Shown in pieces: positions 1 to 64,000 of a stretch of 64,000 nt of DNA; position 1 is the stretch's first letter; the number at the start of each line of letters is the position of its first letter. A model generated the notes under the pieces. The model saw only the letters and a list, made by a program, of their open reading frames with translations, made no database searches and was not told where the DNA came from. Made by a program: the position numbers and the translations under genes. Source of the stretch: Macrolepiota albuminosa (taxonomy: Eukaryota > Basidiomycota > Agaricomycetes > Agaricales > Agaricaceae); NCBI GenBank assembly GCA_027475525.1, contig JAMWFC010000124.1:1-64000 (forward strand), in the 5' to 3' direction.

Positions 1-245
1 AGGTAAAAAATCACTCCTACATCAAAAAGATCACGTCTGTGTTGGAGTCCTGAAGGGACACCCCGACCTTGCTTTGTCCCTTTGTGTGCTTATGGCCAAT
101 GTTATGGCCACTGGCCACCTATCATCATTCATCCATTGTTCAAAACATATATTGACCCTTATGCAGTACCTATATATATACTACGATATTCTACATGAAC
201 TCTCTGTTGGAATCCTATCCGATAGCAGCAATACACTAGGTGTGT

Positions 246-248
246 CAA
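246..248. repeat. Target-site duplication CAA, left
   Basis: CAA directly precedes the CACTG terminus and matches CAA at 36851-36853. Joining the two flanks without the element restores a plausible empty site with CTAGGT and ACCTAG arms around the insertion point. Confidence 0.7.
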
Positions 249-299
249 CACTGCTGGCAGTGGAAGCTGTTTCCTTTGGAAAAAGTAAAAAAGAAACAT

Positions 300-630
300 G
301 TTATGCAACTTCCATGACATGTTTCCTTTAGAAATATGTAAGCATTCTCTCAGTGTAAAAGTTGAGAAAATGTTCACCTATTTCCTGACTGATTTCTGTT
401 GTAGAATAACACCTTTTTACTATCCTTTTCCCAGTGTAAGCAGACTGGAAATACTTGTAATTGTTCTTCCCATGTTTCTCAAAAATATAAATATCATATT
501 TCCCATAGAAATAGGCTTCAAAAGATTCAACCTCTTTCCTCAAATGTTTCCCTTGGATACTTTCATTGTTTTTCTTTGTGAAATATGACGTGAAAATCAT
601 AACACATATCCAATAGAAATATGTTGGAAA
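300..630. repeat. Subterminal AT-rich motif region of the left arm
   Basis: Related short motifs recur: TTTCCTTTAGAAATATG at 322-338, TTTCCCATAGAAATAGG at 499-515, TCCAATAGAAATATG at 609-623, and CAGTGTAA at two places. The mirror copies lie at 36469-36799. CACTA transposases bind subterminal repeat arrays, so a binding role is plausible but not shown. The open frames in this stretch are not credible genes. Confidence 0.4.
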
Positions 631-1124
631 GAAATAAATTTCAATTTTCAGAGTTAAATTGTCATGGAAACAGGAATCGACTCGATCAGGGAGCCCTTGA
701 AGGAGTCAATTTGAGAGTCGCCAGCGACTCGGCAGCAACACAATCAGAGAGACGATCAACGTCAATAAGTTGTAACGCAAACAATTGCTTTGAGGCTCAT
801 GTAACACGCACTATGAAAGTTATTTTGACAGTATTGCTATTTCACGTACATACACCGGTTGCATGGCTTGCAGACAGACTGATAAGTATGACATGTTAAT
901 TGTGTCAGCAGTAACGTGTGTCAGTGTTAGGTAATTCGTAGAAGAGTAGGTATGCAGAGGAAATACTCCTGTATAGTCTGAGACAAGTATGCACTCTGCT
1001 CAAGGCACATGTGGCGGAAAGGGAATGAGATACTATGTGTGATGTAAGAAGCATGATACAGTCTCTGAGTAATCGGTGTCTTTGGTGGCTACTGACTTCC
1101 AGCAGAACGTGGGTACCATTGCGG

Positions 1125-1351
1125 CTACTGGCTCAGGATCATGCGCACGAAAGATTCATAGTTGACGTTGCTGTCCCTGTCATGGATACAGAAGAAAATT
1201 TAGTGTCAGTTTTCCCAATCAAAATGCACAAACGCAGTTGGTGATGAGGGATATAAAACGATAGGAGCAGACTTACAGGCCAATTTGCATGCCTTTCAGC
1301 AACTCATCAGCTCCTTCATCCATCATCTTTTCTCCCCAATTGCGTGAGAAC
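1125..1351 (-). pseudogene. Captured calmodulin C-terminal fragment (left arm copy)
   Basis: This is the mirror of 35748-35974. On the minus strand an exon reading GEKMMDEGADELLKGMQIG is followed, after an intron-like GT..CAG stretch, by NYESFVRMILSQ and a stop. This corresponds to the end of calmodulin, with its last EF-hand loop and C-terminus. The loop has lost several calcium ligands. Upstream exons are absent. Confidence 0.55.
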
Positions 1352-2331
1352 GTATTTTAGCTGGTGAAATAAGAATGTCGGGACTTTTGGTACCTGTAAA
1401 TGGAGTGGTCGGCGTTGGGATCTCTTGACACATAAGGTTGTCGACATCGTGCATGGAGAGCTCAAGGATCTCAGAACAAGTCAATGAGTAAAGCAGAAAA
1501 CCCACCGAGTAAATGAAAGAGTGTTGTTGTGGTCCCCTGGGTCATCGCGAATGAGAAGCTGCATTGCAGTCCACTGAGTTCAGTCTTGTTCCGTGTGCGG
1601 AGCTCAACGGCAATACCTGTCATGTCTTTGATTGCACGCTTCAGCTTGCTGGCCAAGTCCAGACTTCAGGTCATCACAATGAACCCAAGTGTGGTGCACG
1701 TGTATTAATTAGCAAGACACAATGGTAAAGAATGCAAGACATACGAGAAACATCGGTGACCCTCCTCCTCGTTGATGAGAGTGACTCGCTGGTGAGAGCA
1801 GCCTGGTTGATAGAGATGTTGATTGACTCTGTGAGACGGCGGTCCTGCAAGGGCAAGCCACTGATCTTGGAAGACATATTACCAAGGTGAGGTTGATTTC
1901 GAACTATCGCGTTTGACCTTTCTCATGAGGTGAGTGCAGGAAAGTTGATCATTCATGTTGGACATGGTCTGCGACACTGGATGATTTGGTATGCCAGTGA
2001 GAGAGGTGTACGTTAGGTTCAAGATAACTTCCTTGGTCTCCAATTGCAGGGCGGGTTGAACTTCAGTAAAAAGCGAGATGAAGATGTGATGTGGGGGAGG
2101 TGGTGAGAACAAGGATGTGGGAAGCGGTGAAGAACAAGGACATTGTTGATCGTCACGATTGATTTGGACTGACTTACATATGTAGCAACAAAGTTTGGAA
2201 TGACATGCCCACCTGAGACAAAGATACTTCAAGCGATGTGCAACATAGAAGTTAGCATTCCATGCTCCGTGCTCAGTCAGGAAAAGAGTTTATTGTAGAT
2301 ACCTAACACAGACTAGTATTACGGGTATAAT

Positions 2332-3488
2332 TCAATATGAAGTAGACATTGTGTTCTCGTTGTCGGTTGGATGAGGATGAAGTAGAATAGAGGACACCAA
2401 TGTCTGCGCAAACTGGGAGTACAGATTCAAATTTGTTACAAGTTGACTTGCCTGATACAGAGTTGCAGCATTGTGTTCGTTGACGCCTCTCAACAATGGC
2501 GAGGAAGCCTTAAGTGCCGCTGGAATGTGCGCAGGTGTCAGAGAAGGGACCTGTGTGTTGAGAGGGTTATCATCCTTAGTCGGAGAGGACGGCGCAGTTG
2601 CGGTAACTGCCAAATCAATGGCACCCCTCAAGACCTCAAAGACACTCCTCACATCACCCGTCATAGCCGCAATCTTCTTCGTAAGGAGCATCAACGTAGG
2701 AGGCGGCAAGAACTTTTTCGCCGCTACAGCAGACTTTCCTTCATCATCAACATCAACATAAAGAGGTTGTAGCCAAGAGTGAAGAATTTGCTGCAGTTGA
2801 TTGGGTGTGTACGGAGCAAAGTGGCGCGTGCGGACATTACTGGCAGCTGTGACTGAGGATGTAGATGCAGAGGAAGAAGTGAGGGTATGTGTGTTGGCAA
2901 TGCCGATGAGTTGGACAGTAGATGGGGTGGAATCAGGCAATGAGAAGAGAGAAGTGAGTGATTGTGTCGTGGGTGTGATGTGATCGAGTTCATCAAGAAC
3001 TATGATGCTGAAGGCAACACCAATTAATTTTGCTGGAATTCCAAGGAATAGAGACTGACCATTTAGAATGATGATGTGATAAAAGAATCTCGACAGCATC
3101 TCTTCCCTTCGACTTCTAAGATCGCCCAGCCGACTTTGTTTTTTGTCTAACCTCAAGGTCTTCTAATTTGAGCATTGGTACTGTTGCATGTAGAGCGCAG
3201 AAGAGCACGAGCACGAGTATGGAGAGGCAGAAGAGCAGATGGAGGAGTTGGAGGAGGAGTGATAGCCAGCTTCCCAATTTGACTAACAGGGGTGGCAGGC
3301 GATGTAGAGAGTTCGGTATCTGTGGTATCTTCATGAGATTGCTTAAGATAGCACATGTTCAAGCACCTACCTGGCCTTGAGCGAACGGGTGTGACGGGTT
3401 CTGTGGGTCTGCATTCGTTGACGCCTCTCAACACATATAGGAAGTCAAGAACAAACAAGGAGTATGATCGCCGATTCATTTGAGTCAC
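2332..3488 (-). pseudogene. Captured CDC6/ORC1-like AAA+ ATPase fragment (left arm copy)
   Basis: This is the mirror copy of 33611-34767; see that entry for the domain description. It reads on the minus strand. The 20-bp direct repeats that bracket the fragment lie at 2476-2495 and 3414-3433. Confidence 0.6.
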
Positions 3489-3789
3489 TCATCCATCACA
3501 ATGCGCTCTCAGACTCTTTTCAAGAAATTGGTGTGTTCTCCTACTTATATATATGCAGACTGAAGCACAACCTGTTATTGATATTTCTTGTACATGAACT
3601 TACAAAGTCTGCAGGCTTCAGACTTATCACTGATAAAACCAGAGCTGAACTCGCTGAACCGCACACTCTATCCAACCAAACTCAGTACTTGTTATGTAAC
3701 TTGTGGAGACAAATGTATATCATAATATCATAAATTGTGTTGACAAGAAAGAAAACCTCAGAGCTTTAGAGCGGTAGTTTCTAAGAACC

Positions 3790-6700
3790 TCAAAGGTAAG
3801 TATTTACAACAGGTAAATGAGGCAATTCTACACTCACCCACGACAAGGATACAATGACGGTTGCATCTTCTCCTTCCCAGGATATGCAATGCTGAGCAAA
3901 GTGAGACTCGATGTCATCAAGGCAGCAGACTTCCAGAGAGGACTCTAAATCTGTTCCCCACAGTGAAGCTCTGAGACAAGGGAAATCGGAGTATGGATCA
4001 TGTTGAACTTGGATCCGTTTAATTGAGCGACCAACAAGCCACTTTCCTTGAAGGCTGTTACACTGTGCGATGGCAGATTCCTGGAACTCGACAACTTGAT
4101 CAATGCAGAATGGAATGTTGCTGTTGATGCGCAGTACACCGCTGTTTCCTTTGTGGCGGTTGAGTGCAGTGAAAGATCGATTGTTCACCATTGTGGAGTT
4201 TGAGAACATTGCATAAGCTGGGATGAGAGCATTAGGTCCAAGGACTTTCTGGAATGCAATTCGTAGAGGGCCAGGTAGTATCTCTCGTTTGTAGCCAACA
4301 TGAGAACCAGAGAGGTCATCATCATCTAATGTTGAATGAACATCTTGAGTGTCCAAAGGGCTACAAATCTGAGAGGGCATAAGCAACTTAAACATGTCAT
4401 AACATGCACGTATTGGTTGAGGACAAGTTGATTTTGTGAAGAAAGCGCGAAGGTTTGTCAAACGGTGCCATGATCTGGAAATGGTCTCTTCATATTCACC
4501 TAGGAGCCGTGTTACAAATTAACCTCAACAGGGCAAAGATCAGTATTCTAGTATCTTACCTTCTTTATAGTTTGTTGAAAAGCGTTGCAGAATCCCAATC
4601 ACACGTTCATAGGGATAAGCCCACCACCCATGTACAGGACCATACATTTGGAAGTATTCAGGTAGATGAAGGGCAATGTGATGGTTTGGATGGCACCTAT
4701 ACTCTGGAAAAAGGTTTTTCAACTGTTCGCGGTACTTAACCATATGGAAGATGTAGGCATCCGCATGTCGAGGGGACATGACTTGCGAAGATGCAATGAC
4801 AATCACAGACAAAAGATGCATTGTGAGTCGAAGAAGTTCCTGTCGGCGCTGAAATCTGGCACCTTCGAAGCTGGAATTACTCCATAACCGAATAAGAGTA
4901 ACTGGCAGGTATAATGAGCCAATGATGCGCCACTGATCTGATTTGAGCTTCCCGCAGGATGGGGTTCCAAGCGCATGAGGTGGTGACTGAATCCAAGAAG
5001 GTTTGACCAGGCTCTCTATATCTTTCCAGAGGACCTCCATCTCCTTGATGGTGAAGACAATACCATGTTGAAGGTGAGGAAGGTTTCTATCTTCACTGTT
5101 GCTTCCATCCAAGTCAGCAATTCCAATTCTTTTACTTCGCCTCAAGCGCTGAAAACAAGAAATAAGTATCTGCAGGGTTGGAGATCTGATGGCGTACCCA
5201 GTCAAGGAGTCGCTCGGCAACATGCATTTTTGTGAGAGGTTTGGTTGGAAGGGGTAAAGACGCATCTTTGCCTTGGGCGTCAACTGTCATTGGGATGCAG
5301 CCAATACCCTTTGCAACATAAATGAGAGAAGCTAGATGGGCATTACTCCACCGCTTGACCGTCTGTTTCAAGGCGATATGATCATTTTGGTCGAATTCAA
5401 TAGGTGTTTCCATCCAACGAATAATTTTCCGAACGCTTGTCTGTTCTTGAGGAGCTGCAGGAATGGGATTTTGAGGTGAATCTGATATCTCCACACGAAG
5501 TGACTCTAAAAGGGTTTGATGACCATGAAGTCGATTAGACGGATTGTAACCAAGAACCCCTTGAAAGTGCTCCTTGATTAATCCAAGAAACAGATTGTGC
5601 ATAGGGTCAATGATCAGGAAACGTGCAGGCTCGTAATATGGAAGACGAAGAAGTTCAGACCACCGAATGCCAGATGTGTCAAAGGACCTCTGTGCAGCTG
5701 CGTTTGAAGGTGCTGATCTCCATCTTTCTGCAAGCTGACGGCATTCTTCATTTGTTCGGCGGATCCAGGATTTGACATTAATGTCATCATATGTGTGATT
5801 GAACCTGGTACACCAGCACATAGAGCAGAAATACCGATGACTATGAGATGAAAAACCACCAACTTTTCGAGCTGCAGGTAAGTCACAAACCACTGCAACA
5901 AGAGCTGCCAAGACGAGACGGCCTACATCATAACTTGCAGTACGCGTGAAAAAGGTTCCATTCCATAGTTCAAGGAAGTCATCAACCAAGGGACGCAGAT
6001 ATGGATTTATCTGGGATTTCGATGGTTCTCCAGAAATGATTCCTGCAAGAAACATGTTTTCAGGTTTGTTTCGCACCTCGATTGGTAAGTTGAGGCATGA
6101 AACAGTGATTGCACCGATGGACACCTTCTTCCCAGCTTGTTTGTTTCCCAGCGGATTGAACCAATCCACACTGACTGCAAAGAGATAACGACCAGCATCT
6201 TTTCCTCCAGACATGCTGAAGTGTGTCGTTCCATCAGGACCTTTGAAATTTTGGATGACTGAACCTTGGAAAATGTCGTTAAGAAGTCCATCAGGCAATT
6301 CATTTTTCATCCGATCCCAAGCACTATCCATCATCGTTTCGAACCCTTGACGAGAAAGAACGCCAGCAAGCCAGTCCTTAAAATCATAGGAAATGTATGG
6401 CTTGATCGGGACGTAGATTGTACGACCTTCAATCTGTTTCTGGCAAACGAGAGCTCTGTTGCAAGCTGGGTGCCCGTAGGTCTTACGCTGACAAGTTTTG
6501 GGGTAAACAGGGATGCCATTATGAATAGTAGGCGCGTATATCTCATGACATTGGGAGCATGTAGCATAGATCGTTTTTTGGCTGTCAAGATTAAATTGGT
6601 CTGTGGAAGTTCGAATATCGCGTGGAAAATCACTGAGTATTGACTGGAAGTAGGGAAGGGATTCAATATTTGGAAGAAAGGACTGGATGCCAAGGGTGGA

Positions 6701-7594
6701 GGCAATAAGATTGTTTACGAGAGAAATGGCCTTGAGAACAGTTGTTTGAATGATAAATTGCGTTATTTGAAACAGCCAGGAACAACCTCGCCGAGGTAAG
6801 TTGAGAATGACGCTGCAGGTGACGGCCATGAGGATAGATATCTGGACCAAGGGCTTGCATTTCTGAAGGCTGTCAACAAAGTGATGACCTGACAATAACA
6901 CAGGTAAGTCCATGACTTGAAACAATAATTTCACTGCATGCTCACTAGTATCGTATCTTCTTCCTGAAGGAGCCCCTTTGCCCAATTCTCTCTTCAATAC
7001 CTCGCTCCAATATACCTTGATTTTTCCAAGCTTTTGCAATGACTCCTGAACCCTGTTCTCCAATTCTCTGTGGATCCCAAGTAACCTCTCATCGCCACCA
7101 CAGCCTGCCTGGACCAGCCTGAGTTTATCGCTCTCAGTATGAAAACGTGCTTCAATGGCATTGAGGTCATTAACGACTCCACAACCGTCAACATTATACT
7201 CCGGTGACAGGGAAGGCAATGAATGAGTGAGCGATTCAACCTTTTGAACGAGACCATGTAGTTGCTTGTCCATTTCCTCCAGGACCTTCGGTGTTCGTCC
7301 ACTTGGTGTTGAGCGAGTCGGTTCCAGTGGGGGATATACTTGACCTGCAGCAAGGGCAGCCACAATCTCTGTCTCTTGTGATCGAATGGTCCGGTCCTCG
7401 GTTTCAAGTGCCTGCTGAAGACCATTTTCTCCAAGGTGCAGTGATGCAAATTCTTCTGTAAATTTTGCACGTTGATCGTCAGCTTGATGTATGTTCCAAG
7501 TGCATCTAGGAAGATGATAGCCTTGCCCATTTTCTTCAAACTTTTGGAGGCACCCATGAGTGGTACATAGACATAGTTTCAGAGGGGGAGGCAT
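3790..7594 (-). CDS. Tnp2-type (Plavaka group) CACTA transposase
   Basis: This is the DNA transposase expected to cut and rejoin the outer element at its CACTG ends. The start chosen is the Met at 7594 (MPPPLKLCLC); a longer in-frame start exists at 7735. Two introns are visible: 5149-5197 (49 nt) and 4500-4559 (60 nt). Splicing gives about 1,231 residues. Order: an N-terminal Cys/His cluster, a coiled linker, the block SVDWFNPLGNK, the family hallmark DPMHNLFLGL, then VHGWWAYPYERVIG and GEYEETISRSW in the last exons, typical of fungal Tnp2 proteins. The reading frame is uninterrupted over three exons, so the gene may be active. It sits just inside the left inverted repeat. The exact DDE residues were not assigned. 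Confidence 0.85.
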
Positions 7595-7741
7595 GGAAAA
7601 GGACAAGATCAGTCTTCCTTGAAGTGAATATGGAGGAACACAAACAAGGCAAGAGATAAAAGGGGAAATCAACACGATTGCGATAGCCGACAACATGTCG
7701 TGCCATTGCTTCTTTGAGTGTTCAAAAACGGTCAAATATCA

Positions 7742-8131
7742 TAACCTGGGGGTCCAGAATATAGATTCGTCTGTGGAAGGTGCAGGCCGCTATGTACAAT
7801 AGTATAAGTGTATAAGTACTTACAACAAATATACAAGTTGAGAGATCAGGAAAGACAAGACTAAATCCGAATCTAATTGTGTCGCGATATTGTATTGCGA
7901 GTTAATTGGCGTCTGGGACGTTAAGAACTTCTACGAACAGGCTAAGGACAACATCCTAGTAATGTAGAACACATATCTACTCATCATCTTGCGCTGTGAA
8001 GGAAAGTTTTCAGCCGCCTTGAGAAGGTTCCACCCTGTAGACCATTATATACCCTACCTTGTACGTGAGCTCAATCCGGCGACATCTTTCTGAATGCCCC
8101 AAGAGGTCTTACGCCCCCTTAGGGGTATGAA
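7742..8131. other. Spacer without recognisable gene
   Basis: This stretch between the transposase 5' end and the C2-related remnant holds only short open frames on both strands and no repeat I could pair. It probably contains the transposase promoter. Confidence 0.4.
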
Positions 8132-8189
8132 TTGTGGTTCGTCCTTCGTTCCTGCTCTTCCTTCCTACCTTTGTACTGGTGGGCCTGTG

Positions 8190-9840
8190 GTCTAAACCTA
8201 AACGAACCTTTTGACGCCAACACGACAACAGGTGAACACGTTGACCTCTTGGAGCTCGACTTACAGGCTGTAAAGAAACCAAAGCTGACTGTCGTTGCAT
8301 CCGTGCGTGACCTTATTGTCACCCATCTCTCCACTGAAATTGTCTACTGTGACTTGGCTGCACATTCCAGCGTTTTGCGTGTCCATAAAACGTGATGCTT
8401 TCAGAAGATCGACAGATACTGTATCTGTAATAACCTAGTATTCACATCTCCACTCATTTCTCAGCTATTGAGGGAGTCATTCATGAGCAAATACCCTTCC
8501 CTTCATGACTACGCCGCCTGGGAATGTGGGATGGCGGTTAGACGCTAGAGGGCGATCACAAGCAATGAAATGATTTATTTCACGTCTGATTTGTCGCATC
8601 CACCATGTGCACCGTGTGAACTTGATGTCCGGAACCGAGTTCTGGTATCATCTCAACAATTGTTCCTCATGGCACTGCAGTCTCTTGCGTCTTCTTTTGA
8701 GCTTGACCTATGGATGAGTCGAAGTAAGTTCCTATTTCCTGCTTGATCACTATGCTAGTGTCACCAAGTCCCTGTTACTTTACATGTAAGAATGTTACAA
8801 ATTTATTGAATGTACAATCACGTCTGCTCATGATACGGGTGCAAGGATTGCGCCTCATGCGCCCTGAAAAGGTCTGGCAGCCTATCGTCACTGTCCAAGT
8901 GGACCAGCATCACTGTCATGAGACTAAAATGGGTGTTGACGGTCAGAATCCAAATCTGAAGCAAGGTTTTGAGTTGTACGTCTTGATTTTTAATCACAAA
9001 GCAGTCGAACTTCAACTAAATTGACAGTATGTTGCCAAACGCGCTATATCCAGTCGAGGAAGACCACAGAACTATCAAGATACGCTTGCCCACATGCATT
9101 GCGCCATCAGCTCCGCACTCGCATACATGGATACACGATATTTCTCTCTTTGCTCCCACTTCACACGGAGAAGATCGGGATATGACATTCGTTGAGAGTG
9201 TCTTGGCCTCATTCACGACGTATAATGAACTCAAGAACGCGAGGACTGGATCGGAGTTTGAGAAGGTGTTTTGATGGACTTGTGTCGGGTGGTATGGTAA
9301 GTCACTCCAACGTTGTCCTTGTGCCTTTCTCTCACCTCCAACCTACTAGCTCGTAGCCCTAGGCACGTACGCACCCTCTCATATCACCCACAGTGTGAAC
9401 ACCTCAGTATTCGCTATTGGCCCCGATGCAGTCTTTGATGTCGAATCATATACACGCAGTGCAATCGCAGCAAGCAGCGTGTGCACCGGACTCGGCATCG
9501 CATGCGATGCGTGGTTTCTCCTCCGGTACACCTGGGCTCCTCTCCCTACCTTCATTGTACGTCCTTCTACTCTCCCTAGCCACCCCCCAAAATTGCCGCC
9601 ACCACACAGACCTGCGCACGCGACATCTACTCGACATACATGTCCTTCTCCCTCTCCGCATGTGTTCCCGCACTCTGCCTGTTTCTCTCGGCCCTTGCAC
9701 TCATGCTCTTTATGGCCCTCGTGTCGTTTGCAGTGTGGCCTGCTAGCGTTGGCCATGTGTTTTGGCATGGGCGCCGTGATGGCACTGCAGTTTCTTGTGT
9801 ATGGTGCGGTATGGGCTGGTGATTGTGTAGGAAATGGGCC
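8190..9840 (+). pseudogene. Decayed C2-domain/membrane protein remnant (host-derived)
   Basis: Pieces of one agaric multigene-family protein appear in order but in changing frames. About 8200-8340 reads VDLLELDLQAVKKPKLTVV. About 8820-8990 reads LLMIRVQGLRLMRPEKVW, a C2-like beta segment. About 9210-9270 reads TTYNELKNARTGSEFEKVF. About 9390-9560 reads TSVFAIGPDAVFDVESYTR followed by a hydrophobic stretch. After an intron-like gap, 9627-9770 encodes a second long hydrophobic helix (SLSACVPALCLFLSALALM). Stops and frame changes separate the pieces, so it is not translatable as one protein. It lies between the transposase and the WD40 gene and looks like host sequence captured by the outer element. 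Family assignment rests on memory of similar agaric proteins. Confidence 0.45.
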
Positions 9841-9884
9841 AGGGAAGTGGGCAGGGCGTTCAGGCGTGTGATTCGAGTGGGGGA

Positions 9885-10800
9885 TGGAAGGTTTGCTGAG
9901 AAGAGTCATGCGAATGAGACAGAAAAGATACAGAGATGAGTGGGGAGGCCTGTTTGATCGGATAATGTTTTCACTTATTTTACTTATTGTATTGAATCAC
10001 TTCCCATCAAATTTGCGTATAGCGTTATTTGAGATGTATTTGCTTTACTATCTGGTATTAACTGTTGAAATTCTATTGAACATGCTCTATGAGAAGGTCC
10101 AATGGCGGTCGTAGTAATCAGACTCGGAGATCGCATCCGAATTCAGAAGATACGATATCGATGTTTAAATGTGGAGCAGAGAAATCACAGCATTCATTCC
10201 TCACCCACCATTCAAAAAAGCCATACATTCCGATCGCTTCCTTCTCATCCTGATTTTAACCCCTGGATGTATGGCAAACTACAGATGAGGCACTCTTATC
10301 AAAGACGTCCTATCCCATGAAGCTATCAAGTTCGAGACTTTCTCTCTTATATACGCCTGAGTCTAGTCTACACAACGGATGATGATAGTAGATACACTAT
10401 TGGTAGCCTGAGCACTGGTAAAGGTTGGTTGAAGAGGGGTTGAGATTGTGCTAGTAACAGACAAAACCAACGGCGAGGCATTTATTGAGAAGTCTTCGCC
10501 TTGACTTCCAAAGTTAACAGAGGTCTGGGCAGCTTGGTTAATGTTGCTCCCAACATGACCAACAAACTTGACCCAGATTCAGTGAAGTACTAATGGTTAA
10601 CAGAAACATAAACCTACCTGCCAGAAATGAGGCATCCAAAACGAGTGGGTGGTTAACAAAATAATCGGCAGTGATTGGAAAAACCACACAAGCAGGGTAT
10701 CAATCAGGGTGCGATTTTTGGTTTGTGATGGACGGACTGGATTTTGATATGCTTGAAAGTTGGGTGTTCCAAGTCTGTCGACAAAAGTATAATCCTAATA
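9885..10800. other. Spacer without recognisable gene
   Basis: Only short overlapping open frames are present, none with a recognisable domain. The stretch lies downstream of the membrane remnant and downstream of the convergent WD40 gene. Confidence 0.4.
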
Positions 10801-10802
10801 AA

Positions 10803-12200
10803 TTAAAAAGGTAAAGATGAGATAACATTCCAGCTGGCACGAATGGAACTCACAACTTTCTCCCATACATAAATTGTGGGCTTGTTGCTGGAAGAACCAG
10901 ACACGATGAGATGCCGATGGTCACCGAGGCTAACAGCTGCAATAGCTTGAAACCTATCAGAGGCTACAATATGGTTAGTCCAGAAACAATAATGGAAGCA
11001 AGTTAGCTTACGATTCTCCGAAATCAGCTCCTGACACAGCCTATCTGTGGCTAAGTCAATGATTTGGACAAATTGTTGATCACTTCCACAAACAGCAAGC
11101 TTGCCACCTTCAGCATAAGCTACACCTTTGATGACTCGCTCGATAGATTTTGAGGCAATTGAGGAGTGAAAATTCCCTGCAGGGAAGCGATAGAGATCGA
11201 AGTTATTGGTACAGAGATTGTCAACGAGTAACATACTCCCATCTGGAGATATGGCTGCGTTCCCGCTGTGGCCAAATACTTGAACATCACCTCAATAAAT
11301 GACAAATAAGTACCTGAGTACTTACATTCCACCTAAAAGTAATCGTCTCCATTCAATTGTTGAATCTTCACCATTTTGGCAGATGCTAATCTTCAATGTT
11401 AGAAGTCTGCAGCGTTGTTTATAGTCAAATTCTTACATCTCGCCTCCTTCGAGAAAACAGGATAGAAGGTATCGTTTTCCAGATCCAAAAAAATGCAGAG
11501 AGCGAGGTATATCTGCATTATTAACCTCCCAAAGAAGGATTAGGGTTTCTAGACAGACATGAGAACATGTGCAAGCAGGTGGATGTGGATTCTTACTTCT
11601 GCGAAGCTTGAACACTTTGATTTGACCAGAGTGGCTAGCAAGAGCAAGTCTTCCATTAACATTATCGTATGCTTGAGCCTCAACAGGATCATTAACGTTA
11701 AATGGAAAAAAGGTTGTCGCCTCATTCCAAACAAACTTCTGACAAATGGATTGACTATTAGCAGATGCTTCTAAGAAAGAGCAGAAAATAAAGCTTACCG
11801 TTCCTTCCATTGCTTTAGGACAGAGCGTATGAGATCCTCTACCGGTACCAATACTAATCCAGTCCGAAAAACCCTCAGGGGACAAATCGTGATGCAGCCA
11901 CTCTATTGATGTGATCTGTGCCCAGTTTGGGCTTTGCAACGTTTGGATGCATTGTGAATTGGTGAGATCCCACACTCGGACAGTGTCATCATCACCTGTA
12001 CACTTGCAGTGTCAGTAAATATTTGTTGTTCAGAATAAGAGCTCAGACCTCCAGAAAGTAAGACGCGACCATTTGGAGAGAAAACTAAGCAATTGATTGC
12101 TTCCTGAGAGCCTTCAAGTCGGTAGCGAAGACTGTAGAATCGAGACTATGTGGAAGACATAAGAGACACCATACTTGTTGTTTAGGTATTGACCTACCAT
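10803..12200 (-). CDS. WD40-repeat protein, transposon cargo
   Basis: This is predicted to fold as a beta-propeller; its partner is unknown. The first exon is the bare ATG at 12198-12200, followed by an intron to 12147 and then SRFYSLRYRLEGSQEAINC. Repeat signatures follow in order: SPNGRVLLSGG and DDDTVRVWDL (split by an intron), WISIGTGRG, ALASHSGQIKVF, then GGKLAVCGSDQQ and VSGSSSNKPTIYVWE near the C-terminus. At least five short introns are needed, including a 48-nt in-frame one near 11545-11592. A 28-nt stretch near 11790-11820 looks like an intron but is too short, so it is probably read through. The gene is oriented like the transposase and looks intact. Agaric genomes carry many such WD40 paralogs. 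Its position inside the inverted repeats makes it cargo or a functional partner. Confidence 0.75.
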
Positions 12201-12260
12201 AGAACACAAAAAAGTTCAGAGGTCCGACAGTCTCGTTCTACTTGAATGTCATGCTGACAT

Positions 12261-12340
12261 CCGAAAACAAACAAGGACAAGAATATTTTGTTCCGAAAAC
12301 AAACAAGTACAAGAATGTTTTGTTCCAAAAACAAAACAAG
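12261..12340. repeat. Tandem repeat, 32-bp unit, 2.5 copies
   Basis: Units start at 12261, 12293 and 12325 (partial). Each reads CCGAAAACAAACAAGGACA followed by an AT-rich half. The array lies between the WD40 start codon and the KDZ insertion point, so it may be part of the WD40 promoter. Confidence 0.75.
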
Positions 12341-12347
12341 AGGAGCA

Positions 12348-12355
12348 CGTCTTGG
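12348..12355. repeat. 8-bp target-site duplication CGTCTTGG, left
   Basis: This is a perfect match to 26133-26140, directly outside the KDZ terminal repeat. KDZ/Zisupton elements are known for 8-bp duplications. Confidence 0.75.
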
Positions 12356-12433
12356 CACCTAAGGCAGGTCGGTATTTGCTTCTTGATGGCAGATTAGGGT
12401 GGTTGTTTGTGTTAAGAGTAATATGCCTAAGAG
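12356..12433 (+). repeat. KDZ terminal inverted repeat, left
   Basis: It pairs with 26055-26132 in reverse complement. Conserved blocks are CACC, GGCAGG, CGGTA, TGCTTCTTGATGGCA, TTAGGG, AGTAAT and GCCTAAGA. Confidence 0.7.
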
Positions 12434-12641
12434 ACGACCGGTTGAGCGTTTGAGCTTCTATTTCTAAATATAGGACCGTATCAGATCTGTCGATACCGGG
12501 TGAAATGTGGTGATACCTACCTCCATACCGCGACCTCTGCTCATACCTCCAACCGCACCTCCACACCGTGAATCCCAGACCTCTGATCCATTGATGACTT
12601 AGGAATTTTTTGATGTAAGTCTTTGTCCACTCTTTCCAACA

Positions 12642-15600
12642 ATGCCCCCACCCAAGTTGCCAACACGCGGTCAACAGCCAGCGACTGGGGACTTAGGCAA
12701 GATCTTTAGGTCTCCAATAAAGCGCCGGGATAAAGGGAAGACAACTACTTATGTTCGGCTCATGGGTCACCAGGAGGAGATTGCAAGGCTCCGGGAGAAG
12801 ATTGAAAAACTTAAAAAACGTGAAGTTGAATCCCCAGCCGTCACTAGCACTACCGAGCCCGAGACAAGCCACCTTTCATCTATCAACGAACTCGATTCGC
12901 TCACTGACGACACACCCAATATGCTTATTGATGACTTACCCAGTACATGGATTGACGACTATCCGTTCACTCATGACACGCTACCTACAACTCAAGCCGA
13001 CCAACGTGTTCCTCGACGTACAGTGCCAAACCAGGCTGCGAAGGACCTGTACTCAAACTGGGACAACCTTTTGACTCGACTGGTAACACCTTGTCTTGAA
13101 TACATCTCAAAGTCGATCGGCAAGATCCCAGAGAGGGTTCTTAGCTTAAGGGCGAGGTGTAGGACTGGTGGCAGTTGTACTATGAGGACCAATGAAGTGC
13201 TCTGCTTGTTTCAAGACTGTGAGTATCTCCTGCAGTCGAATCTCTGATAGCTGGCTCATTCATGATAGACTTTGAAAAGCTCACAGTTGTTTGGTGCAGC
13301 TGCGAGGACTTGCCCTATGTACTGATACTAAATGGCTTGTTCCCTACTGCTCCATTACATCCAAGAATTGCAATTTCAGTCCATCTTCTTGATTTCTATC
13401 GTGCGCTGTTTGAGAAATCATGCGATGCAGTGAATGCTATGGCAAGCGCATTAAATACCTTCTATGTGCGCAGGGGCTTTGTTGTCACCGACAAGAAGGT
13501 ATGTCTATTTTCATTGATCAAAGGACATGAGATCAAACATTCGTGGAGCAGGGAGCACCAGTTCAAGATCCATTCCGTCGAGGATTAGGCTACACATCTC
13601 AATGGTATGACAATTTGCAAATACGAATAGAGCAAGGTGTCGATACTGCTATCCTCAATGCGGACATTCGTGCACAGAGTTGTGGGACTCTGACATCTCC
13701 TGCAATCGCCAGCAACAATACGACTATGCCACAGCCGCTATTAGGTCCTCTATTGTCACCTCAGTCCCCATCTATAACATCCTCGTCAACGCATTTGACT
13801 CCTGGTGAATGCGTACGAATCCTACGACAGAGATGTCCTGCATGTTTTGGAGGTGATCTTTTTGGCCGATCATTGGAACATGAGTAAGACATTCCAACTT
13901 GAAACTAATGCCAGTTTGATTTATTGTCTCTCTTAGCGGAGGAGATATAAATGTATGTGTAGATGGTAACTTTAATCATCGGCACCTGCGGTCGGCAGGG
14001 GATTCACCCAAATTCTACGAGCCTGTTTATATCCTGCCAAAGGACTTTGTTGACAACATTGGCCAGCGAATGGACAAGCTTCGAAAAGCACCAAAACCTC
14101 GTCCTCAAAAATTAGTTGTCCCAGATGAAGCTATTGATGAATGTGAATCTTCACATACAGCTGGTAGTGGGTCTAACATCAAGACGAATATGGAGAGGTT
14201 TGATGATAGTGGTCTTATGGCTCTTGTCTGTCGCCACGATATTCCAATATTTTTAACAAATATTGATACGCCAGGTGAACAACAAAAGTATGCTATGGCA
14301 ATGATCGAGCATCTCTTTGCTCTCATTCCTCCACAAGCGACTGTGTCTGTACTTTATGATGTCGGATGTGTTCTAGACCGCAGTCTCCATGCAGTGAGCA
14401 ATTTTTATACTTCTTTTGCACTCTAAACTCAGGGGATCAAATCTTTAGTACAATTTTCTCTCTCCTGATATCATGAGGCGCCTCATGTTTGCGACCAGCG
14501 CTATGCATGCATTTGTTCACCAATGGGCCTGCCAGATTGTTAATAATCCTCGAATTCGCACAGGTCTAGGTTTAACTGATGGTGAGGGTGTTGAATGTCT
14601 CTGGTCACGTATGCGGAAGCTTATTGCAGTGACAAGGGCATGTGGTGTAAGTGTCTCTTATGTATTTGATGCTTTCTAGCTGCTAAATCTTTTCAGAGAT
14701 CCCGACGCCTGTATATTGTTGATCGGCAGGTCAACTCAATTGGTTCAGAACTACGTGATGACCTTGGTCCATGGATTCGTCGCCGACTCACTAAGGGTGT
14801 AAATGATCAAGGTCTGAAGGCGTGTCAGATTCTAGCATCCTGTGGAGTTGAGGTAGCGGTCCTGCGTTCTGAATGGGAGTTACAGCAGACTTCTGAGTTG
14901 TCAATAAGGGCTCGTAAGTTATGCTCAGCCTCTATTTCTGCTGCTTTTCTCTAACCAGTACTAGAGGCACCAGTTCGCCTCAAGAAAGAACTTGATACTA
15001 TTTTAGCCCTTCAAGGTGATCTAGAAACATGCGAGAAGACTCTACAAATAACTCGTTCAACACTTGCAAAAACGCTACCATCTGCAGATTCTCTACGAAT
15101 CTTGAACATCCTTCAAGAACAGCATGAGCGTGTCAAAGACAACATCGAAGAATTGTATTCAAGCCTCAGTATCCAGGACACATATCCTGAACTGCGTGGA
15201 GTCGATCTTGAGTTTGTCAAGCACCTCTTGATTGCTCGTGATCTCAAGATCAACATTCGAAAGCGTGCAGTTGGTAGCTTTTTTGAGTGGGAGCGTCTCG
15301 ATCGGGCTTCAGGAGGTCGTGATCAAGCATTAGGTGCATCTTTATTTCTTTCTTCTATCCACCTGCTTATAGCAATGCAGGTACTAAACTCCATCAAGCT
15401 ACTCGTTCTGCAATAAAGAGACGAGCTCCAGCACTTATGGCAGGATTATGTAAGTATAACGATATATGTGCAACACTCGCATCCATGAATAAATCAGAGT
15501 GGGCCATCCCTCTTCCAGAGGCTTTACCAACAGAATTGAGACCACTACGTGATGCCTCCAACCTGATGGAGGATGTGTGGATAAGCAATCCCATGGAAGA

Positions 15601-17040
15601 GGTCCCTCGCTGGCTTAGTGATAGCAATGTACGCCAAGGTATTCGAGCACTGTTGAAGGTTGATCGGTGTGCGGAGGAGCATCGGCGACTACAATTAGAA
15701 GCTGCCAATCTTTTTCGATGGTTCAGTCGTGAGCTGACAGCTGTGGAGCTTGCTTTGCGTCAACCTTCAAGTACGTTCTTTATTCTTGCTGTCACACAAT
15801 AATTCATGATACTAAACAGATCAAAATCTTACTGTACCTCTGCAACAGCGACGTTCTCACCTTCTCCACCTCTGCTCACTGTGGCCCACTCCTTTTACTC
15901 CTCAATCAATTTTCGATGCTCTTGTCACTAGTGCTATGGCAGCTGCACAATTGCTTGCACAATCTGATTACAACCTGCACAATTCATCAGTACTAGAACC
16001 AGTGCCTCAACTAGTAACCTTACAAGAGCAAGAGGAGTGCATTGATGATGAAGACAACCTCAACGATTATGATGGCTCCACGATGAGAAACACAGACGAC
16101 ATCTTGCTTGATGATTACCTATTGCAGACAGCGACTGAAAATGAGGTGATGGAGAATCCGGCTTCAGACATCAATGTTACTTTGATATGGCAGCTGCCAG
16201 TATGTGGTATTTTATGCACTTTAATTGTTTACTGACTTGCTCATAGGTACAGCTAAATCTCCATGAAGATCTTCTTAGAGAACTTTCTTTTTCAACCTTC
16301 GACAACTTTGCTCCCATTTCAATAGCACGATATTTTTCCTATCGGAATGGACGGTTTATTTTCAGCTCCCGGGAACTTGAAATGCTGTCTTCACCAACAA
16401 CTCGGCTCAACGACATATGCATTAATGGAATAGCTGCTTTATTAAAGCTACAGTTTTCTGAATCGACCAGGACCACATGCCAATTTAGTCAACAATGCGC
16501 CATTTTTTCTACATTTGATCTTGTTATGATTCAACACAATGCAAGTGACAGTGAAATTTGGCGGCGAACACGCTACACTGAGTACTGGAAACACAACGTC
16601 TGGATACTACCAATACATCGCCCAACTACTGAACATTGGGTCATGTGTACTATTCTTCCACATGTTGGTGAGATCCATCTCTTCGATAGTTTTGCACAAC
16701 GAGAACCATGGGCTACTGAAATTAAGGTATGTATACTGGATTAGGTTCAGTATTTCAAATGTTAACACATGAATAGGATATCATGCGATTCATAGCTCGT
16801 TTAATCTTTTTGGCCAATATTAATGGCCATTCACTACATGTGATCACTTCTAGTTGGATTGCTCGACCTACTATTATAGATTCACGACAAACAAATGGAG
16901 TTGACTGTGGAATATGGGTTATTTCAAATATCGCCGCCATTCTTTTGGGTTTTACAGTTACCAATGTCAATGAGCTTAGAATACCTCTCATTCGGAGCTC
17001 CCTTCTACAAATCCTTACTGCATTGCCGGTTGTTTCATAA
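12642..17040 (+). CDS. CxC1-KDZ transposase with C-terminal Ulp1-type SUMO protease domain
   Basis: This is the transposase of the nested element. About nine introns join the exons. The N-terminus is basic with a short coiled coil. Next comes the CxC1 cysteine-cluster region (GGSCTMRTNEVLCLF, then VWCSCEDLPYVLI after an intron at 13219-13268). The KDZ RNase-H-fold core follows: GGDINVCVDGNFNHRHL (first acidic block, about 13935-13985), SVLYDVGCVLDRSL (about 14347) and GEGVECLWSRMRKL (about 14581). A long helical region is then followed by a Ulp1 domain: TEHW with His codon at 16634-16636, LFDSF with Asp at 16685-16687, Gln at 16888-16890, and Cys in VDCGIW at 16906-16908. The cysteine-protease triad and oxyanion Gln are all present. 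KDZ proteins fused to such proteases are a known fungal class, and the protease is thought to act on SUMO conjugates. No premature stop was seen, so it may be functional. Confidence 0.85.
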
Positions 17041-17119
17041 GTTAGCAATATATCTATAGTTCTTATATCCTGCCTGAGTGCAACTGAAAAGTATGATATC
17101 ACAAGTATCTCCGTACATG

Positions 17120-17879
17120 TTAAGCTAATAAATTTTGATACATGAACTCTTTTGCGTTGTGAAGCGTAGGGAAATCTTCTCCCTCCAGAGTCGTATACAT
17201 CCCTAAATCTTCCAAAGACTTCAGCACCACAGAAACGCTCTTAAATACATCGTTAGCCTGTTTCCACTCTACTCCAGCTCCAGCCAACTGTAGGATTTCC
17301 TGCTGATACGTACAAATCCATTTTTCTAGCTTGGTAACACTGACAATGGCATTGAAGATGGGATCTGCATCATGGCTTTTGACATAGGCAGCGTACAATG
17401 ATTCAACGTAGTTGAACGGAGAATCACGAACTATGGCTGTTAGCTTCCTTGCCACTCTCTCGGCCCTGGCAGACCAATATAAAACATGATGAGGGTTATC
17501 TCTAGATCTTTGTGTTAGATAATGTATGGGTGTGCAATATAGCAGACATACCGTGATGAAGCTTGCTCATTTCAGGATGGCTGAGAGTTAGACAAACATT
17601 TGACTTGGTGTAGCTTCCTCGGTTTTATTTTAGGCCTGGGCAAAGTATGAGTATGATGAAGTAGTTCTGCTCAAAGTACATACCTTTCTGCTCTAATCAA
17701 CACATAACTTTGCTTGCGTCGAGCACTGATAACAGCTTTGTTCCTAGTTCCAATTAAGTTAACGTACTTTTTAGCAAAGAATAATATCCATAGATTTACT
17801 TGTGATAGCTTCGTTTGCTTTTAGCATTGGCAGCAAGCCTGCGCTCTTCTGGTGTGTTGTAAAGACGGCGGCGTCCCAT
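17120..17879 (-). CDS. Small basic companion gene of the KDZ element
   Basis: The first exon starts at 17879 with MGRRRLYNTPEERRLAANAK. An intron follows, then NKAVISARRKQSYVLIRAER, strongly basic and possibly a nucleic-acid-binding or bZIP-like N-terminus. The last exon (17120-about 17460) reads ERVARKLTAIVRDSPFNYVE and continues as a helical domain ending YQNLLA. The middle of the gene is uncertain: one reading hits a stop, so there may be an unseen splice or a lesion. The gene is convergent with the KDZ transposase and ends 80 bp after it. Similar small genes accompany transposons in other agarics, by memory only. No enzymatic motif is visible. Confidence 0.5.
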
Positions 17880-18589
17880 GGGATGAGGAACAAATTAAAG
17901 TTGACTGTCCGAGATTAAGTTCAAGCGTAAAGCATTCGCTTCAAGTTGTCTTACCTTTTCAACTTTGTCTTATCTTTTTTTTCTAGGCCATATTTCATGA
18001 TTCAAACTGGATATATGGTTTCTTCAAACACTTAACAGCCCTCGCTATACAATTTTGGCTAATCTTGTAGACTGTAGCGTATGCAGAGAGTGTCAAATGG
18101 ATAGGTATCTCCTCGACAACCTTATTCCCAAGATATCCTAGCCTTGGTTTCTGCAGGATCCATACTTGATCTCCTTCAGCTCCATACACAGGCAAGTCTT
18201 ACCGTCCTTTCTCCCATTCCTCTGCTCAGCTCTCTCCAGCCTCCAGAATAACACCATTCTCCATTGCCTCCTCCAACGAGCTCCTTTTCATTCCATACCA
18301 TCATTGTCCTCGTCCTCTCAGCTATACGCAATATCGGGTGCATGTCTCACTCTTATCCATACCTACAAAAACACCCTCATCACCATCAAGCGGGTCAACA
18401 AGCGGAACCCATCACCGCTTTCCAACTCTCAAAACTACGCTGATCTGCTGCTGACATTGTTTTCTGAGATATTTACCCTCCAAGACCGCATAGCCTCCAC
18501 AACCCTTCTCACCATCGCTTCTGTGATCACTAAATTTTTGTCCTCATTTCTCGACTGGTTTGCTTTGTTTCTTTTCCTATTTACAATGT

Positions 18590-19020
18590 CCTCACTATCA
18601 TTCAACAGCCTACTTCCGCACCTCCTTGAGGCTCAGCTTTCCCCCGCTTTTATTCTCTCAATCACGAGGACAGCAAAGCGCACTCTCTTTCCTAACGGTT
18701 ACCCTGCACCTCCTCCCATTGAGCCCACACTAGAAGAACAGGCTGAATTCCACGCACGTCTTGTCGGTTGGCGATCTCGTGGTGCCCTAGGTGTGTTACG
18801 GCTACCTTGCTCTCAAATCCATCGCTGATGGCGTGGCGTAGCAACACGTCTCCTTCCCCTCCTTCTCGGTCCAGATCCGTCGAGCACACTCGAGGCAGCG
18901 CTTGATCCACTAGGTAGTACCCCGTGCAACGTATATCTTTTACTGCTCCTCCTCGATCTCTATATCTTGGAGCTTTTCCCAGAGCTCGCATTGTCTGTGA
19001 ACAATGAAGGTGGTATGATA
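18590..19020 (+). pseudogene. Sorting-nexin/PXA-type host gene fragment captured in the KDZ element
   Basis: The reading LLPHLLEAQLSPAFILSITR continues through a proline-rich linker (YPAPPPIEPTLEEQ) to about 18780. It then continues in a second frame (ALKSIADGVA) and a third (FPSFSV / DPSSTLEAALDPLGSTPC), ending in a hydrophobic LLLLLLDLYILELFPELALS. The order and the LFPEL end resemble the C-terminal part of fungal nexin/PXA-domain proteins. Frame changes and missing N-terminal domains show it is not functional. It could instead be a different membrane-tethered host protein. Confidence 0.4.
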
Positions 19021-19129
19021 GGACATGATGATTATGGTGGCAGGACGTCGGTGGGAAAAGAAGGCGATAGTGTGACTGGAAGTGAGTTTGAATGTTGATA
19101 GAATACATACCTTTACGACATTGATAATG

Positions 19130-19987
19130 AGTTTACGGGCCTTGTTATGACCATGTAAAAGTGGATAGATTTAGGAGAAGCATCCGTTGAATAAGTAACT
19201 GTACAAGATTCTAATAAAGTACATATAGTTGACAAAAGGTAAGCTGTTAGAGTCATTTCACATCTCAAGAATCAGAATCACGCCAGGGCTATTCGCATTG
19301 CAGCGCCTAGTCCTGTGCGAACAACTTTTATAATCTCTGGCTACAGAGAAAGATCGATTGCCAGGACCAGATGCCGTGTCGAAAAAGAGCACCATACGAG
19401 GAGAAAAAGCTGGTTGACGAGGCGATGGCGGCGCTCTTCAGGATCCTGGTCGACACCTTTGAGCGCATGCGGTTCAACGACAGATGGTGGCGCCTACATC
19501 ATCATGTCAACAGCAATCTGAGCATTTGTGATAGAATACGCACAGCCGTGGGGTTGTCCATCGACGCTTGAGCAGGTGGATGGAGGGGCGTGGCAGTGGG
19601 ACTCTCAGCAATGACAGGTGGTGTCTAGTAGGATCAATCAAGTCAGACAAGCCACAGAAAAGGTGCAGAGCAGACATACGATGGCCCGACGGCTCGTAGA
19701 TGATTGTAGAGACCTGTAAAATTCCTCAGATGATTTTTTCTGACATGGGTGTCATCATGAGAGGACGTGTAAAAGGTAGGACAAAAGAAGACGCACCTGG
19801 TGAGAAATGTAGCCACAATGTACGGGGAGGATGCACATATAAGGGTGGAAACGTTGTCCGGTGCGAGACTGATATGGCAGGAGGCAAGATGAGTTGACCC
19901 AGTAATCTGCTGCAGTGGCGGTCTCATAATCAAACAGAAAGTATGTGAGAACTGTTGCTAGAAAAATGCATGTGAGTCAAGGTTTGG
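19130..19987. other. Spacer inside the KDZ element, no recognisable gene
   Basis: Short open frames occur on both strands (for example 19315-19571) without recognisable domains. Confidence 0.4.
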
Positions 19988-20289
19988 GTCAAAGAAGATA
20001 GACTACAGCTGCATGACTGAAGTCAACGCCAAGGTCGGCATGACTGCCACGAATGCAGCCCAGTCATAGAATGATAAAAGAGTATTTGTCAAAGAAAATA
20101 GACTATGACTGCATTACTGACGTCGACGCCAGGGTCGGCACGACTGCCACAAAATGCAGCCCAGTCATAGAATGATAAGATAGTGTTTGTCAAAGAAAAT
20201 GGACTATGACTACACAACTAACGTCGACGCCAGGGTCGGCACGACTGCCACGAAATGCAGCCCGGTCATAGGATGATGAAAGGGTGTGT
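19988..20289. repeat. Three tandem copies of a 100/101-bp repeat
   Basis: Copies run 19988-20087, 20088-20188 and 20189-20289, each opening GTCAAAGAA. Copy 2 contains inverted arms TATGACTGCATT and AATGCAGCCCAGTCATA around a GTCGACGCCAGGGTCGGC core, so each unit could form a hairpin. Copies differ by about a tenth of their bases, so the array is real and not an assembly copy. It lies about 0.8 kb upstream of the gene at 21104. Confidence 0.9.
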
Positions 20290-21103
20290 AGGCAGCTGCA
20301 AGCTTACTGTAAAATATTGAACTCAGTGCAACGGAAACTTCTTGAAGCGACAAGTTCGATAAAACTATGGTGAGAGATGAGGAGCTCATCAATTTTCGTA
20401 GGGTAAATGTCTCACGTTTGGCAGAGTAGAGTAGTGAGAGGAAAAAGAATAACTAGATAGGTGATTGAACTATACTCTGCAAAAGTGACTCAGCTGTTGA
20501 AGAAGTGAGGTAAGAGAGCGACTATGCACTCACCTGTGCAGCAGTGACATGAACAAAGAAGACAAGAGCAGCACGAATGGGACAAGTGAAACCCTCGGCT
20601 CTACTGTTCTCAAAATGGCATCAGCCAAGCTCTGTGCCGGGAACAGCTTTGAGTTTGTGGAGGTGTGACCTGCGGGAAGTGCCAAATGAATGGGTGTAGA
20701 CTATTCCAAAAAGGCTCCTTACCTCCAGAACCTGCCTTTATGCCGAACTACCTGACAACCTTTAACCACCATGTGCAATTTGGCGATATATACCAGAGGC
20801 TGATCCCCATACAGGCATCTTGTACTTGGTCCCACTATACTCGTAGCACTACAAATCAAGGAGATTTAATTTCTCAGAACTGGACTCGGGCGACAAAGTA
20901 TGATGAAGGTGTGATTGTGACACTTGTGACATAGGACTCTAGAAAGATCTGGACTATATTACTAAGTGACATAATTAAGTTCTCTCTTTCTCGGTGACAT
21001 TTCTCCCTCTCTGGCTTTTCAGCATGCTGCTTTACTGTTTTTTTTTCCCAAGTTTTATGCAGTGTGATCTTGAAATAATACATCTGTATAGCTACAAATA
21101 TCA
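20290..21103. other. Upstream region of the KDZ cargo gene
   Basis: No convincing coding signal was seen. It probably contains the promoter of the gene starting near 21104. Confidence 0.4.
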
Positions 21104-24100
21104 ATGCTGCACAATGCAGTTGATTCATCAAGCCAGTTCGGAAGTCTTTGGTGCATTGATTCTGCTTCTCCGTCAAATTGGCTGTTACCTCTCCCGTCAT
21201 CCGCTGATGCTACCATCACTTCTGACCAGAATCTGACTCCTCGATTTTCTGGTAAACAGTTATGCTGTATGTCGATCATTCAACTCCTACTTATCTATTT
21301 TTCTAACAAATATGCCACTCTATTGTGCACAGGGACTGCTCAAGAGTTTTTTCAGTCCAACTCCTACTTATCTATTTTTCTAACAAATATGCCACTCTAT
21401 TGTGCACAGGGACTGCTCAAGAGTTTTTTCAGTCTTTTTATTGTGCGTAATGCAATGTGTCAACTACTTTCATATCTGGATTCTTCTCATTCAGGAACAG
21501 TGCGACTCCTTTTAAGAACATCAAAAGAGAAATGCCGTCGCAACGTTTATACTTGCGGGCCAACCTTCCAGAATTCTCATTCCAATTGTTACTCCTCGCC
21601 TTGACTACTGTGATTCAACAAGATTATATTCAGCCTCACCAGGTATGTTTTCTGTAAATATTCCATCGTTTGAGCATCTTCTGATTTTATTCTAGATGCA
21701 GCTACCTCTCGCTTCAGATTCTCCTACCAATAACACCATTGTTTATGACAATGCTGAGTGTGGAGATGGAGATGGCAACATTTTTATGCAAGAAACCCCT
21801 TCCTACGAAGTGTCTCCTCCCACAAACACTACTGGGTACTCTTTTGGTAGCCCGACCTTCTATGGTCCCATTCCAGTGTTTGAAAAGCATTTTGGCCAAC
21901 CAGTTGGTAGCGGTCCTGAGCTACCGATGCCTAGCATGGGTGAACAAATTGGCGGTGGCCCCAATGTACCTCGCTACACTTTTCGACGCAAGATTCCTCT
22001 TACACCTAAAGCTCAAAATTGTCAAGAAGCCCTAAAAGCTGCTCAAAATCGAATTGAAACTATTCCACTCTCTCCCTCTCCCTCATCTTCCACCAATCAT
22101 TTTCTTGAAGGCCTTGATGCGGAGACCATTGCTAGCTTAGCTCATGACCACACCTCAGATTTCGATTCCAGCTCTGACCTCTCCCACGCTGCAATTGAGG
22201 GCAATGAAGTTCAGCCTCGTGTACTGCTTGAAGACTTCATCAAAGTTGCTAGTTCTAAACCGCTGATACATTCGCCTGGACCTCCAGCTGCAGATGCAGC
22301 TACTGCTGTTTTAAGCACTGCCAGCACTGCTACTCTGAGCACTGCAGCTGCCACAAACACTGTCACCCATACCGCTCCAAGTGCTGCCGCTGATATTGCT
22401 CCAGGCACTGTTGTCGGTACTGCTCCAAGTACCACCGATGGAGCTACTTTAAGCTCTGATTTCTCCCATGCTGTGGTCGAGAGCAATAGAGACAGTTCTG
22501 TGGCTGCATTGAACACCGTCATTCATACCACTCTAACTACACCATCTTCAAAATCCTCTTCGACGAGAACGCCCTCCTCAGGTGGCCGTCTTACATCTAC
22601 AAAGTTCAAATATTGCACCCACAACTTTGATCGCATTCGTAATATTTTTGCTGAAACAGCTGATTTTGTCGACCGGCCTATTGAGGTAGTCCAAGGCTGG
22701 TTTTTCTCTGGACTTAAAGGAACCCGGTCTACAAGCACATGGAACATGTATCAGACATATTTTGCCAACAATCGTGAGACAGAACTCGAGCGCTGCAATC
22801 TTGAAGATGGGACAGGTTTGTATTCCTCTGCTTTTGTGCTTTGCTCGTCTAACTCTGTCATAGATGCACAGTGTTGGCCGAGCTTCCAAGCAGAATATGG
22901 AGATAAAGTTGAGACCATTTTACGAGCAGCCATCGACCTTGACCGCAAGCTGTCAGAGAAAACTTGTCAGCAGCGCTCTCGCTCATTCAGTAAATTTTGT
23001 GGGAAGGTTGAAAAGCTTGTAAGTGTATTTACTTAAATCCGATTCCGCATTGCTATCAATCACTAACAATGCTCATCCCCAGATTGAGGAAGGTGCAACA
23101 AATCGCTTCCAGACATTTAGCGTCATTGTTGGTGATTGCGTAAATGAAGATAAAAGTCTGGGCTTGACATATACCTCTCCTGGACTAGAAAATGTAAGCA
23201 CTAATTTATTTACGATGCCAATGCTCAATATTCATGGCTTCAAAGTTCCTCAACAACCGCCTCAGGCTCAGTGAAGATACAATGGTCAGTTTAGCAAAGG
23301 TCGAGGCCTAGTAAGTCAATAATATCAGCATGCCTATATCTATTCTGATTATTCTCTACTACTCAGCCATGTCGTTTCGCAAAGGATTACAGAACAGATT
23401 GACACTGAACAACTCGTGAACGAAGTCAACAATGCCCTTGCTGCAGCAGAAGCGGTTATAAAACCTGTCAGCCCACTACTGGAGGAGAATGGCGATGACA
23501 ACGATATAGTTATGGAAGATGAGACTAACCCTATTTCTGGTTGCAAAGAGCGTATTATTGCCCTATTGAGTAAGTTTTGCTATCGAAATTATTGAACATG
23601 TAATAACACGCAAAGCAGAGTCAGCTACGATGGCTGCCGGTCAAATATGGGAGAAGGACAGATTACCCTGGGGAACTCTGACGAAGTATCTCATTGGCAT
23701 TGCCCATGTGATCACAGGATGGCCAGCTAGCTGCCCGTTTCCTCATGAAACCATCAAGCCGAAGCGGTCGAAAAAAAATTCCAAAGAGGGGAATAGCCAA
23801 GGCATCAAGGATCTTGGCGCAAAACATAGCCGAGTTCTTCTGGTGGCACTTCAGGGAGACCAAATCAAAATCGTCAAGACTGATGCTGAGAGAATTACGA
23901 AAAATCTTGTGCCTGTCATTGCTACTGCTGCCCCTACCTATGACAACCCACCTTCATGCCATGCTCGGTCTCTCTTTGCCAATGGCCAGGTGGTTGTCGG
24001 ACAAACCAGGCTCAAAAGCACTGCCGCAACCCGTGTTAAACGCAAGAAGAGAGCATCAGAGGTCATCGTTCTCGATTCCGACACTCCTCAAAAACCTTCC

Positions 24101-25789
24101 GCTACCACTTTGAAGCATGCCACCGTGGAGCTAGGTTCTGACACGGACCTCTCAACGACTTATGTTGCCAAGAAAAAGCAACTATCTATGAAGCAGGTCA
24201 TTCCAGTCAGGAGCAGCGAGTCCAACGGCGAGAAGAATGCTAAGCAGCACAGGCCCTTTCTTGCTGACGCAGAGGCCAAGAAAAAGCAGCTGCCTACGAA
24301 GGTTGTCATTCCCGTTGGGAGCAGTGATTCTGATGATGAAAGCAGCAAGAAGAATGCCAAACGGTGTCGGCTCTCACTGCCTGACGCAGATTGTGACAAA
24401 AATTCTAGCGATGACTATGTTGATAGTGGTGATGATGATGGGTCAGAGAAGGAGCTGCAAACATCGCCACGTCGCACCCGCCGTGCTTTGGGCAAGGCAA
24501 AGGAGCTCCCAAAGGCCAGCGCGTTTGGAGCAATTGCCCCTCCGCCTACAGTTCCTATACCAAACAGCAGTGCCACTTTGAATTCAACCGTTTCAGATGC
24601 AGATAAGGCTGCTGCCACTACTCCAGCCCCGACAGCTGCCACACTGGCTAGCCATCCTCGACCTCAGCTTCGACCTCAACCTCGACCTCAACCTCAACCT
24701 CAACCTCAACCTCGACCCCAATCTCTGACGCATAAGCTTGTAGCACCAGCAGAAGTAGCTGTGTCATCTACTGAGCTCAATACATCTGCAGTACCACCAC
24801 CCGCTTCTGAAAATACTCCTTTTCATGTAGCCGACACCCCTGAGGCACCTAAACTGGCATCCGAAGGTGGTCCACATGCTGCTACCAACATCTATGAGGT
24901 CGACGGTCTTCAGAAAGGTCCGGGTGTTCCTGGCAACAAAGATGTTTCCTCCAACGACAAAGATATGCATACCCCTGGCGACAAAAATATGTCTATTCCC
25001 GGTAACCAAGATACATGTGCTTCTGCTGGCAAAGATATGTGTACTCCCGGCGATGAGGACAGGCCTGCTGACAAGGCCATGACTGTTAGCAGGGACACGG
25101 TGGTTGATAACCAGGGGTATACAGATTATGCCAATGACATGTACAACACGGAGATTTACGACGATTACTCTCCAGCCCCAGTTGACTATATGGAGTACGA
25201 CACGGAATACCACCATCTTCGTCATAGCCCCACGTATGGGTATTCTGAGCCTTCCCCACATGTATCGCACGCTGGCCGCCCACTTCCACGACATCATCGT
25301 CACAATGCGCACCCATACCCTCGCCGTGGTGCTGGTGGCGTCAATGCCACTAGATATCCACCTTCTACCTATGGTGCTCAGTATCCTCCACCCCCCACTA
25401 TGCGCCCAATGCGCTACCAGCCACACTACCAGCCATTCCGCCCCCCCTCACATGCTCCCAACACCAGTGGTTCCTCGCATGCCCCAAACTTCAGTGGTCC
25501 CTCGCGTGCCCCAAATGTTGGTGGTCCCTTGCATGCTCCGATCACTGGTGGTCCTTCGCGTGCTCCGAACGTTGCCGCCCGCCGTTTGCGTGCTCCAAAT
25601 ACTGCAAATGCTGCAGGTCCCCAACGTGCGCCAGGCCAGTCCAATGCCTGGCGTGGACCGCCCTCTGCCCCTGAATTCGAAGGTCAGCACTGGGGTATGC
25701 AGGAACAGAAGTTCAACGAGCATGAGCAGAGGTATGACGAAGATGAGCACGAGCAGAGGTATGATGAGCAGCCTGCTTTCATGAGTTAA
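21104..25789 (+). CDS. Large low-complexity protein gene of unknown function in the KDZ element
   Basis: This is a multi-exon gene. The model runs from about 21104 with an intron starting near 21252. A 77-bp tandem copy at 21281-21434 duplicates that intron's acceptor and must be ignored. The exon reading PEFSFQLLLLALTTVIQQDY splices to 21696. Next comes a Ser/Thr/Ala-rich region, then a conserved-looking globular part (FDRIRNIFAETADFVDRPIE, GTRSTSTWNMYQTYFANN) that crosses an intron at 22815-22862 and continues DAQCWPSFQAEYGDKVE. Short exons follow, then MAAGQIWEKDRLPWGTLTKY at 23630. The last 1.9 kb encodes Lys-rich, RPQP-rich and tandem HAPN repeats, ending HEQRYDEDEHEQRYDEQ. It resembles transposon-associated agaric proteins by memory only. 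No catalytic motif was found. It could be two adjacent genes. Confidence 0.5.
21281..21434. repeat. Exact 77-bp tandem duplication (probable assembly join)
   Basis: 21281-21357 is repeated exactly at 21358-21434. The unit spans an intron 3' end (TTGTGCACAG) and the start of the next exon, so it doubles an acceptor site. The same exact 77-bp length recurs at three other tandem copies and around the N gap. Confidence 0.9.
25450..25590 (+). repeat. 27-bp coding tandem repeat (HAPN nonapeptide)
   Basis: About five imperfect copies encode SHAPNTSGS, SHAPNFSGP, SRAPNVGGP, LHAPITGGP and SRAPNVAAR in the C-terminal part of the KDZ cargo protein. The region is unlikely to fold and probably expands by replication slippage. 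Confidence 0.7.
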
Positions 25790-26054
25790 ACTCGAGTTCT
25801 TGTAGAAATGACCTAGCAGAATCTAATGTGTCACTACCATTCAATTATACATCTTTCTTGCATTCTTTTTTGTCTCCAAGAACATGAGAAACTCTCCAAT
25901 AATAGGAAAAAGACCGACGACCAGACTGCACCTCTCAACCTCTCTCTCAACCTCACCTCTCAACCTCTTCTGGCAACCGGAGTGACCTCCTCTACTGGAC
26001 TGGACTAAAGACCGGACCCGATTGAATCGCCAGTTAAAGTAGGTTCGGTCAGGA

Positions 26055-26132
26055 GTCTTAGGCCCATTACTATTGTCACAACTAACTCCCCTAAAGTGCC
26101 ATCAAGAAGCACTTACCGTCCTGCCAGGGGTG
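26055..26132 (-). repeat. KDZ terminal inverted repeat, right
   Basis: It pairs with 12356-12433 with about three quarters identity, and lies 266 bp after the stop of the last KDZ cargo gene. Confidence 0.7.
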
Positions 26133-26140
26133 CGTCTTGG
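26133..26140. repeat. 8-bp target-site duplication CGTCTTGG, right
   Basis: This is a perfect direct repeat of 12348-12355, directly outside the right KDZ terminus. Confidence 0.75.
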
Positions 26141-26276
26141 ACGATGGCTTATGTAAGCCCACAATCAATGGTCGAATTTGCGTTCCTGAACTCAAGAAAG
26201 AAATGGTATGCCAGTGTAGAACAAGGTACATACAGTCATAGAAAACAACTCATGACGATTTCTTTTCCACTTATCC

Positions 26277-27210
26277 ATGTCTTATATTGAGAAACATCGC
26301 CCTCTCATCTCACATCGTGTCAGATTTAGATCAGCTCCGTATCCTCCGCGAGCCTTGATCACCCATCGAATCATCTTTGAGGAGCAGCTCCAAACTTCAA
26401 CTAGGCGCAACATGTTGGATGAGGAAAACCAGTCAAGCCTTGGGCCTCGAGCTCACGAGCGTGTACCGGGAGGACAAACAGGGATACAAGTGCACAGTGA
26501 TGGTGCCAGTGAACACCGTCAAAACACTCGAGCACAAATGACTCAGACACAGACACCTATAGTCACAATCAATGAACAAGAGATTCAGCAATCACGACGT
26601 GTTACCATCCAAGAATCTGACGAGAATCGTGTTGGACCAAGTGCTCCACTCAGACGATCAGGGACTATGCGACTTCGGTCCGCTCTACCCGAAATCCAAC
26701 ACTTATCAAGCAATCAGGAACCTTCCATTGTCAGAAAGCCTCAAGGAGAACCCGGTCGCCCTAATGCAGGGGGGCATAATGTTGAAGGAGAACTATCGAG
26801 GCTGGATTGGTCAAAGGCTCAGTACAATGCTTTATATGTGAGTTCGAGTTTGCACCCTGTTTTATCCTGCTCATACTCGTTACTTTGTCATTATCAGGAT
26901 GCTGTGAAGGCACAGGCAAGTGAAAGACTCAATACGTCAAAATCTTTTCGCTATCAAAAGCAGGAGGTTGTTAGAGCTATCTGCGAATTGGTTAGAAACT
27001 CTCTTTTGATTTTTTTTTCATATTCATATCTCTATGCTATAGTTAACCAATGACTCTCGATGGCCATCACTTGAACACTATGAGGAGTGCTGGCCAGTGC
27101 GAAGCCTTCTCAAGATGATATTGAAGACTGGGACTGACGCGCACAAGCGTGCTCAGGCAAAACGTGTCATGCAAGTAGTGGCATCTCAGGGACACGGTGT
27201 TTCTATGTAG
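26277..27210 (+). CDS. Small conserved-looking cargo gene of unknown function
   Basis: The gene starts at 26277 (MSYIEKHRPL); a second Met at 26412 (MLDEENQ) is a possible alternative. After a polar, unordered N-terminal part comes LDWSKAQYNALY, an intron, DAVKAQASERLNTSKSFRYQ, a second intron at about 26992-27042, then LTNDSRWPSLEHYEECWPVR and MQVVASQGHGVSM with the stop at 27208-27210. The C-terminal 100 residues look like a compact helical domain. No known motif was recognised. It is divergent from the WD40 gene across the KDZ insertion and belongs to the outer element's cargo. Both introns have clean GT..AG ends and no internal stop was seen. Confidence 0.55.
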
Positions 27211-27304
27211 CATTCGTGTACATATGACTTCCTCACATCACGTCTGTTTACTCTGCAACAAGACAAATTGTATTTATGAAGCTCTTTCATATCATTATGA
27301 CAAA

Positions 27305-27640
27305 TACAAGTTCAAAGTATTGACAAGCAGGACAAGCCATACTCAATGCCAGCCATAAGCGCCTTAAAATCACTCGCCTGAAAATCCTGGCCAATCCCCT
27401 GCCCCTCCATTGTCGTATACATATACGTCCAAATCAGCGGTATCACACTGCGACTTATGCCCCCACCCTCATCGCTGATCTTGATCGTGATGTCCTCACA
27501 CCCTTCAATGATGACAACTTTGATCGTGTGGTACGCCATGTCCTCCTCCAGCCCAAACCACTCCACTACTACCTGCAGCGATTTCTTCAACAGCTCAAAG
27601 TAGATGTGCGAGAGGTGCCTGTAGACTCAATGTTAAAACC
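27305..27640 (-). pseudogene. Fragment of a mitochondrial PDK/BCKDK-type kinase gene
   Basis: The minus strand reads SHIYFELLKKSLQVVVEW, then EDITIKISDEGGGISRSVIP and WTYMYTTMEGQG. These are the N-box, the G1 (DxGGG) box and the G2 region of pyruvate or branched-chain dehydrogenase kinases, GHKL-fold enzymes of the mitochondrial matrix. The N-box Asn expected in ELLKNS is Lys here, and the frame ends soon after QASDFKALMAGIEYGL. Only the ATP-binding part remains. It is host sequence captured by the outer element and not a working kinase. Confidence 0.7.
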
Positions 27641-27728
27641 CAAGACCTAACTAAAAACACACAAGTGAGTTCCATGTACTGTAAGGGGTAGGTATAAGTA
27701 TAGTATGCGACATGAGTTATGTATGACT

Positions 27729-27760
27729 TACCCTCAGTCTCGTATACTTGACTGAGGGTA
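27729..27760. repeat. Perfect palindromic hairpin of the ACCCTCAG family
   Basis: Arms TACCCTCAGT and ACTGAGGGTA surround a 12-base loop. Closely related hairpins occur outside the element at 36999-37034 and 37166-37197. Confidence 0.8.
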
Positions 27761-27978
27761 TGTGTAATATCAGGAGTGGGTATATATATGTTTGTGAGGT
27801 CTGTTAAGGGTTGGAATGTAATTATTAAGGTAATGAAGTCGACCTTGGTCGTTTCGTCTCTGGCACTTACGGTGGTCACCTCTTCGGCATCCAACACTCA
27901 ATTGTCACAATTAATTGGGAGTCAGGAACTAATTACTTCCTGCATTTTACAGATATACCAAATTACATGAATAGTTGA

Positions 27979-28818
27979 CTATAAGTTCCGTACCTCCATC
28001 AGTAAATCCTCCAAATTAACCAGGTTTCTATCGACTTTCTCAATATCTCCTCTACAAGTTGGGCATGTCGCAAAGCGTCTAGATGCAATCCATCCATCCA
28101 GGCATTCTTGACAATAAAGATGGCCACAAGTCAAACTGAAGATGTATTAGTTTGTTATCACTGATATATCATGAATGTAGCTCTTACGTTGTTGTTGGTG
28201 TTTGAGCAATATCACGACAAATACAACAATAGGTGAAATTCTTCAAGACGGAGACCAGCTTGAATTTGGTGCTGAGACAAGGAGCAAATGACTTGATCAA
28301 GTGACATACAGACTGATAGATGCGAAACAAGTGGTCTCGCGACTCCTTCGCATGTGATAGGTCCTGCAAAAAGTGAGGAATAATAAAAGTTAAGAGGGAT
28401 ATGACGCACTTTTCTAAGCTCATCAATCTCTACAGACCTTGCCTCTCTCAGCTCCTCCAGCTGTCTCTGCACATCTACATGCGACTAAGAAAGAGATAGT
28501 GTAAGGAGAAAGTTTGCTAAAATCAATATAAAAAAGTTTACCACTTGTAATGTATGCAATGAGGCATCAATATTGTTTTTTTCCTCCAGTACTTTGGCTA
28601 AGGCATGCCGTAGAACATTTATCTGTAGATGAGTGATAAGTGGAAGAATCACAGCAATTATTGAACACAATTCTCACATCGTTACTATCAGAGTTTGGTG
28701 TCAAAGATGCAGATCCTGCTTGATGAGGCTGACCAAAGACAGCATTATATAGTTCTGCATGTTTAAATCGTCGATAAGGCTGGATACTTCCTGATTTAAT
28801 GGCTTTCTTGGGGACCAT
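27979..28818 (-). CDS. Coiled-coil RING-finger protein (putative E3 ubiquitin ligase), cargo
   Basis: The start at 28818 reads MVPKKAIKSGSIQPYRR. Several short exons follow: a helical region (INVLRHALAKVLEEKNNIDA, then QRQLEELREARSVEIDELRK) and, after an intron, a C3HC4 RING: CCICRDI, intron, LTCGHLYCQECLDGW, CPTCRGDI. The protein ends NLVNLEDLLMEVRNL with the stop at 27979. All eight zinc ligands are present, so an E3 ligase role is likely from the family; the substrate is unknown. The gene is divergent from the coiled-coil gene starting at 29487. The first 20 codons lie inside the sequence repeated across the N gap, so the promoter reaches into the gap region. Confidence 0.75.
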
Positions 28819-29039
28819 GCTAGGAATTGTAACCGTGAATCAAATACAGATACTCAGGATTTNNNNNNNNNNNNNNNNNNNNNNNNNNNNNNNNNNNNNN
28901 NNNNNNNNNNNNNNNNNNNNNNNNNNNNNNNNNNNNNNNNNNNNNNNNNNNNNNNNNNNNNNACTTCCTGATTTAATGGCTTTCTTGGGGACCATGCTAG
29001 GAATTGTAACCGTGAATCAAATACAGATACTCAGGATTT
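28786..29039. repeat. 77-bp direct repeat across the N gap
   Basis: 28786-28862 equals 28963-29039. Both copies hold the start codon region of the RING gene. The length is the same as the four exact tandem copies elsewhere in the window. Confidence 0.9.
28863..28962. other. Assembly gap of exactly 100 N
   Basis: The 77 bases before the gap (28786-28862) are identical to the 77 bases after it (28963-29039). The gap is therefore probably a failed merge of overlapping contigs, with no missing sequence. Confidence 0.9.
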
Positions 29040-29486
29040 GATACAGATACTACTGACCCAAAAACCTTGACTCCACACTGGAAGCTGGGAGTGAAAGATG
29101 GACGGAATTTAGAAGGTCAATTGACAAAGTACAAGGCGCTTAAACATAGTTGAAGGTGTCCTCCTGGGTGTCCTCAGGGTCAAATAGCAAAGTACAAGAC
29201 AATACAAGGAAATAAGCATGTGACGATGTAAAAAGCCCATTTGGTTGATCCGAGTACGCAGGCAGATCTCTGACTTGGACAGGATCGGTCATTTTCTCAA
29301 ATGTTTGTTCTCTTACAATGCTCAAAGAGATTAGGTGAGTACAATAACATTCACCATATCAGGCATTCATGATGCTGCCGTCTTCACCAGTTCACAATCC
29401 ATGTATAAAAGGACAAGTGTCGACACGATGTGAGGTTACAATTTTGAACTGTGTACACAACACCTGGACTTGTACCTGCACTCTCA

Positions 29487-32400
29487 ATGCCTCTCAATTT
29501 CTTATTTGGAGCCCCTTTCTCCAACTTCAATACTCCTCAGGATCCTGGTGACACTTCTGGATTGATTATCGACAATGGTAGTCCCCGACATACAGATTCT
29601 TCGACAGATTCCTCAAATAGCTCTTCCTCCAATAACACTGTACCAATCATTGAGGAGGTTGTGCTGCAGTCAGGAGCGTCATCTGTGATGGGTATCTCAG
29701 ACCAGGCAAGTCTTCTGATTCTTTGCATTCACTGAAACTACATTGTGACATCTGCTGGCAGGGAGCGAACTACAATGGGCCAGCCAACGAGGCCATAGAT
29801 ATTACAGAGAATAAGAAACTTGGCATTAGTACCCTTTAGTGGTTTGGTAAGAGATGACGTTCCATGTTCTATACTTCCTCTATAATTAATTCCAATCTTA
29901 GATGATTTTCAAAAGCGCCGCAGTGATACGACCAATGACCTTACCAATTTGAGAGAGGATGAAATCGCTGCTGATGGAGTAGGTGTCTGCTGTCACTGTA
30001 TCTCAGTGTTTACTTAATAGACCATATACTATCAGAGCTACCGCCTTTGTACCAAGTTCCGAATTATTGCTGATCCCAGACTGGCTATTCGTAATCGTCA
30101 AGTGAGCTTGTGTTTTGACATGTTATTCTTAATCTCACTACACAGTGTAGCTTTCAAATCAGCTCCGTGAAGAAAAGGCAAAAGTCAACTTACTGGCTGT
30201 TCAACTTCGCCAAGTGAGTCTATGTATGGTTTGATCAGCTGAAATTACAGTCTCTCACATATTTGCTGTAGTCTCAGAATGATCAAGTACGAGCTGCCTG
30301 GATGGAAGGAGGCATATTTGACAGCATAGTCGAGCAATCAGATTCTGGACTCAACTCTACACAGAATCTCACTACTCAACCTTCTGAGACCAGCTCCCAT
30401 ATTCTCTCAGTCGCTTCAGCTCAGCAAGATGACGCATTTCAGCAACTTCAAGATGTTTTACATGAGCAAGATTGTCTTCGACAGGAGCTAGAATGCTTTC
30501 AGCAAGACATCCATGAACAAGAGCAGCATTTCCAGGAAGAACATCAAGCTCTTTCTGAACAGTCAGCTATGCAAATCCAGGAGGCTTTAGAGAACAGAGA
30601 TCGTAATCATTTGCAATCTCTGCAAGCTGAAGTTGATCGGTTGCAGGCTGTGCATCAGCAGAAAGTCTCGGAGTACACTCAGGCTAGGGAGGAGATGGAG
30701 CACAGATTAAGAGAACTGGAGACGATACAAATTCAGGCGAGTAAAATGTATATTCTTCTTTAGGATTGACATTAATGGTTATTTAAAATAGGAGCTTCGA
30801 GAACGTGAGGCAGAGTTTCAGCAGGAGTTGAACGAACGACTTTGTCAAGAACACCAGAAGTCTGTACAAACTATTGCTGAGGTCAATCAACGCTTGGAAG
30901 AACAAGATCGCAACCACCAGAAAGCTCGCCAGTCTGAAATTACTCGTTTGCAAGCCGAGCACAAGCAACAAATGGCTAAGGCCACTAGGGCTCATCAACA
31001 GATGGAAACCAGAATTCAAGAGTTGGAACGAGTTCAATCGCAGGTAAGCATGCCTTTTCTTCTATGTATCTTGATAATGACGGTCTTTGTATAGGAGTCA
31101 AGCTTGATTGAGCAGGCTCGCCTAGCTGAACAAGCAGCTGCTCGCTCTGATGAAGCATATGAAACTATCAGAAACATGGATATGCATAACAGGGAGGTCA
31201 TTGTAGATCTCGAAGCTCAGCTCGCAGCTCGTAACGAAAGGCTGGAGGCAAGTTTAGATAATCTCATTATGTTCACCTGTTAACAATATACGCAGCAACT
31301 TCAAGCTCAAATTACTTTACACAGCTCGCATCCTGTTCCAGCCATGACTCAAGAATCTCCCCATGCTTCTCAAGACGAGTCTTCCTCTAACACCAACCCA
31401 TGCACTAACTTTTCGGCACGCATGTGTGAAAAACTTCCTGCAGATCCTCAATTGGCTAGGACAAAGGCATGTTTAGTCCTTTACAGCTATACTTATCTCT
31501 TATTCTTTCTCGTAGGTCTTGAAGATAAACAAAGACAGGCAAACTGAGAGACACTCCTTTGACATTGCAAGCCCTGAAGAAACAGTTACTCCTCCTCTTC
31601 AAATTCCTCGCTTATATTCTTCCTCCAATCCTCAAACACCACGTCTACGTCTTTCTACTCCTAAGCCATCTACTTTGAGATTTACTCCCCAGTCATCCCC
31701 TCTTCGGCCATCATCTTCTATTCAACAAGCACCTCCTGTGTCTCTACTCTTATCCGCCTCCATGCCTTATGATACAACTCCAGGTTGCAGTTTAGCTGAT
31801 CGAGATGATAGCCTTGTCGATCGAACAGGGACTCCTTCTCATCAAAGGGATGGTTCAAGCGCTTACAGAAGGAATGAACGCTCTCAATCTTCTTATGCTG
31901 CAAGTCCAATGCCTGCAAGTCCAACGCCTTCTAGAGAAGAACCTGGGAATCCACTTTCTTCCATTCTGGCCAATCTTGTCGGTTCTGTCAACTCACTTCA
32001 AGAGGAGATGGCTGAGACTCGCAGTGCTGTTGCAGCAATGAATAGCTCACCAAATGCTGCTACCGGATTTTATGTAGTTCCAGGATTGTCTCATCATTCT
32101 CCCTTCAAGGCACTTTTCACACCACGACAAAAAGATCAAGGGCGTACCGATATGATGGTAAGCTACACTGTCAACTTGACTTGAGTTGTGCTTATACCGC
32201 TATTAGAAAATTATTCGCGAGGCAATCAGGATCAAGCTAGATATCAAACATGACAAGGACATCAAGACGGTAACTCAAAATTGCCAACACATGGCAACAC
32301 CTGAGGAGGTCGACAATTTTGACCAGGGAACAATTCCTGCTCCTTCACTAAGTCCTTTCCGTCCTTACTGGGATGACATCCATTGTCTCTGGAATGGTTC

Positions 32401-33376
32401 TTTAGCTGACCAAGTCATAGACGAGCTCTTGGCTGCTGGGCATGTGTTTGATGGCAGGTCAAGGAAAGACGTGAAAGACTACTTTTTTCAACGCCTATCA
32501 ACACTCAGGAAAGAGCTCAAACGACAAACACCAGGGCTTAATGAAACATCGCAACAAGCAATGCAACGAGCCAATACACAACACATGATCACACTAGCAA
32601 GAAATCGTGTCCAGACGCACCAATCAACAGCAAGTAATTTACTTTTGCTAAACTATGGCCCATTTGACGGTTTCTTAAAACAGCTATTCCAATCTCGACA
32701 ACAGATTTGTGCAGAGGGCCTCAATAAACCAGATCATGCTATCTGGGAGTCACTTCTCCGGCTTGTCATTGTACTTCAAACAGATGGTCATAGCTCAGAT
32801 GAAACTGAAGATGAAGAGAGGGGTATCTATCATGTTCGGTCACGACCATGGTGCAGCTCACAAGTGACTGAGCTGCTGAAATACATTGACAGCTACAGAG
32901 AGACGACAAACAATTATGGCAATCGGCATGCTGGAAAGGCTTTTCGAACATGACTTCGCCTTGTTCAGCCCCCACTCACACAGGAACGACCTATCGCTGG
33001 ACTCTCTCAGAACTGCTACGATGCCAATTTTCTTGATACACGACCTCAAAATCACCTTGATCACTTGGATGTTCAGGAAGTCATCTAGTTACCTGAATTC
33101 AAAGAGTACGTACTCTTCTTTGTAATCAAAGTCAGCTTATAATTGAAACTGCTTCTAGACAGCAGGTGCAGTCTGGATTACGTCTTATCAGGCCATTGGA
33201 GTCACGCCATTTATCATTGCACCATATATCTACTCCATCACGTCGTGTATCATCACGCCATTTATCTACTCCATCACATCATATATCGACTTCACGTCAT
33301 TCATATTATAAGTAAGTCCTCTGTTTCTTTCTTGACTTTGAGCTCACAATTTTGTAGCAGTGATTCAGAAGAGTAG
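29487..33376 (+). pseudogene. Long coiled-coil cargo gene with two in-frame stops near its end
   Basis: The gene starts at 29487 with MPLNFLFGAPFSNFNTPQ. About a dozen exons follow: an acidic Ser-rich part, short exons (SYRLCTKFRIIADPRLAIRN), and a Gln/Glu-rich coiled coil from about 30300 to 31260 (EQEQHFQEEHQALSEQ, NQRLEEQDRNHQKARQ). Then come a Pro/Ser linker and a globular region (32220-33000) with YFFQRLSTLRKELKRQTPG and DGHSSDETEDEERGIYHVR. In that frame a TGA at 32951-32953 and a TAG at 33086-33088 interrupt sequence that otherwise continues well (PIAGLSQNCYDANFLDTRP). The last exon ends SDSEE. Each stop could be a C-to-T change of CGA or CAG. The family is common in agaric genomes near transposons, by memory only. 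A protein truncated at 32953 may still be made. Confidence 0.6.
33200..33305 (+). repeat. Short degenerate tandem repeat rich in CATCAC
   Basis: About 24-26 bp units around TTTATCTACTCCATCAC recur three to four times and encode HLSTPS-like repeats at the end of the coiled-coil gene. They end about 80 bp before the inner edge of the right inverted repeat. Confidence 0.5.
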
Positions 33377-33610
33377 AGCTTCCCATTTGTCTCCACAAGT
33401 TACATAACAAGTACTGAGTTTGGTTGGATAGAGTGTGCGGTTCAGCGAGTTCAGCTCTGGTTTTATCAGTGATAAGTCTGAAGCCTGCAGACTTTGTAAG
33501 TTCATGTACAAGAAATATCAATAACAGGTTGTGCTTCAGTCTGCATATATATAAGTAGGAGAACACACCAATTTCTTGAAAAGAGTCTGAGAGCGCATTG
33601 TGATGGATGA

Positions 33611-34767
33611 GTGACTCAAATGAATCGGCGATCATACTCCTTGTTTGTTCTTGACTTCCTATATGTGTTGAGAGGCGTCAACGAATGCAGACCCACAGAA
33701 CCCGTCACACCCGTTCGCTCAAGGCCAGGTAGGTGCTTGAACATGTGCTATCTTAAGCAATCTCATGAAGATACCACAGATACCGAACTCTCTACATCGC
33801 CTGCCACCCCTGTTAGTCAAATTGGGAAGCTGGCTATCACTCCTCCTCCAACTCCTCCATCTGCTCTTCTGCCTCTCCATACTCGTGCTCGTGCTCTTCT
33901 GCGCTCTACATGCAACAGTACCAATGCTCAAATTAGAAGACCTTGAGGTTAGACAAAAAACAAAGTCGGCTGGGCGATCTTAGAAGTCGAAGGGAAGAGA
34001 TGCTGTCGAGATTCTTTTATCACATCATCATTCTAAATGGTCAGTCTCTATTCCTTGGAATTCCAGCAAAATTAATTGGTGTTGCCTTCAGCATCATAGT
34101 TCTTGATGAACTCGATCACATCACACCCACGACACAATCACTCACTTCTCTCTTCTCATTGCCTGATTCCACCCCATCTACTGTCCAACTCATCGGCATT
34201 GCCAACACACATACCCTCACTTCTTCCTCTGCATCTACATCCTCAGTCACAGCTGCCAGTAATGTCCGCACGCGCCACTTTGCTCCGTACACACCCAATC
34301 AACTGCAGCAAATTCTTCACTCTTGGCTACAACCTCTTTATGTTGATGTTGATGATGAAGGAAAGTCTGCTGTAGCGGCGAAAAAGTTCTTGCCGCCTCC
34401 TACGTTGATGCTCCTTACGAAGAAGATTGCGGCTATGACGGGTGATGTGAGGAGTGTCTTTGAGGTCTTGAGGGGTGCCATTGATTTGGCAGTTACCGCA
34501 ACTGCGCCGTCCTCTCCGACTAAGGATGATAACCCTCTCAACACACAGGTCCCTTCTCTGACACCTGCGCACATTCCAGCGGCACTTAAGGCTTCCTCGC
34601 CATTGTTGAGAGGCGTCAACGAACACAATGCTGCAACTCTGTATCAGGCAAGTCAACTTGTAACAAATTTGAATCTGTACTCCCAGTTTGCGCAGACATT
34701 GGTGTCCTCTATTCTACTTCATCCTCATCCAACCGACAACGAGAACACAATGTCTACTTCATATTGA
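33611..34767 (+). pseudogene. Captured CDC6/ORC1-like AAA+ ATPase fragment (right arm copy)
   Basis: The N-terminal part reads ECRPTEPVTPVRSRPGR and LLPLHTRARALLRSTCN, like the start of fungal CDC6, the loader of the replicative helicase. The Walker A segment is unrecognisable (GIPAKLIGVA where GxPGTGKT is expected), and much of the ATPase core is missing. Walker B is intact (IIVLDELDHI), sensor 1 is present (IGIANTHTL), and the winged-helix-side part follows (LMLLTKKIAAMTGDVRSVFE). Frame breaks near 33945 also rule out function. The fragment lies between two 20-bp direct repeats (33666-33685 and 34604-34623), which may mark its capture. Confidence 0.65.
33666..34623. repeat. 20-bp direct repeats bracketing the CDC6 fragment
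   Basis: TGTTGAGAGGCGTCAACGAA occurs at 33666-33685 and 34604-34623. The word has its own inverted arms GTTGA/TCAAC. The mirror copies are at 3414-3433 and 2476-2495. Confidence 0.85.
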
Positions 34768-34859
34768 ATTATACCCGTAATACTAGTCTGTGTTAGGTAT
34801 CTACAATAAACTCTTTTCCTGACTGAGCACGGAGCATGGAATGCTAACTTCTATGTTGC

Positions 34860-35640
34860 ACATCGCTTGAAGTATCTTTGTCTCAGGTGGGCATGTCATT
34901 CCAAACTTTGTTGCTACATATGTAAGTCAGTCCAAATCAATCGTGACGATCAACAATGTCCTTGTTCTTCACCGCTTCCCACATCCTTGTTCTCACCACC
35001 TCCCCCACATCACATCTTCATCTCGCTTTTTACTGAAGTTCAACCCGCCCTGCAATTGGAGACCAAGGAAGTTATCTTGAACCTAACGTACACCTCTCTC
35101 ACTGGCATACCAAATCATCCAGTGTCGCAGACCATGTCCAACATGAATGATCAACTTTCCTGCACTCACCTCATGAGAAAGGTCAAACGCGATAGTTCGA
35201 AATCAACCTCACCTTGGTAATATGTCTTCCAAGATCAGTGGCTTGCCCTTGCAGGACCGCCGTCTCACAGAGTCAATCAACATCTCTATCAACCAGGCTG
35301 CTCTCACCAGCGAGTCACTCTCATCAACGAGGAGGAGGGTCACCGATGTTTCTCGTATGTCTTGCATTCTTTACCATTGTGTCTTGCTAATTAATACACG
35401 TGCACCACACTTGGGTTCATTGTGATGACCTGAAGTCTGGACTTGGCCAGCAAGCTGAAGCGTGCAATCAAAGACATGACAGGTATTGCCGTTGAGCTCC
35501 GCACACGGAACAAGACTGAACTCAGTGGACTGCAATGCAGCTTCTCATTCGCGATGACCCAGGGGACCACAACAACACTCTTTCATTTACTCGGTGGGTT
35601 TTCTGCTTTACTCATTGACTTGTTCTGAGATCCTTGAGCT
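34860..35640 (+). pseudogene. Unidentified host-like coding pieces inside the right arm
   Basis: Several well-formed short readings follow one another: LFTEVQPALQLETKEVILNL (about 35025), SSKISGLPLQDRRLTESINI (35225) and ASKLKRAIKDMTGIAVELRT (35446). They look like exons of one or more captured host genes, but I could not name them. The left arm carries the same pieces inverted at 1459-2239. No continuous frame joins them. Confidence 0.35.
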
Positions 35641-35747
35641 CTCCATGCACGATGTCGACAACCTTATGTGTCAAGAGATCCCAACGCCGACCACTCCATT
35701 TACAGGTACCAAAAGTCCCGACATTCTTATTTCACCAGCTAAAATAC

Positions 35748-35974
35748 GTTCTCACGCAATTGGGGAGAAAAGATGATGGATGAAGGAGCTGATGAGTTGC
35801 TGAAAGGCATGCAAATTGGCCTGTAAGTCTGCTCCTATCGTTTTATATCCCTCATCACCAACTGCGTTTGTGCATTTTGATTGGGAAAACTGACACTAAA
35901 TTTTCTTCTGTATCCATGACAGGGACAGCAACGTCAACTATGAATCTTTCGTGCGCATGATCCTGAGCCAGTAG
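35748..35974 (+). pseudogene. Captured calmodulin C-terminal fragment (right arm copy)
   Basis: GEKMMDEGADELLKGMQIG is followed by an intron (GTAAGT at 35824 to CAG at about 35922) and then DSNVNYESFVRMILSQ with a stop at 35972-35974. This matches the end of calmodulin, with helix E of the last EF hand, the loop and helix F, but several calcium-ligand residues are changed. Upstream coding sequence is frame-shifted or missing. Confidence 0.55.
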
Positions 35975-36850
35975 CCGCAATGGTACCCACGTTCTGCTGG
36001 AAGTCAGTAGCCACCAAAGACACCGATTACTCAGAGACTGTATCATGCTTCTTACATCACACATAGTATCTCATTCCCTTTCCGCCACATGTGCCTTGAG
36101 CAGAGTGCATACTTGTCTCAGACTATACAGGAGTATTTCCTCTGCATACCTACTCTTCTACGAATTACCTAACACTGACACACGTTACTGCTGACACAAT
36201 TAACATGTCATACTTATCAGTCTGTCTGCAAGCCATGCAACCGGTGTATGTACGTGAAATAGCAATACTGTCAAAATAACTTTCATAGTGCGTGTTAAAT
36301 GAGCCTCAAAGCAATTGTTTGCGTTACAACTTATTGACGTTGATCGTCTCTCTGATTGTGTTGCTGCCGAGTCGCTGGCGACTCTCAAATTGACTCCTTC
36401 AAGGGCTCCCTGATCGAGTCGATTCCTGTTTCCATGACAATTTAACTCTGAAAATTGAAATTTATTTCTTTCCAACATATTTCTATTGGATATGTGTTAT
36501 GATTTTCACGTCATATTTCACAAAGAAAAACAATGAAAGTATCCAAGGGAAACATTTGAGGAAAGAGGTTGAATCTTTTGAAGCCTATTTCTATGGGAAA
36601 TATGATATTTATATTTTTGAGAAACATGGGAAGAACAATTACAAGTATTTCCAGTCTGCTTACACTGGGAAAAGGATAGTAAAAAGGTGTTATTCTACAA
36701 CAGAAATCAGTCAGGAAATAGGTGAACATTTTCTCAACTTTTACACTGAGAGAATGCTTACATATTTCTAAAGGAAACATGTCATGGAAGTTGCATAACA
36801 TGTTTCTTTTTTACTTTTTCCAAAGGAAACAGCTTCCGCTGCCAGCAGTG

Positions 36851-36853
36851 CAA
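36851..36853. repeat. Target-site duplication CAA, right
   Basis: CAA directly follows the CAGTG terminus, in the same orientation as 246-248. Confidence 0.7.
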
Positions 36854-37330
36854 GTACCTAGACAATACGCGTAAGTGTGATTATCCTCAGAGACGTATAA
36901 ACAAGACTATATTTTATGTACCTAGACAATACGCGTAAGTGTGATTATCTAGGTAGTTCTAGTTAGTTCGTGTCTTTATATGAATATATCTATGTGACGT
37001 ACCCTCAGAGACGTATAAACGAGACTGAGGGTACTGTAGTTACTAGCTGGAATATATATGATACTTTCGGACAAAGCTGCCATGGCCAGGGTGCACACGG
37101 TACACTCTTGCGATATCACGTAGTGGCAAGTGCCCCGTCACATCATCACATCATCGCCATTCTAACACCCTCAGTCTTTTATACACGACTGAGGGTGAGT
37201 CGTCACCTACATATTTGCTATGCGTGTCCTGACGATGTACACATAGAATTAAACTAACACATCGTCAGGTACTAAAATACAGTCTTTTATACACGACTGA
37301 GGAATTAAACTAACACATCGTCAGGTTAAA
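36854..37330. repeat. Cluster of short palindromes and repeats flanking the giant element
   Basis: Three perfect hairpins are visible: 36919-36955 (TACCTAGA...TCTAGGTA), 36999-37034 (GTACCCTCAG...CTGAGGGTAC) and 37166-37197 (CACCCTCAGTC...GACTGAGGGTG). A 31-bp word starting GTACCTAGACAATACGCG also occurs twice (36854 and 36918), and a 24-bp word around ACTAACACATCGTCAGGT occurs twice. No gene is evident. Confidence 0.75.
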
Positions 37331-37479
37331 TAGGACTTAGGTTCTAACAGTCTGGAATTTAGAAGGATGGATATATACCACTTGGACCTTGATATAATTT
37401 ATTTTCTTACGATTTGACAGCTAATTAGTGAGAAACTAGAAAAAATTCTTTCAGACGGACGTAAGAAATTGACCATTAG

Positions 37480-38300
37480 GGAGTCTCTTGTTCACAGTAT
37501 GAAATCAACTCCTTAAAAGCCTCCAAATAAGCGAGCATGATCTTGCGATTCGCCGAGGGAATCATACCTTCTATAGACGCGGAATTTCCATCCAGTGGCA
37601 GACAAGATCGTTGAACACGTGTAATTTTAGGCAGCTTCTACGCACTCTCCACCCACTCCACCAGCCCGGCTGTTATCTCGATCTTGCGAAAGATGGGGGT
37701 TGTGCCTTTCATGACGAGACCCAAGCAGAGTTTTTTATCGAAAGGAAAGAGGTGAGCGCGGCGGCAATCACGATTGCAACACTGGAAGGCCCCGATAGCT
37801 TGGGCAAACAGCTGTGCCTCGGAAGATCACTCGAAGCCAGGCTCAGGTAAAGGTGCTGCCTTGATGATCAGAAGGACTGTGTCTCCGTTGTGTGTTTCTG
37901 TGCAGGGTAAAAGGAGACATGCATCAGCGGTAGTGTGAACAGTGTGACCGCACATGAAAAGGGTAGGTCGTGATCCATGCGAAATACACGCCGATAGTTC
38001 TCTTCATATGCGGGATGCGATTTGGATGGCTTGGGCTTAGTGAAGTCGAGAATATAAAGGACGTGAATGGCAAAAATCTATGATGACTAATGTCTGTTTG
38101 ATGCCTTGTCCCATGGCAGCTTCAAGGGGTCACAGGCGGCAGGGAGCTCGCGGGTGAGGTCAGCGTGGTTCTCCTGGAGCTCGGCGACCTTGGCGTGCTC
38201 AGCGGCCATGTCCTTGGCCAGACGTGTTGCATCGGCTGCTCAGATGTACTCAATCAAGGTGAGCCGTGTATTGAGCTGCGTGAAGAACCACTGGTTGCCT
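37480..38300 (-). pseudogene. Decayed coding remnant of unknown identity
   Basis: The minus strand gives two good readings: WFFTQLNTRLTLIEYI, an in-frame TGA, then AADATRLAKDMAAEHAKVAE (about 38290-38110), and KLPKITRVQRSCLPLDGNSA with ANRKIMLAYLEAFKELIS (about 37640-37490). They may be pieces of one host gene. In-frame stops and frame changes are present, and I do not recognise the family. Confidence 0.3.
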
Positions 38301-38309
38301 CCCGAACAG

Positions 38310-40049
38310 CCTGACACAGACCGGGTGTACTGGTGTGGGGCAGAAGGACGGAGGGGCGCTCGTGCCTCTTGTTATGGATGGTTTGGTCAGAGAATGTGCA
38401 TTTGGTTTTGTGAGCGGCTTAGGCAGAGCTGGCTGGGACTTGGAGTGGTTTGCAAGGGCTGGAGAGTTCGAACCGGACAGACGTTGCCAAATGCGGACAG
38501 CTTTCTGGGTTCATCCATCTCCAGTGCGCGTTTTTTCTATAGGACAATAAAAGGGTTAGCGAGAGCATGACGAGAAGAGAATAAAATTGTAATGATTACC
38601 TTCTACATTCATCGGAACCTGCTGCTCACGAATAAACGAGGACCGTAAGAGGATGAAGGCGCGTTGAGTAGGCGGGGGATGCATGAGATCACAGATAAGA
38701 TTACAGATTTGATTTTTTTAAAAAAAGCAGTAGATTACAAATAAGAACGTCGTGACTTTGGCTGCACATTCCTGCATCTTGCATTTCCAATGGAGCGTGA
38801 TAAGAAGATCCATGGATCCCACATCCGTTGTTACTCAGTATTTGTATCCCCACTCGTTTCTCAGCTCTTGCTAGTGAGGTATCCATGAGGACGAACCGAT
38901 TAGCGACACAAAAAAGGGACTCACGGTATCGATCAGTAGATCTATACACGGCCCTACGGGGAGTTCCATTGCTGGAGTTGACGCAACAATTTTATCGTGA
39001 TAACCAAAAGATACGATTAGATCTTGCAGCCTCGACCTTGGCTGTAAATAAGTATATATTTTTTCATTTCAAGGATTAGTTAGCGTGGGGAGACTGAAGA
39101 CCCCTAACCTCTCCGCTGCCCTATGGAAGGTTCGACTCCTTCCGAGGACATTTCAATGCACAGGCAGTTTTATTTTCCGCTGACTGACTAGGTCATCGAG
39201 GCGAGTTTTTTTTTTATACATCTTTTCCATTATTTTTATCTAAAATCTAACGCGTTGTAGGTAAATAGACCCATCGATGCAGTCAAAGCCCACCTTGCCC
39301 TGCTCTCGCACCATCTCGGACAATGACGAAGAGGTGATTCTTTTCATCTCCTGCTTTGTTGTCCTTTTTTGTCTTTCTTGTCATATTCATTTCTACTTAC
39401 ACTCGTTCTAGGTATATTATGCCGCCGCTGCCTGCATGGGACGTTGCCCTGCCTTCCACTCTTGTCGTGGTCAGAACTAGCAGTCCGTGACATCCATATC
39501 AACTCCTTCGCCATCGAAATCACGTTGCACAACTGGCTCCAAACGCAGTAGGAGCCCCCGAGTCAATCTCTGTCGAAAACGCTGAGGAACCTCCCTTCAT
39601 ATGAAACATGCTGCCCTTCTACTGGCTTGCTCAGGTATCGTTACTCATGGTCCAGGAGGCCAATCATCGGATGAAAAAGCGGAGGAGAGATTCAGGCATG
39701 CGAAGAAGTGGCTGGATCATATTCGGGCCTTTTTAAGAAGCCAGAATGGTAAGCAGCGTTACCTTTGGGACGAGCTCTTGAAGTTACGGGTAGACATGAT
39801 GTGCAGAGTAGGAACGAACATCCGAATGGGCTACTTTATTTTTTCTTCAGAAGCGGAAGATAATTTTTTGAGGTCCTTTCTACGCAGAGCGGCTCAGGAA
39901 TCATCAATTTTAACATAATTGCGTCAGGTTAAAATAAATAACACCGATATATAAAAAAGTGCAAAAAAATCGATCTTGTGTTGTCATGGGTGATTGAATT
40001 TCGTAACAAGATATGTATAGACAGTGATTTAGAGACCGGCTTCGCTAAG
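38310..40049. other. Repeat-like, gene-poor stretch
   Basis: Short open frames occur on both strands (for example 38828-39079 and 39601-39918) without recognisable domains. A B-box-like word GGTTCGACTCC occurs at 39126 but no full tRNA fold was found. Confidence 0.35.
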
Positions 40050-40600
40050 TCAATTGGGTAAGAATGGGTTGAAGAAAACCCACACCATTGAAACAATGCA
40101 ATCAAACCAGCGTCCAACAAGGGTCGCGTCATCAGCGCCAATAGTTTCATCTCGGCGACCAGCCAATTCCATAGCTGGTTCGGTGATAGGTTGAACTGTG
40201 ACAACGGAAGCTCGGTTGGATAACGCGGTATCGTGTTCTTCTCCACGACCAGTTTGTCCACTATCACCCTCAATTCCAGCATTTAAAACCTCACGGATGA
40301 CCACACTTAAGTTTCGAACACTATCAACATTCGCATGCTGTGGATCAACAGGCTAAAAAGACGTGTTAAGTAAAATATTCATGAACCAAAGACATTTACC
40401 TCGTCGCGCAACTGTTGAGGATGGAAGTGGTGTACGCGCAGTTGAACAAGTTCTATGGAACGCACCGGCCCATTGGAAATAGACCGAGCTTGCGTAGAGA
40501 TGCCAGAAATGTCCTGCATGAGAGCTGGAGTAAAGGTTGTTGGCGCTTGCGGGTGATTACTGCAATAAGGATATCAATGGTAGAAATACGAATCGCACTC
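40050..40600 (-). CDS. Possible gene end of unknown function
   Basis: The minus strand reads MQDISGISTQARSISNGPVR to RVHHFHPQQLRDE. An intron-like GTAAAT..TTTAG lies at about 40353-40400, then PVDPQHANVDSVRNLSVVIR, SNRASVVTVQPITEPAMELA and a hydrophobic end DCIVSMVWVFFNPFLPN with a stop at 40050. The clean splice and even composition suggest real coding sequence. The 5' part is not defined, and no domain was recognised. Confidence 0.3.
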
Positions 40601-40639
40601 TTCCAGATTATAAAGCTCTGCCACGCAAAGAACCATCAA

Positions 40640-42105
40640 CTTTGTCACTAAGCCTGGACCTAGAATGCTTCGAGTCGAGTGACTGAATATTTGCGTGACA
40701 TTATGTATTTGGTGGAGAAGACTCGATTTCAGCCACACGGCAAATTACAATTGTATCCGCTGTCGAGGATCGAATATACACAATCTATTATTGTTGACAG
40801 GATTTTCGCTAAAATGCCCTCGCGGTTGTATCAAGCAACATTGGTTGAGCTGGAAAGGCCAGTAAACTGGGCCTTGAGATGGGGGCTCGTTCTACAGAGA
40901 GTAAATTTCGGTATCTAATAATGTCACATATGAATAGGAAAATGGTAGATATGTAAGAATTTTCACGAGTATGACGTGTCCGCAGACCTCCATCATTGCA
41001 TTTGGCTTTTTCCATGAGCTCAATAAACGCCGTCAACAGAAATGCGAGATCGGAGCGTGAAGACGTCATTCAGCTCTCATGCCAGATCCGTTTGACAGCC
41101 ATCGGATTTCGTTCTCTCACAGAAGGCCGCCTTGAGCACGATTGCGAGGCTTGTAAGAAGCGGGCGGAAGGAGCTAGAACAAAAATCTGAAAACCGCCCT
41201 TTGATTTGTGTAGATATTCAAAAGTATGTCCACTGAAAAACATGTCTTTAGGTGGTAGTATACAACACCGTTGGAGAAAATGTCAGATTGGCTAAGGATC
41301 AAGGGTAGGTTGTCAGGAGCTGCGGAAAAATCAAAAGAAGCAGTGGCAAAAACACCTCAACTTCCACGACTCCACGTTCCATATATGGTGCGTAGATCTT
41401 CAAGTTGCAATCACGAGCGCTGAAGAGGATCTGGGACGTATTTGTCGTAGCACAAAGAGCCGATAAGGATAATTACTCACGATTGAACATTTACCTCCGT
41501 TGGAAACCAGCAGACTGGAAAGTTCTGCTAGAAATCAAAGATTCCCAGTCCCGTCTTAACATCGCGCCACTGCTGCAAATGGTAATAATAACGTATTCAA
41601 TGATCTCGAATGGAAGATAGCCAAGATTGACCAATGATCAGCGAAAGCTGTGACCCGAACTGATGAGAAGCGGTATAGATCCTGACTCATCCATCCAGGT
41701 ATAGGAAACTTTTTAACCCGCAGGCCGACTTTGTATTTATTACTCATTATGCTTGGATGAACTTTCAGCAGCGTCCAATCCTTCGCGGGACTGCGATCCG
41801 ATAATCACAAAAAGGGACTATTCTAAACAACGACTAACCTCTTGGGGCTATTACGATGCAACGGACTAGACGCCCGGCAAATCGTTGACTTTTTAATGGT
41901 CTCCATAAAAATCGAGGCCTATGAAACCGACTTTTCTGCGGTCGTCGATATTAGTGAATCAGTAGACAAGAAATCTCGAGACAAGAAACTCACAGCACGT
42001 CTCTCTACACACTTCTCATATACCCTCACTTGACCAACGCACTTCACTTTTCCACTTTCGCATAACCTAATCCACCATGCCGTGTTAGCACACAAGTCCA
42101 GAATA
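40640..42105. other. Gene-poor stretch with a short plus-strand coding-like piece
   Basis: About 41400-41580 on the plus strand reads RALKRIWDVFVVAQRADKDN and IYLRWKPADWKVLLEIKD, coding-like in character but isolated. Nothing else is supported. Confidence 0.3.
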
Positions 42106-42259
42106 GAAACACAAAATCAAGTCCCAATTCCCGAAAGGTCGCAATGTAACGAAGCAAAACCAAAAGCCAAGTTATATATTATGAAACACAAAATCAAGTC
42201 CCAATTCCCGAAAGGTCGCAATGTAACGAAGCAAAACCAAAAGCCAAGTTATATATTAT
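42106..42259. repeat. Exact 77-bp tandem duplication (probable assembly join)
   Basis: 42106-42182 equals 42183-42259 exactly. Confidence 0.9.
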
Positions 42260-42532
42260 ATTCCTCGACGAAAAAATCAACTCAAAAAAAGCAAAGAAAG
42301 GGAATAAGAAAAAGCACGAGAGCGTCCCAGATTGCATAAGTAAAATAAACAAGACCGATAATAAGCAAGACGAGTGAGTGAGATGGGAGGTGAATCAATA
42401 GCCAATACCAATACACGAGTTTGTTTTCATTCGTAGTTCCAATCGACAAGAGTCTTTAAATCAAGACACTCGATCGTCGCTCGACCCCAAAAGGGGGGTG
42501 GAAGCCTTAAAAAAAAGGGGGGGAGAGGATCG

Positions 42533-44761
42533 TTATCCATGACTTCCACCTTCCGAATGCCGCCACGACCCAATCCTCGCAGACCTCGCAGCAGTCCCCA
42601 CACCCGCCATACTAGTTCGATCCCCAGGTCCACCACCACCACCACCGTCTTCCTCGTCAAGAGCCCCACTCTGTGGACGCACACCAAACTCATCATACAA
42701 CTGCGCGTGGGCATGCTCAAGCTTGATCTCATGCAACAACGGCACGCCCGTGCTCATCGACCTCTCATGCGCATGAGCTCTAACGACCTCTGGCCTACCC
42801 ACAACAAGCGTATCATCTGCATCCCCCCACGCATCGTCCTCCCCCTGCCCCTGTCGCGGACGCACCCCCATCTCCAGATCCCGATCCCGCTCAGGCTCGG
42901 GCTCAGGCTCCCCAAGTCTCAAATCCACCAGCCCGTGATCCTGCATGTACGGCTCCCACCGCACACTACGCATCGTCTCCTCATCCACATAAAGTTCTTT
43001 CCCCGGCATAACCTTGCCCCCCTCTCCAGACCCGATTGTCGACGCACGCGCATACGCATACCCGCCTTCCTTCTCCGTCTCCCTCCTGACACCCGCAAGG
43101 ACAGCCGCAGACCCCGCGGCCGACGTGTCGCTCGCTCGTTGGAACCTCCGACGGGTAAGCCACCAGCGCACACCAAAGAGACCAAGACACAGCGCAAAGA
43201 ACCCGATAAGCGCAACGAGCACGATCACGCCTACCGAGAGATGTCTGCCGACGGTGACGCCTCCTCCGTTGTTCGCGGGTTCAGATCCAGGGCTCGGATT
43301 AGAAGAAGACGAAAGTGGTTTATTGAACACGCGGACGGTTTGGAATTCTTGTAGTGCCTTGGTGGGGTCTGTGATTCCTACGAGCCCGAGACGGGGCTTG
43401 ATGTTGCCTGCGCCGGAGGAGTTGGTTGTCGTTGTGGTGGTGTCAAAGGTGCCTGATTCGTTCGGTGGCTCGTAGGCCATCACTGTGTATGCGTTGCGGA
43501 GGAACGGGACACCGAGGATGATGTCGGCAGGTGCGTCGGGTCTGGTGAGTACAGAGTCATAAGATTGAATTACGCCGGTGCAAAAGCTGGCGGTGTTATC
43601 GTTTGAGGGCGGCGTAGTGAGGTCGAGGGGGTGCAAGAGTATGGGAGTTCGATCGTCGAGGTTTATCGTCAAGTTTAGCGGCGTTGTGCATGGTACGTAG
43701 TCTATTTCAAAATCAGCAAAAGTCAGTAAATCACAAAGACACGTACAATTCCCGTCGTTTGCAGGACCTACGCCAATTGCTCCATAGATACCATTGGCCA
43801 CGGCGCTCGTCGTCAAAATGAGCGGCACTCCACTATCGAGCACAGCGCTCGGGAACGTGGCACCGGTACTGCTGCTCCCAATCTGGACTGGACGTGCCTC
43901 CCCATTCACCCAGACAGTGATCGCGCGCACGTCGACCTTCCAAAACAATGTGCCTTCCCTCTCGCTCTCCAAAGCTGCGTATTGTACTGTGGACGGGTTA
44001 GTAACGAAGTTCGGATGTCGACCAATTCCGAGCTGTGCAGGGACTGTATCTGAGCCCGGGCGTGAGAGAAGGAGGGATATAAAGCGGGCAGAAGGCGCCG
44101 ACGACACTGGTGTGATTGAAAAGAGATTAGAAGCCCATGCCGCGCCATCTGGGTTGTTGGAGGTGACTGGTGGGATTTGTTCTGCGATGATGGAGTTGAG
44201 AGGCAAGGCGAGGCCGAGAACACCGCTAAAGTTGGGGCCAAGAGGCTCAGAGTCGATGTCATCTGCGGCGGCTGTGTGTGTGCGTTAGAACGGTCGATGA
44301 AGAGCTAAAGACACGCACCGAGAGCCTGAAAATCAAGGCTGTAGCCGCCAATGTCGAACTTGTCCCAGACGATGGGGCCAGAGACGTTGCCTTGCAGATA
44401 CCGGATGGTGAAATCCTTTCCAGTCTGCGTCGAGCTCGACGGGTCGTAGAGATGGCCGTTGGTCTTGCTGCACGATGACGACGAACACGATTTTGAAGCA
44501 ATCCACTGGAGAAACCGTGAGCTGGTGATCGCACACGACGACGACAGACTCACAAGATCAGACGAGCCAGTGTCGACTTGAAGCGACAGTGTCTGGCCGG
44601 CAGCACCGACGGTAGCATCGATCGTGTACGCTCTGCTGGACGGATCAATAAGGCAGAACAACAGCTAGCAAGACGACATACATGTCGTACACGCTGGAGC
44701 CGACGACGTGGAGAGGGAGGACTACGCCGTCTTGGGCGCCGGGGCCCTCGACCTGGGACAT
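42533..44761 (-). CDS. Membrane-anchored pepsin-like (A1) aspartic protease
   Basis: This is a secreted or surface protease of the pepsin fold. Known of the family: it cleaves peptide bonds with two aspartates. The first catalytic motif DTGSSDL is at 44574-44554, and the second, LDSG, near 43835-43820 (Ser replaces the usual Thr, a common variant). An intron at about 44265-44320 is followed by DDIDSEPLGPNFSGVLGLAL, with another intron near 43745-43700. After the catalytic domain come a Ser/Pro-rich stalk, one membrane helix (VGVIVLVALIGFFALCLGLF) and a cytoplasmic tail of about 190 residues rich in Glu, Arg and His. The N-terminus is uncertain: the start at 44761 (MSQVEGPGAQDGV) lacks a clear signal peptide, and an upstream hydrophobic reading MNILLIIVP lies in another frame. 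Confidence 0.8.
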
Positions 44762-44868
44762 TGGGAACGATGATGAGAAGAATATTCATGGCGACCATAG
44801 CCCGCATGCAATCTGTCACGCGTCACACCGTGCCTGCCAATGTTTTTTTCTAGGCAGGGCCGGTTCAC

Positions 44869-45537
44869 GTGACGAGCATTGTCCGGTCATATCGATATGT
44901 TTTCTCCCACTACGTCACGAAATACCAAGCCTCGTGCTTTTGTGGCCAAGTCAATTACACAATTGTCCACGATGCGCCACTGGATTCAAAGTTCTGTCAT
45001 TGCACAACATGCCAAATGCTCCACGGCGCTCCATTCCAATCTCGCACACACACACCACTAATAACTAATCTTCCCATAATCAGGCATTCATATTCGAGAA
45101 GGAAGACATTTGTTTCACCCGCGGATTTAACCAGTTGGACTTCTGGAATGCATCACACAAATCCAACGATCACGTTCTCCCCTGTAAAGTCCTTTGCAAA
45201 CGATGCCATATACCCATCATGGACCAAGGACGGACAATGTTCATGCTTTTCCCTACCTTGATTAATTTCGAGACACCTCGTGACAGAGAAAAGTTCCGGC
45301 CGACGTAAGATTCTCTCGTCATCAAGACCCCACCTTGATTAATTTCGAGACACCTCGTGACAGAGAAAAGTTCCGGCCGACGTAAGATTCTCTCGTCATC
45401 AAGACCCCACTATGACCCGATTTCCCTTCTAGGTGCCATATATATACAGTCAGTGTGTGATGGATATCTTCGATTGGCTTCCAAAGTTTGCAGAGCACAA
45501 AGGTGGTGACCAAATTCCAGAAATACGACATCAATAA
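44869..45537 (+). CDS. GFA/CENP-V-like zinc-binding protein
   Basis: This family binds zinc through cysteine pairs; some members act on S-hydroxymethyl-glutathione, but most fungal paralogs have no known substrate. Seen: SCFCGQVNYTIVHDAPL, then CHCTTCQMLHGAPFQ, an intron, FIFEKEDICFTRGFNQLDF, and CKRCHIPIMDQGRTMFMLFP. All of the expected cysteine motifs are present. The last exon reads QCVMDIFDWLPKFAEHKGGD with a stop at 45537. An exact 77-bp tandem copy at 45256-45409 falls across the end of the fourth coding block and its intron; removing one copy restores a normal intron. The gene is divergent from the aspartic protease, about 0.1 kb apart. Confidence 0.75.
45256..45409. repeat. Exact 77-bp tandem duplication (probable assembly join)
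   Basis: 45256-45332 equals 45333-45409 exactly. It interrupts the GFA-like gene. Confidence 0.9.
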
Positions 45538-45564
45538 CATTCATAATAAATACACTGCCATCCG

Positions 45565-45845
45565 TGTAAGTCAATTCCCATCACGAGTTGTCGTTACCTA
45601 CACTGTATATCCGTGAAAAGATGCCGAAGTGAATTCGAGGGTAATCAATGATGTGGTTATGATCCTGTTCCACGCTGCGGATGTCAAATGTACGAGGACC
45701 GTCACCACCGTTACGGCACAGCAGCAAAGGGTCGAGTTCGCTCGCCAGTCAACGAACCTACTACCGCTCAGAGAGAATCATTATAACCAACACTTGCCTG
45801 TAAAATCGAACGATCCATTTGGCTGTGCCACGAAATGGTAATACA
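45565..45845 (-). pseudogene. Decayed partial copy of the neighbouring membrane-protein gene
   Basis: This stretch aligns in the same orientation with about 46780-47170. Shared words include CAATTCCCATCA, ACCGTCACCACC, GGCACAGCAG and CACTTGCCTGTAAAAT. Indels break the frame. It is a local tandem duplicate of the ectodomain-coding part of the gene at 45925-47283. Confidence 0.65.
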
Positions 45846-45924
45846 CATTGCAAATAAATAGAATACATAAAATCTGTAATGTACAACGGTATATAATGAC
45901 TTCTAGAGTTACATCCACCCAGCA

Positions 45925-47283
45925 TCATGTAGTATGATACAACGGTAACGGCTCTGTAAAATGACTATCAGAAGTCCGTCCACGTCTATTCTCCCTCGCA
46001 GCCTCCTCGCCTTTCCTCATCGCCCGCGTCTGTTCAATCGTCGCCTGACTATACCCAAACCCATCCGAAACATTCGCTGATCCCCTCTTGCGCCTACTCG
46101 ACTTGGACGCCTTGACCGGCTTCGGCACAGCAGCCAACACCTGATCCCTACTCAGCGGTTCTCGTTCTCGTACGGACGTATCAGAGTGTCGTTGTTGTCG
46201 CTGTAACGCATCAGCATGCCGTCGTCTACGACGTATAAAGAACAAGCCAAGAGCTATCAACAACAAAACAGAAACGACTCCCCCGATCACACCTCCTGCT
46301 ATCTTTCCCGCTTCGTCTTTGCTTGTGCTAGCGATTGTGGAGACGGGGGAGACAGGAGCGTTGGACGCCGATGCGTCGGGGTATGGAGGTACCGGCGGAG
46401 CAGGCAACGGCACGGCAGTAGTATCGACATAGAGATGATGCAGCACTAACGGGGAATCGATAGTAGAATTCCCTCTATAGAAGACCTCGACAGAGTGCTT
46501 TTGGTGAGGAAGCTCATGTGTGGTGAAAAAAGTCCAATTAAGACCAGGTTTTGGTGTGGCATTAAAGCGCTTCTCATGCTTTCCATCAATAATGTATGAG
46601 CCATTCACTGGTTTCGGTGGTGATTCAAGAGGAATGGAGCCGACCCAACTGAGCCGCGTACCTATGTTGGTCGAATAAGACACTAGCAAACCCACAAGAC
46701 AAACCACATACCGTTGAATGTTATCTTTACGCTCGATTTCGTCTTGTTAGTCTGTATAGATGATACGTCGAGGAATGACCAATTCCCATCATGAGTTATC
46801 GCTGGGTCGTTACCTAGGATCTTGATCGTATACCCGTGCGAAGGTGTCGAATTTGAAGTGAACTCGAGGTAATCAAGGGAGATGTGGCTATGATTCTGTT
46901 CATTGCTACGGATTTCAAATATATGAGGCCCGTCACCACCAAGCGAGTCATTACGGCACAACAGAGGGTCGGCATCCTGAGAACTGATCGGGACGCCATC
47001 TACGTAGCACTTGTAAGGGCCACTCGTCGAATTTTTGCCGTGGTGGAACCCAAACGCAGCAATCGACGAACCTACTTGACGATTCCCAACCGCCCAAAAA
47101 CAATCATTGTAATCCAACACTTGCCTGTAAAATTAAATGAGAGATATCTCGACCGAGTCCACGTGCCGCGAAATGGTAATGCACTCCCTGCTGAAGAGTC
47201 AGAGTCAGACTTAGAACTAATCCGACGGCGCCCGTAAGAGACGCCACGATCCGAATCGTCAACAACAAAAGTGGTAAGAGACA
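45925..47283 (-). CDS. Single-pass membrane protein with agaric-type beta-sandwich ectodomain
   Basis: The start at 47283 reads MSLTTFVVDDSDRGVSYGRR. An intron near 47125 is followed by VLDYNDCFWAVGNRQVGSSI, FGFHHGKNSTSGPYKCYVDG, and IFEIRSNEQNHSHISLDYLE. Many NxS/T sites indicate a glycosylated outside part. A second intron near 46700-46730 leads to the second half (WVGSIPLESPPKPVNGSYII). Then come a Pro-rich stalk, one membrane helix (GKIAGGVIGGVVSVLLLIAL) and a basic tail ending LPLYHTT. The layout is that of a large agaric family of unknown role, possibly wall or carbohydrate sensing. No enzyme motif was found. Confidence 0.65.
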
Positions 47284-47299
47284 TGCTACTTGCCCAGTG

Positions 47300-48879
47300 A
47301 GAAAACCACATCTTATATACGTCCGCCACTATTGAGTATCTGATGCTCAATGCCCTGTTGATAGCGGCACAGCACCGGACTCCAGTTTCATCGTGATCAA
47401 AGGCTTGTCATCATTCCAATATAGTGTCCCCGCAGGCGTTGGATGATGATGATGGATCGTGCATAGACATAAACCACGTAAAGATGGCCACTGCATCTTG
47501 TTCGGACTCCTTGATCCATCATGTGACCGATTCTTGTATGGTTGCGTCGTTTGTTTCCAGACAACTAGAGTAGTTGCTATGATATCATGTATTTCACGGT
47601 GTCGAAGTCAACAGTCAATCAACTGACTATATAACAGAAAATAGTACCGATTGTTCATTTCTTAGAAGGGTGGGAAGTCATCTCTGAGAAACCTAATGCG
47701 ATAGCACATCAAAGACACCGGAAATATCCAAGATCATCTCAACGTTCCTGCCAACCGTATACTCCCACCAGCTAGGGTTTGCTTGACAAAGACACCGGAA
47801 ATATCCAAGATCATCTCAACGTTCCTGCCAACCGTATACTCCCACCAGCTAGGGTTTGCTTGACCGCGTGTGATGCCTGCCTCAACTGAGACATTTTTAT
47901 GAAGTATCCCTTGTAAGGCTCATCACACACCTAAATTCAGATATTTCCCGTGTCTTCCGGCCCTTTCTGAATCTCATCTAATCTTATCCACCTCAACAAG
48001 TATAAGGGCAGTGCTCGATCTGCAAGTAATCTCAAGGAACATTGAAGAGCTTCGATGCGCTGGACAAGTCGGTGAGTACAAGAAGATTTTTTTTTCTGTC
48101 CACACGGTATGTACACAAATGGGAGCTCTTTAGACAGCCCGACTCGTATTTGGGCATGAGATCGACACATTGATCATGTAGAGTTGGCTGACGTACATCT
48201 GTAATATGGAAAAGGCGTTGTATGGAATTCATTGACATATGAAACCACTCAACCTCTGTCTTGTACGAGTGACTGTACTTTTAACTTTTGATGGAGGTCT
48301 TCCGGCGTCGAGGGAAGAGAACAAATCCAGGTCAAGGAGCGAAGACCATCATCTCACGTAGATCGATAGAACCACAAGGGAGAAGATTCAAGACGCTTAC
48401 CACAAAACACGTCTTCGACCAGATTCGAGAAAGCACGACAAATACAAGTAACCACAACGAACGTACGACGACGCAGGTTATCGTGCGCGAAGAAAAAGAT
48501 CATGTAAAGCCTGTTGAACATTCCTTGAACAAGGAATCAGTAAAGAAAAAGACACATCAACACTTGGGTCGGTAACTTGACGATGTGAAAGCTTCTCCAT
48601 CTTTCCCTCCCTGATAGGATACTGCATCAAAGTTGGTACAATTGTAAGTGTTTTCGACGTGTCTGATCTATGTCAAGTGCAGTGACAGAGTAAGGATAGT
48701 GTTGTAATATTGTGGGTGACATGGAAGACCACTTAAAAGGTTTACGGGCGCATGAGACCTCGGTTGCTAAGCAGAGGAAACCTTGGCGACGCCCTGAACT
48801 CTGATGCACGTGCCGATTTGTCAGCGTCGATCGTGCAGTGATTCTCTGACGTGCCAACGCTTCTTTTAAGTTTGAGACG
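47300..48879. other. Intergenic region between the membrane protein and the oxysterol-binding protein
   Basis: No convincing gene was seen. It holds an exact 77-bp tandem copy (47710-47863) and short open frames (47937-48575) without domains. Confidence 0.4.
47710..47863. repeat. Exact 77-bp tandem duplication (probable assembly join)
   Basis: 47710-47786 equals 47787-47863 exactly. Confidence 0.9.
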
Positions 48880-51800
48880 ATGCCTGCCGAGTCCATTCAC
48901 TCGACGACTTCAAGCAGCAGTAAGTTTCCAAACTGTGGCGCACTTCCAAATATGTTAATCATCGCAGAATCAGACACTTTCTATCAAGTTAAACTCCTCC
49001 AAGCACTCCGTAATGGCGAGCGCGTCTTTCGTCCTAGAGTGGACGTATTCTCACTTCTTTTCCAGGAGATCCAGCGCTTATTTATCCCTTTCTCGACGAA
49101 ATCGCCAAGGACAAGCGCAAGAGTATGGTACCATCAGGCCAAGCAATCGATACAGGCGCAGCAGCCCTCCATCTCGCCATCCGCTGTGCCACAGCCCCAA
49201 TTGTAGCTCTGCTCCTGTCTCATCGGGCGATCTCGCCAAATGGGGTCCATCCCCCTGGCTCAGGAACGACCCCGCTCCATCTGGCCGCGTCTCTCGGCCG
49301 CATCGACATCGTGCAGATGTTACTCGAGCAGGAAGGTATCGACGACACGCTGCGGGACGCTCAAGGAAGATCAGTGAAAGCGGTTGCGAAAGGCAAGGAC
49401 GTAGTGAAAGCTATACAAGGTACACTCTCCTCAATCTTGTTTTCGTGATCTCCCTTCGAAAAAAGACCCTCCTTCAGACTCGCATGCGTTCCTCAATGCA
49501 TCGTTTCGGTCTTTACTCCGGTCCTATATTCTCTCCCCGCCCACAGCACCTCCACCTCCCGCCCTTATCGATTCACTCAGTACTCCGCGAACTCGATTCA
49601 TAAACCTTTCATACCTCGACGACACCTCTGGCGTGTCTCTTCTTCACGAGGCTGCGCGCAGGCGCGACCTCCGTCTTATTGAACTTGCAGTACGCGCCGG
49701 CGCGGATGTTTTCGCTCGAGATCGGCGAGGGAGGATGCCTGGAGAGGGACTGGGGGCGGCAAAGGACGAGCGAGTTCGTGCTTTCTTGAAGCAATGTTAG
49801 TACGCGGTCAATTGTGTTGTTATGTCCTCACATTCTTTCGACAGTTGCTAACCATGATTCTACGTTGCTCGGAGAAGCAGAAGCATCGGCTTTGGGTGCA
49901 GATCCTCCTACTATGAAAGGATATCTTAACAAGTACACAAACGTCGCGAAAGGATACAATACCCGCTGGTTCGTCTTGAAGAACGGTATCCTCTCTTGTA
50001 TGTCTTATTTTCTCCTTTCTTCTTACCTTCTTTTCTTTTTTCAATTCAAATCTAAAACGTACTACATCTCATCCTTATCCCTTTTTTATCCCACTTCCTC
50101 AAACATACGCTCACATCAATCCCTAGACTACCGCCATCAATCTGACGAAACCGTCACCTCCCGTGGTTCTATCTCCCTCAAATCCGCCAACCTCAGGCTC
50201 CCTCCTCCAACCACGACGACGTCCACATCATATCTCTCCGCTCCCAACCTCACGCCGAGCAACAGAAACCCTTCTAGCAATACTAACGACCGCTTGCGCA
50301 TCGAAGTCCACGCTCACGGACAAAAGTGGTACATGAAAGCAAACCATCATGTCGAAGCTGCGCGATGGGCAGCCGCGTTACGGAAGAGCGCAGAGTGGGC
50401 GAGGAGGGAAGAGGGTGAGGCGAGTAGTGCGAGTGTGGGTGTTGGTGGAACTTCGAGTCTGAGAGGCGTCGAGAGGGAGAGGAGGCTGAGTGCGGAGAGT
50501 GCAGACAGTTTTGGGCGCAGTGTGAGAAGCAAAGCTGGGACGCTGCTACGCAAGGCCCGGGGTGGACATGTGAGCGGGGATGGGAGTGCAAACACAAGTT
50601 TCGGGACGACTGAAGGAGCCGATGCGATACCTGATTTGGGGCTCGGTGCCAAGTCGGGTGAACAGCAGGAGGAGGAAGGGGAGAACGGATATGAGGAGGA
50701 TGACGAAGATGAGGAGGAGGAAAGCTTGATGGGTAGTGGCGAAGGAAATTCACGCAACCCACCACACGAGAGCGTGTACGAACTCCAAGGCAACACGGCG
50801 CTGGCACAGATGGAGCTCACGTTGCAGCTCGTCTCGGCACTCGGTACCAGCGCGATGTCTCCATCCGTTTCCACCTCGACAACTCCATTACCGACACCAG
50901 AGACCACGTCATCGACACCCTCACCCGCTGCCGCGCTCCTCTCCTCCCTACAGACCGCACACTCTATGCTCTTGGAGCACATCCAGATGTCACAGGAGCG
51001 GGACACGTGGTTTCGTGCGCAGGCTCAAAGTGCGCGAAGGAGGCAAGCGGTTTGGGCTGAGAGTCTTGCGACGGTTGTGAGAGAGGGCGAGGGGCTAGAG
51101 AGGGAGCTGCGCACGAGAAGTAGGAGGCGGGGAAGTAGGTTTTTCGATGCGAGTGAGGGTGCATTTGGGAACACAGTCAGAGGGAGACTGCTGGCGTTGG
51201 GCACTCCTAAGAGTGGGGTCGTGCACGAGGAGGGTGCCGAGGTCGATACCCAGGCTCCGAGCCGCGTGGGAGGGTTGCCGACGACCCCGTCTACAGCTCT
51301 GGCTACCACTTCCATGTCTAATTCGACATTGACAATGTCCTCTTTGAGTTCCTATGTCGCTCCAACATCAACCTCTGTTGTCTCTGTTCTAAATCAGATT
51401 GCTAGTCCCTTATCGATCCATCCGCCTACCATTACGGCACCCGCAGTTCCAGTAGACGACGAAGAAGGCGAACTTACAGATGATGAAGATGAATTTTTCG
51501 ACGCCATTGAATCGGGTACTCTACCTGGCCTCGTCGTCCCATCTGCCCTATCGCCCCCTGCACCCGTCTTGACTCCTACTACCGCCACGCCCTCTACCAT
51601 GTCGTCAATGTCTCTCTTCCGCAACTCACCACTCAATATCCCTGCGGCTCCTTACGCCGGATACCTCAAGCTTCGTTCTCATTTGAATTTGACCGAGGAG
51701 AGGCCAAGTACGAGCTTGTGGAGCGTGTTGAAGCATAGTATAGGGAAGGATCTCACGAAGATAAGTTTTCCCGTGTTCTTCAATGAGCCGACGAGTATGT

Positions 51801-53237
51801 TACAAAGGATGGCGGAGGATATGGAGTTTACTGAATGCTGTAAGTTTTTAGTGTGCTCTTGATGATATGGCGTCGCTGACGTACTTCCATAGTGGATGCG
51901 GCAGTGAAAGAAGAAGATCCATTGAGACGTATCGCATTCGTGGCGGCTTTTGCGATGTCGAACTACTCGTCTACGATCGGGCGGATCGCAAAGCCTTTTA
52001 ATCCGATGTTGGTTAGTCAAGTCCAGCCTCTCTTGCGAGTGAATGACGCTCACTCATTTGGCAGAGCGAGACGTTCGAGTACGTGCGGTTCGACAAGGAG
52101 TTTAGGTATTACTCGGAACAGGTGAGCCATCACCCTCCCATCTCGGCGTGCTGGGCCGAATCACCATCATGGCACTACTATGGCGAAGTTCGTATCCTTC
52201 ATCTCTTTACTCCTTGACTTTCTTGAGCACATTTCTTGCAGGTCGATGCCCAAAACAAGTTCATGGGAAAGTCCTTTGAGATCAGGCCAACGGGTATCGC
52301 GCATGCAGAGCTCATTCTTCCCGCTGACCGAGTCGGTGATGGCTATCCAAAGGCGCCTACGAGGTTTGGGCCGGACAAGGTCGTTGAGCACTATAGCTGG
52401 AAGAAGGTCACGACAAACGTGTCGGGCTTTATTCTCGGCTCGCCTACTATCGATCATTATGGTGACATGATCGTGAGTTTGACAGTGTCTTATTCTTCAC
52501 TTCCTTCTTAATAAAGTTTTCTATAGATAACCAATCATAGAACAGGCGACCAGTGTATCCTCACATTCAAACCCCGTGGGTGGCGAGGCAAGGATGCTTT
52601 TGAAATTGCAGGCCATGTCGTCGACGCTTCAGGTCAGCTGGCGTATCGCATTGCTGGACGATGGAACTCGCAACTCATCGCGAGTCCCGCAAGTCCCACC
52701 ACCCTTGCTCTAAATCCCGACTTGGATCTTGATTGCGAGTCAGATTCTCTCTCTTCCTCTCTTCGATCCACCACCTCCGCCCCCGCTCACTTCCTACTAT
52801 GGCGCAATTCCGAGAAACGTGTCGGGTCTCCGTTCAACCTCACACCATTTGCCATCACCCTCAATGATTGTCCTAAGGATACGCTTGTACCTTATATCTG
52901 CCCGACGGACTGTAGATTACGTCCTGATCAACGAGCATTCGAAATGGGCAAGTGGGAGTTGGCTAACGATCTTAAGAGGATGCAGGAGGATAAGCAGCGA
53001 GCAATCCGCAAGGCGCGTGAGGAGGGACGGATGGCACCGCATCGACCGAGGTGGTTTACAGCCGAGACGGATGGCGATACAGGTGAGCGTGTCTGGTCAC
53101 CATCGCGTATTGGGGATGGAACCTTGGAATATTGGTCAGAAAGGGAGAGGGTGTTCAAGGAAGGCGGGAATGCCAAGGTTAAGTGGAAGGATGTTGACGA
53201 CATCTTCATCGAAGCCCCGGACAATATCAAATTCTAG
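48880..53237 (+). CDS. Oxysterol-binding protein, Osh1/Swh1 type (ankyrin, PH, FFAT, ORD)
   Basis: This is a lipid transfer protein expected at ER contact sites, exchanging sterol or PI4P. The start at 48880 is MPAESIHSTTSSSS, with the first intron just after. Ankyrin repeats follow (GTTPLHLAASLGRIDIVQML at about 49262; VSLLHEAARRRDLRLIELAV at about 49640). A PH domain starts at about 49914 (MKGYLNKYTNVAKGYNTRWF) and ends WAAALRKSAEW. After a long Ser/acidic linker a perfect FFAT motif EFFDAIE lies at 51491-51511, for binding VAP proteins on the ER. The ORD starts FPVFFNEPTSMLQRMAEDME and carries the family fingerprint EQVSHHPP at 52117-52140. It ends DIFIEAPDNIKF at 53237. About eight introns are present. 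All domains are complete. Confidence 0.9.
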
Positions 53238-53239
53238 TT

Positions 53240-55150
53240 CGTGTTTTTTTCAGACATCTATATGTGCTCTGGAAGCTGGTTACCCATTGACATTATTGTA
53301 CGTTACCATAATTTCTAATCCAATCCTGCATCACTGGGTTTTGTCAACCCTTTTAATCCCCATCACGCCTTGGTCAACCATCGATTATCATCTCCTGGTT
53401 CCACCAACTCTCAGTGATTCCAGGTAGACATTGATATAAAGCTTTTGACGTAGACGGTCGCATTATCCATCAATATACAAGCCTGTAAGTGCTGATCCAA
53501 GTGTTTAGCTGGGCCGAAACCCGAGGACACAACCTCTCTAAGTATGGACTAGAATTCACGAATGGAGAAAAACTACTTTCGAGTCAACTTCATGTGCCTC
53601 CTCCGTTCAGTTTCTTCCGGCGTGTTTCAGACGACGTTTTACCTACCACTCCGTTTGAGCTGCAGCCGTTACAATCGTATCTACCAGCCTCTTCTTGACG
53701 AGTCACCCTTGCGTGTCTGGATGATGTCACAATTCTTGCTCATTTTTAGGTGATGTATACTTTATTTCGCGTTTCTTTCCCTTTCCTTCGTTTGTGTGAC
53801 ATCTATACTGCATGCCTTTGTTCCGAACGCACTGCCCTGTCCCATCGTTCCATTTTTCACGTCTGATCTCTCCCCTCATTTTATTTCTCTTCTTCGCGCA
53901 TTAACTTTCATGTTCAGAGTGACGTATACTGATAAGGTCCAAGAAGTGTCACCACAGCCTTGTTGGTACTCTGGCCGAACATTATATACGCATGTCACTC
54001 ACAGAAACTATGAATACTTAAAGGTGGTTTATTTGAGTATTGCTTATTACAGAACACGAAAGGCTGTTGAAACACGTTTGGTGGAGATGTGGACATTTGA
54101 CTTATCGGGATACATAACTCGTACTCCTTCTTTCCAGCTGGGGTATACCTGCCGGAAGAAGGAACGATGTGGGTTGATATACAAGAAGTCGGGCTGTGTG
54201 TCGTATTAACTATTTTCAACACCATTCATCCTGTTAGATGGAAAACGGCATGTCGTTCGTCAGCGGAATAATACTATTCCTATCCCAAAGATTCCTTACC
54301 TTGTATACTGACCCCTGTCCAGATGAGATAAGTCGGCCACGCCTATTTCTGCATAACGGCCGACCTTTATCACCGTTCTCCAGACGAGGTCTACAAACAA
54401 CTAGCAATTACCTCCAGAAAAGTCCAATTTCATGGATCAAACTAGCCAAATCCGATATCCAAATGTTCCTGAATAACGAAATCCTCACTAATCCTGTCAT
54501 GCAAACCCACATTTCACATCTATTACGTACCTGTCATCTCCCAATACTTTTCGCATAGCCATTTCACCGAAGTTTCAAGGCGCTGCGCGACCTAACTGTC
54601 CATTCCCACCCCCCTGTCGCAAATTTCTGTGAAGGATTGCAAATAACACCCGTTTGAGATTGTTATGAGTCAGTCTTTTTAAAGACATAACGACATGGAG
54701 TATTACACCGGGGTCCTGTAAACATGTTGCTCGGATCCACTGATGGAGCTTTTGAAGACAAGATGAATGGGACGAAATCTCTCTCACACATCTGAAACCA
54801 GAGCTCAGATGATTGCCCTGCGAGTCCAAGCGAACAGCCGATGTCCACTCCGATAAACCAAAAGGATACACAGTGCAACAAATACTCGAGTACGGGGTAT
54901 AATATCTCCAAATTCCAATACATCAGTAGGTATCATGCGCGATACAAGCAATGAATAAAATACGTTTAACTTTAAGCCTTTAAGTATACTCAAAAACGAG
55001 GGTGGGTGGGTTGGCGGTATATATAGTCCGGAACCTGGCAGTGAAGGGTATGAGATTGTGGGGTTTCCTGTTCGATAAACGAGAAGTGAAAACGAAAGCG
55101 TGTATATCTGAGGGTTTCCGTAAGCAAGGAGGGCCCTAGAAAGCCTTGGA
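53240..55150. other. Intergenic region, no recognisable gene
   Basis: Several open frames of 60-140 codons (for example 53796-54209 and 54238-54558) show no domain, splice pattern or codon bias that supports them. Part is the 3' UTR of the oxysterol-binding protein gene and of the convergent tetraspanin gene. Confidence 0.4.
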
Positions 55151-55152
55151 AA

Positions 55153-56590
55153 TCATGTTATCCGTGGAGACTTGTGTGAACCAGGCGCAGTATGATACGA
55201 CGGCCTAGGCCTATCCTGCACATTTTGAAGCACACTCTCCTTCGACCTCTTCAAAATATCGTCCGCCACATCTGCACCATACCGCTCTGCCAGCTGATTC
55301 GCATAATTATCCATGATGACCGCCATACTACTCAGCGAAAGGCGATAGCGCTTTGGCATCATGCCCTTGCCGAATCTATAAGTGACGTGGTTCGAGCAGA
55401 GGAGCGCGGCGATCATGACGAAGAGGTGGACCGGCACGAGGATGAAGGCGACTGCAAACCAGCGTTTGAGAATCATGCGCTCGAAATCCAGGTAGGGTTT
55501 CTTGCACCCGGGGAGGACGCTCCGGGAGTAACACGTCTGTGTGACGGTCGCCTCGACGAACGGGGAGAAATAGCCGCAGCAGTTGAGCTGATTTTGGATG
55601 CGGGCACGGCCTTGGACGCCGAGCGCGCGTGACCACTGTGCGTTGATTTTACCGCTGAGATTGAACGCTTGGCGCCGGTAGCACATGTAACCTGGAGTAA
55701 CGAGGAATGCGAAGACGATCCAGAGGGTGAAGGTATAGACAGCGAGGAAGGATCGGTTGTTAAGGAGTATGCCGGCCCAGCCGATGAGGGCGGTGAAGAC
55801 GCCAGCTGAGGCGGCGATGGTGGAGATAATGAGCTCAGGACGGTTGCCTACGCGGACGATATCCGCGTGGTGCCAGACGTTGAACCAGGTGAGGAGACAG
55901 AAAACGAGGGCGACGAGAGAGTAGCACGTCAGCTGATGAAATATCAATCATTGATACGAAAAGAGTGAAAAGACGTACCAGGATGTTGGAAAAGAACAAT
56001 ATCCATTTGAACCGATTCCACCGCAAGCGTGTCTTTTTACTCTTAGGCGGGCCTGGCCATATCCCATCGTAATCATCATCACCCGGCCCGCCAATACGAG
56101 CCTCGCCGCTTTTAAACGCATCTACCCCTCCACCGCGTTTGGGCACAATGTGTTCTATCCCTCTACCTTTCTTCCGTTTCCGAGTCGCATTGCCGCCGGA
56201 ATTGAGTAGAGTGGTGGAAAATTTCCTTGGCAGGTAGTTGACGGTCAACGAAACACCGCTCGTATCGGTTGTATCTCGACTATGCCGAGCTACGTTCTCA
56301 GCAAAGGGTGCACTGTCTGCGTCGAGATCGCCCAGCATGTGACGTGTCGAGGGCGCGTGTGAGTAAACCGAGCTGGAGGAAACGGAGACTGGTCGTGACC
56401 TAAATACACGTTGAGAGCTCGAACATGAAGCTTACTGCGGAGAACTCACGGGATATCCATCTGAGGACAAAGCAGATCAGCAGACGTTACGAGAAGAAAA
56501 AGTTCCCAGGGCGCTACATACCATATTGGGGCTGGATTGGCCAAGCCGTTGGGATTGGTCGTCGAGATACGTCGACCAGACGCGCTGCAT
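55153..56590 (-). CDS. Tetraspanin (basidiomycete Tsp2 type)
   Basis: This is a four-helix membrane protein. Tetraspanins organise membrane complexes, and in fungi some act in host or surface penetration. The start at 56590 reads MQRVWSTYLDDQSQRLGQSS. Two short introns give MDIPSRPVSVSSSSVYSHAP and a 120-residue cytoplasmic N-terminus, basic near the membrane (RLRWNRFKW). TM1 spans the intron at about 55930-55980 (ILFFSNIL / LTCYSLVALVFCLLTW). TM2 and TM3 follow (ELIISTIAASAGVFTALIGW; FLAVYTFTLWIVFAFLVTPG). The large loop contains NCCGYFSP, the tetraspanin CCG motif, with further cysteines. TM4 is FAVAFILVPVHLFVMIAALL, and a tail of about 85 residues ends SHKSPRIT. The gene appears intact. 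Confidence 0.85.
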
Positions 56591-56599
56591 GTTGAAAAC

Positions 56600-59500
56600 A
56601 GAATGAGAAAAAATTATACAGAGAGCAAAAGAACAAGAGACGCCTACCTGATGCCTTTGTTGTTTTCAATGATGTACAAAGTTGAACTGGTGGGAGAGTT
56701 TATGATCAACTGACCTTACGCCCAGAGTGTATTGTGATGGCCGATATCGGTCCACGCGACAGCCTGGATACAGACATAAGTATGTGAGAATTCTCGGCCA
56801 TTTTTGACATATCGCTCTTTACCTCCTGGAATTACGAAAGCGAGAATACAATTTGACCAATTCAAGCTGCAGAAAACGACCAAAAAACGAGAGCAGGAGG
56901 CGGATTGACAAAACCCTTGGCGTTGATAGCGCCGGTTGATCAAAAAGTATGATTAGATCTCCGGTTTGTGCCGAACGTTTATCACTAGTCACTAGCCATG
57001 GATTCTTACCTTGATCTTACCATCCATAGATGCTGACGAGCCACTTCAATGTTACTCAAGGAAAGATTTTAGAGTGTGCAGGCCGCTGCACACACACCTT
57101 TGGAATAATCATGATTTATTCCTTGACCATACACACGAGGCCCGTGTTTATCATCGATTGGGAGTCTGTCCTACTGTCAGAGTGTCAAAAAGCCTCATGC
57201 GCGTAATGCGGCGTCCGGCTTGTCACAACCCCTCCTCTAATTCTTGTCTTCAACATCCACGCGCAAGATATGAACCATGGAATCCTCATCGTATCTACCG
57301 GCCATTACAAGCCGCGTTGCACGAGTACTGCCGACACATCAGTTCTGATTTCTTGAAGGCTGCTTCTTGAGAACTTTTTCCCTCCTGTTTCTCTACCGCC
57401 GCCTCGCCGAGCATCCGTTACGCGTCCTTCTATCAGACCTTTAATGAACTTCGGAGCTTTTTACAATGGTGCTCAGGGCACATATCTCATCACATGTTCT
57501 TGGCTTGTCAAAGAAGCTGGAAATATCTACGTTTAGGTTTACACGCGGATCTTGGGGGTGCGTCACATGTTCTCTCACAACTTTTCGAGTCAAAGTAAGT
57601 TGTACATTATAGCTTGATTTGACCAATAGATTCAAGGCAGATTTTACTGTTTGCGTCTGTAGGTCAAATGAACACATTAAATGAGATAACGTGTTTTGTT
57701 GTTGGTACGTCTGAACATCGTGGATCATGAAGGGTTGAGACCAAGTAACCCAAAAAAAGAAACAATCCTAACCTACTCTTGAAAGATCGGAACCCTAAGA
57801 TGACACGTCTAATAGATGACTCTACAGGGACAGAGGTACAGTAAGTGTTAATCCCATAGGTCAACATCAAGGAGGTACCCACAATCAGTGAGCTTTCTTG
57901 TACCCGTTCACTTCACCGCTCTTTTCTTTTGGTATTTTCCGGAACCATTTACAGTTGCTATGCTCCGCTGCTATCAGTTATATCTACTTGGTTCTGGACC
58001 TTCTGGTGCTTTCTGTCAAATTTGGTTTCATTCACTTTCCTCTGATGGGGTGACATCAGGTGCGGGTACTTCAATCCCTCGATTACCTCTGACATCGAAT
58101 TCGAATCTAACTCAACCTCTATATCGAATCCCCCAGTGAGTTGATAGTTATACGGATCCAGGAAGCAAAATGCCTCACAGACAGCCTGAGTCTATCATCA
58201 ACCCACGACCCGAATCTGCTAGTAAGCCGAGATATAACCAACAACACAGATAACCATCTCTTGAGCTCGTCTTAACCTCCAAAGATAATATCCTGTAATC
58301 TTGCCACGAGCTTTACGGAATATTCTCGGGAGATCGTTTTCTAAAGTAGAAATTTTTGACAAGCTCAGGTGGCACGTATAATGGAAGCTATGTGACGTAG
58401 AGCAAGTAACAGCCTGGAAAGGCCCATGACATTCTTGAATGGATGTGAGCTTAAGGAAAACGAGCACACGCAATTGAACTCTGCTTAAATCATGCTAATG
58501 CTTTCAGTTCTTTTGGTTTAGCACAGACCCATGATTATGGTTAATTGCGGAAGGACATTGCAACTTGGCTTTCTTGCGGCTGATGTTTATTAATTGACTG
58601 TCCTCCAGTCGGATGTCACGGAAAGGTAATACCTATCCTTGGGAGATTCCTAACCCGCTAGAACTTTTTCCCCCACAGTATTCGGTCCTCTATCATCACT
58701 CCGGTTACTTGCAAGTCTCACGAGTGCACTGATTAGTTAACAAGTCGCTTATATTGATTTGACGACATTTACTTGTAGAGTGCTAGGTGTGGGCCTATTC
58801 GGAGGCATGAACGTGTCATTATGACCAATCATTCAAACCCCTATCCCACCTATCCACCATAGAATTCCCTCGCTTTGGATGAGCCTTGCCGTACACGGTC
58901 GGAGACTATTTACCACCGTGTAACCCGTGCGGTTGAGGGTCTGAGGAACTTTCATGCAGAACATCCATTATCCCACGGATGCCGTAACTGTTCTGCCGTG
59001 CGCATACGGCCTGTGTCATGAGCCGACAGTACACGGTGCTATTGACGATGGGGCATTGGCACGACGTTGACGAAATGCAGCATGTGGGTCACGTAAAAAT
59101 CAAATGCTGGACCTTCTCACATTGTAAGTGCTTTTGTTTTTCTTTCAGAAATAAGCCAATTGAGTGATTCGTGTCCAAACAACGAGTCGTGGCGAAAGGT
59201 AGCCCTTGGGTTCACTACATACCGAATGTTCATACTAGTAAGTCAAGATACAGAGCGCCTCACAAAATATATGGACAACTGGGTTAGAAAAACATGCACA
59301 AGCTGTATTCTCAATTGACGAGAGGCGGTCCCACATTTCACAAATAATCTCTAATTAGTAGATAGATTTGGAGTCTTCTGGAGTTTGGATCTGCTTTCGG
59401 AGATCGATATTAGAGACGAAAGGAAGTTCCGTCTATTTGGATGATGGCTATGTCCGTATCTTGGTTTCTCCAAGATAGTTGGTTCTGTTACGTCAAAACT

Positions 59501-60100
59501 ACGAAGATCAAGGAAGCTACTGGTACAGCTCTTGTTGTTGCCATGTTTCCTTGGATAGTGCCTAGGCCTTTCCATGGACTACACAGCACCCGGTGTTAAT
59601 CAACTTACGCATCTTGCAGCTTTGAAATTTGATAAATCCGCGGATACATCGAAATCAGAGGTCGTGACATGAGTCCACGGAGCTGAAGTGGCTCAATTTT
59701 TTCACACTATGAGCAGAATCCAAGCTGCTTGCTGACAGTGAGGTAGAGCAAAGCTCAATGGTGAACATGTGAATTTTTGAAATAGTCTCCTGTGGGTGAA
59801 GAACGTGGCGTTAGTATATTGATGGCAATCAACATCAAGGTCTACCTGATGGACGGCAACTCGGTGTCTTTTGACAGCAAAAAATGTACCCACCAATGAT
59901 CAATCATCTTGAAGAGTCCATTATTTACAACACAATAGAATAGATTTGAGCGCAAGCACTCATTGGGGATATTTTTGGTACATTAGATGCGACAGATTGT
60001 GGATGGATGGTAAGGAACGCAATACAGCCTCCATCGCGCCGCCCTACTTTCGCATCATAAGGAACTTGGTAGCGTGGTATTACCACTCAGCAAAGATAGG
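56600..60100. other. Intergenic region, no recognisable gene
   Basis: Only short open frames without domains are present over 3.5 kb. I saw no clear repeats, rRNA or tRNA. The stretch may hold decayed transposon sequence towards its right end. Confidence 0.4.
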
Positions 60101-60170
60101 GATCATCAGAAAATGTTCATTATGCTGATATTCTCACGAAACGTGTCAGCTTCTGGGATCTTTTAAGCAT
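59950..60170 (+). pseudogene. Possible end of a decayed Copia retrotransposon RNase H domain
   Basis: The reading VHYADILTKRVSFWDLLS at about 60113-60170 resembles the ADxLTK end of Copia-type polyproteins. Upstream pieces are broken by stops. The match is short, so chance cannot be excluded. Confidence 0.3.
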
Positions 60171-60707
60171 CGCGTCGATGCCGAATGGACAGCTTTATTC
60201 AGGGATTTGCATCAACAGGGTTGGGATCAGACAACCCAGCTAGTGACTCATAAGACGGAAAGAGACGAGAGTGCTCTATTAAGGTGATTTTAGAGTTGCA
60301 AAAATGATCGGACACTCGGTAGAATAGCAGGATATAGTAATTGTCATTTGTTGATCATGGCTACAGGGCTAAAGGGGAGGCTGCAAAAAACATGAAACAT
60401 CCAAGACTGAGGGCGGTATCAGAGATGGAAACGATGAAACGTTTCATCAAGCGGTGCAGCAGAAACCCCCCTAACAGGTTGATAAAATCCGGGAATCAGC
60501 AGGACGCCGGAGTGGCGGGCCGATGACTTGTTCCTGACCACGTGCCGTGACTTTGAACCATCATCGGCTTTCAGTTTCGCCGATGTGGTCTTGCAGCCTT
60601 CTTCGAGTTCTCAGCGGTCGATTATCAGGACCGTCCAGGATTCTTGAACGTTTGATACTGTTTGGATAAGTGCTAGGCACGAAACGAAGGATTGTAACAA
60701 TGGGGCC

Positions 60708-61686
60708 GTGCCTGAAACTGATCTTGCTTTACAGATATTCGCGTCAGATGCTTTACTTATTTTGATGCTTCCGTCTCGTCAGGATTTGCTTAAATATCGC
60801 TCAGCAGGAGGTCGATGTAACTTCACTTCAGATATCTCCAACGCCGTTCATACCATGTTTTCTTATCTTGCTTTCAACAAACACTCAGACTCTCGAAAGA
60901 CCTGTCCAGTAACAGGCAAAACTCATGACTGGCGCCCTCCACGGGAAGGCGACAGTCGATCACCGTGTCCAGCACTAAATACAATGGCAAACCACGGTTA
61001 CATGTATGTTTGTGCGCCTACTGGCCTCCGGCAACAAACTAATGAAGTTGATCCACAGTCCACGAGATGGCAAGAACATTAGCCCTTGGGGTCTAGCCGC
61101 AGGTTTGAAGGCTTGCTACAACCTATCGACGTTACTTGCGTTCTTCCTCTCTTTTGTCGGTTTCATGCTCTTGCGAAGGATACGGAACGTCGACCTCCAT
61201 GAAATTGGAGAACATGGACGGATTGAGCATGACGCTAGCCTTGTGCACAAGGACACACCCAAAGGTCAAAAATACGCACCCATTAGAGTTCAAGACGGAC
61301 TGGTCAACCTGCTACTAGCTGACGCAAAAACAGGCGATGAAGAGGGAGAAGGTCCGGAATACGGTGACAGGCGCATCTTGATGGACGCGACTGATGTCGC
61401 GCGTGCTCGTGTTCGTCGAGAAAAACAGAGTCCAGAACTAGATCCTGTGCATGCCGAAATTGCTCGAGGGGAAATGGGCGTGGTTCTCGGTGTTATGGAG
61501 ACGCGTGCAGGAAAGAACGTCGGCGTTCCTGTGGAGTGGTTGCGTGAATGGATATGCTATGAACGCTTACCAAGAGGATGGGAACCTTCTCATGTGCAAG
61601 GCCTATTCGACGTCGTCTCCCGTTCCAAGGCGATACGTACAGCTATGGCGGAATTCCGGGCAAAAGAAGTGGTTGAGCAGTCGTAA
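60708..61686 (+). CDS. Chloroperoxidase-like heme-thiolate peroxidase (Peroxidase_2 family)
   Basis: The family uses a cysteine-ligated heme to oxidise organic substrates with hydrogen peroxide; substrates of this member are unknown. Seen: the proximal Pro-Cys-Pro (codons 60963-60971) in SPCPALNTMANHGYIPRDGK, interrupted by a 55-nt intron at 61004-61058, and the distal IEHDASLV with Glu-His-Asp at 61225-61233. The protein continues to GWEPSHVQGLFDVVSRSKAI and ends at 61686. The N-terminus is uncertain: the start at 60708 gives a polar-hydrophobic leader, and a later Met at 60858 (MFSYLAFNKH) is possible. A hydrophobic stretch (LSTLLAFFLSFVGFMLL) lies after the heme site. About 310 residues makes it a short-type member. 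Confidence 0.8.
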
Positions 61687-61689
61687 TTG

Positions 61690-63555
61690 TTTTTCACTGT
61701 CGGACAGTATCCTTCGGTAAATTATTTATTAAATTACAATACAAGATTCTTTATTCGATGTTTCATATACCGTCCATTCAGTAGTCAGTAGTAGAACATT
61801 AATACCTATCAGTAAGAGTGAAGCATAGTCTCAGCGATGATAATCTTCTCACTGCGCGCCGTCAGCTTGATCCTGAAGATGTGGTCCTTCTGATTCCTAC
61901 CATCAACAACCAGTGAATGTTTTTCAGATAGCCGCTGATATCATCTGCTTACGATATATCGCTCCGCAATCAAAGACACAAAATCTCTTCTTTTCCCGTC
62001 TTTGCGAATTTTATGAATGAATGAGGTGGATCGAAGGTAGGAATAGGAAGTTACGCAGTCGGCATAATATTTCTGTGTTATTTTCAGAGTAGCGGACGCA
62101 TGGACTAATAGAAAGGTAAAAAAAACTCAGTATTCGGAAGTACCTACTTTATAGATAAGGCTATTGACCGAGGCGTCGACCATAACAATATATAGAAGAT
62201 CTGGAAACCAAAGATATTCAGTATGGTTTTATGCTGGTTCGATGACAAGTAATCTGACAAGTAGAATGCAATGCTTAGACGCGATGGACCTAGAAAGTGC
62301 AGAGACACGTAAAGTAGGTTCAAACGTGAGTTTTCACGAAAACAAAGCGGTCGCCCGTTAGGAGGACATCCTGCTGTACTGAGGAAGTCTCAGATGATTT
62401 CAATAATCTTATCCTAGGTACGATGAGTACGATAAATCAATTCTATTTCCGTTGGTCAAGTCATTGATCTACAACCCGACATGTAGGGTTAGAGACGTGC
62501 CTTTCGAGCTATTATTTGAACGATTGTGTAATGGTAACTTTCCGAACGTAGTAACGAGTACGTGACATAATTACCATCGGAGACTCGCAACTTACACTCC
62601 AAAACATATAAGCACTGTCGGGCCAGGCACGTTTCTCCATTTCACATTGCCATCACACGTGAACAGTAGACCATTGTTACATACGCCTATGTAATCGGAC
62701 TCCCCATAGATAAAATTGTACTAATGAGACATAAATACAGAACTTTCTGCCTGCCTCACGAGAATGAACTAATTGCCTATTATTTTTTTCTGAGGAGATT
62801 TTCATAAATGCGGAACTAGCAATATCATGCTTTGCCCAGATAGTGACTGTATCAGTTTCTCCTGAATCTCTTCCAGTAGTATAGGCTGCATAAAATACTC
62901 AGACAGACTAGTAGCTCGCTGTGTACAGGACTGCTAGGAATACAGACAAATTAGATAATAATTGAGAAAAAGGTTCTTCTGAGAAGAAGCCTGACTTGGC
63001 ATAAGATAAAATGCTCTAGAAGAAGGTGCAATATTTGATGAGGAATGTAAAGATTTGCACAAAAAAATAGCGAAGACTAATGAAGACTAGGCCAAGATGG
63101 TGAGGCTTAGCAAAGGCATAAACTGTCATATATTTGATGGCTTTGGAGCCATTGTACATCTAGAACAGGCAAAGTGTTTAAATTTGTACATTATAGGAGG
63201 CTTAGGTAATTATTTATATTGCTCTACTTACACCAACACAGTGTTTGTTTAATTATCTGCTAATAAGGTGAAAAATCATAAATACAAAAGTAGCTTGCCT
63301 ACCAAAGCACAATATGCACTGTAATTGAGCTTGAGCAGCTCTTTAAGTACATCCTAAACAAATATATGCTCAAACAAAACTGTATCATTGTATTCATTTT
63401 ATTCAATATGTTCTAGCATTTTGTCCAGTCAGTAGTTTCATTGCTGCAAGGCAAAGTGATGAAAGCTGTTTAAAGAGGAAGGAGCATTAATCTTGAAGAA
63501 TTGAATTAATTAAGAGCAAGTGTAAAAATAATAATCTCTGGAGGCTATAGCCTGT
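61690..63555. other. AT-rich intergenic region
   Basis: No gene was seen. Composition becomes more AT-rich and repetitive from about 62700. Confidence 0.4.
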
Positions 63556-64000
63556 CAGGGGACTCCTCTTTTCTTCCTTCTTCCACTCCCTATTCCTTCA
63601 CTCTCCTCTTATTCATTTCCTTACTTCTTCTATCATTCTCTCATTTTGCTGTTTCTATTCTCTCAACACTATTTGTTAGTACTATTCTCAGCCTTTGAGG
63701 TGCTCTGGTTCTTTAGCTATCATTCAGACAAGTGTGGGCCCTTCAGCACTGCTTCCAGACCACTTATATAAGCCAGAGTTTGCCTTTCTGACTTCCAAAG
63801 TCCGGAGTTTTCCTGCCTTGTTTGCACAGTTGTTTGTTTAAGCAATTTTCAAGTTTTTAAGGTTTTGTTGTTTTGTATAGTTGTTTCCCATGCTTTAGAA
63901 GCCCCAGAAGCATCCGATCTGGCATAGAAAATCCCTAGACTTGTTTTTTTTGGATCTCCCTCTGCCAGCTGTGTGACTGAGCTACAGCCTCCAAAGTTTG
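63556..64000 (+). mobile_element. Possible start of an LTR (runs off the window)
   Basis: The stretch opens TGTCAGGGGACTCC and is followed by a pyrimidine-rich tract. A TATA-like CTTATATAAGCC lies at about 63763-63775, as in LTR promoters. The partner LTR and any gag/pol would lie outside the window. Confidence 0.25.

Follow-up and report, generated by a model that had tools for sequence, protein, structure and literature searches.

A giant EnSpm/CACTA transposon with kilobase inverted arms, inserted in an LTR and interrupted by a KDZ element, in Macrolepiota albuminosa

The usual picture of a CACTA transposon is one of short terminal inverted repeats (TIRs) enclosing one or two genes. Fungi, too, have relatives of CACTA (PMC1636069), and their EnSpm/CACTA elements are described as having 5'-CAC..GTG-3' termini, a 3-bp target-site duplication (TSD) and an EnSpm-type transposase (PMC12730594); several hundred nucleotides of short subterminal direct and inverted repeats are a further CACTA feature (PMC8978399). 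Enlarged En/Spm elements of 16-20 kb with 4-5 ORFs instead of 1-2 have been reported from the red alga Chondrus crispus (Kojima et al., 2013, via PMC6431247). In Galileo, a P-superfamily element of Drosophila, long variable TIRs extend by recruiting internal sequence, for which a gene-conversion model has been put forward (PMC3573991). Titles and abstract beginnings of the top literature matches yielded no description of a long-TIR or giant CACTA element in fungi, and the top matches for Termitomyces transposons held nothing on point. Here we analyzed a window of 64,000 nt (the whole stretch of DNA considered; contig JAMWFC010000124.1, positions 1 to 64,000), in which positions 249-36850 very probably represent an EnSpm/CACTA element of a multi-gene giant family that landed in an LTR and received a nested KDZ transposon; its arms would most likely have been gained by end-to-end copying. 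As far as the sources consulted describe them, fungal EnSpm/CACTA elements share its type of termini, TSD and transposase (here PF02992), but the present element differs in its giant size, in its kilobase arms and in having several conserved accessory genes, among them a WD40 and a coiled-coil gene (PMC12730594). The Chondrus elements are likewise enlarged and multi-ORF, but belong to another host, and long arms are not mentioned in the account available to us (PMC6431247). Galileo also has long variable TIRs and small two-TIR elements, but it belongs to another superfamily, its TIRs reach about 1.26 kb vs. 1.6-3.6 kb or more here, and the portion of the source consulted describes no giant multi-gene element (PMC3573991). 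Pack-CACTA elements and soybean Tgm-Express also carry host gene fragments; the fragment found here is present in each arm of a giant element that encodes a transposase.

The features of the locus are collected in Table 1. A sequence-only reading had described exact inverted arms of 3,467 bp; the length stands and the arms align without gaps, but they are not exact, differing at arm positions 13 and 553 (99.94% identity). The termini CACTG...CAGTG (CACTGCTGGCAG...CTGCCAGCAGTG) and the CAA at either end, a 3-bp TSD, were as that reading had them. These end sequences are not due to chance, since the genome, of 100 Mb, contains the terminal 12-mer 110 times vs. nine times for a reversed control, and an extended terminal 26-mer with up to two mismatches occurs 108 times vs. 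none for the control. When joined, the flanks match three LTR copies across the junction, each with one CAA (C45:1789670, C45:1794937, and C110:5154166); these copies represent paralogous empty sites, and the LTR ends could be placed to the base. The three uninterrupted copies with a single CAA indicate that positions 249-36850 are a genuine transposon insertion into an LTR, and they rule out a simple segmental duplication or a fold-back contig. The earlier proposal of a CACTA-class transposon rather than a simple duplication is thus upheld by the empty sites and the TSD, by a Tnp2 model free of interruptions, by small relatives that share the ends and the TSD length, and by a second giant element with the same ends. 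Both the single-CAA site and the further copies of the ends that it had suggested seeking were present, the latter in the second giant element and in small ones. A search for an allelic empty site with right-flank stretches 37204-46000 and 48000-56800 gave only repeats or similar stretches, with no long match above 95%. None of the genomic candidates scored was a further near-identical copy of the outer interior.

Table 1. Positions of features in the 64,000-nt window
Feature	Position	Strand	Basis or remark
Left part of interrupted LTR	205-248	+	begins TGTTGGAATCC; C45 and C110 LTR copies run on into right flank
CAA TSD, left copy	246-248		matched by right copy; single CAA at empty sites
Left inverted arm, 3,467 bp	249-3715		end is CACTGCTGGCAG
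Subterminal short repeats, TGTTTCCTTTGGAAA-like, both orientations	268-630		mirrored in right arm; similar motifs in C47 arm
Host CDC6-like gene fragment, left arm	2493-3406	-	96-97% and 91-92% identity to C90 and C112 loci
Tnp2 transposase gene, 1265 aa, no internal stop	3790-7696	-	exon model 5136-7696, 4560-5086, 3790-4499
Segment with 71-83% matches to C122:2421719-2423528 and C62:1757788-1759676	8817-9963		sequence comparison
WD40-repeat gene, conserved in relatives	10618-12200	-	exon borders modelled
8-bp TSD CGTCTTGG of KDZ element, left copy	12348-12355		read to the base
Nested KDZ-type transposon, 13,777 bp, ends CACCT...GGGTG	12356-26132	+	domains; near-identical copy on C53
8-bp TSD CGTCTTGG of KDZ element, right copy	26133-26140		read to the base
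Conserved gene, divergently oriented from WD40 gene	26277-26990	+	dN/dS 0.13-0.30 vs. C45 and C114 where unsaturated
Assembly junction: 77-mer, 100 N, identical 77-mer	28786-29039		read directly
Coiled-coil-like stretch and conserved C-terminal block	30272-32822	+	ORFs 30272-30760, 30792-31091, 31516-32181, 32207-32822
Right inverted arm, 3,467 bp	33384-36850		arm-to-arm alignment
Host CDC6-like fragment, right arm	33693-34606	+	coordinates mirrored from left arm
CAA TSD, right copy	36851-36853		matched by left copy; single CAA at empty sites
Right part of interrupted LTR	36851-37167	+	ends CTAACA; LTR copies elsewhere

Since no more than 248 bp of the contig (C93) precede the element and its two arms match almost perfectly, one arm might be an assembly error, falsely folded back from the other where the contig starts. 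The assembly does contain junction faults resembling those of k=77: the 100-N gap at 28863-28962 lies between identical 77-mers, and exact 77-bp tandem duplications also occur in the interior. The duplication at 21281-21434 is missing from a copy of the same sequence on C53, and the 77-bp duplications therefore look like contig-junction artefacts; if all of them are, the true length of the element would be about 36.3 kb. An artefactual arm is nevertheless very improbable, because the flanks are two halves of one LTR joined at a 3-bp TSD, which a fold-back would not yield, because two arm positions differ, and because elements on C45 and C47 are alike in architecture with different arms, those of C45 being 812 bp unequal in length and 0.3-0.7% diverged. 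Some of the 100% arm identity at positions 554-3467 might stem from collapse during graph assembly with k=77.

The transposase inside the element was recognized correctly as Tnp2-type, with an uninterrupted three-exon model whose protein matches PF02992 (Transposase_21) at 40.0 bits vs. a cut-off of 28.6; DUF4218 is also above its cut-off. Residues D525, D619, C638, C641, and H714 are invariant in all eight aligned sequences (query and seven homologues), and dN/dS is 0.10-0.15 relative to C45 and C47 in the main unsaturated blocks (comparisons that were saturated or crossed introns or stops were left out as numbers). The enzyme is presumably active. Searching solved structures with the Tnp2 alignment returned two hits at a limit of E=1, the stronger with E=0.018; going by their names, neither is a transposase. 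A 3-bp TSD recurs at the C47 element, as AAG, and in five of six small insertions, and the arms contain subterminal repeats that are candidate transposase-binding sites; in the first 1,052 bases of the window arm, searched with no shuffled control, those found were confined to the outer ~0.6 kb. Short TIRs, usual for CACTA although not defining, are replaced here by the 3,467-bp arms. The sequence-only reading's assignment to the Plavaka branch did not hold up. A weak PF18759 match of 13.6 bits points that way, yet it falls below the curated cut-off of 26.3, and the CAC..GTG termini resemble neither of the Plavaka types, CATCA..TGATG or TGT..ACA, in the part of the source consulted (Kojima, 2025, PMC12730594), making membership of that branch unlikely. 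Termini, duplication length and Pfam scores thus appear to fit EnSpm/CACTA and not Plavaka. Giant elements of the Starship type have a DUF3435 tyrosine-recombinase captain; a Pfam scan of 32 selected ORFs of the window matched neither DUF3435 nor a TET/JBP domain.

Relatives in the same genome bear directly on the arms. A second giant element of 31.6 kb (C47:511403-542984), whose interior was compared in part, has the same ends and a related Tnp2; its arms are 1,638 bp long and 99.76% identical, and have only the terminal 66 bp (79-80%) in common with the window arm. The third relative, of 20 kb (C45:1316687-1336762), has arms of 3,606 and 4,418 bp (99.3-99.7%) without a match to the window arm, and its WD40 and 26277 gene block is inverted relative to Tnp2; no CACTG end and no clear TSD were found at its borders. 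Among 58 loci examined, seven small elements were end-paired, two of them being one insertion present on two contigs, which leaves six insertions; one of the seven has no TSD, the other insertions having perfect ones. By BLAST, three of the seven have discrete TIRs of 329-331 bp (93-95%), and the remaining four align to their own reverse complement across nearly the whole length at 79-86%. The genome thus appears to hold at least three large related elements with arms of 1.6-3.6 kb or longer and of unrelated content, and since the arms of the C47 and C45 relatives differ in sequence, long arms seem to arise repeatedly.

Within the arms, a host CDC6-like fragment is the sole capture that we could identify, and it is present in both. 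The host locus has an open frame of 616 aa whose best PDB matches are CDC6; Walker A falls within 235 bp that are missing from the fragment. Divergence is 0.06% between the arms, 3-9% between arm and host gene, and 2.0% (30 of 1,487) between the arm and a copy at C65:631531, which carries arm positions 1-90 and 14-1500 at 98-99% before an N gap. These figures suggest that the arms were made alike after the capture, unless by the assembler. We propose that the Tnp2 transposase would recognize the CACTG ends together with the subterminal repeats, excise the element and reinsert it at a target opened by a 3-bp staggered cut, in this case within the LTR. In small elements of the family the TIR measures ~330 bp, and the kilobase arms most likely represent an extended form of it. 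Repair after excision, or recombination between the inverted ends, would copy one end together with adjoining sequence onto the other, so that both ends become alike; the stretch copied here would have taken in the CDC6-like fragment. Such end-onto-end copying, as proposed for Galileo, seems the likeliest mechanism by analogy.

Alternatively, two inverted 3.5-kb CACTA copies could mobilize the DNA between them in the manner of IS composites, which would agree with the inverted, nearly identical arms and with an interior akin to that of the C45 element, which has ends other than CACTG. No CACTG/CAGTG end is present at the inner arm borders, and the interior itself encodes Tnp2, of a lineage that the C47 element links to the same CACTG ends; a composite of this kind is judged very unlikely. 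Among the arm matches from the 40 of 145 candidates scored, none was a solo 3.5-kb arm copy with its own TSD. Long arms might also be ancient and under selection, with gene conversion keeping them alike, for instance as a dense array of transposase-binding sites, instead of the product of a recent end-copying event. That three elements have long arms, that small elements fold back almost entirely and that subterminal repeats are present would suit this idea, which we consider rather unlikely: the repeats sought sit in the outer ~0.6 kb of the 1,052 bases covered, and arm contents are unrelated between elements past 66 bp, so that sequence conservation is lacking over the greater part of the arm. 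Extending the end-copying account, we offer as tentative, and short of probable, the idea that an agaric giant CACTA lineage repeatedly rebuilds kilobase arms from end-adjoining sequence, captured host genes included, that its TIRs are renewable rather than inherited, and that the WD40 and coiled-coil proteins aid the movement of oversized DNA. The new point is the recurrence of long, sequence-unrelated arms among giant relatives. With at least three large related elements bearing unrelated arms in one genome, individual instances of arm growth can be set side by side, and the Galileo idea of TIR extension by end copying becomes testable in another superfamily. The locus also exemplifies how a host replication gene fragment comes to be carried as two inverted copies.

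Of the "whole set of cargo genes" claimed by the earlier reading, the captured host piece remains; 13.8 kb belong to the nested KDZ element, and most other genes compared look like core genes rather than cargo, because diverged relatives also have the element's own genes (among them Tnp2, WD40 and coiled-coil), with low dN/dS. The ORFs spanning 30272-32822 are probably one multi-exon gene; the three homologues found for its C-terminal half carry Termitomyces names, and Pfam gave nothing up to E=0.01 on those three. ORFs 27324-27647 and 29448-29732, like the CDC6-like fragment, had no tblastn match in nine sequences covering the relatives in part (two overlapping on C47). The segment at 8817-9963 is perhaps an old capture.

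The KDZ (Kyakuja-Dileera-Zisupton) transposon is a separate element inserted into the CACTA element and not part of it. The KDZ transposase domain and CxC1, with its cysteine cluster, lie at 13223-14423 (PF18758, E=2.7e-25; PF18802, E=3.5e-07; both above cut-off), and a Ulp1-like protease match at 16247-16741 is slightly under cut-off. KDZ elements are described as having a 7-8-bp TSD (PMC12730594); 8 bp are duplicated here and at a near-identical copy, C53:677196-691061, where the TSD is a different one, ATATTACA. Its own TSD and this copy rule out the 12356-26132 stretch as cargo, and the CACTA element proper is ~22.8 kb without it. The insertion between the WD40 gene and the divergent gene would have occurred before or after the landing in the LTR. 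The result is a triple nest of KDZ within CACTA within LTR, placed to the base, that can be used as a clean annotation case.

The CACTA element lies at the start of C93, the contig carrying the window, in a genome assembly of 100.1 Mb and 129 contigs (other C numbers denote further contigs of that assembly). Its inverted arms align without gaps; their length is as the sequence-only reading gave it, but they are not strictly exact, with two mismatches at arm positions 13 and 553. The termini read CACTGCTGGCAG...CTGCCAGCAGTG, and the CAA reported earlier flanks both sides. Joined at one CAA, the flanks match C45:1789670, C45:1794937 and C110:5154166 through the junction with 87-90% identity, and a single CAA is aligned in each of these three copies. 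The copies are LTRs (TGTTGG...CTAACA, 375-396 bp). On C45 the starts of the two copies are separated by 5.3 kb, and CATAG borders the pair on its two outer sides; the C110 copy is bordered left and right by AGGTG, as expected of a solo LTR. Outside the interrupted LTR of the window stand CTCTC and CCCTC, which resemble an LTR duplication with slight changes. Since the joined flanks match LTR copies with a single CAA, the two arm ends belong to a single insertion. The uninterrupted copies thus supply the empty site that had been proposed as a check and rule out a simple duplication. An origin of the arms as a fold-back artefact is very unlikely, because the flanks are halves of one LTR at a single CAA. 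As a whole, C45:1789670-1795334 (~5.7 kb) is a pair of LTRs of the landing-site type. The right flank (window 39109-43350 and 48000-56800) contains repeats that recur at about 65-95% on several to many contigs.

Coordinates of the element, its parts and its relatives
Feature	Position	Remarks
CACTA element	249-36850	
Left inverted arm	249-3715	3,467 bp
Right inverted arm	33384-36850	3,467 bp
Tnp2 transposase gene exons	5136-7696, 4560-5086, 3790-4499	minus strand; gene model, 1,265 aa, without internal stop
Nested KDZ element	12356-26132	
Interrupted LTR	205-248 and 36851-37167	
Relative	C45:1316687-1336762	block of WD40 gene and gene starting at 26277 inverted relative to Tnp2
Relative	C114:6395012-6408930	gene order as in window; no space for KDZ element
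Relative	C114:5133348-5138800	
Partial relatives	C47 and C59	

The transposase model has introns of 49 and 60 bp (GT..AG). Its product scores above cut-off for PF02992 (40.0 vs. 28.6 bits) and DUF4218 (27.4 vs. 27), and below it for the Plavaka profile (13.6 vs. 26.3). D525, D619, C638, C641 and H714 are kept in all eight aligned sequences (the query and seven homologues; an eighth match, the window's own protein, was left out). Fungal EnSpm elements have CAC..GTG termini and 3-bp TSDs, whereas Plavaka termini are given as CATCA..TGATG or TGT..ACA (Kojima, 2025; PMC12730594). On these Pfam scores and terminal criteria we file the element as EnSpm/CACTA; the CACTA class with a Tnp2-type transposase is upheld, and the proposed Plavaka branch is not.

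The ends belong to a family. CACTGCTGGCAG occurs 110 times in the genome vs. 9 for its reversed control, and a 26-base end pattern with up to two mismatches 108 times vs. 0. Short two-ended elements (834-930 bp) were found at seven of 58 loci examined; two are one insertion on two contigs, and five of the resulting six insertions have a perfect 3-bp TSD. Discrete TIRs (329-331 bp, 93-95%) are present in three of the seven, and the other four align over nearly their full length to their own reverse complement. Short TGTTTCC/GGAAA repeats occur in both orientations in the outer ~0.6 kb of the window arm, with similar ones in the C47 arm; subterminal repeats have been described for CACTA elements (PMC8978399). 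Another inverted pair of CACTGCTGGCAG ends spans 61 kb, from C107:28976 to C107:89999.

Long arms recur. The 31.6-kb element C47:511403-542984 has CACTGCTGGCAG ends, TSD AAG and arms of 1,638 bp (99.76%), which share only their first 66 bp with the window arm (79-80%); one end bears a 77/78-bp duplication of the type seen at contig junctions. In the C45 relative the left arm measures 3,606 bp and the right 4,418 bp, the left lacking 812 bp; the two are 99.3-99.7% alike and include portions of the coiled-coil and 32207 genes. This relative does not end in CACTG, and no clear TSD was seen at its ends. Kilobase arms with unrelated content are thus present in three related elements. Divergence is 0.06% between the window arms, 2.0% (30/1,487) between an arm and a copy on C65, and 3-9% between an arm and the host gene; by these figures the two arms came to match each other long after capture, unless assembly made them alike. 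Tandem 77-bp duplications, exact or with one mismatch (window 21281-21434, 42106-42259, 45251-45410 and 47710-47864), as well as a 100-N gap at 28863-28962 with the same 77-mer on either side (28786-29039), resemble k=77 contig junctions left unmerged; the duplication at 21281 is missing from the C53 copy of the KDZ element, and if all internal junctions are artefacts the element loses about 250 bp of its stated length. Some differences between the window arms could have been lost in a k=77 graph assembly, but such an assembly hardly accounts for the C45 arms, with about 20 differing positions and the 812-bp length difference. The anatomy gives good support to cut-and-paste by Tnp2 with a 3-bp stagger. 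As to the arms, the explanation that fits best is that one end, together with adjacent sequence, would have been copied to the opposite end, either in repair or through recombination between inverted ends. The same has been proposed for Galileo (Marzo et al., 2013; PMC3573991), whose TIRs, unlike the longer arms here, reach about 1.26 kb in that account. Enlarged En/Spm elements with 4-5 ORFs are reported from a red alga (PMC6431247); among the papers listed in literature searches, none described kilobase-armed giant CACTA elements in fungi in its title or abstract opening.

The "whole set of cargo genes" earlier ascribed to the element needs to be divided. The KDZ segment is an independent transposon; its CxC1 and KDZ domains exceed the cut-off, and a match to an Ulp1 protease falls slightly short of it. 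A near-identical copy (C53:677196-691061) is mostly at least about 99% identical, with 95% across a minisatellite stretch; partial copies (92-93%) lie on C105, C111 and C95. It is flanked by CGTCTTGG on both sides, and the C53 copy by ATATTACA. It landed between the WD40 gene and the gene that begins at 26277, in a short gap that is uninterrupted in the C45 relative (about 0.3 kb between matched blocks). Without it the CACTA element measures about 22.8 kb. Relatives of the outer interior have about 65-72% DNA identity, and no near-identical second copy was present among the candidates scored (40/98, 40/155 and 11/11). Thirteen window ORFs were compared with nine relative sequences; unsaturated dN/dS was 0.10-0.37 for Tnp2 (main blocks vs. 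C45 and C47, 0.10-0.15), 0.05-0.19 for WD40, 0.13-0.30 for the 26277 gene, 0.10-0.24 for the 32207 block, 0.14-0.31 for the coiled-coil gene and 0.29-0.41 for ORF 31516. ORFs 27324 and 29448 and a CDC6-like fragment had no match in these nine sequences. Given the low dN/dS and the relatives of the outer genes, most of the non-KDZ "cargo" is a conserved gene set. All three homologues of one element gene, among 8,000 candidates scored, bear Termitomyces names, which suggests as host an agaric probably related closely to Termitomyces.

The host-derived piece that was identified is the captured CDC6-like fragment; CACTA capture of gene fragments is known in plants. Arm positions 2245-3158 match C90:2313110 and C112:24417, probably alleles since they are 99.1% alike. 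The host frame (616 aa with GSPGTGKT, read on C90) has AAA domains above the Pfam cut-off, with the Cdc6/ORC lid (26.1 vs. 27 bits) and Cdc6_C below it. It is called CDC6-like because CDC6 proteins head its solved-structure matches (E=7e-22 and 2e-20), with ORC1 behind them (2.9e-12); the arm ORF by itself matches orc1/cdc6 models weakly, under cut-off. The arm copy retains two stretches (96-97% and 91-92% identity) without the 235 bp between them, a deletion that includes the Walker A region and is not a multiple of three. The piece, present in both arms, looks dead. Window 8817-9963 matches loci on C122 and C62, likely alleles, at 71-83% and is perhaps another, older captured piece. The C90/C112 and C122/C62 pairs are about 98.5-99% alike where measured, as are the short elements L015 (C23:386394-387227) and L016 (C104:64297-65130), a single insertion present on two contigs. 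Part of the genome therefore seems to be represented in the assembly by both haplotypes.
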